Under the pieces are notes generated by a model, which saw only the letters and a list, made by a program, of their open reading frames with translations, searched no databases and was not told where the DNA came from. Below, piece after piece: positions 1-31,411 of a DNA stretch of 31,411 bases. Position 1 is the first letter of the stretch. Every line of letters begins with the position of its first letter. The translations under genes and the position numbers were made by a program. Source of the DNA: a virus; IMG/VR virus record IMGVR_UViG_3300037963_004089, positions 1 to 31,411 of that record; one strand, given 5' to 3'.

Positions 1-347
1 CTCCGTCTAGAATCCTTAAAGTTGCTATTGCCATGATCAATAATAATATCCCCGTCGCCAAGTAATGGTAGTAACTCATTTAATGTGTCCTCTACTAATT
101 CTGCAGGAATAACAAGTTGAAAAATACCAGGAACTTCACCACCACTGGTATACATCTTTCCATCTGTTTTAACTATCTGAACAAGATTTTCTAAAGTGGT
201 AGCAACTCCACTTACGTATCCCTTTTCAAATGCCTCTTGTGCTTTTTCATAATTTCGTCTATAACCCCAAACTTCAATACCTTCTTTCATCATACGGCGG
301 GACATACCCTCACCCATTCTACCTAAACCAATAATTCCTACTTTCAT
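1..347 (-). CDS. gnd: 6-phosphogluconate dehydrogenase, N-terminal part (runs off window)
   Basis: Reads MKVGIIGLGRMGEGMSRRMM at the N-terminus, a Rossmann NAD(P)-binding start (GxGxMG), and continues to IIIDHGNSNFKDSRR near residue 100. This matches the 'DGGNS' substrate-binding segment of 6-phosphogluconate dehydrogenase, with His replacing the first Gly. About 115 residues are visible and the C-terminus lies outside the window. The enzyme oxidatively decarboxylates 6-phosphogluconate to ribulose 5-phosphate and yields NADPH, so in a cyanophage it would feed dNTP synthesis through the pentose phosphate pathway. The ATG overlaps the stop of the upstream oxidase gene (ATGA), which implies translational coupling. 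A related beta-hydroxyacid dehydrogenase is a less likely alternative. Confidence 0.88.
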   Translation of the reverse strand, partial: MKVGIIGLGRMGEGMSRRMMKEGIEVWGYRRNYEKAQEAFEKGYVSGVATTLENLVQIVKTDGKMYTSGGEVPGIFQLVIPAELVEDTLNELLPLLGDGDIIIDHGNSNFKDSRR

Positions 348-949
348 TGTTGTTCTACTGATGATACTAATTTTACTGAACTTAAATCACTTATATCCGG
401 TGGAAATGGTTTGCGATTTTCCTCTCTTACTGTTAAATGATCAGGATCAATGATATTCATTGCCTCATACAATTCTTGAGCGTGATGCAATTCATCATTC
501 ATCACACTGCATATATCTATATCAGATCCATCAATCTCTGCAAGATACTTTGCATAGGTTTCCATAGCATGAAGTTCTATTTCGTAGGAGAGATGGTAAG
601 CAGCGCGAGGAGATAACCAATAATAAACCACGTTGATCCAATAATAGACAAGTACGAGGTGTCTGGCAAGAAAGCGATCAATCCAATAAGCATTACCGCC
701 CCTAGATTCCATGATTTCCAGATGTTCTGTTTCATTGACCGATTGCTCGAAGTGCTGTTTCATCAAATAAATGTGCCACTGTCCACGCAAACCTAATGAT
801 TCACGTAAGTGAAGCACACTTAAAAAAGCAAAGTATGGTGCCCGTGCTATCTCCTCAAGTACCCAGAATCTCTGAAAGTGACGACCTTGATACAGGAAGT
901 TTAAGATAGCAACTGTGATGTTTAATGTAAACGTATTAAGTTTCTTCAT
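344..949 (-). CDS. PTOX: Plastoquinol terminal oxidase (PTOX, alternative oxidase family)
   Basis: A protein of 201 residues with the diiron carboxylate pattern of alternative oxidases: LEEIARAPYFAF (E32), NETEHLEIM (E73, H76), YEIELHAMETY, and NDELHHAQEL near the C-terminus. PTOX oxidises plastoquinol and reduces oxygen to water in the thylakoid membrane. Phage copies are thought to divert photosynthetic electrons away from carbon fixation during infection. The start at 949 is chosen because GAGGA lies about 6 bases upstream. An ATG at 961 and a TTG at 982 are in frame but lack a ribosome site. It overlaps gnd by 4 bases and the upstream 40-residue gene by 14 bases. The shared start/stop with gnd suggests both are made together. 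Confidence 0.9.
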   Translation of the reverse strand: MKKLNTFTLNITVAILNFLYQGRHFQRFWVLEEIARAPYFAFLSVLHLRESLGLRGQWHIYLMKQHFEQSVNETEHLEIMESRGGNAYWIDRFLARHLVLVYYWINVVYYWLSPRAAYHLSYEIELHAMETYAKYLAEIDGSDIDICSVMNDELHHAQELYEAMNIIDPDHLTVREENRKPFPPDISDLSSVKLVSSVEQQ

Positions 950-1058
950 CTGTATCCTCATATAAAGGACAAGGTTCTTCAAATAAGTGTTCTATTCTAA
1001 GTTGTTTGATGCGCTCGCGGAGTCCTTTATAGAACTCTCTTTTTTCGTCAGCGTTCAT
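936..1058 (-). CDS. Small protein of 40 residues, unknown function
   Basis: An open frame of 40 residues, MNADEKREFYKGLRERIKQL followed by an acidic tail ending in DTDEET. It starts directly after the stop of the upstream gene (TAAATG) and overlaps the start of PTOX by 14 bases, so it fits the tightly packed operon. The first half is basic and helical in composition, the second acidic. No signal peptide, membrane segment or known motif is visible, and no clear ribosome site, so translation probably depends on re-initiation. I do not recognise a function. Confidence 0.6.
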   Translation of the reverse strand: MNADEKREFYKGLRERIKQLRIEHLFEEPCPLYEDTDEET

Positions 1059-1280
1059 TTAAGACTGTAGTGTGATTTTTAACCAGGGAAAAATTGGATC
1101 AATCACGCCGATGAGTCGAAGTAAACCCTCAGCAAAAAGTGCAAGAACAACCCATCCAACACACATTGAAATAATTGAAGCATTACGATTATGTTGTCTT
1201 ATTGCAGCATCTATCATCTCCTGACACTCTTCGCGAGTGACATAGTGAGCTGGTTTAATTTGATCCATCCTGTGCGACAT
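1059..1280 (-). CDS. Small membrane protein, unknown function
   Basis: A protein of 73 residues. A polar N-terminal half (HYVTREECQEMIDAAIRQHN) is followed by a hydrophobic stretch of about 25 residues (IISMCVGWVVLALFAEGLLRL) and a short hydrophobic tail ending in WLKITLQS. The layout suggests a single-pass or hairpin membrane protein with a cytoplasmic helical N-terminus. The start could be the ATG at 1280 or the ATG at 1268, and neither has a convincing ribosome site. It overlaps the 3' end of the upstream 60-residue gene and is followed at once by the 40-residue gene, so all are probably co-transcribed with PTOX. Function not recognised. Confidence 0.65.
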   Translation of the reverse strand: MSHRMDQIKPAHYVTREECQEMIDAAIRQHNRNASIISMCVGWVVLALFAEGLLRLIGVIDPIFPWLKITLQS

Positions 1281-1437
1281 TGGGCAGATTTTCCATTGGA
1301 TCGGGTCCTCCCGATACTATAGCACAAGCTCTCCTATAATAGAAATTGTCCGTACTTCCTGACTCTTCTAAAGATTCTTTGACTCTCACCCAATTTTCAT
1401 AGGATGTTTTGTCCATTTGTTTTAGTTTGAAATACAT
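1255..1437 (-). CDS. Small protein of 60 residues, unknown function
   Basis: Reads MYFKLKQMDKTSYENWVRVK and ends in PNVAQDGSN. It is soluble and mixed-charge with no membrane segment or metal motif. The ATG at 1437 and an internal ATG at 1416 are both possible. The first lies only 7 bases after a TATAAT on the same strand, so the mRNA may have almost no leader. It overlaps the next gene by 26 bases. Function not recognised. Confidence 0.55.
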   Translation of the reverse strand: MYFKLKQMDKTSYENWVRVKESLEESGSTDNFYYRRACAIVSGGPDPMENLPNVAQDGSN

Positions 1438-1444
1438 ACTAGCT

Positions 1445-1450
1445 ATTATA
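1445..1450 (-). promoter_or_regulatory. Possible -10 box (TATAAT) before the 60-residue gene
   Basis: TATAAT on the minus strand, 7 bases before the ATG at 1437. No good -35 box is seen 17 bases upstream, so this rests on the -10 box and its placement in a 50-base gap. Confidence 0.3.
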
Positions 1451-1487
1451 GTAAGTACTTCTAATCATGCACTAATGTGTGAGTTTC

Positions 1488-1742
1488 CTAACGAACTTCA
1501 AAGTTCATTTTACGAACTTTGCGTTGTCTTCTTTGTTCTTGCCACTCAATATCTTGCTGAGTAAGAACGGTTTCTTTTTTACTTGTATAAGAATTTAACA
1601 TGATAACTTGACCTAAGTCAACTGCAGAGATTCTATCTCCACGAATAGTTGTCATATTTGGGCAACCACAACAAACAGTCCTACTTGGATGCCCAATTAA
1701 CTCCTTACCACAGGAGCGGCATCTTATTTTAACATTATCCAT
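1488..1742 (-). CDS. Zinc-ribbon protein of 84 residues
   Basis: Begins MDNVKIRCRSCGKELIGHPS and continues with CCGCPNMT, giving two CxxC-type knuckles (CRSC near residue 8, CCGCP near residue 24) that would form a treble-clef or ribbon zinc site. The rest is polar, with a basic end (EQRRQRKVRKMNFEVR). This could be a small nucleic-acid-binding or regulatory protein, but no specific role is recognised. The ATG at 1742 is preferred. A GTG at 1769 is in frame, and AAGGAAGG lies between the two, rather far (15 bases) from the ATG. A late promoter TATAAATA at 1787-1794 lies upstream. Confidence 0.7.
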   Translation of the reverse strand: MDNVKIRCRSCGKELIGHPSRTVCCGCPNMTTIRGDRISAVDLGQVIMLNSYTSKKETVLTQQDIEWQEQRRQRKVRKMNFEVR

Positions 1743-1786
1743 GTTTTTATAATGTGTTCCTTCCTTCACAGAAGTCTTTCCACATT

Positions 1787-1794
1787 TATTTATA
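1787..1794 (-). promoter_or_regulatory. Late promoter TATAAATA
   Basis: A perfect match to the T4 late consensus on the minus strand, placed immediately 3' of tRNA-Val and about 45 bases before the ATG of the zinc-ribbon gene. T4 late promoters consist of this -10 element alone, recognised by the phage sigma factor gp55. Confidence 0.65.
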
Positions 1795-1866
1795 TGGGCA
1801 ATATCGGATTCGAACCAATGACCAACTGCGTGTAAAGCAGCTGCGCTACCGCTGCGCTAATCGCCC
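1795..1866 (-). tRNA. tRNA-Val (anticodon UAC)
   Basis: The cloverleaf folds by eye. The acceptor GGGCGAT pairs with ATTGCCC with one G-U, the anticodon loop is TTTACAC giving UAC, and the T arm contains GGTTCGAATCC. No CCA is encoded. The 5' end overlaps the stop codon of the upstream 61-residue gene, whose TAG uses tRNA positions 8-10. Confidence 0.93.
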
Positions 1867-2042
1867 TTCTCCTCATATTTTAACATATACTCTACAGTTT
1901 TGGCAACATCTTCCATTGCATCACGCAACATCGGTTGTTGTCCAGAGTGTTGTTCGGTCTTAGTGACGCCGTTTCTCCACTCTTCCACAAGTGTCCAACG
2001 CCACTGAGACATACTCTTTGAATACCACAGATTAATCTTCAT
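1857..2042 (-). CDS. Small protein of 61 residues, unknown function
   Basis: Reads MKINLWYSKSMSQWRWTLVE and ends in YMLKYEEKGD. The short, Trp-rich beginning looks like a small beta-sheet followed by a helix (RDAMEDVAKTVEYMLKYEEK). There is no membrane segment. The ATG overlaps the upstream coiled-coil gene by 11 bases. The last codons and stop lie inside the acceptor stem of tRNA-Val, so processing of that tRNA would cut the message at its end. Function not recognised. Confidence 0.65.
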   Translation of the reverse strand: MKINLWYSKSMSQWRWTLVEEWRNGVTKTEQHSGQQPMLRDAMEDVAKTVEYMLKYEEKGD

Positions 2043-2271
2043 CAGGTAACCGAGATTCTAACGTATCTAGTATACCTTGTAATCTACCAATTTCACGTCG
2101 ATGTATAGCAATTTCACGACATAAGTGCAGATAATCATTTTCCACATCTTCTAGACGACACTGCAGTTTTTCTACAAGATCATAAAGATTTTTGCATTCT
2201 GCAATGTTTTGTCCTCCTCTATATGATTCATCATAGAACCATTCCATCATTTTTTTTACTTTCTTCTTCAT
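2032..2271 (-). CDS. Coiled-coil protein of 79 residues
   Basis: A highly charged protein starting MKKKVKKMMEWFYDESYRGG. A heptad-like helix runs from about residue 28 to 75 (NLYDLVEKLQCRLEDVENDY, then EIAIHRREIGRLQGILDTLE). It has no membrane segment and probably oligomerises. The start overlaps the stop of the upstream gene as TAATG, so the two are likely coupled. Function not recognised. Confidence 0.65.
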   Translation of the reverse strand: MKKKVKKMMEWFYDESYRGGQNIAECKNLYDLVEKLQCRLEDVENDYLHLCREIAIHRREIGRLQGILDTLESRLPDED

Positions 2272-2465
2272 TAGTCAAGTTCGTAGCAGGTAGATCGTGC
2301 CATTTCTGGGTTTGCTTTTAGTGCTCTATGAACATGCCCATGGACATCAGTCTCTAGAGTATGATGTGCTCTGGTATGTATAACCTGAACAAGTATTAAA
2401 AAACCCAGAATCATTATATTAATCTGAGTTATTGGATTTAAGAATGCTCTTAAATACTTTTTCAT
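2271..2465 (-). CDS. Small membrane protein of 64 residues
   Basis: MKKYLRAFLNPITQINIMIL leads into one hydrophobic helix (INIMILGFLILVQVI, residues 15-30), then a histidine-rich soluble tail (TRAHHTLETDVHGHVHRAL). This is a one-pass protein with a basic N-terminus, so the tail probably faces the periplasm or lumen. The ATG at 2465 is used here. A TTG at 2477 has a better-placed AAGG upstream and cannot be excluded. The His cluster could bind metal, but nothing proves it. It is coupled (TAATG) to the coiled-coil gene. Confidence 0.6.
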   Translation of the reverse strand: MKKYLRAFLNPITQINIMILGFLILVQVIHTRAHHTLETDVHGHVHRALKANPEMARSTCYELD

Positions 2466-2496
2466 CGGTTTTGTCAAATGACCTTACTATTTTAAC

Positions 2497-2519
2497 ATGG
2501 TTAATCCAAATTTAACCAT
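2497..2519. repeat. Inverted repeat (8-bp arms, 7-base loop)
   Basis: ATGGTTAA and TTAACCAT flank a 7-base loop. It sits between the terminator of the outer-membrane gene and the start of the 64-residue gene. Possible roles are a second terminator stem, an operator or an mRNA leader hairpin; the sequence does not decide between them. Confidence 0.5.
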
Positions 2520-2544
2520 AAAAAAACCTCCCTAAAGGGAGGTT
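2520..2544 (-). terminator. Rho-independent terminator after the outer-membrane gene
   Basis: A perfect 8-bp stem, AACCTCCC with GGGAGGTT, and a 4-base loop, followed on the minus strand by a run of T. It lies 34 bases past the stop of the 2578-2943 gene. Confidence 0.85.
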
Positions 2545-2577
2545 GTTAGGATATCCTTATTAACTAGAAAAATGGGA

Positions 2578-2943
2578 TCAGAAGTTGTACTTAACACCCA
2601 ACTTACCGCCAAGACCCAGATCATCCTTATCGTCTGCAGTCAGGAAGGAAACTTCTCCATATACTCCGATAGCATCGCTAACGGGAACGCCAAGACCTGC
2701 TTTACCAGAGAATTGAGTTTCAGACTCTTGACCGTCAACAGAAACGACTGCTGGACCAGCCTGGACGTAGTATGCGGCAGCACCAACTTCTCCTTCATAG
2801 CCAATATGAAGATCTGTGGTTGCTCCAGAATAATCGTCGCCTACCCAACCGGCATTCGTTTCCACGTTGACGTAGGGACCTGCAAGGGCAGCGCCTGCGG
2901 ACATAGACAGAGCAGCAGTTGCTGCGAATACAGATTTGATCAT
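2578..2943 (-). CDS. Exported small beta-barrel, outer-membrane-like protein
   Basis: A protein of 121 residues. A Sec signal peptide (MIKSVFAATAALSMSAGAAL, with cleavage likely after ALA at residue 21) is followed by alternating polar/apolar strands rich in Gly, Val and Tyr, ending in an aromatic residue (LGGKLGVKYNF), as outer-membrane barrels do. The size suits about 6 to 8 strands. It would be exported by the host and might sit in the outer membrane, altering permeability or the surface of the infected cell. The start is supported by GAGG 9 bases upstream. It is its own transcription unit, with a late promoter at 3049-3056, a structured leader of about 100 bases, and a terminator at 2520-2544. 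Barrel function is inferred from composition only. Confidence 0.75.
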   Translation of the reverse strand: MIKSVFAATAALSMSAGAALAGPYVNVETNAGWVGDDYSGATTDLHIGYEGEVGAAAYYVQAGPAVVSVDGQESETQFSGKAGLGVPVSDAIGVYGEVSFLTADDKDDLGLGGKLGVKYNF

Positions 2944-3017
2944 TTGTTTAAACCTCGTTTTTTACTTGCGGAATGATTACCCGCAGATGGAAAGGGAATC
3001 GACAACTCCCTGTTGTT

Positions 3018-3044
3018 ACCTTTTGTTGTAAATCTTCAAAAGGT
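3018..3044 (-). repeat. Leader hairpin of the outer-membrane gene
   Basis: ACCTTTTG and CAAAAGGT form a perfect 8-bp stem with an 11-base loop, starting just after the late promoter. Two weaker stems follow in the same leader: GGGA with TCCC around 2990-3010, and TGCGG with CCGCA around 2965-2985. The leader may stabilise the mRNA or regulate its translation. Confidence 0.5.
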
Positions 3045-3048
3045 GTAA

Positions 3049-3056
3049 TATTTATA
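3049..3056 (-). promoter_or_regulatory. Late promoter TATAAATA for the outer-membrane gene
   Basis: Exact T4 late consensus on the minus strand, about 105 bases before the ATG at 2943. The leader is unusually long compared with the other late promoters here, which lie 20-40 bases from their genes. Confidence 0.7.
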
Positions 3057-3062
3057 CTAGGT

Positions 3063-3091
3063 ATAAATTCTGGTTTTACGGTTAACCAGAA
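3063..3091 (-). terminator. Probable terminator after tRNA-Gly
   Basis: TTCTGGTT and AACCAGAA form a perfect 8-bp stem with an 8-base loop, followed by TTTAT, directly after the tRNA-Gly 3' end. The T run is short, so it may instead be a tRNA processing or stability stem. Confidence 0.5.
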
Positions 3092-3163
3092 AGCGGGAGA
3101 TCGGGTTCGAACCGACGACATTCAGCTTGGAAGGCTGACGTTCTACCACTGAACTACACCCGC
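3092..3163 (-). tRNA. tRNA-Gly (anticodon UCC)
   Basis: The acceptor GCGGGTG pairs with CTCCCGC, the anticodon loop CTTCCAA gives UCC, and the T loop is GGTTCGAACCC. No CCA is encoded. It reads GGA and GGG. Confidence 0.93.
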
Positions 3164-3211
3164 AGGTGGTGGGGATTAATCCCCAGACACATCCTTCACA
3201 CGGATGAACCT

Positions 3212-3240
3212 ATAATATAACAATCATTTCAGATTGTCAA
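3212..3240 (-). promoter_or_regulatory. Sigma70-type promoter upstream of tRNA-Gly
   Basis: TTGACA (3235-3240), a 17-base spacer and TATTAT (3212-3217) on the minus strand: a perfect -35 and a one-mismatch -10. The -35 box abuts tRNA-Thr. The start would be near 3205, and the leader to tRNA-Gly contains the palindrome GGGGATTAATCCCC. The first ten bases, TTGACAATCT, recur in the promoter at 4241-4250. Confidence 0.65.
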
Positions 3241-3312
3241 GCCTCTGACAGGACTTGAACCTGCGACCTGATCTTTACAAAAGACCTGCTCTACCAGCTG
3301 AGCTACGGAGGC
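3240..3312 (-). tRNA. tRNA-Thr (anticodon UGU)
   Basis: The acceptor GCCTCCG pairs with CAGAGGC with a weak pair, the anticodon loop TTTGTAA gives UGU, and the T arm is GCAGG-TTCAAGT-CCTGT. No CCA is encoded. It reads ACA and related codons. Confidence 0.92.
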
Positions 3313-3486
3313 ATACATTACACTTATCCGTATGCTATGTGGGCACTACACCCAACATACTGACAGTTTGTAATGGAGTAAGACACAATTTCCGTTGTGA
3401 ATATCCAAGGGGGTTTATCCTCACCTACAGGGTTTCGGTATATCCGAACCGATGAGCACCTTGGTTGGAACGTCTCAAGTTCCTAA
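3313..3486 (-). other. Structured spacer between tRNA-Asn and tRNA-Thr, possible small RNA
   Basis: 174 bases with no convincing gene. On the minus strand several stems are visible: GGAAC/GTTCC (7-base loop) next to tRNA-Asn, TTCGG/CCGAA around ATATA, CACAA/TTGTG, and an imperfect stem around GGG/CCC. A long-range CCAAGG/CCTTGG pair encloses the second stem. It would be transcribed together with the tRNAs. The content is unusual for a phage tRNA spacer, which is normally a few bases. It could be a decayed tRNA pair, a processing element or a small RNA; I see no intact cloverleaf. Confidence 0.4.
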
Positions 3487-3558
3487 CTCCCCCGGCAGGA
3501 TTCGAACCTGCGACCAGACGATTAACAGTCGTCGGCTCTACCGCTGAGCTACAGAGGA
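3487..3558 (-). tRNA. tRNA-Asn (anticodon GUU)
   Basis: The acceptor TCCTCTG pairs with CGGGGGA with two G-U pairs, the anticodon loop CTGTTAA gives GUU, and the T arm is GCAGG-TTCGAAT-CCTGC. No CCA is encoded. It begins at the base next to the stop of the upstream 56-residue gene. Confidence 0.92.
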
Positions 3559-3729
3559 TTATCCGTAGGGATTTCTCCCTTGTTCTTTACAGAGTTTGAA
3601 GTATAGTTTGTAGTACCTACCCTTCATTTCGTTAAGAACTTCTTTGTCCTCTTCAAAACCCAAGTTGCCCAAATGAGCAGAACTGCCTTCTAATTCAGAT
3701 AGTAGAAGTAATATTTTAACTGGGTCCAT
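3559..3729 (-). CDS. Small protein of 56 residues between tRNA-Asn and tRNA-Arg
   Basis: Reads MDPVKILLLLSELEGSSAHL and ends in KLCKEQGRNPYG. It fills the space between two tRNA genes exactly: its stop TAA touches the 5' end of tRNA-Asn and its ATG is 15 bases from tRNA-Arg. The composition (amphipathic helix, then a basic Tyr-rich helix ERKGRYYKLYFKL-like) looks like a real soluble protein rather than a chance frame. No ribosome site is visible. Function not recognised. Confidence 0.6.
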   Translation of the reverse strand: MDPVKILLLLSELEGSSAHLGNLGFEEDKEVLNEMKGRYYKLYFKLCKEQGRNPYG

Positions 3730-3743
3730 AGTAAGAAGACAAA

Positions 3744-3817
3744 CGACTCAAGTAGGATTCGAACCTACGACCGACTGCTTAGAAGGCAGTTGCTCTATCC
3801 AGCTGAGCTATTGAGTC
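3744..3817 (-). tRNA. tRNA-Arg (anticodon UCU)
   Basis: The acceptor GACTCAA pairs perfectly with TTGAGTC, the anticodon loop CTTCTAA gives UCU, and the T arm is GTAGG-TTCGAAT-CCTAC. No CCA is encoded. It reads AGA and AGG, which are used often in this AT-rich phage. Confidence 0.94.
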
Positions 3818-3825
3818 AAGGAGGG

Positions 3826-4215
3826 TCACCCCTGCCAATGATAATGGAAGAAGTTTCCCTTTGGATCACACATTGGATCCTCGGATATAATTCTATATGG
3901 GAGTTGCGATTGACCTTTGAAATCAGTTCGATCACCAATCACCGAGTATGCTGCAAGCAAGTTCTCATTTTTCTTGAGACGCTCAACAACACTTTTCTTT
4001 GCTACAGGATTCCAAAAGCGGAATCCCTCATATTGTCCAGGCGCATAAACAACATCCGCTACCGTATTTGGAAAATGCGGAGAACGAACACGATTCAAAA
4101 TTGAAACAGCAACACAAAACTCATCACGAGTATTGGGTGCTGCTTCTACCTGAACGGCACGAGCAAGATGATCATAATCAAGTGGCGTTAATGCCAAAAT
4201 GGTTTCTAAAATCAT
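3826..4215 (-). CDS. SleB/CwlJ-type cell-wall hydrolase
   Basis: A protein of 129 residues. The segment RAVQVEAAPNTRDEFCVAVS followed by ILNRVRSPHFPNTVADVVY is the signature of the Hydrolase_2 (SleB) family, with E24 in the position of the catalytic Glu of these lytic transglycosylase-like enzymes. The domain ends with a conserved 'G..FFHYHW' tail. It would cleave peptidoglycan, in lysis or at entry. No signal peptide is seen, so it would need a holin or be virion-borne. No ribosome site precedes the ATG. A strong sigma70 promoter at 4222-4250 puts the predicted start of transcription at the ATG itself, so the mRNA may be leaderless. Confidence 0.85.
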   Translation of the reverse strand: MILETILALTPLDYDHLARAVQVEAAPNTRDEFCVAVSILNRVRSPHFPNTVADVVYAPGQYEGFRFWNPVAKKSVVERLKKNENLLAAYSVIGDRTDFKGQSQLPYRIISEDPMCDPKGNFFHYHWQG

Positions 4216-4221
4216 AAAAGT

Positions 4222-4250
4222 ATTCTACACTACAGGGCGTAGATTGTCAA
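4222..4250 (-). promoter_or_regulatory. Sigma70-type promoter for the SleB-like gene
   Basis: TTGACA (4245-4250), a 17-base spacer and TAGAAT (4222-4227) on the minus strand. Only six bases separate the -10 box from the ATG at 4215, so transcription is predicted to start at or next to the start codon. Confidence 0.7.
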
Positions 4251-4252
4251 CG

Positions 4253-4693
4253 TTAAAACTGTGCTAAACCAGTTCCAGAATTCCAACCACCAGGACCTTC
4301 TTGAAAGTTTTCGGAACCGCCTTGGGTTTCCGCTACGGTGGTCCAGTTCTGAGTTGCAATCTCGTACATCTTAGCATGAATATCGTGTGATTCGCAAGTA
4401 TCTTCAGAACGTTCCTGTTCTTCCTGTTGCTTGATTAGCGTTTCTTGCTCCATATAATCTTGCTGCTTTTCAGTTAAATTGGGAGCAGGACCAAACCAGG
4501 GATCATCCTCCAAATATGCAGGAGCAGGAACACCTGTGTAATAATTGATAGCATCTTGTTTAAATGCTTCCCCTTCTTCTTTCTTTTCTTTATAAGTACC
4601 TGCTTTTTTCTGAAGAAGTGTAGTTTGAGTTTCTACTTCCATTTTTGGTTGTTCTTTAGAGATACCAAGAAGTTCTGCAAATTTTTTAATCAT
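4253..4693 (-). CDS. Conserved-looking phage protein of 146 residues, unknown function
   Basis: Starts MIKKFAELLGISKEQPKMEV, has a charged helical middle (KKAGTYKEKKEEGEAFKQDA and later QDYMEQETLIKQQEEQERSE), a short Pro/Trp patch (YLEDDPWFGPAPN), and ends in a Gly-rich tail (EGPGGWNSGTGLAQF). No membrane segment or catalytic motif is visible. It overlaps the 2OG-oxygenase-like gene as ATGA, so the two are coupled. The composition suits a scaffold or virion-associated protein, but this is only inference. Confidence 0.65.
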   Translation of the reverse strand: MIKKFAELLGISKEQPKMEVETQTTLLQKKAGTYKEKKEEGEAFKQDAINYYTGVPAPAYLEDDPWFGPAPNLTEKQQDYMEQETLIKQQEEQERSEDTCESHDIHAKMYEIATQNWTTVAETQGGSENFQEGPGGWNSGTGLAQF

Positions 4694-5256
4694 GTGTAGA
4701 TATTAAATGAGATTGAAATTCTATCTTCTTTACTGTTGTTACCAGTTACATAGTGCCAAAAGTGTCCAGGTAAAATATACAACCGACCTTCTTCAGGTTC
4801 GGTAATATATTCTAACATGTCATTACGGTTTTCGTAAAGATTACAATATTGCGATCCATCATTTCTCAAAACTACAAATTGTCCAGATTGTGGAGGAACT
4901 TTAACGTAGTAAATGCCAATTAAATCAGCACGACCATGAGAATGCATTACATTATAGTTATAACACTTATTGATATTACACCAATATTCAATATTTTCTA
5001 CAGTCAATCCAAGATTTTTTTGCTGAAGGACATCGTTAGAAAACTGTTTAACAACATCATATAATGAAGAAAAAGAAGTTCCCACAAAAGTTGGGGAATG
5101 ATATCCTCCCTCATTAGATACTTCTTCTGATGGATATCTATTTTCAATAACATATGCCTCTTCAAGTACAGACATCATATCAATCTGTGGAATGCATGAG
5201 CATACAAAACTTGGAAATATATTTTTGTCTAGTACGTTATGATACAATTTACCCAA
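4690..5256 (-). CDS. 2OG-Fe(II) oxygenase-like protein
   Basis: A protein of up to 188 residues resembling the small 2OG-FeII_Oxy_5 family common in cyanophages. It has NYNVMHSHGRADLIGIYYVK (HSH as the metal-binding HxH), a cupin core (VPPQSGQFVVLRND), a second metal histidine in LYILPGHFWHYV, and a terminal RISISFN with the 2-oxoglutarate-binding Arg. Members are thought to hydroxylate proteins or nucleobases; the substrate is unknown. The start is unclear. The first ATG (5178) would drop the family-like IFPSFVCSCIP segment, so TTG at 5256 or 5247 is preferred, although neither has a ribosome site. It is read away from the plus-strand gene at 5292. Confidence 0.75.
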   Translation of the reverse strand: MGKLYHNVLDKNIFPSFVCSCIPQIDMMSVLEEAYVIENRYPSEEVSNEGGYHSPTFVGTSFSSLYDVVKQFSNDVLQQKNLGLTVENIEYWCNINKCYNYNVMHSHGRADLIGIYYVKVPPQSGQFVVLRNDGSQYCNLYENRNDMLEYITEPEEGRLYILPGHFWHYVTGNNSKEDRISISFNIYT

Positions 5257-5257
5257 T

Positions 5258-5265
5258 ACTAAATA
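5258..5265 (+). promoter_or_regulatory. Possible late promoter variant ACTAAATA for the exported trio
   Basis: ACTAAATA on the plus strand, 27 bases before the ATG at 5292. It differs from the N-A-TAAATA late form at the second base. The same variant with C precedes genes at 9956 and 13549 at 22-25 bases. A TATACT at 5278-5283 is an alternative -10. Confidence 0.4.
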
Positions 5266-5291
5266 AAGCCATAGAATTATACTACAAATTT

Positions 5292-5789
5292 ATGAAAAAA
5301 GCATTACTTGCTTTTGGTATGGTTTTGATGACCACTTCTGTAGCAAATGCAGGTGGTTTGGTTAGCAAACATGCATCAAGTGTTCAACTTTCAGTTGATG
5401 CTGCAAAAACTACCGCATCAAGAATTGGTTCATCGTTCAGTATTTCCGGAACAAATATTGACACCACGGACGGATCAACTGCAAACACAGTTTCTGCTGG
5501 TACTATCACTAATGGTGTTTATTCACCAGGAACGATTGCAGCAACTCAGGATACTCCTGGAGCAGCATTCTCCTTCAGTCAATCTTATACCCAGGCTGAT
5601 GCAATCCCAACTAGTGCTCCTACTGTAGGAACTGTTGGTAATCTGACGGGTCAGACATCTTATACTGCTGGTACTACTGGTGATCTTGCTGGTACTGTAA
5701 CCTCGGCAAATGTTCTTACGGTGACGGCTGGCGGAGCTGGTTCTACGGCAATAGGACAATTCGTTTCGGAAATCACGGTTATTGACTGA
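5292..5789 (+). CDS. Exported Ser/Thr/Gly-rich protein, first of a plus-strand trio
   Basis: A protein of 165 residues with a clear Sec signal peptide (MKKALLAFGMVLMTTSVANA, cleavage after residue 20). The mature part is rich in Ser, Thr, Gly and Ala with almost no charged residues (VSAGTITNGVYSPGTIAATQ, TAGTTGDLAGTVTSANVLTV), typical of extracellular beta-structured or fibrous proteins. A motif TPGAAFSFSQSYTQAD has a counterpart NPGNAFQFTETYQGPG in the next gene, so the two look like distant paralogues. The ATG at 5292 begins the signal peptide; an upstream extension of the frame is not needed. It lies on the opposite strand to its surroundings. Function unknown. An adhesin, pilus-like or surface-modifying role in the infected host is an inference. 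Confidence 0.75.
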   Translation: MKKALLAFGMVLMTTSVANAGGLVSKHASSVQLSVDAAKTTASRIGSSFSISGTNIDTTDGSTANTVSAGTITNGVYSPGTIAATQDTPGAAFSFSQSYTQADAIPTSAPTVGTVGNLTGQTSYTAGTTGDLAGTVTSANVLTVTAGGAGSTAIGQFVSEITVID

Positions 5790-5801
5790 GGTTAAATAAC
5801 A

Positions 5802-6239
5802 ATGACTAGATTACAGGAAGCAATCGGTTTAGGGTTGATTCTTGGTGTATTGCAAGGGACTGCTGCAAATGCAGTTCCAGTGGTCCCAAATTTTACTCAG
5901 GGATCAATGACCAGCACAACTGAGACCAAATCTAAAGTTGTTGAAACCATCAATTCGATGGATTATAATACAGGATATCAATATTCTGCTACAGGAAGTG
6001 GAGTTACAGCATCAGGAAATCTTTCACCTGGAACTGGAACAAATACAGTAACTATTGACGGAGTGACTTCAACATGGACAGGTGTGACGAGCAAACCATC
6101 CTTTACACAAACAAATCCTGGAAATGCCTTCCAGTTCACGGAAACCTATCAAGGCCCAGGATTAAGCAACCAGACGATTATCCAAAGGACGACAGAAGTA
6201 GAAAGTATAACAACTACAACAAGTATTTTCTCCCAGTAA
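5802..6239 (+). CDS. Exported Ser/Thr/Gly-rich protein, second of the trio
   Basis: A protein of 145 residues. The N-terminus MTRLQEAIGLGLILGVLQGT AANA is a signal peptide with likely cleavage after AANA (residue 24). The mature region alternates Thr/Ser with Gly and aromatic residues (NSMDYNTGYQYSATGSGV) and holds NPGNAFQFTETYQGPG, related to the first trio member. GAGG about 10 bases upstream supports the start. The gene follows the first by 12 bases and overlaps the frame of the third by 166 bases. It ends with a Thr-rich tail. Function unknown. Confidence 0.7.
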   Translation: MTRLQEAIGLGLILGVLQGTAANAVPVVPNFTQGSMTSTTETKSKVVETINSMDYNTGYQYSATGSGVTASGNLSPGTGTNTVTIDGVTSTWTGVTSKPSFTQTNPGNAFQFTETYQGPGLSNQTIIQRTTEVESITTTTSIFSQ

Positions 6240-6949
6240 TCTTATGTCTAACAAGTATTGCGAATGCCCTACCTGCAAGTGCGGAAGTCGGAGGTGTAAG
6301 TGCGACTGCTGCTCCTGTGGCAAACAGCTCAGGCTCAGTCACTAATCAGGCAATCCAGGTTTTACAAGGCCCATATATCACTAATACTTACGGCGGAGGG
6401 ATCCAGTGTCAAGGTCCCACTATGAACTTTACGCCGTATGTAACAGGAGCAGTATCCGCCCAGAAACCATTTCAAGGAAAATATCATGATAATGTTTATG
6501 ATATGAGAGATTTGTCCGGAGACTTTGATGATGATGGAGAAGCAATTGGAGATGGTGCTCCCGATAATCCTGGTGATATTTTATACAAAGTTCCAGTAAG
6601 AACTGGACAGAAGGATAATTATAATTTAAGTATTGGTTTCTCTATGACTTGGAGTTCACCATTAGATAAGACTTTACAAGATCAATGTAAAGAAGCGGCC
6701 GCGGCAAACATTGATTTAATGAGACAGGCAGCAGCCAATAAGAGATTAGATTTTGAGATCGCCAGGCTCAAAAATTGTGGCCAGTTGATAAAGGAGGGAA
6801 TAACTTTTCATCCAAGAAGTCCTTATTATAAAATATGTGCAGACGTGGTAGTTCAGAACGTAAATCATATTAAACCACACGTTCATACTATTCCTAAACC
6901 TACAAGAACATCAAGGAAAGCAGAAGACCTTGGTGGTGCAATCGAATAA
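6074..6949 (+). CDS. Exported protein, third of the trio, with a problematic start
   Basis: The open frame gives 291 residues from an ATG at 6074, but the first 50 residues are an out-of-phase reading of the second trio gene. A signal-peptide-like segment begins near 6200: KYNNYNKYFLPVILCLTSIA then NALPASA, with mature protein from about 6285. No ATG, GTG or TTG exists between 6074 and that segment. So translation starts at 6074 (GGAG is 11 bases upstream), at a rare start, or by a -1 shift from the second gene. The mature part has NTYGGGIQCQGPTMNFTPYV, an acidic DFDDDGEAIGDGAPDN stretch, a helical KEAAAANIDLMRQAAANKRL region and about five Cys. It ends back-to-back with the minus-strand gene at 6950. 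Function unknown. Confidence 0.6.
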   Translation: MDRCDEQTILYTNKSWKCLPVHGNLSRPRIKQPDDYPKDDRSRKYNNYNKYFLPVILCLTSIANALPASAEVGGVSATAAPVANSSGSVTNQAIQVLQGPYITNTYGGGIQCQGPTMNFTPYVTGAVSAQKPFQGKYHDNVYDMRDLSGDFDDDGEAIGDGAPDNPGDILYKVPVRTGQKDNYNLSIGFSMTWSSPLDKTLQDQCKEAAAANIDLMRQAAANKRLDFEIARLKNCGQLIKEGITFHPRSPYYKICADVVVQNVNHIKPHVHTIPKPTRTSRKAEDLGGAIE

Positions 6950-7717
6950 TTATCTCTTCATATTTTTCATAATTCTAACTGCCTGAGATAGTTCTCTCTG
7001 AACTTCTTTCCTCTCAGATACACTCAAAACTTTTTGTTTTTTACCCAACTTGGCAGTAATTTTTTTAATTGTTTTCTTTACCAGTGGTTTTACTACCTTA
7101 AGTAAAAGGTCTGCTACTGGTTTTGCTAATAAAGCAGATGTAGTTGCGACAGCAGCAATACCAGCAGTTGTTGCTACAACTTGTGGTGCTGGTAGATATT
7201 GCTCTGTAAATGAAATTGGTTCGTAGAGAGTTACACATATCTGCTGACCATTTACAGTCTGCAATTCAAATCCAGAAACCTTCTCTTTCTTATTTTGTGC
7301 TACATCACCTATCCTAGGTGCATTAGGACCAGGACAAGGCACCTCTTCCTTTTTTGGTTTTGGTATGGCATCTTTAGGAATTTCTGGTACTCCAGGAAGT
7401 TCTGGTGCCTTATATGGAGGAATAGATGGTTTGGGAGTTGGTAACTCTACTTCCTCATTAAAATTTATTGGATTGAATGATGGGATTTGTCCATCACAAA
7501 AAGTTAAAACTCCCCTCCTATCATCATTCTTAATTTGATTATTTTTAGCATTCTTTGTTTCATGTGATTCAACACAACCAGGAAGATCCACCACAGGAAA
7601 TCCTATCTGAACCGTAACAGGAACAGAATTTGGAATTGCCTGTGGTGGTGCCATCAAATAATCAGGAACCCGTGGAACATCCACAGATCGGACTCTAATT
7701 TCAGGGATTTCTGCCAT
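6950..7717 (-). CDS. Pro-rich protein with hydrophobic segment, unknown function
   Basis: A protein of 255 residues. The first 150 are Pro-rich and extended (ELPTPKPSIPPYKAPELPGV, PEIPKDAIPKPKKEEVPCPG), then a globular piece (GFELQTVNGQQICVTLYEP), an Ala/Thr hydrophobic helix (VVATTAGIAAVATTSALLAK), and a strongly basic helical tail (VVKPLVKKTIKKITAKLGKK). It may be a membrane-associated spanner with a rigid periplasmic arm, similar in layout to TonB- or spanin-like proteins, but there is no sequence proof. The ATG at 7717 is used because it overlaps the stop of the upstream micro-gene (TGATG). Confidence 0.65.
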   Translation of the reverse strand: MAEIPEIRVRSVDVPRVPDYLMAPPQAIPNSVPVTVQIGFPVVDLPGCVESHETKNAKNNQIKNDDRRGVLTFCDGQIPSFNPINFNEEVELPTPKPSIPPYKAPELPGVPEIPKDAIPKPKKEEVPCPGPNAPRIGDVAQNKKEKVSGFELQTVNGQQICVTLYEPISFTEQYLPAPQVVATTAGIAAVATTSALLAKPVADLLLKVVKPLVKKTIKKITAKLGKKQKVLSVSERKEVQRELSQAVRIMKNMKR

Positions 7718-7833
7718 CAATCATCTTTAAAAATACCAGCAAGTCCACCGAAGAAGTGATAGAACATTACATAAAGAAAAAATCTATTATCACCCTGAGG
7801 TTTAGTTCTTCTTCTAGGTTTAGATACAGTCAT
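7717..7833 (-). CDS. Micro-protein of 38 residues, membrane-associated
   Basis: Reads MTVSKPRRRTKPQGDNRFFL then YVMFYHFFGGLAGIFKDD. A basic N-terminus is followed by a short aromatic, hydrophobic helix (FFLYVMFYHFFGGLAGIF). The stop overlaps the next start (TGATG), which argues for real translation coupled to the Pro-rich gene. TATA-rich sequence precedes the ATG but no clear promoter or ribosome site. Function unknown. Confidence 0.6.
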   Translation of the reverse strand: MTVSKPRRRTKPQGDNRFFLYVMFYHFFGGLAGIFKDD

Positions 7834-7876
7834 ATCAATATAATAACTGCATTATATATCAGGTCTCATAGAGTTC

Positions 7877-8128
7877 TCAGAAAGGAAGAGCAGAACCACC
7901 ACCAGGCACACCAATTGCACCACCAGTTACTTCAGGCATCTCAGGCATGGCAGCATCTAACATTCCAGGGAGTGCTCCTGCAACTGCTTCGGTTGCTGCT
8001 TTAGTTGCTGCTGCTTTAGCACTTTCAATCATTGCATCTTTGTTAAGATATACATAAGCACCACCAGCAACGATGGCACCAGATACAGCAAAAGACGCAA
8101 GTGCGAGTACATTGATTACTTTTTGCAT
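7877..8128 (-). CDS. Small membrane-anchored Ala/Gly-rich protein
   Basis: A protein of 83 residues. MQKVINVLALASFAVSGAIV gives an N-terminal membrane helix or uncleaved signal (residues 5-27), then an Ala-rich amphipathic helix (KDAMIESAKAAATKAATEAV) and a Gly/Pro tail (VTGGAIGVPGGGSALPF). It probably faces the periplasm. The start shares bases with the stop of the nuclease gene (TAATG), so it is coupled to it. The gap of 43 bases after it holds AT-rich sequence and no terminator. Function unknown. Confidence 0.7.
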   Translation of the reverse strand: MQKVINVLALASFAVSGAIVAGGAYVYLNKDAMIESAKAAATKAATEAVAGALPGMLDAAMPEMPEVTGGAIGVPGGGSALPF

Positions 8129-8586
8129 TAGATTAACGTACCTTTGGTACGACGAATTTCTCTTAGTTCTTCAAAGTTTTTCTGTTTTGTTCCTCCATCA
8201 TATGCCCAGGCATAACCTTCTTCAATCATTTGCTCATTAAGGGAAGTTTCTTGGTCTCCAATGTACAACCATCCAAGGAGTCTGCCGTACTTGCCCATTC
8301 CACCCACAAGCTCAGTTCGGATAACAAGATCTTCTTCTCCAGCAATAGCTGAGTCAAGATGTTCTTTAATCCAATTTGTTGCATCATAACCTAATTCCTT
8401 TTCTTCAAGATCTCTTGTACGTTTTTCTGGTGTATCAACACCAGCAACTCTGACTCTCTCTTTTTTAAAAAGATCAAATCCTAAATCAATTGTAACATCA
8501 ATGGTATCTCCATCAACAACTCTGTTGATTTCAACTACGCGAAAGTTGTAACACGACTTCCTGCTTGGTGGGGTCATTGCTCCCAT
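8128..8586 (-). CDS. Thermonuclease (staphylococcal nuclease homologue)
   Basis: A protein of 152 residues with the SNase fold signature: NRVVDGDTIDVTIDLGF (metal Asp residues near D25/D27), ERVRVAGVDTPEKRT (R46, D51 and E54, matching R35, D40 and E43 of the staphylococcal enzyme) and GKYGRLLGWLY (R102, matching R87). All catalytic residues are kept. It would cut DNA or RNA with calcium. No signal peptide is present, so it acts inside the host, perhaps degrading host DNA for dNTP recycling, or in the virion. The ATG at 8586 is well supported by AGGAG 8 bases upstream. It overlaps the upstream coiled-coil gene by 56 bases. Confidence 0.88.
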   Translation of the reverse strand: MGAMTPPSRKSCYNFRVVEINRVVDGDTIDVTIDLGFDLFKKERVRVAGVDTPEKRTRDLEEKELGYDATNWIKEHLDSAIAGEEDLVIRTELVGGMGKYGRLLGWLYIGDQETSLNEQMIEEGYAWAYDGGTKQKNFEELREIRRTKGTLI

Positions 8587-8797
8587 AATTCATCTCCTTG
8601 GCGTCTGCCGCCATTGCTAATCCGATAATTGTAATTACTGCTGATATAACAGCACCAGCACCCCAGACCCACCTTTCAAGTTTACGAACTCTTTGACGAA
8701 GTTCTTCAGATTTTTGTTCAGACTCTTCAATGCGATGTTTCAGAAGTACTATCTCCTGATCCTGTTCTGCGTCCTTCATCTGAATTTGATTTGGCAT
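8531..8797 (-). CDS. Coiled-coil/membrane protein of 88 residues
   Basis: Starts MPNQIQMKDAEQDQEIVLLK with a coiled coil to about residue 45 (HRIEESEQKSEELRQRVRKL), one membrane helix (VWGAGAVISAVITIIGLAMA, residues 44-64) and a polar tail. Layout resembles XhlA-like or holin-accessory proteins. AGGAG 8 bases before the ATG supports the start. Its last 18 codons overlap the beginning of the thermonuclease gene in another frame. A second coiled-coil/membrane protein of similar plan is encoded at 21057-21443. Confidence 0.7.
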   Translation of the reverse strand: MPNQIQMKDAEQDQEIVLLKHRIEESEQKSEELRQRVRKLERWVWGAGAVISAVITIIGLAMAADAKEMNYGSNDPTKQEVVLQLSRS

Positions 8798-8933
8798 CTT
8801 CTAACTCCTGGTAAGCCAGTTTCATAATTGTATATATGTAATAAGAAACGCCAATAAGAAGTATTACCAATGACCAGATAATACTCCACGTTACTCCGTT
8901 AGGATCTTCTAAAGGACGAAGAAATAAATTCAT
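8727..8933 (-). CDS. Small membrane protein of 68 residues
   Basis: MNLFLRPLEDPNGVTWSIIW leads into one membrane helix (WSIIWSLVILLIGVSYYIYTI, residues 16-37), then a charged Ser-rich tail (DAKSNSDEGRRTGSGDSTSE). The ATG at 8933 shares bases with the stop of the upstream gene (TAATG). It overlaps the following 88-residue gene by 71 bases, in keeping with the dense packing here. Function unknown. Confidence 0.65.
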   Translation of the reverse strand: MNLFLRPLEDPNGVTWSIIWSLVILLIGVSYYIYTIMKLAYQELEDAKSNSDEGRRTGSGDSTSETSH

Positions 8934-9487
8934 TAACAATCACTGAATGAAGAACCAACTTCAGATCCAATAGTTTCTCCTGCCTTCTGTCCTAGCAATA
9001 ATGCCCAACCAGATGCTAACCATCCAATATAAGGAATACTAGCAACAGCAGGCACTACTACACCAGCACTAATTGCGGTCCCTGCCATTGCACCTTGTGA
9101 CCGTGCTCCAGCGTCCGCCCTGATACACTCTTCGCTTTTTGCAAGGGACTTTCCCTCAGAGTCTACAGCACCTCCTATGTTACGAGTCCCGTCCATCGTG
9201 TATTGATCATTGCGAAACTCACGACGCATTTCAGTAGTAGGACCAAATAAACCACGTTTATCTTTATCAACATTCAAAGACCTAGTTGATTCTAATACAG
9301 TAGGATCGTTTGCCTTATATTCAATATGATAACCATCTTTTCCAGATTTAACCGTAAATGAGGAATAATCACCATCTGGAAAATTAATTACAGGATATTG
9401 TGGTTTGGTAAGAATATGTCCAAGAATTCCAATATGAGCAAATCCAAATAATGCTCCCACTGTCAATGTCGCCCACTTCATATTCAT
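8933..9487 (-). CDS. Membrane protein of 184 residues, unknown function
   Basis: The start MNMKWATLTVGALFGFAHIG is an N-terminal membrane helix. A soluble domain follows (YPVINFPDGDYSSFTVKSGK through DQYTMDGTRNIGGAVDSEGK), and the C-terminal third is a Gly/Ala-rich hydrophobic stretch (AGTAISAGVVVPAVASIPYI GWLASGWALLLGQ) resembling a hairpin membrane insert. Two Cys (EECIRA and the terminal SDC) could pair. The open frame extends upstream, but the ATG at 9487 is chosen because the extension runs inside the preceding gene. It sits in an accessory operon of small membrane proteins. Function unknown. Confidence 0.65.
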   Translation of the reverse strand: MNMKWATLTVGALFGFAHIGILGHILTKPQYPVINFPDGDYSSFTVKSGKDGYHIEYKANDPTVLESTRSLNVDKDKRGLFGPTTEMRREFRNDQYTMDGTRNIGGAVDSEGKSLAKSEECIRADAGARSQGAMAGTAISAGVVVPAVASIPYIGWLASGWALLLGQKAGETIGSEVGSSFSDC

Positions 9488-9491
9488 AACA

Positions 9492-9956
9492 TTACATCTT
9501 GTAGGTGTCGTCAGATTTTGCTGGTCCTTGAGGTGCTGGTGGATTTCCTCCGATTTGGAGTGGTGCTTGTTCAATCCTAATCGTTTGAGCAGGTGCAGTT
9601 TGAGCGGCTGCATTGATTAGTTTCTCCAGGTCGGATTTGCTCACACCACCAGAAGGGGCACTACTACCGTTACCATTTTTGCTCTTAGCAGTCTGAACCC
9701 CGAAGGTAGCTAAAACTCCAGTAAAAACGCTAGCTATAAACGTGGGATCAATCTTTCCTTGTGGGAAACCAGGAATAGTAACATAGTTCAATGTTAAAAT
9801 TCCACCAGACCAAACCAGAATACCTAAACGAACAAAGGTTGAAAGAATTGCAAGATGCTCTTCAGAGTCACCTGCTTTTTCCTTCAGTTTTTCAAGAGCA
9901 CTCTTCTTTTTCGGTTCTTCCTTTTTAACTTCGTCCTTCTTAACTTCTTCTGGCAT
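9492..9956 (-). CDS. Membrane protein of 154 residues, holin-like in layout
   Basis: A very charged N-terminus (MPEEVKKDEVKKEEPKKKSA) is followed by two hydrophobic helices (VRLGILVWSGGILTLNYV, about residues 41-60, and IDPTFIASVFTGVLATFGVQ, about residues 69-90), then a Gly/Pro-rich tail ending in DDTYKM. Two membrane helices with a charged end match many holins, but this is a layout argument only. A late-promoter variant (CCTAAATA) lies 22 bases upstream, consistent with late expression. An imperfect stem (GCTGC/GCAGC) lies just before the ATG. Confidence 0.65.
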   Translation of the reverse strand: MPEEVKKDEVKKEEPKKKSALEKLKEKAGDSEEHLAILSTFVRLGILVWSGGILTLNYVTIPGFPQGKIDPTFIASVFTGVLATFGVQTAKSKNGNGSSAPSGGVSKSDLEKLINAAAQTAPAQTIRIEQAPLQIGGNPPAPQGPAKSDDTYKM

Positions 9957-9977
9957 TGGCTGCGTACAAGGCAGCTT

Positions 9978-9985
9978 TATTTAGG
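9978..9985 (-). promoter_or_regulatory. Possible late promoter variant CCTAAATA
   Basis: On the minus strand, 22 bases before the ATG at 9956. Same spacing as the canonical late promoters of this window, with C instead of A at the second base. It overlaps the stop codon of the preceding 64-residue gene. Confidence 0.4.
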
Positions 9986-10175
9986 GGTCAAGAATTTCTA
10001 CAGAGATATTTGTATCGTTTATTTGATTGTATCTTTGACAAAGAACATCACTGCCCTGATGTTCCCATTTGTGATATGCACTTTTTAAATTTTGGAGATA
10101 ATCAGTTCCACCGAGACCGACCATTTCATCGGCAACGATTTTCTTGATTAACACATCTCTTGTTAAATGTGTCAT
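9981..10175 (-). CDS. Small protein of 64 residues, unknown function
   Basis: Reads MTHLTRDVLIKKIVADEMVG and ends in TNISVEILDP. It is soluble and helical at first (LIKKIVADEM), then has a polar middle with Tyr, His and Trp (YLQNLKSAYHKWEHQGSDVL) and a short beta end. No metal or catalytic motif. The 108 bases before it contain a long inverted repeat (10198-10246) and no strong ribosome site. Function unknown. Confidence 0.6.
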   Translation of the reverse strand: MTHLTRDVLIKKIVADEMVGLGGTDYLQNLKSAYHKWEHQGSDVLCQRYNQINDTNISVEILDP

Positions 10176-10197
10176 ATGTAAGAATAGTTTTCCAACA

Positions 10198-10246
10198 ACA
10201 AATCCTTACATAATAAGACTTAGAGAGATTAATTCAAAGGATTTGT
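10198..10246 (-). repeat. Inverted repeat in the gap before the 64-residue gene
   Basis: ACAAATCCTT and AAGGATTTGT form a perfect 10-bp stem around a 29-base loop, extended by CCAA/TTGG after a small bulge. The gap (10176-10283) has no gene. A second palindrome (ATTCGC/GCGAAT) lies at about 10259-10278. The element would be in the leader of the 64-residue gene or act as a weak terminator or processing site after the peptidase gene. Confidence 0.5.
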
Positions 10247-10283
10247 CTTGGGTGGTTTTATTCGCTATCTGCAGCGAATGATA

Positions 10284-10964
10284 TTATTTAGCAATGAATC
10301 CATTTTCAACTAACCATTCACGGGTCATTGGCGTAGGTTCATAATCAGTCCACATCGTTCCTGCTGCACAAGATTCAAGTGCTGCAGCAGTCATACCCTC
10401 AGTGTGACCTGCCCAGTATGCTTCTTTCTCCCAAGGAATAGCATGTGGTTGAGACGCATAAGCACTCTTTGCGATTGCCTGATACATCTTTGGGACATCT
10501 TCTTGATTTCTAATAATAGCAATGAAGTTATTATTGATAGTTCCTGCCATACAGTCCTGAGCAGCGTGCCATCCTTCATGACGCATCACTGACATCATCA
10601 CACCAGGACGATGCATATGAGCAACATTCAAAAAGAAATTGTTACTTACAGTATGATAGACACCACGATGACCAATTGGAAAGTATCGCATATCTGCTAG
10701 AAAAACTTTAGCTCCGACCTTATTAAGTGATCGGACGAGAGAGTTAAACTCATCAGCAACAATACCATAATCAATATCAGCCAGTTCCTCGTGTTTATTG
10801 AGGTCAGTAACTGTTTTAAGTTCTTGAACATGATCGGTACATTCTTGAAGTAACATGCACCCTTGAGCATGATGAGTGAAGTACTCATCTTCTTTGATTG
10901 GATCAGCAAAAACAGGAGTTCCTAAAGAAACTGCTGCTAGCATAGCGAGAATAATTTTGTTCAT
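10284..10964 (-). CDS. Exported HEGWH metallopeptidase-like protein
   Basis: A protein of 226 residues with a Sec signal peptide (MNKIILAMLAAVSLGTPVFA, cleavage after residue 20). The mature domain contains MRHEGWHAAQDC, an HExxH zinc motif (H129, E130, H133). Further on, WEKEAYWAGHTEG offers a Glu as a possible third ligand, as in gluzincin-type enzymes. Four to five Cys may form disulfides, fitting the periplasm. It would act on periplasmic or surface proteins, but the substrate is unknown. The ATG overlaps the stop of the upstream micro-gene (ATGA). A late-like GCTAAATA overlaps its own stop codon. Confidence 0.72.
   Translation of the reverse strand: MNKIILAMLAAVSLGTPVFADPIKEDEYFTHHAQGCMLLQECTDHVQELKTVTDLNKHEELADIDYGIVADEFNSLVRSLNKVGAKVFLADMRYFPIGHRGVYHTVSNNFFLNVAHMHRPGVMMSVMRHEGWHAAQDCMAGTINNNFIAIIRNQEDVPKMYQAIAKSAYASQPHAIPWEKEAYWAGHTEGMTAAALESCAAGTMWTDYEPTPMTREWLVENGFIAK
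10285..10292 (-). promoter_or_regulatory. Weak late-promoter-like GCTAAATA
   Basis: On the minus strand, overlapping the last codons of the HEGWH gene and 110 bases before the ATG at 10175. Given the distance and the fact that it encodes Ala-Lys-stop, it may be chance. Confidence 0.2.
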
Positions 10965-11077
10965 ACTTTAAAATACTTATTGTAAAGAGCAAATGCTTCA
11001 AGATGCTTACCATGATTGGTAAGGTATTTGATTCTATCTAGAATTTTTAGTCTAAAAGTCTTAGATGTTTCTTTCAT
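10961..11077 (-). CDS. Micro-protein of 38 residues, basic
   Basis: Reads MKETSKTFRLKILDRIKYLT then NHGKHLEAFALYNKYFKV. It is basic and helical, possibly nucleic-acid binding. AGGAG lies 6 bases before the ATG at 11077, which is better than the ATG two codons earlier at 11083. It overlaps the HEGWH gene as ATGA and the upstream 72-residue gene by 17 bases, so it is embedded in the operon. Function unknown. Confidence 0.65.
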   Translation of the reverse strand: MKETSKTFRLKILDRIKYLTNHGKHLEAFALYNKYFKV

Positions 11078-11279
11078 CTTCATCTCCTATGTATTCTAGT
11101 GAAATTACATCGTGATTTTTTTTGTTAGGATCTAACCACTCAGCAAATTCCTGATGAATAGCATGTGCATCTTCCAGACTTTCATATAATTCAGAACCTG
11201 GATGATTCTCAGACAACTGATGCATACGGTCTATAGACCATTCATGAATTTTCCTCAGAGTTGACTCTAAAGTTACCAT
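11061..11279 (-). CDS. Small acidic protein of 72 residues
   Basis: Starts MVTLESTLRKIHEWSIDRMH and ends in IGDEDERNI. It is helical, His-rich in its middle (EDAHAIHQEFAEWLDPNKKN), with an acidic tail. It overlaps the upstream GIY-YIG-like gene by 38 bases and its tail carries the ribosome site of the next micro-gene. No membrane segment. Function unknown. Confidence 0.65.
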   Translation of the reverse strand: MVTLESTLRKIHEWSIDRMHQLSENHPGSELYESLEDAHAIHQEFAEWLDPNKKNHDVISLEYIGDEDERNI

Positions 11280-11691
11280 AGTCTTTTCGCATATAGCGTC
11301 CTAGAATGTTGCTATTATAGTATGCTGGTGATCCGTCGTCAAGTGCTTCCGACAACACATTATTGAGAAACAATTGTTTTGTTTCTTCAAAGTTACAAGT
11401 TCCCTTTGTTCCGTGAAGACTCAGTATTTCTCTACTGAAGATCTCTTTGCCATACTTTTTTATATCCTCCTTTAATTCAGGACAAGAACCATAATACTTC
11501 TGCCAATCTGATTCTTGCTTTACCTTTCGCTTTTTTCCTGGCGGTTTTCTGAAGGACCAGAAGTATTTTCTACCGATATACTTTTTACCTGATTGTAAAT
11601 TAGTAATCCTATAGACAAAACCATACAAGTCATTAATATTTTCAGATAAAAAAGTTTTACCTTTAAAAACCCATGGGTTTTCATAACTCAT
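11242..11691 (-). CDS. GIY-YIG-type endonuclease-like protein
   Basis: A protein of 149 residues. LYGFVYRITNLQSGKKYIGR followed by KYFWSF fits the GIY-YIG core (GFVY then YIG and an Arg), with a downstream Glu candidate in CNFEETKQLFLNNVL. Basic residues dominate the middle (RKPPGKKRKVKQESDWQKYY). Free-standing GIY-YIG enzymes (Seg type) are common in T4-like phages. No intron is seen near it. The start is supported by a GATAAATA late promoter 23 bases upstream. It could be a mobile endonuclease or a domesticated nuclease. The catalytic set cannot be confirmed by eye. Confidence 0.7.
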   Translation of the reverse strand: MSYENPWVFKGKTFLSENINDLYGFVYRITNLQSGKKYIGRKYFWSFRKPPGKKRKVKQESDWQKYYGSCPELKEDIKKYGKEIFSREILSLHGTKGTCNFEETKQLFLNNVLSEALDDGSPAYYNSNILGRYMRKDYGNFRVNSEENS

Positions 11692-11713
11692 ATTATATAA
11701 TTCTATGAGCTAT

Positions 11714-11721
11714 TATTTATC
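11714..11721 (-). promoter_or_regulatory. Late promoter GATAAATA for the GIY-YIG gene
   Basis: On the minus strand, 23 bases before the ATG at 11691. It forms a divergent pair with the plus-strand late promoter at 11775-11782. A weaker TTGACA (11763-11768) with TAGACT 17 bases on may give an additional early start. Confidence 0.6.
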
Positions 11722-11774
11722 TTTAACCCTGACAAACCTAGTCTATTCATCAATAGTGTTTATGTCAAGCCCTT

Positions 11775-11782
11775 GATAAATA
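11775..11782 (+). promoter_or_regulatory. Late promoter GATAAATA for the first beta-domain gene
   Basis: On the plus strand, 23 bases before the ATG at 11806. The spacing matches the other late genes. Confidence 0.65.
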
Positions 11783-11805
11783 CTCAATAAAGAGTTATAC
11801 TAAAG

Positions 11806-12150
11806 ATGTCAGTATATGTAAAAAATCTGACCGTTAATACTCACGTTGATTTTTCCGAAAATCTTGAACTTCTTCAGATTAATGGAACTCCAACCGATAT
11901 AACTGGATTCACATTAGAATCTCAAGTTAGAAAGCATCCAGATAGTTCTACTGCTTATAACTTTACTGTCGGCATTACAAGTTCTACAGAAGGTAAAATA
12001 ACATTGTCAATGGATGACACTATTACCTCAAGCATAAAACCTGGAAGATATCTTTATGATGTAATGATTACAAAAACAAATAATGAAAAATTAATCGCAG
12101 TAGAAGGTCAAGTTTTAGTTAGATCTGGTGTAACAACGGGTTGCCCGTAA
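11806..12150 (+). CDS. Small beta-sandwich phage protein, paralogue 1 (BppU N-terminal-like)
   Basis: A protein of 114 residues beginning MSVYVKNLTVNTHVDFSENL. The pattern TDITGFTLESQVRKHPDSS, then GKITLSMDDTITSSIKPGRY LYDVMIT, and a final VEGQVLVRSGVTTGCP, follows the order of short all-beta domains at the N-terminus of phage baseplate upper proteins ('D-TG-....qvR....G.i.lsl....t..l..G.Y.YDv......v.GtvtV'). It stands alone here without further domains. With the next gene it forms a tandem pair, each with its own late promoter, so virion decoration or a tail/baseplate role is likely. Confidence 0.65.
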   Translation: MSVYVKNLTVNTHVDFSENLELLQINGTPTDITGFTLESQVRKHPDSSTAYNFTVGITSSTEGKITLSMDDTITSSIKPGRYLYDVMITKTNNEKLIAVEGQVLVRSGVTTGCP

Positions 12151-12156
12151 TAAATA
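12149..12156 (+). promoter_or_regulatory. Late promoter AATAAATA for the second beta-domain gene
   Basis: On the plus strand, overlapping the stop region of the first paralogue and 21 bases before the ATG at 12178. Confidence 0.6.
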
Positions 12157-12177
12157 TTTTTACGAAATTAAAAAGTA

Positions 12178-12522
12178 ATGGCAGAAGTATTTGTAAACGA
12201 CTTAGTTCTTCATACAGGAACAGATTTTATTGTTACCTTTATATTGGAGGATTCTATTTCAAATTCACTTAAAAATCTTTCAGATTATAATGCTTGTGCA
12301 CAACTTAGAAGATATGAAACTTCTAGTAAGACAAAAGATTTTACAGTAAGTTTTACACAAGATAGAAGTAATGGAAGATTAACAGTATCAATGGGATCAA
12401 CTGATACTTCACAGTTAAAAGCAGGGAAATATTTTTATGACGTTGTACTTCAAGATCCACAAGGAATTAAAGAGAGAGTTGTGGAAGGAACTGTTTTGGT
12501 TAAAAAATCAATTACTAGATAA
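12178..12522 (+). CDS. Small beta-sandwich phage protein, paralogue 2
   Basis: A protein of 114 residues, the same length as the preceding gene and clearly related: MAEVFVNDLVLHTGTDFIVT, then GRLTVSMGSTDTSQLKAGKY FYDVVLQ and VEGTVLVKKSITR. Shared positions include the initial 'V.(N)L...T..DF', the Gly-[KR]-[LI]-T-[LV]-S-M stretch, the G[KR]Y[LF]YDV block and VEG.VLV. A duplication that has diverged strongly. Role as for paralogue 1; the two may form a hetero-oligomer. It ends 13 bases from the convergent minus-strand gene. Confidence 0.65.
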   Translation: MAEVFVNDLVLHTGTDFIVTFILEDSISNSLKNLSDYNACAQLRRYETSSKTKDFTVSFTQDRSNGRLTVSMGSTDTSQLKAGKYFYDVVLQDPQGIKERVVEGTVLVKKSITR

Positions 12523-12535
12523 TTTTTTGAAATCT

Positions 12536-13549
12536 TCAAATGACTTCACTTAAAATTTTCATCGATGCTTCTTCACCCATTTGTTGCATAACGTAAGTCG
12601 CTTCTTCTACAGTCTCTGCATGACCTTCAGCGATAAGATAATCCACCATATATTCATAATGAGAGTTGATGCGAGTCATCATTCCACCACTAGGATTTCT
12701 AAATCTGTTTAAAGCAACATCAGTTCTAAAAGTTGATGGTTTAGTTAATAATTTCTTATCTAATGCAACCCACCAAGGACGACCTGTTCCTTTGCTTGAC
12801 GGTTTTGTTTCTTTTGGTGGTTTTTTATTATCAGCATCAGTATTTGTTTCCGCAGGTTTTGTTTCTGCAGGTTTTGTTTCCGCAGGTGAATCAGATTGTC
12901 CTGGACCATCATTTCCAATCTTTGGATCGTTAGCACCTGGGAACAATCCTGCCTGATTTAAACCATAACCAAGACCAGCAGCAACAAGAGCAGTTGCTGT
13001 TAATTTTCCTGGTTTAGACTTGAGAATTCCACCTGGTCCACCTGGTTTTGTGGGTTTAGTTGGTTTTGTAGGTTTGGGTGGTTGACTTGCAGTCTGTTGC
13101 TGCTGCTGAGATGTTCTACTACTCTTTGGTTTTGGTGTAGTAGATTTAGGTGTTGTTGTTGGTTTTGGAGTAGGACCTTTCTTAAGAAGACCTAATCTTT
13201 CTGCAAGTCTTCTTGCTGCAGCATTATTTTTTATAAACTTTTTCAATGCAGCAGGACTCATCTTACTCAACATCTTTGCGAGAACATTCTCTACGATAAG
13301 TTCAATTTGCTCTTCATACAAAAGAACTTCCTCATCAGACATTTCATCTACGACACTCTCTGAAAGCATTTCAGAATCTGCCTGCTCGTAGATAAATTCA
13401 AAGTCTTCATCTTCAGCACTTTCAAGAAACTGAATGATTGACTCTACATCATAACCCTCTCTCAACATCATGTATAAGAAAGGAACCATCTCTTCTACAA
13501 TCGCATTCACACCCTCTTCAAGGGCATGTTGAGAGATATAGATATGCAT
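12536..13549 (-). CDS. Probable virion-associated protein of 337 residues
   Basis: It has three parts. The acidic helical N-terminus (residues 1-100) includes MVPFLYMMLREGYDVESIIQ and SAEDEDFEFIYEQADSEML. A low-complexity basic Pro/Lys/Thr region follows (about 125-175, with a QQQQQ run and KPTKPTKPTKPGG), then a hydrophobic patch (TATALVAAGLGYGLNQAGLF) and an imperfect ETKPAETKPAETN repeat. The C-terminus has YMVDYLIAEGHAETVEEATY, a short helical module that I associate with cyanophage structural proteins. It lies at the end of a late block behind proteins with capsid-targeting-like N-termini, so an internal head protein is the best guess. CTAAATAA lies 25 bases upstream of the ATG. Function not proven. 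Confidence 0.65.
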   Translation of the reverse strand: MHIYISQHALEEGVNAIVEEMVPFLYMMLREGYDVESIIQFLESAEDEDFEFIYEQADSEMLSESVVDEMSDEEVLLYEEQIELIVENVLAKMLSKMSPAALKKFIKNNAAARRLAERLGLLKKGPTPKPTTTPKSTTPKPKSSRTSQQQQQTASQPPKPTKPTKPTKPGGPGGILKSKPGKLTATALVAAGLGYGLNQAGLFPGANDPKIGNDGPGQSDSPAETKPAETKPAETNTDADNKKPPKETKPSSKGTGRPWWVALDKKLLTKPSTFRTDVALNRFRNPSGGMMTRINSHYEYMVDYLIAEGHAETVEEATYVMQQMGEEASMKILSEVI

Positions 13550-13573
13550 TTTTACTATTTCTATTCTATCTTA

Positions 13574-13581
13574 TTATTTAG
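13574..13581 (-). promoter_or_regulatory. Possible late promoter variant (G)CTAAATAA
   Basis: On the minus strand, 25 bases before the ATG at 13549, overlapping the stop codon of the 619-residue gene. Same C variant as at 9978-9985. Confidence 0.35.
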
Positions 13582-15433
13582 CGGAGGCAGATTTCTTGAA
13601 GTCCGAAACTCTCTTAATACGCGCTTTCTCATCTCTATCAGCATAATATTTTTTCGCCATATCAGCGAGACCATGACCTTTTACAATATTTAAACCAAAC
13701 AGTCCAGAACCTTCATTTGATCTTGAGAATTGTCTTCCAAGTCTTTCAAATGGATTTTTCGCAGTATATGCTTTAGATTTTGCCAAATTACCAGCTTTGA
13801 ATGTTCCACTCGTTGGATCAAAAGTTCCAATCCTCTCTTTCTTGACTCTAGGATCATAGATGACTGCTTGATTGCCTTTTCTATATTTGACTTTATCTAC
13901 AGCAGTGCCTCTTTGAGAAGCAAGATTTGCTTGTTTCATCCATTTCTTTTGTGCGTCTGTAGCACCAGCAAGTGCTGTAAAGGTCTTATCTGCCAATGCA
14001 GAACCTACAGAATAACCAGCAACGCCACCGACAAGACCGCCACTAGCACCTACAGCACCTCCTACAAGACCTCCAGCTGCCCTTGCAGCACCTCTCAACC
14101 ACGCTCTAGTGTCACTAGCACCCGCCTTTTTAGCGTCCTCACGACCTTGTACAACGTCGAATCCAGCACCTAAAGCACTGAGAGCACCACCAGCAACTCC
14201 ACCAGCAGTTATCTTAGGTACTTTTACTTTAGGTGCAACTGCTGCTTTAGTAAGTGCTTGAGGTTTAGGTGGGGCAGTAACTTTAGGTTGTACAGCAGGT
14301 TTAGGTGAAGTTCTTAATGCCTTTAAAGTTGCTTGTTTTTGTGCCGCAGTTCTTCCACTAGTTGCAAACTGTGCAAAAGTTTTTGTTCCTGTAGGTCTCT
14401 TAGTAGGAGATAAATCAGTTACTCTAGTAGTTCCGCCAGTAACTTTTGCTTTTGAAACTGTTGGTTTAGTTGGTGTTGGTGCTCGGAAGTTGGGTTGTTG
14501 TTGAGGTTGAGGTGTATATTTACCCCTCATCACATCTTGAGTAAAAGTAGAAAATCCTCTTGTTGGTTGTGGTGCTGATACTTTAGTTGATGGTTTTAAT
14601 ACTGGCGGTTTAGTGGATGCTTTAGGTTTAACCTTTAATTCTTTTATTTTTGTCTTTGCTTCAAGATCTGCTTTTACAGATGCATATGAACGTGGAGATG
14701 CTTGTCTTTGTGCTCTTCTTCCAGTCTCACCTTTTGGTGTTTCCTTTGGTGGAACATAAGTTGGTTTTCCTTGTGCATCAACACCAGTTGGTTTACCAAA
14801 GAATTTTGTTCCAGTTGCTTTTAATTGTTCCTTTGTACGAACTGCTTGTCTTTGCCAATCAGCATAAGCATTGCTCTTAACACCAGATGCTTTTACATCT
14901 GCAGGTCTTGCTTGACGATATCTTTGACCTCTTCCAGATTTTGCTGTTTCTCCACCAATCAATTCCTCACCAGAAGGAGTTTTTCTACCACCACCAAGAA
15001 TATTAGATGCTGCTCTTCTAGCTGTGGGATCCGTTCCTTTACGACCCCTAAGATCATCAGCAACTCTTCTCTGTACTTCAGGATCTGGTTTACCAAATCC
15101 TCTTACTTGACGTTGTGTCCTTGAAGAAGATGGTTGAGTTCCTCTTTTCTTTTGTTTTGCATCTATTTCACCAAATGCTTGTTCTGGTGTTTTGTCTCCA
15201 AGAACAGTTCCACTAGGAGCATTAGTTTCAAAACCAATACCTTGTTGAGGTGATTGAATTACCTGCCTAGGACCTCGCGATGGAGTTTGATATTTCTGAG
15301 GATTATCTATTTTTGCTTTTGCTTCTCTTTTATCAAAAGGAGTGGTACGAGTTCCTTTAACACCACCTTGACCACCCTTTCTACCGTAGTCTCCACGTGT
15401 TTTTTCTGATATAATTCTTTTAAATGTAGACAT
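13574..15433 (-). CDS. Large basic, disordered probable internal head protein
   Basis: A protein of 619 residues, rich in Lys, Arg, Thr, Pro, Gly and Gln over its first 400 residues with no stable-fold signal. A Gly/Ala zipper region follows at about 420-500 (ITAGGVAGGALSALGAGFDV, AAGGLVGGAVGASGGLVGGV) and a small folded tail (NQAVIYDPRVKKERIGTFDP). The N-terminus MSTFKRIISEKTRGDYGRKG has the hydrophobic-x-Glu pattern (ISE) seen at gp21 protease sites in T4. The strong positive charge fits packing with DNA. AAGGGA lies 8 bases before the ATG. It is in the late block started by the TATAAATA at 16495. The Gly zipper could insert in a membrane on delivery. Confidence 0.68.
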   Translation of the reverse strand: MSTFKRIISEKTRGDYGRKGGQGGVKGTRTTPFDKREAKAKIDNPQKYQTPSRGPRQVIQSPQQGIGFETNAPSGTVLGDKTPEQAFGEIDAKQKKRGTQPSSSRTQRQVRGFGKPDPEVQRRVADDLRGRKGTDPTARRAASNILGGGRKTPSGEELIGGETAKSGRGQRYRQARPADVKASGVKSNAYADWQRQAVRTKEQLKATGTKFFGKPTGVDAQGKPTYVPPKETPKGETGRRAQRQASPRSYASVKADLEAKTKIKELKVKPKASTKPPVLKPSTKVSAPQPTRGFSTFTQDVMRGKYTPQPQQQPNFRAPTPTKPTVSKAKVTGGTTRVTDLSPTKRPTGTKTFAQFATSGRTAAQKQATLKALRTSPKPAVQPKVTAPPKPQALTKAAVAPKVKVPKITAGGVAGGALSALGAGFDVVQGREDAKKAGASDTRAWLRGAARAAGGLVGGAVGASGGLVGGVAGYSVGSALADKTFTALAGATDAQKKWMKQANLASQRGTAVDKVKYRKGNQAVIYDPRVKKERIGTFDPTSGTFKAGNLAKSKAYTAKNPFERLGRQFSRSNEGSGLFGLNIVKGHGLADMAKKYYADRDEKARIKRVSDFKKSASAK

Positions 15434-15434
15434 T

Positions 15435-15824
15435 TCAATTTCCCTTCAGTTGCTTTTCTTTATCTCTCAGACGCATTTGTCTGTAAACATAATCACCAAG
15501 ATGAAGACCTAAAGCAGCAGCACCAGCATAAGGGAATAAACCTCTTCTAGGCATCAATGCTGCAGCAGCACCAGTCGCTACAGAACCCATATGTCCTTTA
15601 TTTCTTTCTCCTTTCTCACCCTTCATAACATTCTGACCCGCATCATAAGCACCAATGCCACCAACAATTCTTCTTCCACGATCACTTCCAAGAGTGGCCT
15701 TTGCACCCTTCCATGCTAAGTTTCCAGTACCACGAATAAGTTTGGCGGCAAGAGAACCGAGTCCCTCATCTAAGTTTTCTCTAGCGGAGTAAGACTCTCC
15801 AACAAAGTCCTTATACGATTTCAT
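15435..15824 (-). CDS. Probable internal head protein with capsid-targeting-like N-terminus (129 residues)
   Basis: The N-terminus MKSYKDFVGESYSARENLDE closely resembles the T4 internal-protein targeting peptide (MKTYQEFIAEA) and the next gene upstream. The rest is small, basic and Gly/Ala-rich with a hydrophobic hairpin-like part (GSVATGAAAALMPRRGLFPY AGAAALGLHLGDYVY) and a charged end (QMRLRDKEKQLKGN). A processing site for the head protease would be VGE near residue 10. It has its own late promoter AATAAATA 20 bases upstream. Delivery with the DNA into the host is an inference. Confidence 0.7.
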   Translation of the reverse strand: MKSYKDFVGESYSARENLDEGLGSLAAKLIRGTGNLAWKGAKATLGSDRGRRIVGGIGAYDAGQNVMKGEKGERNKGHMGSVATGAAAALMPRRGLFPYAGAAALGLHLGDYVYRQMRLRDKEKQLKGN

Positions 15825-15842
15825 TATCTACTTTGTTTTTAG

Positions 15843-16475
15843 TTATTTATTAGTTTTAAGTGCAGCAACTTTCTTATATCTGTCAGACTCTTTCTGAGTC
15901 CAGTCACCTTTGGTCCACTTTCCTGTTGCCTTATCCAGTTTACCCTGAACACCACCTTTACGTGCTAGAACAACACTTGAAGGTTTGGGTCTAGGTGCTG
16001 GTTGAGATGGTTGAGATGGTTGAGTTGATGATGCTGGTTTAGATGGTTGAGATGGTTGAGTTGATGATGCTGGTTGAGTCTTTGATGGTTCTGTTTGTGA
16101 AGCAGATGCAGTACCAGTTCCAAGTGCTGCCTTAGTTGCCATATCGATTCCACCTTCAATGGCACGATTTCTGGCGTTTGGAGCAAAGTTTCTTGCAACA
16201 CTCTGAGTTGCAGAAGCACCTCTTGCAAGGTTTCTACTAGCACCGAGTGCTCTTGCACCCTTAAACGCAACGCCTCCAGGAACCACTCCCAGAGCGTCTA
16301 ATGCAGCATCACCATACTTTCCTTTCTTTAAGTTTTGTGCTGCACTATAAGCAGAATATGCACTCAGTCCCATACTCGCTAACTTTGCAGCACCTATCAG
16401 TGCCAGAGGTATTGCTTCTTGAATATTTTCCCTAGCAGAATGGGATTCTTCAATAAATTGAGTATACGTCTTCAT
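15843..16475 (-). CDS. Probable internal head protein with capsid-targeting-like N-terminus (210 residues)
   Basis: MKTYTQFIEESHSARENIQE matches the T4 IPII/IPIII signal MKTYQEFIAEA at seven of the first ten positions. It is followed by an Ala-rich helical domain (IGAAKLASMGLSAYSAYSAA), a basic region, a Ser/Gln/Pro repeat of 8-12 residue units (STQPSQPSKPAS repeated about twice, residues 135-165) and a C-terminal Lys/Trp module (GVQGKLDKATGKWTKGDWTQ). The DNA behind the repeat is nearly identical between units, so copy number may vary among relatives. It is the first gene after the late promoter at 16495-16502. Confidence 0.72.
   Translation of the reverse strand: MKTYTQFIEESHSARENIQEAIPLALIGAAKLASMGLSAYSAYSAAQNLKKGKYGDAALDALGVVPGGVAFKGARALGASRNLARGASATQSVARNFAPNARNRAIEGGIDMATKAALGTGTASASQTEPSKTQPASSTQPSQPSKPASSTQPSQPSQPAPRPKPSSVVLARKGGVQGKLDKATGKWTKGDWTQKESDRYKKVAALKTNK
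15844..15851 (-). promoter_or_regulatory. Late promoter AATAAATA
   Basis: On the minus strand, 20 bases before the ATG at 15824. It overlaps the stop codon of the 210-residue gene. Confidence 0.6.
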
Positions 16476-16494
16476 CTTAGTCGGACTTTTTTAG

Positions 16495-16502
16495 TATTTA
16501 TA
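16495..16502 (-). promoter_or_regulatory. Late promoter TATAAATA opening the head-protein block
   Basis: Exact late consensus on the minus strand, 20 bases before the ATG at 16475. Its first bases are the end of the T run of the nrd terminator (16502-16528), so the two elements are fused. Confidence 0.75.
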
Positions 16503-16528
16503 AAAAAAGGAGGGAATTACCCCTCCTT
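16502..16528 (-). terminator. Rho-independent terminator of the primase-nrd operon
   Basis: AAGGAGGG and CCCTCCTT form a perfect 8-bp stem with a 6-base loop, followed by T residues on the minus strand. The stop codon of the 45-residue gene lies in the loop. Confidence 0.88.
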
Positions 16529-16654
16529 ATCCAAATCTTCAAATGCTTGATATCCATCATAATCACCAAACAGAAAGGCGTCTGATTTCGCCGCCTCTCT
16601 GTATGCTGCATATGAATCAGAGACTGAATCCTGAGAAAGTGTCTGCTTTAACAT
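16517..16654 (-). CDS. Small acidic protein of 45 residues after nrdB
   Basis: Reads MLKQTLSQDSVSDSYAAYRE then AAKSDAFLFGDYDGYQAFED LDKEG. It overlaps the end of nrdB by 38 bases in another frame. GGAGGA about 9 bases before the ATG argues that it is translated. It is acidic and aromatic and has no membrane segment. It is the last gene of the operon, its stop lying in the terminator loop. A role linked to ribonucleotide reductase is possible but only from position. Confidence 0.65.
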   Translation of the reverse strand: MLKQTLSQDSVSDSYAAYREAAKSDAFLFGDYDGYQAFEDLDKEG

Positions 16655-17759
16655 CTTGCTTGATTCCTCCAACGATGTAGGATTCAACTTCTGTTTCTTG
16701 TGGTGCCACTTGAAGACCTTTAGAAGAGATCCAGTGCTCTGTCCAAGGAAGTGGATTATTCTTTGCAGGTATATCATAAGTTGGTTTAAGTCCGATTGCT
16801 TTCATTCTACGATTGGCAATCCATTCAACATACTGTTGTAACAGTTTGTCATTCAAACCAATCATTGAACCATCCTTGAACAGATATTCTGCCCAAAGTT
16901 TTTCCTGATTAACACAGTTTTCAAATGTGCTAATCAACCATTGCTCCTCTTCCTTGAAGATTTTCTTCATATCAGGGTCATCACCTTCACGCCACTTTTT
17001 CAGAATATTCTGAGTAATAGCAAGATGCTGATTCTCATCACGAGCAATCAGAGAGATGATTTTTGCACTTCCTTCCATAAGTTTGAGTTCGCCAAATGCA
17101 AAACTGCAAGCAAATGATACGTAAAAGCGAATACCTTCAAGAATATTAACGTTTGCAACTGCTCTGAAGAGTTTGCGCTTGAGTTCATACCTTTCGTCGA
17201 GTGCGTAGGGAACTTGTTCTAGTGCTTGCTGCCACTGAGTGGAATTATCATAAAAATGTGCAGCATTAATAAAATCATTATATGCCTGAGTCACGCTCAT
17301 GGCACGTTCTACGATACGATCATCATTCAGAATGTGGTCAAACACATCTGAAGGGTCTGGATAAATGTTCTTGATGATATGAGTATATGAACGACTGTGA
17401 ATCATTTCCATGAATCCCCAGACTTCCATGCACGCCTCTAACTCAGGTAGTGAGCAGTAAGGGATAAAAGCCATCCCAGGACCGCGCCCTTGTACACTAT
17501 CCAACATGATCTGGTACTTAAGATTGCTGGTAAAAATGTGCTTTTGCTCTGGGCGTAATGTCTGATAGTCACTGCGATCCTTCTGTAGGGAGACCTCCTC
17601 AGGTCTCCAAAAATATCCTAGTTGTTGTGTTGTGAGTTTGTCAAAGATTGGATACTTGTAAGAATCATATCTTTGAATTCCTAATGGTTTACCAAAAAAC
17701 ATTGGTTGTTTTTTGGTATCAACTTCTTCTGAGTTGAATACTGTCATGGAGTTAACCAC
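16617..17759 (-). CDS. nrdB: Ribonucleotide reductase class Ia, beta subunit
   Basis: A protein of 380 residues carrying the diiron-tyrosyl radical set of class Ia. These are LDSVQGRG (first Asp), EMIHSRSYTHIIKNI (Glu, His and the radical Tyr), LEGIRFYVSFACSFAF (Glu) and LIARDENQHLA (Glu and His). It supplies the radical to NrdA for reducing NDPs to dNDPs. A GTG at 17759 is taken as start because GAGGAG lies 6 bases upstream; the ATG at 17747 is a good alternative and the long GTG at 17801 is unlikely. nrdB starts about 23 bases after the nrdA stop. It belongs to the primase-nrdA-nrdB operon. Confidence 0.95.
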   Translation of the reverse strand: MVNSMTVFNSEEVDTKKQPMFFGKPLGIQRYDSYKYPIFDKLTTQQLGYFWRPEEVSLQKDRSDYQTLRPEQKHIFTSNLKYQIMLDSVQGRGPGMAFIPYCSLPELEACMEVWGFMEMIHSRSYTHIIKNIYPDPSDVFDHILNDDRIVERAMSVTQAYNDFINAAHFYDNSTQWQQALEQVPYALDERYELKRKLFRAVANVNILEGIRFYVSFACSFAFGELKLMEGSAKIISLIARDENQHLAITQNILKKWREGDDPDMKKIFKEEEQWLISTFENCVNQEKLWAEYLFKDGSMIGLNDKLLQQYVEWIANRRMKAIGLKPTYDIPAKNNPLPWTEHWISSKGLQVAPQETEVESYIVGGIKQDVKADTFSGFSL

Positions 17760-17781
17760 TGGTCTCTCCTCTTTGTTCGTC

Positions 17782-20079
17782 TTAAATCTTACAAGACTCA
17801 CACTCTTCCTCCTCTGCTTGTTCTAGTTGAGCGATTAGATTGTCAAGACTTTCTTTGGTTTCTTCAACCTCATCAGTCTTGAAGTCGTATGTGTTTTGAT
17901 AGTATGAAGTCTTCCAACCATATTTGTAGGTGGTTAGAAGATCCTGCGCCATTACGGAGACGGGGACTTCATTTTCTGGATACTGGGTTGGGTTATAACT
18001 CCAGTTGCCGCTGATTGCTTGGTCAAAGAACTTCTGCATAACAGCAACAATATTGATGTAACCACGATTAGACTCCATATCCCAGAGGAGCGTATAATTG
18101 TTCTTAAGAGATGCATACTGAGGAACAATCTGTTTGAGTGGTCCTTTTTTGCTCTTCTTAATGGACAAATATCCTCTAGGTGGTTCGATTCCATTTGTTG
18201 CGTTTGACACAACGGAACTGCTTTCCGATGGCATCTGAGCGGACAATGTTGAGTTCCTAACTCCGTGGGCAATAACCCGCGATCGAAGATTCTCCCAATC
18301 ATAGTGAAGCTCATTCGGAACTATTTCATCTACGTCATGTTTATATGTATCGATTGGCAGAATTCCGTTACCGTATTTTGTTCGGCTGCTATACTCACAG
18401 GCACCCTTCTCTTCTGCAAGATTCACAGTGGACTGAATGAGATAGTATTGGAATGCCTCGGTTAAGTCATGAACAAATTTCCATGCCTCGGTATCACTGT
18501 AGTTTACACCATTCTTAGCAAGATAATGTGCTAAACCGATGTAACCGATTCCAAGTGAACGGCGTGCTTTTGTGGCAATTTCTGCTGCTCTGATGGGATA
18601 GTTTTGGAAATCAATAAGTTCATCAAGACTGCGAACAGCAAGATCGCAAAGAATTTCAAGATCCTCAAGATCCCTAATTTTTCCGATATTGATAGCACTA
18701 AGTATGCAGAGAGCAATTTCTCCGTTTTCATCGTCAATATGCTTGAGTGGTTTGGTGGGGAGAGTAATCTCTTGACATAGATTGCTCATCTCAACTTTAT
18801 CCATAAAAGAAGAGTGAGAGTTGCAGTGATCAATGTTCATGATATACAGTCTACCAGTTTCTGCCCTTTCTTTCAAGAGGTCTAGGAACAGGTCTTGCGC
18901 TTTAAGCGTTTTACGAGGAATTGATCCATCAGATTCATAACCCACATAGAGGTCATCAAACGCATCAGTACCAAAAGCATCATACAGACCTGGAACATCG
19001 TGAGGGCTGAAGAGGGAGATTTCTTCGTTCCGAATAAATCTTTCGTAGAAAAGTTTTGAGATTTGAATCGAATAGTCAAGTTTCCTTACGCGATTGTCTT
19101 CTGTACCTTTATTATTCTTTAGGACAATAATGTCTTCTATTTCTTGATGCCAAATGGGAAAATGGACTGTCGCGCTTCCACCTCTGATGCCGTTTTGAGT
19201 GCAGCATCGGACAGTTGCCTCAAACTTTTTGAGAAATGGGACGACGCCTGTGTGTTGTACTTCTCCGCCTCTGATTTTAGCGTTGATGCCACGGATGCGA
19301 CCTGCGTTGATGCCGATTCCCGCCCTTTGTGCAACGTATCTGCCAATAGCCATATCAGAAGTAAAGATGCTATCGAGGGAGTCATCAACATCAACAAGAA
19401 CACAGCTAGCATATTGTCGAAGTGGAGTTCGCACTCCCGCCATGATAGGTGTGGGAATGTTGATTTTGTGCCTGGAGATTGCGTCATAGTACTTCTTTAC
19501 GTAATCGAGACGTGTTTCTTTGGGATACTTTGAAAAGATGGTAGCAGCAATCAACAGATACATGAACTGAGGTGTCTCATAAACAGAACCACTGCTTCTA
19601 TCCTGGACAAGATATTTATCTACAACCTGACGAAGACCAGCATATGTAAACAAATAATCTCTACTATGGTCAATGAATGACTGGAGTTTAGTAAACTCTT
19701 CCTCAGTGTATAGATTCAGGATTTCTGGATCATAAACTCCCCTCTCTACACATGCCTCTATATGCTCCTTAACAGAGGGATTCTCATGCATACGACCAAA
19801 CAGTTGCTTACGGAGCGCAAACAGCAGCAAACGCGCTGCTACGAACTGATAGTTAGGATGGTCAAGGTCAATCAAATCTGATGCAGAACGAATTAGAATT
19901 TCTTGAATTTCTGCTGTAGTGATGCCATCATAAAACTGAATACCAGATTGCATTTCAACCTGTGATGCTGAAACTCCTGCAAGGTCTTTACATGCTTGCT
20001 CCACCATAACGTGAAGTTTATTTAAATCAAGAGGTTCAGTATTTCCATTTCTCTTGACTACTTTTGTCCCGTTACTCAT
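17782..20079 (-). CDS. nrdA: Ribonucleotide reductase class Ia, alpha subunit
   Basis: A protein of 765 residues, full length for the family. It has an N-terminal ATP-cone-like region (KVVKRNGNTEPLDLNKLHVM). Active-site cysteines are visible in QYASCVLVDVDD, SNLCQEITLP and IALCILSAINIG. The PSESSS phosphate loop is followed by NATNGIEPPRG, the radical-transfer tyrosines are in TSYYQNTYD, and the C-terminal redox pair CESC precedes the end. It reduces ribonucleotides for phage DNA synthesis. The ATG at 20079 has GGAAAA upstream and overlaps the primase stop (ATGA). A TTG at 20091 is not needed. All catalytic residues appear intact. Confidence 0.96.
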   Translation of the reverse strand: MSNGTKVVKRNGNTEPLDLNKLHVMVEQACKDLAGVSASQVEMQSGIQFYDGITTAEIQEILIRSASDLIDLDHPNYQFVAARLLLFALRKQLFGRMHENPSVKEHIEACVERGVYDPEILNLYTEEEFTKLQSFIDHSRDYLFTYAGLRQVVDKYLVQDRSSGSVYETPQFMYLLIAATIFSKYPKETRLDYVKKYYDAISRHKINIPTPIMAGVRTPLRQYASCVLVDVDDSLDSIFTSDMAIGRYVAQRAGIGINAGRIRGINAKIRGGEVQHTGVVPFLKKFEATVRCCTQNGIRGGSATVHFPIWHQEIEDIIVLKNNKGTEDNRVRKLDYSIQISKLFYERFIRNEEISLFSPHDVPGLYDAFGTDAFDDLYVGYESDGSIPRKTLKAQDLFLDLLKERAETGRLYIMNIDHCNSHSSFMDKVEMSNLCQEITLPTKPLKHIDDENGEIALCILSAINIGKIRDLEDLEILCDLAVRSLDELIDFQNYPIRAAEIATKARRSLGIGYIGLAHYLAKNGVNYSDTEAWKFVHDLTEAFQYYLIQSTVNLAEEKGACEYSSRTKYGNGILPIDTYKHDVDEIVPNELHYDWENLRSRVIAHGVRNSTLSAQMPSESSSVVSNATNGIEPPRGYLSIKKSKKGPLKQIVPQYASLKNNYTLLWDMESNRGYINIVAVMQKFFDQAISGNWSYNPTQYPENEVPVSVMAQDLLTTYKYGWKTSYYQNTYDFKTDEVEETKESLDNLIAQLEQAEEEECESCKI

Positions 20080-21047
20080 ACTTTTTTCCAACTGTTAAAT
20101 TTGACTTTTGCTTCTAAACCAGAATATGTATTCAATTTTATCATAGACATAACGTCATGTCCAGCAAGGACCATATCGTTGATGTCTTTCTCTACAATGT
20201 TGTTTCTCCAGATTACTACCTTCTCTCCTCTATCGATGAGTTTGGCGATTCGGTTGACGATTTCTCGGTTACGTGGTTCATTATCAAGAACCCAAATATG
20301 ATCGCCCCAACCAAACGACCGAATATCAACATCGGACCCACACATAGCAACAGAGTTTTCCACGAACGTGGAGTCAAAGGGTCCTTCAACAATGTAAATC
20401 GGTTCTTCTTCATTGATGGTTTCAAGTCCGTATAGTTTCGGAGAATCATCATCCAACATCACAGTGATATATTTAACAGAGTTTGGAGTTAGACTTCTTC
20501 CTTGAAAACCAATAAGATTCTTGCCCGTATTGTACATTGGTATGATAATACGCGGTTCGTCCCTATATGTGGAGTCAAAGGTTTGCTTTTGTGTATTTGA
20601 CCACTCTTTAAATTTGTCAGTGTAATAAAACTTTTCTGGATTGAGTTTTCTTTTTACTAAGTAATTGTTCGCAATGATATTTTCTGATGCTTTTGGTAGA
20701 TTTAATTTTTTCTTAAAGACTGGTTTCTTGAAAGTAAACTCTGGTTCATCAACAACAAAACTACGTCCAGTATGACCCTCCTTGAACTTTTCAAGTGTAT
20801 ATTGCTTATGCAGAGTTGTGTCAAGTTTCTTGATAAAATTATTCAACGACAAACTAGCACCACAGTTATGACACTTAAAGTTGGTATTGTTCTTCACAAC
20901 ATACATATACCCACGACACTTGTTCTTGTTCTTCTGTGAGTCTCCACAGATAGGGCAACGGAAGTTGTACAGGTCAGATTTGACCTTCTTGAATTTTTGT
21001 AGGCGTGACGAAATCAATCCAACGTACTTGGAATCAATCAGATCCAT
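20076..21047 (-). CDS. gp61: T4 gp61-like DNA primase
   Basis: A protein of 323 residues. The N-terminal zinc finger has C31 and C34 (CPICGDSQ) and C59 and C62 (CHNCGAS). A TOPRIM domain follows with YIVEGPFDSTFVENSVAMCG (the Glu of the first motif) and HIWVLDNEPRN (the D-x-N form of the DxD motif). It makes RNA primers for lagging-strand synthesis together with the gp41 helicase, which is encoded 6 kb away. It directly precedes nrdA with a 4-base overlap, tying primer synthesis to dNTP supply. Ten bases separate it from the upstream coiled-coil gene. Confidence 0.92.
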   Translation of the reverse strand: MDLIDSKYVGLISSRLQKFKKVKSDLYNFRCPICGDSQKNKNKCRGYMYVVKNNTNFKCHNCGASLSLNNFIKKLDTTLHKQYTLEKFKEGHTGRSFVVDEPEFTFKKPVFKKKLNLPKASENIIANNYLVKRKLNPEKFYYTDKFKEWSNTQKQTFDSTYRDEPRIIIPMYNTGKNLIGFQGRSLTPNSVKYITVMLDDDSPKLYGLETINEEEPIYIVEGPFDSTFVENSVAMCGSDVDIRSFGWGDHIWVLDNEPRNREIVNRIAKLIDRGEKVVIWRNNIVEKDINDMVLAGHDVMSMIKLNTYSGLEAKVKFNSWKKV

Positions 21048-21056
21048 TACAACAGA

Positions 21057-21443
21057 TCACTTTTGTCTCTCTATTATAACCTGCTGTGGTTCGGGAGTCA
21101 AGAAACTTTGTATCAATTTTTGACCTGGCAAACTAACAAAAAATGATATGACTGTCAAAGCACCGGCAATGGTCCACATCTTCTTCTCCATAATCCTGAG
21201 TCTCTCGTCAATTTTTCTTATATCCCTTTCACAACCTTTCTTTATTTCGTCCGCTCTACGATTAACTTCTCTGTGTACGCTTTCTACCTTCTCAAAGAGT
21301 ACAGCATCAATTCTATCTTGTTTATCTAATTTCTCATTATGAACCGCTAGGAGTTGTCCCATCTTTACAGAATTATCCTGTAAGGATTCTACTACCCTCT
21401 CCAATCTTTCTAGTATAGCAGCATTAACCCCAGCGTCATCCAT
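21057..21443 (-). CDS. Coiled-coil protein with C-terminal membrane helix (128 residues)
   Basis: A long coiled coil from about residue 8 to 90 (AAILERLERVVESLQDNSVK through RDIRKIDERLRIMEKKMW), then one membrane helix (TIAGALTVISFFVSLPGQ, residues 90-108) and a short polar tail. The layout is that of XhlA-like or holin-helper proteins, and of the 88-residue protein at 8531-8797. It overlaps the end of the upstream gene by 8 bases. Function unproven. Confidence 0.68.
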   Translation of the reverse strand: MDDAGVNAAILERLERVVESLQDNSVKMGQLLAVHNEKLDKQDRIDAVLFEKVESVHREVNRRADEIKKGCERDIRKIDERLRIMEKKMWTIAGALTVISFFVSLPGQKLIQSFLTPEPQQVIIERQK

Positions 21444-21645
21444 TTTTCATCCACATCTTACGTGATCCTTTTCCTCCATAAACATATCTTTTCTTCTTTC
21501 TTACAGGAGGATCATCTCCTGCCTCAACTGTTCCAGCTATCTTACCATCGCCAACATTATTTGTTGGACCACTAACGGCACCAGCACCCATCATTTCGTT
21601 CAACTTTTGGTTGCGAATGATGTCAATAATTTTATCGATGTCCAT
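21436..21645 (-). CDS. Small basic protein of 69 residues, probable virion component
   Basis: Begins MDIDKIIDIIRNQKLNEMMG, then a Gly-rich linker (GAVSGPTNNVGDGKIAGTVE) and a conserved-looking basic end (PPVRKKKRYVYGGKGSRKMW). I recall similar small proteins with an 'AGTVEAGD-PPV+KKK+Y.YGG+GSR+MW' tail from T4-like cyanophages, but not their function. TAATG links it to the upstream gene. The basic tail could bind DNA or a capsid subunit. Confidence 0.68.
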   Translation of the reverse strand: MDIDKIIDIIRNQKLNEMMGAGAVSGPTNNVGDGKIAGTVEAGDDPPVRKKKRYVYGGKGSRKMWMKNG

Positions 21646-22016
21646 TAAAGTTCTTCTAATTGCTTTAGACAGTCATAATCTAAAGGAATTCCTGTAATAT
21701 CACTTTTTGGATACTCTGGTATTCTTTTCAGAAAGACAAGGAAACTCTTTATTGATGGCCAGAGTTCCTCCTCCAAGTGATAAAACAACAACGGCACTGC
21801 CGCTTCATCAAAGACGTTAAACAATATAATAAGGTGATTCAATATCAGGTGAATCTTAAGTTCACCTGTATTTTTATATCTCTTCAACAGTCTTTTAATA
21901 TAACGAATCCGTTTTAGGTCAGACTCAAAATCATCCCTAGTAACTGATTGTGGGTTGTTATAAAATTTTATAGCAAAGAGTAGATAGTTACTCTCGTTCA
22001 ATTCATCAAATCTCAT
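21645..22016 (-). CDS. Conserved-looking phage protein of 123 residues, unknown function
   Basis: Starts MRFDELNESNYLLFAIKFYN and is almost wholly helical and hydrophobic/basic (KLKRIRYIKRLLKRYKNTGE-like region, then KIHLILNHLIILFNVFDEAA). No signal peptide. The hydrophobic helices are amphipathic rather than membrane-like. It ends in KQLEEL with a coupled TAATG to the next gene. In T4-like phages, small proteins near gp61 or the head genes are often regulators or assembly factors; none is recognised here. Confidence 0.68.
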   Translation of the reverse strand: MRFDELNESNYLLFAIKFYNNPQSVTRDDFESDLKRIRYIKRLLKRYKNTGELKIHLILNHLIILFNVFDEAAVPLLFYHLEEELWPSIKSFLVFLKRIPEYPKSDITGIPLDYDCLKQLEEL

Positions 22017-22032
22017 ATATTAACCCATGTTA

Positions 22033-22326
22033 TCAGCTGTCTGGGAAGATGGTGTCGTCGGACTGGTCACCAGATGCAATGTTCAGTGCAACAATAGTTT
22101 CAGACTTAACTCTGAGATTGTCGTGCATATCCATGTAAGTTGTGATACCAACCCATCCTTCGTGAGTAGGTGCATATTTACGAGCATCACCAGATGCTGC
22201 ATTTGCTACACCAAGTTCAGTTGCGTCTACACCAAAAATATCAAAGTTGGATGCATCCATACCTTGGTGATGGGTTGTGAACTTTGGCTCGTCACCAGAA
22301 GTATCAGTATTTCCCCAAAGAGACAT
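22033..22326 (-). CDS. Small probable virion protein (97 residues)
   Basis: Begins MSLWGNTDTSGDEPKFTTHH and is Gly, Asp and Thr rich with short strands (HEGWVGITTYMDMHDNLRVK SETIVALNIA), ending in DDTIFPDS. The 'MSLWGN' opening is one I associate with small structural proteins of T4-like cyanophages. A TATAAATA late promoter lies 30 bases upstream and AAGGAAAC precedes the ATG, both consistent with late virion expression. Exact location in the particle is unknown. Confidence 0.7.
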   Translation of the reverse strand: MSLWGNTDTSGDEPKFTTHHQGMDASNFDIFGVDATELGVANAASGDARKYAPTHEGWVGITTYMDMHDNLRVKSETIVALNIASGDQSDDTIFPDS

Positions 22327-22355
22327 GTTTCCTTACCTGTGAATCTTTATAAAGA

Positions 22356-22363
22356 TATTTATA
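22356..22363 (-). promoter_or_regulatory. Late promoter TATAAATA
   Basis: Exact consensus on the minus strand, 30 bases before the ATG at 22326. It directly follows the T run of the terminator at 22363-22386, repeating the arrangement at 16495-16528. Confidence 0.75.
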
Positions 22364-22386
22364 AAAAGTGAGGAATCACTCCTCAC
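22363..22386 (-). terminator. Rho-independent terminator after the 68-residue gene
   Basis: GTGAGGA and TCCTCAC form a perfect 7-bp stem with a 5-base loop and a following T run on the minus strand. The stop codon of the 68-residue gene lies in the loop. Confidence 0.85.
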
Positions 22387-22582
22387 CTTCACGGGTGGCA
22401 ATTGCCTTCTTGACAACTTCCAGTAATTGGTCATCCATATCTGTCTTAGTCAACTTAACCGCTTTACCCAGGATAACAAGACAGATCTCAACCATCTTCT
22501 CACCGAGTTCTTCATTTTCCGGAATGTTTGCAACAGCATCTTTAATAATCTTTGATGCGAGCGGAAGGAGAAATGCTAACAT
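22376..22582 (-). CDS. Small helical protein of 68 residues
   Basis: MLAFLLPLASKIIKDAVANI begins with a hydrophobic helix, followed by an acidic stretch (PENEELGEKMVEICLVILGK) and a second amphipathic helix (MDDQLLEVVKKAIATREGEE). It could be a peripheral membrane or small holin-like protein; no family is recognised. It ends in a terminator whose loop holds its stop codon. The 41 bases upstream (22583-22623) contain no clear promoter. Confidence 0.65.
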   Translation of the reverse strand: MLAFLLPLASKIIKDAVANIPENEELGEKMVEICLVILGKAVKLTKTDMDDQLLEVVKKAIATREGEE

Positions 22583-22623
22583 TGCTTTAGAGCATACAAT
22601 ACTCTATATAGCGACTTAATCTT

Positions 22624-23178
22624 TTATTTTGGAAGTCCCTTTACTCCTTCTCTTTTTAGACGATAATATCTCTTCAGAGCATCTGTAAACATAGGATCAC
22701 CAGGTCTGTAGTCTAATCTATCAACTGGTTGTGGTCCTGCAAAAGATGGTCTACCTTTTTCCACATTTCTCTGCATAACTTGAGCAGCTTCTCTACGCTT
22801 ATTAGCGTCACTAACAGCACGAGGATCTAGATTATTCAATCTATTTTTTTCTCTGGTGGCAGCGCGAGCAGCATCATTTGCCTTGCTCTTACTGAGTCTA
22901 TCCAAGCTAGACTGAGAGGATCTTTGAAGTTGATTCAAATCATCCATAGTTCCATGAACACCCAATCTCTGGTCTTTAACAACATTAGATGCTCTTTGAG
23001 AAATAGCAGATCTTCCAGCGGTTGGTTTTGCTTTTGGAAGTAGACCTTTAACTACCCTAAAAGCTTTTGTACCATATTTTGTACCATATTGAATTGCCTT
23101 GGCACCAAGACTAAGAAGACCTTCATCAATCTGCTTTGATGAATATGCCTGTTCGGCAAACTGTTGAAATGTTTTCAT
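22624..23178 (-). CDS. Probable internal head protein with capsid-targeting-like N-terminus (184 residues)
   Basis: MKTFQQFAEQAYSSKQIDEG resembles the T4 internal-protein signal and the two genes at 15435 and 15843. The remainder is strongly basic and helical (KAIQYGTKYGTKAFRVVKGL, SISQRASNVVKDQRLGVHG-like, then RSSQSSLDRLSKSKANDAAR), with a Pro/Arg tail (PQPVDRLDYRPGDPMFTDAL KRYYRLKREG). The ATG at 23178 is preferred over the GTG at 23187, because AAGGAAA lies about 11 bases upstream and the signal then begins at residue 1. It follows the 421-residue gene by 5 bases. Confidence 0.7.
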   Translation of the reverse strand: MKTFQQFAEQAYSSKQIDEGLLSLGAKAIQYGTKYGTKAFRVVKGLLPKAKPTAGRSAISQRASNVVKDQRLGVHGTMDDLNQLQRSSQSSLDRLSKSKANDAARAATREKNRLNNLDPRAVSDANKRREAAQVMQRNVEKGRPSFAGPQPVDRLDYRPGDPMFTDALKRYYRLKREGVKGLPK

Positions 23179-23183
23179 ACCCC

Positions 23184-24449
23184 TCACTTTCCTTTACTTT
23201 TTTTCTTTTTTTTACTGTAACCTTCCTTATAAAGACTTACAGGTTCCATCTTACCAGTCATTTTATCCATCTTAACGAAAGAAGCAGTCGCCATCTTTTC
23301 GTATGAATCTTCTGCATCATCACCAGTAGCAGCAAGAACTTTTTTACCCATTGATCTCAATTTGTTCTTAAGAACTTCACGGTAAGTTTTATCTGCTCTA
23401 GTATCTTCTTTTTTCTTTTCTTCAGGACCACAGTCCCCACCCATTCCTTCAGAAACAGAATCAGGACATGCTTTCATACCATGTACTTCACAGTCTTTAC
23501 CTTCACCACTGTGAGCACAAGCATCTGCCTTTTTCTTCTCCGCAATCATTTCCATCAAACGACGCTGAGAAATAGACATTTCAACTTCAGTATGTGCGTA
23601 AATTCCTTTACGTACTTTATTCATTTTATCAATATCAGCACCATTTTCAGGCATTACTTTAACAACACCAGTAGAATAGTTATCTACACCAGTGCCAGTA
23701 ATCTTGCCTTTGTTTTGACCTTCAGTTGAAGTGGTTCCATCAACAATCAACTCTTCTTTCATTGCTTTTTTCTTAGCAATTGCTGCATTGATTGCATCAC
23801 GACGGTTATAGATGTACTTATCAGTACCATCTTTCTTACCATCGTTGTTTACATCACCATCTCTCTGTGCTGGATTCTTAGCAACAGGATCCATCTTTCC
23901 TTTCTTACCACGCTCACCTACAGGTTCACCGTGCTCAGTCATTTCAACTTTAAGACCTTTTGCTCTTAAAGCATTGATCTTTGCACGGTCAGCGTATCTT
24001 ACATACGAACGACTAGTCTTCTCATCAGTAACTCTTACCTTATACTTTCTATCACTACCTTCATCTTCATAGACAAATTCTTGTTCTTGTTGATCTTCAA
24101 CGAAAACCTTGAATAATGCATTAGCGACTGATGTAGTTGCACCGTCAGTCATTAATGGAGTATAAGATTCTTTCTTATCACCACCACCATCTTTGCCAAA
24201 CAGTTTTGCTCTAACTGCTGCTTGCTCGGGAGCACTCAAATTACTATTTTGCATATACTGAGAGTATGCTGCTCTCAAGTCAATACCCTCTCTTCTAGCA
24301 CGATATCGGATATCATACACTGCTTGACGGATTCTCTTCTCAGAACCTCCCTCACCACTTTCTTTTCTATCACTACCTTTTGCAGCAACAGGTGCTGCAG
24401 CAGGGGAGTGCTTACGTGCTGGAAGTTCTTCAAATATCTTTTTAGTCAT
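23184..24449 (-). CDS. Probable virion protein with a dockerin-like calcium loop (421 residues)
   Basis: Starts MTKKIFEELPARKHSPAAAP. Key features are a basic helical part (KRIRQAVYDIRYRARREGID), then DVNNDGKKDGTDKYIYNRRD (about residue 205), which has the D-x-N-x-D-G-x-x-D spacing of a dockerin/EF-hand calcium loop. A Cys/His cluster follows at about 310-345 (ADACAHSGEGKDCEVHGMKA, then GGDCGPEE), and a Lys-rich end (GYSKKKKKSKGK). IFE near the N-terminus fits a T4-type head protease site. Overlapping late promoters TATAAATA and AATAAATA (24484-24495) lie 35-39 bases upstream. An internal head protein is likely, and metal binding plausible; function unknown. Confidence 0.68.
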   Translation of the reverse strand: MTKKIFEELPARKHSPAAAPVAAKGSDRKESGEGGSEKRIRQAVYDIRYRARREGIDLRAAYSQYMQNSNLSAPEQAAVRAKLFGKDGGGDKKESYTPLMTDGATTSVANALFKVFVEDQQEQEFVYEDEGSDRKYKVRVTDEKTSRSYVRYADRAKINALRAKGLKVEMTEHGEPVGERGKKGKMDPVAKNPAQRDGDVNNDGKKDGTDKYIYNRRDAINAAIAKKKAMKEELIVDGTTSTEGQNKGKITGTGVDNYSTGVVKVMPENGADIDKMNKVRKGIYAHTEVEMSISQRRLMEMIAEKKKADACAHSGEGKDCEVHGMKACPDSVSEGMGGDCGPEEKKKEDTRADKTYREVLKNKLRSMGKKVLAATGDDAEDSYEKMATASFVKMDKMTGKMEPVSLYKEGYSKKKKKSKGK

Positions 24450-24464
24450 CGGAAGATTTTACGA

Positions 24465-25736
24465 TTACGATTTCCTTATCTTATATTTATTTATAAAGTC
24501 CTTTCCGCTAGACATAGTGCATCCTGGAACCATAGACTGCACATATCTAAAGTGAGAGTCTGTACCAACTTCTCTTTGATTTGCAGGTACACCACCCCTT
24601 TTCGTACCATTGACAACTGATTCATTAACATCTTTAATCCATGCCTTAAACATAATCTTATCTTCAGTAACACAAATAAGATGATTAGCACCTCTACGGA
24701 TGATACGACCAATAAGACCAGTATTCATATTTTCAACTAACTGACCAATTTTAAAGATAGTCTTAGAGACATAATTTTCACGAAGAGTTTGTTGGTCAAA
24801 CTTAGGTGCCATCTCCCAGATACCCCACTCTTCATTAATACCCATTGATGCACGGACAGTATTGAACAATTCTCTTGCATCTTTTGGTCTCATACCCTCA
24901 GGCATTGCAGATTTAAAAGTTCTGAAATCATTTTCTGATGCAGCAAGTCTCAATCTAGATGCAGACATCCCTTCAACTCCATCAGCATCAGGATCTCTAT
25001 CACCAGCAGATAACACCTCAAGATTATCAAACTGATAGAGAGCGCCATTATAATTATTGGCAAGTTTATCAAACTCCTTTACTCTATCAGCACCACCAAC
25101 AATTCTTACATTAGTATATCCATCATTATGTGCTTTTTTCAGCACATCAAAGATAGTTCTTGTATTTACATCGTTCTGAATTCTAGAACTATGAAGAGGG
25201 AACATACCTCTCATAAATGCAACCTTAGTATCAGCATCCAAAGGATTCTTTTTAGGATCATTTGAACGTGAAGGAACAATTAAATAATCACTATCTTCTT
25301 CAGCAGCAACTGCAGCTGCAGTATCCATCAACTGCAAATGTCCTGCGTGAGGTGGGTTAAATCTACCAAATGCAACAGTCAAAGTTCCTTTAGTTTTGGG
25401 AACTGGTGGTGGTCCTGCTTCCAAATCAGGACTAATTTCAACTTGTGGTTGTTCCTCTGGCACTGGTGCTGCCTGCTGTTCAGGAGGAACATCTTGCTGC
25501 AAACCAGGGTCATTGAAGTTTGGATCAGATATATTTTTTTCTAATTCAGTTTGGTTAGGGTCATCCCCACCAACTTTCTGACGCTTATTATAAAACTTTA
25601 ATCTTCCCTTTTCAGTCTTTGCCACAAACTCACCCGTCTGACGGTCATACCAACCACCATGACCATCTCCTTCAAGACCAAGACGTTGTGCCTGCTGAGT
25701 TGCAGATTCGCTTAAAAATTGAAAAAAGGATTTCAT
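24465..25736 (-). CDS. Nucleotidyltransferase with capsid-targeting-like N-terminus
   Basis: A protein of 423 residues. The N-terminus MKSFFQFLSESATQQAQRLG resembles the internal-protein targeting peptide, with LSE as a possible head-protease site, and is followed by a small module (GDGHGGWYDRQTGEFVAKTE). A Pro/Gln linker leads to the enzyme domain, TLTVAFGRFNPPHAGHLQLM (the HxGH motif), with VRIVGGADRVKEFDKLA and MSASRLRLAA in place of the ISxTxxR motif. This is the nucleotidyltransferase fold of NMN adenylyltransferases and cytidylyltransferases. The C-terminus (about 320-423) holds GQLVENMNTGLIGRIIRRGA NHLICVT, a small beta module. The substrate cannot be read from sequence. The ATG overlaps the upstream stop as ATGA. 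Confidence 0.78.
   Translation of the reverse strand: MKSFFQFLSESATQQAQRLGLEGDGHGGWYDRQTGEFVAKTEKGRLKFYNKRQKVGGDDPNQTELEKNISDPNFNDPGLQQDVPPEQQAAPVPEEQPQVEISPDLEAGPPPVPKTKGTLTVAFGRFNPPHAGHLQLMDTAAAVAAEEDSDYLIVPSRSNDPKKNPLDADTKVAFMRGMFPLHSSRIQNDVNTRTIFDVLKKAHNDGYTNVRIVGGADRVKEFDKLANNYNGALYQFDNLEVLSAGDRDPDADGVEGMSASRLRLAASENDFRTFKSAMPEGMRPKDARELFNTVRASMGINEEWGIWEMAPKFDQQTLRENYVSKTIFKIGQLVENMNTGLIGRIIRRGANHLICVTEDKIMFKAWIKDVNESVVNGTKRGGVPANQREVGTDSHFRYVQSMVPGCTMSSGKDFINKYKIRKS
24484..24495 (-). promoter_or_regulatory. Overlapping late promoters TATAAATA and AATAAATA
   Basis: Two late elements overlapping by four bases on the minus strand (TATAAATA at 24488-24495, AATAAATA at 24484-24491), 35-39 bases before the ATG at 24449. 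They lie in the last codons of the nucleotidyltransferase gene. Confidence 0.65.
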
Positions 25737-25948
25737 TGATATCTATTTCTACTAAGAGCAAGAGAAACACTACCTCGGTTTGAGGTAACGTATCTGAGCA
25801 TGTCGTTTTTTATCTTTATATATTTATTCTTTTCTTTGCCCCTACAGGAATCAATTTCCCTTTGAAGAGTCATATAAATGTATTTCACAAACTGCTCATA
25901 GTTTGTCCCATTGAAATCTTCTATGAGTTCTTTAATGTAGGGATTCAT
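25733..25948 (-). CDS. Small basic protein of 71 residues, unknown function
   Basis: Reads MNPYIKELIEDFNGTNYEQF then VKYIYMTLQREIDSCRGKEK, ending in LALSRNRYQ. It is soluble, helical and basic in its second half. It overlaps the nucleotidyltransferase as ATGA, so that the two are probably translated in tandem. A late-type CATAAATA lies only 10 bases upstream and another AATAAATA lies inside the gene (25821-25828), 85 bases before the nucleotidyltransferase start. Function unknown. Confidence 0.65.
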   Translation of the reverse strand: MNPYIKELIEDFNGTNYEQFVKYIYMTLQREIDSCRGKEKNKYIKIKNDMLRYVTSNRGSVSLALSRNRYQ

Positions 25949-25957
25949 CTTTTTGAA

Positions 25958-25965
25958 TATTTATG
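25958..25965 (-). promoter_or_regulatory. Late-promoter-like CATAAATA at the tRNA-Ala 3' end
   Basis: On the minus strand, using the last two bases of tRNA-Ala. It is 10 bases from the ATG at 25948, closer than any other late promoter here, so a leaderless or chance match is possible. Confidence 0.35.
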
Positions 25966-26036
25966 GAGTTAAGCGGACTCGAACCGCTGACATCCTGCTT
26001 GCAAAGCAGGCGCTCTACCAACTGAGCTATAACCCC
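25964..26036 (-). tRNA. tRNA-Ala (anticodon UGC)
   Basis: The acceptor GGGGTTA pairs with TAACTCC with one G-U, the anticodon loop TTTGCAA gives UGC, and the T arm is AGCGG-TTCGAGT-CCGCT. No CCA is encoded. Its 5' part overlaps the end of the upstream small gene by 10 bases. Confidence 0.93.
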
Positions 26037-26221
26037 TTGAGATAGTCCTTCTCAGTTTGATAAGGAACTATTTCACCAGTTTTGAGTTTGATACCATGAA
26101 CAATCTCAGGAATCAACCACTGGTCAACCCGATAACAGTATTTCCAATTAACGGGTTGAATACAATTCATTATAACCACTGTCCAAAATGATGTCAAGTA
26201 ATTAATTATTGTTAGCATCAT
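26027..26221 (-). CDS. Small protein of up to 64 residues ending inside tRNA-Ala
   Basis: Longest form starts MMLTIINYLTSFWTVVIMNC at 26221. A shorter form from the ATG at 26170 reads MNCIQPVNWKYCYRVDQWLI and has 47 residues; its sequence looks more protein-like (PEIVHGIKLKTGEIVPYQTE). The last codons (YLKGL, then TAG) lie in the acceptor stem and position 8-10 of tRNA-Ala. A consensus sigma70 promoter lies within the frame, and its transcript would start past both ATGs and so not encode this protein. Function unknown. Confidence 0.5.
   Translation of the reverse strand: MMLTIINYLTSFWTVVIMNCIQPVNWKYCYRVDQWLIPEIVHGIKLKTGEIVPYQTEKDYLKGL
26169..26197 (-). promoter_or_regulatory. Perfect sigma70 consensus promoter
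   Basis: TTGACA (26192-26197), a 17-base spacer and TATAAT (26169-26174) on the minus strand: both boxes match perfectly. Transcription would begin near 26162 and first meet tRNA-Ala. It probably drives early expression of the tRNA and the genes beyond. Confidence 0.75.
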
Positions 26222-26540
26222 CTTTCAATTTTTTAACTTCCCTATTAGTCCACAAAGCACCGAGAATAATAGCAGCGTAGAAAAGAGTGTCATCTAGCAT
26301 CACTAGAAAAAATATAACAGAAGCACCATACTTAATTATATCAGGTAGTGGCGAAACTATTTTATCGAATAATCTACGGTATTGCTGTTCAAACTTGAAG
26401 TATCCAAGTGCAAAAATGGTGACTACAAACTCACTATACGGAACAACAAAGTATAATGAGAGGAAGATAAAGAGTGGCCAATAGTGGCGTTCAGGAATCT
26501 TCTTTACTAGTTTCAGATACTTTCTTACTAATTTCTTCAT
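26202..26540 (-). CDS. Membrane protein of 112 residues
   Basis: MKKLVRKYLKLVKKIPERHY is a basic N-terminus. Hydrophobic stretches follow at about 21-37 (WPLFIFLSLYFVVPYS), 38-50 (EFVVTIFALGYF) and 71-93 (GASVIFFLVMLDDTLFYAAIIL), then a charged tail (TNREVKKLKDDANNN). It likely has two or three membrane helices. It overlaps the upstream 60-residue gene by 50 bases. Function unknown; no transporter or holin motif recognised. Confidence 0.65.
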   Translation of the reverse strand: MKKLVRKYLKLVKKIPERHYWPLFIFLSLYFVVPYSEFVVTIFALGYFKFEQQYRRLFDKIVSPLPDIIKYGASVIFFLVMLDDTLFYAAIILGALWTNREVKKLKDDANNN

Positions 26541-26673
26541 CTAAAATAACAATTGCTTTTCTAATTTCGATAGTCCGTTGAGAAGGAAACTCATAACTAT
26601 CTTGAGAAGTAGAGCGAAACAGTGCTTCGCGCACTGCCGCTGCTTGTCTCAATTCCAGTTCTATATTAATCAC
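26491..26673 (-). CDS. Small helical protein of 60 residues with GTG start
   Basis: Reads MINIELELRQAAAVREALFR (the first codon is GTG) and ends in ISKKVSETSKEDS. It is charged, helical and soluble. The GTG start is supported by GGAGGG 6 bases upstream and by overlap with the mazG stop (GTGA). The next gene begins inside it. Function unknown. Confidence 0.65.
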   Translation of the reverse strand: MINIELELRQAAAVREALFRSTSQDSYEFPSQRTIEIRKAIVILDEEISKKVSETSKEDS

Positions 26674-27080
26674 AGATCTCCCTCCGCACGATTCTCAGAA
26701 TAGTATACATCAAAAGATCCACCAGGATAACGTGCTTCCAGTTTTTTCACATTACGGGAAACGACCTCATCGAAAGAAACACCAAGCGCCATACATGCTT
26801 GGGCAACATACCACATCAGGTCACCAAGTTCAATAACAAGGTGTTCTTTGTTGTGAGTATCCCAAGGTTTACCTTGAAAAATCATCTTCTTGATAATTTC
26901 AAGGAACTCACCACCTTCTGCATTGATACCAACACCAGCAGTCAGGAGACGTTCAATGTTTGCACCCTTTTCGTCCAATTCAACCAGACGGTCAGAAAGA
27001 GCAACAAAATCAGTAGATGCATCAGAGGTGACAGCATCAACAAACTTTTCGTAGCGTTCAAAATCAACTTGCTTTGTCAT
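26670..27080 (-). CDS. mazG: MazG-like nucleotide pyrophosphohydrolase
   Basis: A protein of 136 residues with the all-alpha MazG pattern: GGEFLEIIKKMIFQGK (ExxE near residue 57) and HLVIELGDLMWYVAQACMAL (ExxD near residue 86), together binding magnesium, followed by a helix ending SRNVKKLEARYPGG. It hydrolyses NTPs or dNTPs to monophosphates. Studied cyanophage MazG acts on dGTP and dCTP, so it may tune nucleotide pools or host stress signals. The start shares bases with the gp41 stop (TAATG), tying it to the replication operon. Confidence 0.9.
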   Translation of the reverse strand: MTKQVDFERYEKFVDAVTSDASTDFVALSDRLVELDEKGANIERLLTAGVGINAEGGEFLEIIKKMIFQGKPWDTHNKEHLVIELGDLMWYVAQACMALGVSFDEVVSRNVKKLEARYPGGSFDVYYSENRAEGDL

Positions 27081-28459
27081 TAGAATTTAAATCCGTCGAA
27101 TGATTTTTTAGGTTTCTGTTCTTCTTCGTAATTATACTCTGCTTCTCGTCCAGAGTCAAGTATATCGTCTTGTGCAGACTGTTCACAATCATAAAGACGC
27201 ATCTTGGCACGGTCAATACCAACAACAAATCTCTTGAAAACTGAGAGATCATTATAACGATTCTTCAACTGCTTCACCATAATCTGTCCCAATTGTTCCA
27301 GTTCTTCCGTGCTAATAAGGGCAAACATAAGATCAGCAGTAGCAGGGAGACCAAAGGATTCACTAGTATCAGTAAGGTCAACATCAGAGCTACCATAACC
27401 AGAACGAGTGGTCTGGGTGGCAGATACGATAGGGACCTCGGCCTCGACAGCCAATCCTCTAAGTTCCTCTGCAATAGACTTAACAAGAGTATAGGAATTA
27501 ATATTGGCAGATCCTTTGTAACGCGACGAGGCGCAAATATTGAGATAATCCACAAATATGATGTCAGGTTTAAAAGACTTCTTAAGTGCAAGTTCATTAA
27601 GAAGTGCCTTAAAGTGTCCACTGTGTGCGCTTGCAGTAGGATACTCTTTAATTATAAGTTGACCCTGTGTTTTTTTGCTAAGACTAGTTACTTTGTTTTC
27701 AAATGAAGTTCTGGGAAGGTCTGCCAGATCTTGAATAGGAACATTCAGAAGGTTTGCATCAATACGTTCAGCAATTTTCTCCTCTGCCATCTCCATTGTA
27801 ATGTAAAGCACGTTACGTCCGTTAAGCAAAACGGAGCTAGCCATATGACACATGAAAAGAGACTTACCAACACCTGTCCCAGCAAGAGCGACATTAAGAG
27901 TCTTGTTAGGAAGACCACCTTTCGTAATCTTATTGAAATACTCAAGATCAAACGGAATACGATCTTCTTTCTTATGATACGACTCATATCGTTCTTTATA
28001 GTCTTCTAAGTAATTGTGTCCAATATGATTATCAAAAGAAACCGCGAGTGCATCCGACAAGATTGAAGGAATAGCGTCACGGTTCTTTTCTTTGTCTCCA
28101 CCATCGGCAATGCCAATAGATTCCATCAAAGCAAGATAAATTGCACGGTCACGACACCACTTCTCAGTAGTATCTTCCAACCATTTACTATCTGCGGGAG
28201 CATCCGTCAGAGATGAAGTAATCTCACGGGACTCTTTGACCTCTGTTTCAGAGAGATCAGTACGATTTTCTAATTCAATGGCAAGTGCTTCAATTGTAAT
28301 AGCATTGCCATATTTCACAATAAACTGAGTAATCTCCTCAAAGATAATCTTCTCGGTTCTCTGTTCAAAATAATCAGGTTCAATAAACGGAATTACTTTG
28401 CGAGAGTACTCTTCATTGAAAACAAGGTTTCGCAGAATAGTTGTCTCAATTCGCTCCAT
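27080..28459 (-). CDS. gp41: T4 gp41-like replicative helicase
   Basis: A protein of 459 residues, DnaB family. The N-terminal helical domain is followed by a RecA-like core with Walker A NVALAGTGVGKSLFM (about residue 195), a conserved TMEMAEEKIAERIDANLL segment, Walker B DIIFVDYLNICASS, and an ATPase/loop region with SATQTTRSGYGSSDVDLTDT SESFGLPATAD. It unwinds DNA 5' to 3' at the fork with the gp61 primase. The ATG at 28459 (MERIETTILRNLVFNEEYSR) is used. A TTG at 28480 would extend it without support. It overlaps uvsX by 14 bases. Confidence 0.95.
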   Translation of the reverse strand: MERIETTILRNLVFNEEYSRKVIPFIEPDYFEQRTEKIIFEEITQFIVKYGNAITIEALAIELENRTDLSETEVKESREITSSLTDAPADSKWLEDTTEKWCRDRAIYLALMESIGIADGGDKEKNRDAIPSILSDALAVSFDNHIGHNYLEDYKERYESYHKKEDRIPFDLEYFNKITKGGLPNKTLNVALAGTGVGKSLFMCHMASSVLLNGRNVLYITMEMAEEKIAERIDANLLNVPIQDLADLPRTSFENKVTSLSKKTQGQLIIKEYPTASAHSGHFKALLNELALKKSFKPDIIFVDYLNICASSRYKGSANINSYTLVKSIAEELRGLAVEAEVPIVSATQTTRSGYGSSDVDLTDTSESFGLPATADLMFALISTEELEQLGQIMVKQLKNRYNDLSVFKRFVVGIDRAKMRLYDCEQSAQDDILDSGREAEYNYEEEQKPKKSFDGFKF

Positions 28460-29453
28460 AAGAATAAGTTTCTCTTGCAATGGTGTCCAGTTTTTCCATC
28501 ACCTCAGGGGTGAAATATGTATCAGGGTCTTTCAGGATTGCTTTCGCGTAAACCTTTTTCCCATCCATCTCATATCGCCCAGCGACATTCTTCCAAAGAC
28601 CGCCAAGTTCTCCCAATTCTAGCAGACCATAATAGCGATCAAGACCACGCTCGTCATAGAAAAGACGAACCGTAACATCTTGATTCTCTTTACTTAGACG
28701 CGACTTAGCAGTCTTTGCCTTGATAAGGTTTCCAACGATTTCTGTTCCATCTTTTTCCTTTTTCTTAGTAAGATGAATAATCGTGGACGCCGCATATTTA
28801 AGACCACTGCCGCCACCCATCTCTTTAGTTGGAACGTATGCACCGATGACATCGTAAGTGTGGTTAGTAACAATCATTGGAATGTTTGCCTGACCCAACT
28901 TGAGTGTGAGCATTCTGAAGGCACCTTTGATAAGTTGGGATTTGGTCATGTCCCGAACTTGTTTGTCGTTGAGTGCGTCAGTAATCTCTTTCTCAGTGGA
29001 AAGCATTCCCAAAGAGTCTAACACAAACATACAAGGTTTGCGTTCATCTTCAGGTTTTTTTAGATAAAGATCAACTGCCTTCAGTGCCTTACTACGAAAC
29101 TCCTCAACAGTAACCACATTCACCACAACAGTGCGATCTAGGTCAACACCCCGACTTGCGAGAAGAGACTTGTTAACAGCGGCTTCAGTGTCAAAATATA
29201 AGCAATACCCATCAGGATTAGAATCCAAGAAGTTTTTGACAACGGCGAGACTGAAAAAAGTTTTTCCAGTACTAGACTCGCCAGCAATGGCAGTAATCTT
29301 ATTCCCAGATACACCACCAAATATACTACCTGAAACGAGGGCGTTAAAAATGTACGAACCCGTGTCCACAAAACTTTCACTTTCATCAATATCAGAAGCG
29401 AGTTTGGTAAAGTCATCACCAATCTCTTTTACAATTTCAGTTAGAAAATCCAT
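28446..29453 (-). CDS. uvsX: UvsX recombinase (RecA family)
   Basis: A protein of 335 residues. Walker A is GESSTGKT at residues 58-65, Walker B is PCMFVLDSLGMLS near residue 148, and an Asn/His region IPMIVTNHTYD and a GGGSGLKYAASTIIHL (ssDNA-binding L2-like) segment follow. It pairs homologous strands during recombination-dependent replication. The start overlaps the stop of the 54-residue gene (TAATG) and its end overlaps gp41, so gp43, the small gene, uvsX, gp41 and mazG form a continuous run. Confidence 0.95.
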   Translation of the reverse strand: MDFLTEIVKEIGDDFTKLASDIDESESFVDTGSYIFNALVSGSIFGGVSGNKITAIAGESSTGKTFFSLAVVKNFLDSNPDGYCLYFDTEAAVNKSLLASRGVDLDRTVVVNVVTVEEFRSKALKAVDLYLKKPEDERKPCMFVLDSLGMLSTEKEITDALNDKQVRDMTKSQLIKGAFRMLTLKLGQANIPMIVTNHTYDVIGAYVPTKEMGGGSGLKYAASTIIHLTKKKEKDGTEIVGNLIKAKTAKSRLSKENQDVTVRLFYDERGLDRYYGLLELGELGGLWKNVAGRYEMDGKKVYAKAILKDPDTYFTPEVMEKLDTIARETYSYGAN

Positions 29454-29617
29454 TACAATACAAATCCAAATTTTTCAGTATCAACTTCAGTCTTGATAGA
29501 ATTCATCTGACGAGTTGCTTTAACATTATTGAGTTTTTGATAAAGTGCTACATCACCACCCAGTCGCAATGCACTGATGATGGTGTCCAGTTCTTTGTCG
29601 TTGATAGGCAGTTCCAT
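29453..29617 (-). CDS. Small protein of 54 residues between gp43 and uvsX
   Basis: Reads MELPINDKELDTIISALRLG and continues GDVALYQKLNNVKATRQMNS, ending in TEKFGFVL. It starts on the base after the gp43 stop (TAAATG) and its own stop overlaps the uvsX start (TAATG), so it is firmly in the translation chain of the replication block. It is helical and soluble, with no metal site. A cofactor of replication is possible from position only. Confidence 0.7.
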   Translation of the reverse strand: MELPINDKELDTIISALRLGGDVALYQKLNNVKATRQMNSIKTEVDTEKFGFVL

Positions 29618-31411
29618 TTAGCCAAAAAATAGTTCCAAGTTTACAGTTTTTTCAACATTCCATCCAATCGCATCAAGAATTGATTTAAGTGGTTCAACAA
29701 AACTCTTTTCAAATTGTAGGTCATAGTCAATGTACTTGTCAAGACCAAGTTCTGTCGGGAAATCTTGAATGAAAGAAATAACATTCTCTTGAATGATATT
29801 CGGTTTTTTCAGGTAGAGAAACTTAATTTTCTCACCGTTGTTGATAAGTGAATATTTATTGGTGAGTTTTTTCTCCTTAATATAATGATTAAAGAGAAGA
29901 GCACCACGACAATGAATGGGAGTTCCCTTTGCATAAATGTCTGAGTAAGAACGGTACTTTACCACATCTGACACAGATCTGGGGAATGCAATTTCTTCTG
30001 GAGGAAGTTGTTTGAATTCCGCACGACACTTATCAATGAAGTTAATAACATCTTCTTCTGTAGCATTCATCATGAGTTTAAGACCTTCCTTAATCATCTT
30101 ACGACAAGGAGCAGGAGTGGAAGATTTAACTGCCTCAATACCCATCATCTTCAGTTTAGGTTCATCATAACGAACACCTTCACTGTCCCATACGTTGAGA
30201 ATATATCGCTTCTTAGCAGTCCAGATACCACGTTCAGCAATGTTCTCACGTTTCATGAACATTTTTTGGTCGTAGGCGTTGACGTAATCCGCCAGTTCTT
30301 GGTAGCAACGGTCAATATACTTTTCAAGTTCCACCTCACAGATCTTATTAAGGAACGTGACAATGCCTTCAGTAGTTTTCTCTCTTCCCTTGTATACACT
30401 TTCAACCAGAGGACCCATATTAAGATAAATGGAATCGGTATCAGAAGCAATAACATAATCTTCACCTTCAGTTTTCAATACCTTATTCAGGTATTTGTTC
30501 ATCCTATTCTCAATCCAACGGATAGAGACTTGACCAGAAAGCGTAATCGCCTCCGCATTGGCCAATTTATAGTACCTAAAGTACTGATTACCAATAGCAC
30601 CATATGCAGAGTTGAGTTGAATCTTGCGAGCCATCTGAATGTTATTGCATCGCGCAATCTCTTTCTCCAGTGCCTTAGTTGGAGTCTTTTCATAATCTTG
30701 CTTTGCCTGAAGCATCTTCTTTTTATAGATGGTGCGATCTTTATAGATCTTATCCATCAACTCTGGAAGGAATCCACGCTTATCCTTACGGTACATTGAA
30801 CCGTTAGCACAAACAGCATTATCCTTATAGAGTTCAAAATTTATTTCCTCATTAAGGATTCTATCAACTGTTGACGAGGGATGGCGTTCCTCCAGTAGGG
30901 TCTCTGGCGAGATATTGTACTGCATAATAAGGTGAGGGTAGAGACTATTAAGGTCAAAACTAACCACCCAATCATACTTTCCTGGAATCGGTTCCTTGAC
31001 ATATGCACCTGCATACTTAGAGTCTTTATCAGAACGAACGATTGGTGGAATAACGATATTTCTCTTTTTGAGATAGTTGTAGATAATCGTATCCCACATA
31101 CGAACCTGGGAGAACACATCAGCATAGTTCGCCTTAGCGTCATACGCCATAACGATTGCTAGTTCAATCAGTTTCATCTTGTCTTCCATACGGTCAACAA
31201 GTTCTACGTCAATGATGTTATATTCTACAAACTTTTGCCACCCATTTGTGTAAAAGTCTTTGAATGTATCAAACTCACTGTGATCTAGTTTCTTCTGTCC
31301 AAGTTCCACACTCGCAATATAGTCCAGACGATAGGACTCCTGCGCTTTATAAGTAAACTTCTTATAAAGATTTAGGTAATCAAGTTGCGTGATACCCCCA
31401 ACATCATAAGA
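29618..31411 (-). CDS. gp43: T4 gp43-like DNA polymerase, C-terminal part (5' end outside window)
   Basis: 597 residues are visible, the frame being open to the window edge; the GTG at 31309 is internal. It is a B-family polymerase. The exonuclease motif III is YNIIDVELVDRM, motif A is VVSFDLNSLYPHLIMQYNIS, motif B is KIQLNSAYGAIGNQYF and motif C is VIASDTDSIYLN. The end is VNLELFFG, which resembles the clamp-binding tail of T4 polymerase. It replicates the phage genome with gp61, gp41 and UvsX encoded downstream. No intron or intein interrupts the visible part. The first residues seen (SYDVGGITQLDYLNLYKKFT) are in the exonuclease domain. Confidence 0.96.
   Translation of the reverse strand, partial: SYDVGGITQLDYLNLYKKFTYKAQESYRLDYIASVELGQKKLDHSEFDTFKDFYTNGWQKFVEYNIIDVELVDRMEDKMKLIELAIVMAYDAKANYADVFSQVRMWDTIIYNYLKKRNIVIPPIVRSDKDSKYAGAYVKEPIPGKYDWVVSFDLNSLYPHLIMQYNISPETLLEERHPSSTVDRILNEEINFELYKDNAVCANGSMYRKDKRGFLPELMDKIYKDRTIYKKKMLQAKQDYEKTPTKALEKEIARCNNIQMARKIQLNSAYGAIGNQYFRYYKLANAEAITLSGQVSIRWIENRMNKYLNKVLKTEGEDYVIASDTDSIYLNMGPLVESVYKGREKTTEGIVTFLNKICEVELEKYIDRCYQELADYVNAYDQKMFMKRENIAERGIWTAKKRYILNVWDSEGVRYDEPKLKMMGIEAVKSSTPAPCRKMIKEGLKLMMNATEEDVINFIDKCRAEFKQLPPEEIAFPRSVSDVVKYRSYSDIYAKGTPIHCRGALLFNHYIKEKKLTNKYSLINNGEKIKFLYLKKPNIIQENVISFIQDFPTELGLDKYIDYDLQFEKSFVEPLKSILDAIGWNVEKTVNLELFFG

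Follow-up and report, generated by a model that had tools for sequence, protein, structure and literature searches.

Capsid-targeting-like N-termini on a set of probable internal head proteins in a T4-type cyanophage fragment

Background

Mullaney and Black reportedly described in 1996 the T4 internal proteins IPI, IPII and IPIII with their capsid targeting sequence (CTS). IPII and IPIII begin with MKTYQEFIAEA in the T4 record, as given in a sequence-only reading of the DNA studied here. T4 Alt is not known to have a start of the MKT[FY]xxF type. The CTS of IPI, IPII and IPIII is reviewed in PMC9026906, which assigns targeting in IPIII to residues 4 and 7 and processing to residues 8 and 10, and describes Alt as a head-packaged, gp21-trimmed ADP-ribosyltransferase. 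The alt gene is reported absent from cyanophages in PMC2984593. Ejection proteins of phiKZ and SPN3US have prohead-protease propeptides that are removed by a gp21 relative (PMC5694885, PMC9026906). In cyanophages, virion-associated 'regulatory proteins' include an NMNAT-like protein, SAM hydrolase and kinases (PMC10665884, PMC9602691).

The stretch analysed here (the window) is a 31-kb fragment of a P-SSM2-like cyanophage, an ocean virus of cyanobacteria. We consider it quite probable that its tagged genes encode internal head proteins of a T4-type cyanophage, which would be made late, brought in by the CTS and trimmed by a protease, and which probably leave together with the DNA. This core of the sequence-only reading, T4-type CTS proteins in late blocks, is upheld by conservation at specific positions, by the footprint of a protease site, by late-promoter motifs ahead of part of the genes and by virion mass spectrometry (MS) published for the GC190 orthologue and other tagged proteins. 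Packaging in the head is well supported and trimming by a protease would follow from the site pattern, while injection into the host and action there, argued by analogy, are the weakest and least certain steps.

Like the small tagged proteins of the window, the T4 internal proteins combine an MKT[FY]xxF start with more basic than acidic residues and with [LI]xE in the first 20 residues (ending at residue 10 in IPII and IPIII, 19 in IPI); beyond residue 25 they have no [LI]xE, which is also rare there in the 40 tagged proteins analysed below. They differ in that their mature parts are unrelated in sequence, a conserved nucleotidylyltransferase is tagged in cyanophages, and some cyanophage genomes (AG-345-F15, S-SRM01) have more tagged genes. 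The proposed role of GC190 resembles that of T4 Alt, which is likewise an enzyme that travels in the head and is freed by the protease, although GC190 is a nucleotidylyltransferase. Propeptide removal by a gp21 relative, as proposed here, is known from phiKZ and SPN3US, and the identical N-termini of the diverged SPN3US proteins gp53 and gp54 recall the tagged set; however, several propeptides in those phages exceed 100 residues and the phiKZ motif is S/A-x-E, whereas the cyanophage set has putative propeptides of 10-20 residues and L/I-x-E.

Tagged genes of the window

All four of the genes proposed to have near-identical N-termini were found:

15843-16475, minus strand: CTS-tagged small basic protein, 210 aa; MKTYTQFIEES; [LI]xE ends at residues 10 (IEE) and 20 (IQE)
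15435-15824, minus strand: CTS-tagged small basic protein, 129 aa; MKSYKDFVGES; VGE at 8-10, LDE at 18-20
22624-23178, minus strand: CTS-tagged small basic protein, 184 aa; MKTFQQFAEQA; [LI]xE site IDE at 17-19
24465-25736, minus strand: T4-GC190 'cytidyltransferase'; MKSFFQFLSES; LSE ending at residue 10; full-length match to PSSM2_194 (69.7% identity); PF01467

Each has the CTS determinants at residues 4 and 7. The motif MK[ST][FY]xxF fits 4 of the 146 start candidates in the window (each open stretch contributing its first three ATGs, with at least 60 aa remaining), as opposed to a mean of 0.02 and a maximum of 2 for 359 permuted motifs. The hydrophobic-x-Glu site attributed to the shared N-terminus does not extend to 22624-23178, where no site ends at residue 10 (FAEQ); its IDE is positioned like the ITE of T4 IPI, also at 17-19. 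Among the small proteins, 15843-16475 has a Gly/Ala-rich, poorly modelled middle and a predicted small C-terminal beta-hairpin/helix, and the mature part of 22624-23178 recurs in two related loci (L206 and L208), fused after an LxE-bearing acidic linker. Searched by tblastn, none of the three small proteins matched the genomes with MS data, S-SM1, Syn9 and S-PM2, and AG-345-F15 gave their only match in the phage collection.

Three further genes were considered with this set:

13574-15433, minus strand: large basic protein, 619 aa; diverged CTS MSTFKRIISE, with ISE at 8-10
23184-24449, minus strand: GC191-type protein (phrog_3326) without CTS; I-x-E at residues 5-7
12536-13549, minus strand: 337-aa protein without CTS; [LI]xE-rich, acidic N-terminal part

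The first two had been credited with only a hydrophobic-x-Glu pattern near residue 10. This was too little for 13574-15433, which also keeps F4, I7 and I8 besides E10, and misplaced for 23184-24449, whose site is IFE at 5-7 and which lacks F4/F7; no CTS was found at the starts of 23184-24449 and 12536-13549. A relative of 13574-15433 in L201 (38% identity, C-terminal part) starts with MKDLKKFLSEA. In a 10-protein comparison, the C-terminal part of 13574-15433 weakly resembled two proteins that bear a CTS, S-SRM01 176324 (E 1.3e-4) and PSSM2_211 (E 0.011). The 23184-24449 product is 46% identical to PSSM2_195 over 420 columns. In related contigs, the ORF directly after GC190 has [IV]xE inside its first 8 residues in 60 of 68 distinct starts. 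The S-SCSM1 protein in this position, annotated or listed as a virion protein, is similar to 23184-24449 over one 64-column segment; the S-SZBM1 protein in this position (S-SZBM1_139), also annotated or listed as such, gave no blastp match to 23184-24449.

The description of the set as mostly basic suits the three small CTS proteins (K+R/D+E of 30/13, 22/12 and 37/18) and 13574-15433 (122/46), is weak for 23184-24449 (85/69) and fails for 24465-25736 (55/58) and 12536-13549 (40/47). Disorder is not a uniform trait either, as the set includes a folded nucleotidylyltransferase (24465-25736).

The GC190 nucleotidylyltransferase

The largest CTS-tagged protein of the window, T4-GC190, was divided as follows:

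25707-25736, minus strand: CTS, residues 1-10 (MKSFFQFLSE), from N-terminal conservation
25581-25703, minus strand: small beta module, from the model and a fold search
24834-25391, minus strand: nucleotidylyltransferase domain, with a disordered linker before it and a C-terminal part after it

PF01467 (CTP_transf_like) scores 32.4 bits in this protein against a cut-off of 21. The domain model aligns by VIA-align with PPAT at Z 14.0 (rmsd 2.9, 155 aligned) and with NadD at Z 12.6 (rmsd 3.4, 164 aligned), which leans to PPAT, while Foldseek leaves the two nearly tied (E 1.9e-5 and 4.1e-5). The substrate may be NMN, NaMN, phosphopantetheine or another compound. The CTP_transf_like domain and the modelled fold place GC190 in the NMNAT/PPAT nucleotidylyltransferase superfamily, with a predicted PPAT/NadD kind. 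The propeptide is a low-confidence part of the model.

Whether relatives keep the first 12 residues had been suggested as a test, and the GC190 starts are conserved. Among 63 distinct N-termini from the best 80 loci, chosen by best overall match, K2 is kept in 63, F4 in 62, F7 in 63, L/I8 in 60 and E10 in 61, so that each of these positions and M1 is kept in at least 60; the full MK.F..F[LI].E pattern fits 74 of these best 80 loci. Positions 5 and 9 vary freely, whereas 4, 7, 8 and 10 hardly vary. The conserved positions match the targeting and processing determinants of T4 IPIII, which supports the CTS reading.

Putative footprint of the prohead protease

The CTS pattern was found on 40 non-GC190 proteins of the window and its relatives, in 20 clusters. 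Residues 8-25 contain [LI]xE in 31 of these, as compared with a mean of 2.9 and a maximum of 8 in 1000 shuffles; one of the other nine has VxE. Past residue 25 the site occurs 4 times against 24.6 expected (0/1000 shuffles as low), and once against 9.1 expected with one protein per cluster. Of the control motifs, E.[LI], [LI].D, [LI].Q, [LI]E and [LI]..E showed no depletion past residue 25 and E..[LI] was mildly low (18 observed, 24.2 expected). T4 IPI-III have no [LI]xE past residue 25, with about 2.4 expected for all three together, and 13574-15433 has one further site (1.1 expected). No depletion past residue 25 was seen in window GC190 (4 against 2.5), nor was [LI]xE depleted in six tagged S-CREM2 proteins (15 against 16.9). 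The scaffold protein gp22 is enriched in [LI]xE (T4 and S-SM1, 13 against 5.1; S-CREM2, 15 against 5.3; S-SZBM1, 13 against 7.5). Site depletion in mature cargo may be a second marker of life inside the prohead.

The protease gp21 is annotated in the relatives S-SM1, S-CREM2 and S-SZBM1. In these phages the N-region of gp23 contains ILTE or LLTE, which resembles FLTE, the cleavage site of T4 gp23. The genes for the gp21-type protease and gp23 lie outside the 31-kb window and are known here via these relatives.

A different role inside the head, as core or scaffold helpers that build it in place of gp67 and gp68 and are not injected, is unlikely but retains real weight. Both gp67 and gp68 are absent from cyanophage genomes according to PMC2984593, IPIII mutants affect T4 head assembly (PMC9026906), and 12536-13549 and S-SM1_191 have gp22-like, [LI]xE-rich acidic parts. 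The former, with 8 sites past residue 25 against 3.4 expected (uncorrected P 0.016), is a candidate processed core protein. However, the small tagged proteins show the reverse of gp22, a marked shortage of the site, and a cargo gene diverges strongly between two contigs that are otherwise almost the same:

22885-23023, minus strand: segment within the 22624-23178 gene, unalignable to a contig that is ~99% identical elsewhere

This segment may be a variable cargo part following the conserved CTS. Builder and injected-effector roles may also coexist.

Tagged proteins in virions

The GC190 orthologue is among the published virion MS proteins of S-SM1, S-SCSM1 (start MKSFLQFLKEA), S-SZBM1 and S-CREM2 (the diverged ORF154). 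In S-CREM2, a strict pattern, set after some S-CREM2 starts had been inspected, fits 5 of the 52 proteins detected by MS and none of the 167 that were not (Fisher P 6.5e-4); looser patterns also matched 1 or 2 undetected proteins (P 0.003 and 0.009). In S-SZBM1, the looser pattern occurs on three annotated genes, of which 140 appears in the list of 30 MS proteins and 191 and 192 do not.

This evidence comes from GC190 orthologues and tagged proteins of other phages and from whole virions, which gives no protein location. A tag for the tail, baseplate, neck or a chaperone site would therefore agree with it, and S-SZBM1 191 and 192 adjoin a virion structural gene; such a destination is nevertheless improbable, since in T4 this start belongs to internal proteins of the head (PMC9026906) and the [LI]xE footprint fits exposure to the prohead protease, which is active inside the head. 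Also improbable is that GC190 and the other enzymes are only highly expressed contaminants. Co-purification is called possible by the MS authors (PMC10665884, PMC9602691), but all five strict-pattern S-CREM2 proteins were detected, as against 47 of 214 without the pattern, and the same GC190 orthologue recurs in four virion studies.

Spread of the tag

Besides the window, the scan of starts covered 10 cyanophage records (of P-SSM4, 1-140 kb) and 93 related-contig stretches. Outside recognised T4-GC190 matches, 39 of 9733 distinct starts fit the motif, one of them a broken GC190 piece of S-SKS1. Permuted motifs gave a mean of 0.63, the top two (26 and 13) being variants able to match the same starts, and the motif is also far above reversed controls. 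Forward-strand DNA matches number 8 in AG-345-F15 (GC190 included) and 8 in S-SRM01. In S-SM1 and Syn9, no ORF other than GC190 has the looser pattern, and in S-PM2, where the GC190 domain sits behind a longer unrelated stretch, no ORF has it; many tagged cargoes are thus not common to all cyanophages.

Mere common descent, in a young paralogous family with a start not yet diverged and no targeting, fits the close-neighbour members (15843-16475 and 15435-15824 in the window; 37844, 38226 and 38614 in AG-345-F15) and the nine proteins in one cluster, but is scarcely credible given 20 clusters without mutual blastp similarity past residue 25 (E up to 1e-3), free variation at GC190 positions 5 and 9 beside little variation at 4, 7, 8 and 10, and the presence of a similar tag on three kinds of enzyme (nucleotidylyltransferase, SAM hydrolase and kinase).

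Proposed route into the head

For internal head proteins, the part of the route legible in the sequence is a putative tag, M-K-x-[FY]-x-x-F, mostly followed by [LI]-x-E at residue 10 or up to about 10 residues further, on many unrelated proteins. By analogy with T4, the tag would bind the prohead scaffold core and the protein would be taken inside; the gp21-type protease would then cut past the Glu, freeing the mature protein while the scaffold is destroyed, and DNA would be packed around the mature proteins, which would exit with it when the phage next infects a cell. Variable, mostly basic proteins would make up the mature parts, along with one conserved enzyme, GC190, of the PPAT/NadD kind.

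More tentatively, T4-type cyanophages may share a general head-loading code, in which a protease-removable tag, sometimes with a second shared small beta module, lets an exchangeable range of enzymes and small basic proteins enter the host alongside the genome, and which would make the tag a sequence-only predictor of injected effectors. Its cargo might comprise the NMNAT/PPAT-like nucleotidylyltransferase, SAM hydrolase, a kinase, a phrog_3561 protein and fast-changing orphans. The cytidylyltransferase/NMNAT-like virion protein is homologous to 24465-25736, and the available text of PMC10665884 and PMC9602691 gives no head-entry route for such enzymes; the tag would supply one. It would explain recurrent enzymes in purified cyanophage particles, which are hard to tell from contamination, predict which unknown proteins may be injected, hint at which proteins reach the host first, and make what abundant ocean phages deliver at infection testable via N-terminal proteomics.

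Late-promoter motifs

The assignment of the genes to late blocks has partial support from late-promoter motifs (as given in PMC2984593) before some genes only:

16495-16501, minus strand: motif NATAAATA, 20 nt before the start of 15843-16475
15844-15850, minus strand: motif, 20 nt before the start of 15435-15824
24484-24494, minus strand: two overlapping motifs, 35 and 39 nt before the start of 23184-24449
25958-25964, minus strand: motif, 10 nt upstream of ORF 25733-25948, which overlaps the GC190 start

No motif was found within 80 nt of the own start of 22624-23178, 13574-15433, 12536-13549 or GC190. The first of these, directly after 23184-24449, would belong to the same operon.

Tag-bearing genes of the window

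The 31.4-kb record covers part of the genome of a T4-type cyanophage close to P-SSM2 and S-SKS1. The genes of interest lie on its minus strand in two groups, with primase, nrdA and nrdB between them. The sequence-only reading had assigned T4-like capsid-targeting N-termini to four genes, and all four were recovered where it had located them. This tag has the form M-K-x-[FY]-x-x-F, and the site [LI]xE is the motif of the gp21-type prohead protease.

12536-13549 (-), gene with an acidic, LxE-rich part
13574-15433 (-), gene with a diverged tag
15435-15824 (-), tagged small protein
15843-16475 (-), tagged small protein
22624-23178 (-), tagged small protein
23184-24449 (-), gene without the tag
24465-25736 (-), tagged T4-GC190 (GC190), a nucleotidylyltransferase

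A search of 50,697 phage records at E values of up to 10 gave no homologues of 15435-15824 or 22624-23178 and a single partial match for 15843-16475, to AG-345-F15 over residues 1-92. The three small proteins gave no Pfam matches at E up to 1 and weak PHROGs matches (best E 0.024), several of them limited to the first residues. AlphaFold modelled 15843-16475 poorly, with a mean pLDDT of 50.0. A pretoxin-like reading of its Gly/Ala stretch was unsupported by any family match. The diverged tag of 13574-15433 reads MSTFKRI[IL]xE in four compared stretches (L199, L200, L202, L203); its relatives start with MKDLKKFLSEA in L201 and MSTFKRILEA in L210, and the relative in L123 is without the tag.

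Frequency of the tag in T4-type cyanophages

The motif MK[ST][FY]xxF was found in 4 of the 146 start candidates of the window, compared with a mean of 0.02 and a maximum of 2 for 359 motif permutations. Its DNA form gave 42 matches against 6 for the reversed pattern across 12 records, and not all of these matches are genes (motif/reversed: window 4/0, AG-345-F15 10/0, S-SRM01 8/2, P-SSM2 4/0, T4 6/0). None occurred in S-SM1, Syn9 or P-SSM4; the DNA motif demands Ser or Thr at residue 3, which is absent from GC190 of S-SM1 (MKKFSAFLNEA) and Syn9 (MKKFSAFLSEA). Nine further GC190-bearing contigs showed 25 matches against 2 reversed.

Outside recognised GC190, 39 of 9733 distinct starts match the motif (permutation mean 0.63), the starts being taken from the window, 10 further cyanophage records (P-SSM4 in part) and 93 stretches of related contigs. 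A slightly wider motif yielded 41 starts, and removal of one broken GC190 start (S-SKS1) left 40 tagged proteins: 3 from the window, 7 from AG-345-F15, 5 from S-SRM01, 2 each from P-SSM2 and P-TIM68, 1 from S-SKS1 and 20 from IMG/VR loci. No tagged non-GC190 proteins came from S-SM1, Syn9, S-PM2, Bellamy or the P-SSM4 part, and S-PM2 has no ORFs with a looser tag pattern. An initial expression that required [EDQ] at residue 10 overlooked most of the AG-345-F15 cases, since the site can also lie further on. Beyond residue 25 the 40 proteins form 20 blastp clusters, and net charge is positive in 38 of them. Among the open-access papers listed, no title or abstract opening names a cyanophage capsid-targeting sequence.

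The T4 stretch L225 also includes gp61.1 (467-631, minus strand; AF158101 18966-19130), a 54-residue hypothetical protein adjoining primase whose start, MKTFKEFIKED, has the capsid-targeting pattern. It weakly matches phrog_5341, 'internal virion protein' (E 0.31), and possibly belongs to the T4 internal proteins without having been recognised as one.

GC190 and virion mass spectrometry

Among 63 distinct 16-residue GC190 starts, from 80 viral loci that are the best 80 of at least 589 matches, K2 is present in 63, F4 in 62, F7 in 63, L/I8 in 60 and E10 in 61, while residues 5 and 9 are free. For T4 IPIII, PMC9026906 assigns targeting to residues 4 and 7 and processing to residues 8 and 10. The enzyme domain resembles PPAT (Z 14.0, rmsd 2.9, 155 aligned) and NadD (Z 12.6, rmsd 3.4, 164 aligned), and the fold search also returns FAD synthetases. 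The ORF directly 3' of GC190 has [IV]xE inside the first 8 residues in 60 of 68 distinct starts. In S-PM2 the homologue (AJ630128 104232-106749) is split, and the roughly 1.8 kb that separate its two parts contain a further long reading frame. In S-SKS1 (HQ633071 72012-73234) GC190 falls into two separate tblastn pieces and is not annotated as a CDS in GenBank.

In published virion studies, mass spectrometry (MS) reported GC190 in S-SM1 (PMC3037559), its NMNAT-like orthologue in S-SCSM1 (PMC9602691), and a cytidylyltransferase in both S-SZBM1 (PMC9146016 Table 1) and S-CREM2 (PMC10665884 Table 3). The last three start with MKSFLQFLKEA, MRFRQFIIEA (shorter by one residue) and MKNFSSFLTEA, respectively. 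GC190 of S-PM2, which is without the tag, is reported in PMC3037559 to be missing from the virion list; this absence is weak evidence, because that list also missed seven T4 structural homologues.

For S-CREM2, 5 of the 52 proteins detected by MS fit M..[FYL]..F[LIVMF].E, as against none of the 167 that were not detected (P 6.5e-4 by Fisher's test); the five are SAM hydrolase, ORF13, kinase, ORF136 and cytidylyltransferase. With two looser patterns the counts were 5 vs 2 (P 0.009) and 5 vs 1 (P 0.003); all these patterns were fixed after some of the starts had been inspected. In S-SZBM1, 1 of 3 annotated genes with the looser pattern was detected in the published MS table. The detected S-CREM2 ORF12 (Cas9-like annotation) has a tag stretch at residues 19-25, which is weak alone: a scan of the first 40 residues also matches ORF71, undetected in that list, and baseplate ORF122.

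Probable footprint of the prohead protease

An [LI]xE site lies at residues 8-25 in 31 of the 40 tagged proteins (shuffled mean 2.9, maximum 8 in 1000 shuffles). After residue 25 the motif occurs 4 times vs 24.6 expected, a count as low in 0 of 1000 shuffles, and with a single protein per cluster once vs 9.1. Control motifs E.[LI], [LI].D, [LI].Q, [LI]E and [LI]..E showed no depletion; V.E was depleted as well (6 vs 12.6) and E..[LI] slightly low (18 vs 24.2). The cargo part of T4 IPI-III has no [LI]xE (about 2.4 expected), the scaffold gp22 is enriched in it, and the other 213 S-CREM2 proteins exceed expectation (479 vs 393). Depletion was not seen in GC190 of the window or in the six tagged S-CREM2 proteins, whose folded domains may be protected from the protease.

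As read from their sequences, these proteins carry the tag and, in most cases, a protease site. Other groups have reported GC190 and proteins of S-CREM2 in virions, and we infer the same for the remaining tagged proteins. By analogy with T4, a tagged protein would bind the prohead core, be cut by gp21 and later be ejected.

Exchange of cargo and a second shared module

The contig IMGVR_UViG_3300034789_000697 matches the window at 98.7-99.1% identity in three blocks that together span some 20 kb. The sole stretch above 100 bases of window 6068-26113 unaligned with it, 22885-23023, lies inside 22624-23178, a gene with 68% protein identity when compared to 93-100% for the other 15 genes; its first 22 residues are identical. 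At the junction between 15843 and 15435, this contig has 219 bases in place of 11 in the window. In two other contigs, the mature part of 22624 forms the C-terminus of a polyprotein-like ORF of about 500 or 570 residues, preceded by an acidic linker in which LxE is clustered (IEE, LNE, LQE); the remaining [LIV]xE lie near the ORF start.

L206 7195-8800, ORF with the 22624 mature domain
L208 8831-10640, ORF with the 22624 mature domain

Taken together, the difference between near-identical contigs and these fusions show cargo changing and a leader with protease sites being retained.

GC190 residues 12-52 form a small beta unit in the model. Against 219 S-CREM2 proteins, an HMM of this unit matched ORF12 (E 1.3e-11) and, in two copies, the kinase ORF14 (4.4e-9); the next match was at 0.13 and the best among 4380 shuffled proteins at 0.0053.

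S-CREM2 (L212) 7704-10313, ORF12, carrier of the module
S-CREM2 (L212) 10579-12846, ORF14, carrier of the module

ORF12 has no Pfam matches at E up to 0.1 and is a member of phrog_3561. GC190 of the window and of nine further records likewise matches this family through its N-terminal part, and some match to the family was found in 11 of 13 records searched.

Late-promoter motif and other genes of the window

The sequence NATAAATA, given in PMC2984593 as the cyanophage late promoter, occurs 14 times in the window vs 7.3 expected, a count reached in 2 of 100 shuffles. It precedes 15843 and 15435 by 20 nt each, 23184 by 35-39 nt, and the ORF that overlaps GC190 by 10 nt. The genes nrdA, nrdB and primase have no copy within 80 nt, and neither do 22624, 13574, 12536 and GC190 itself.

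Elsewhere, window 344-982 has N-terminal similarity to an S-SM1 gene annotated as plastoquinol terminal oxidase. Window 5154-6949 (+) holds short ORFs rich in Ser/Thr, some with secretion-signal-like stretches, that are possibly mutual paralogues.
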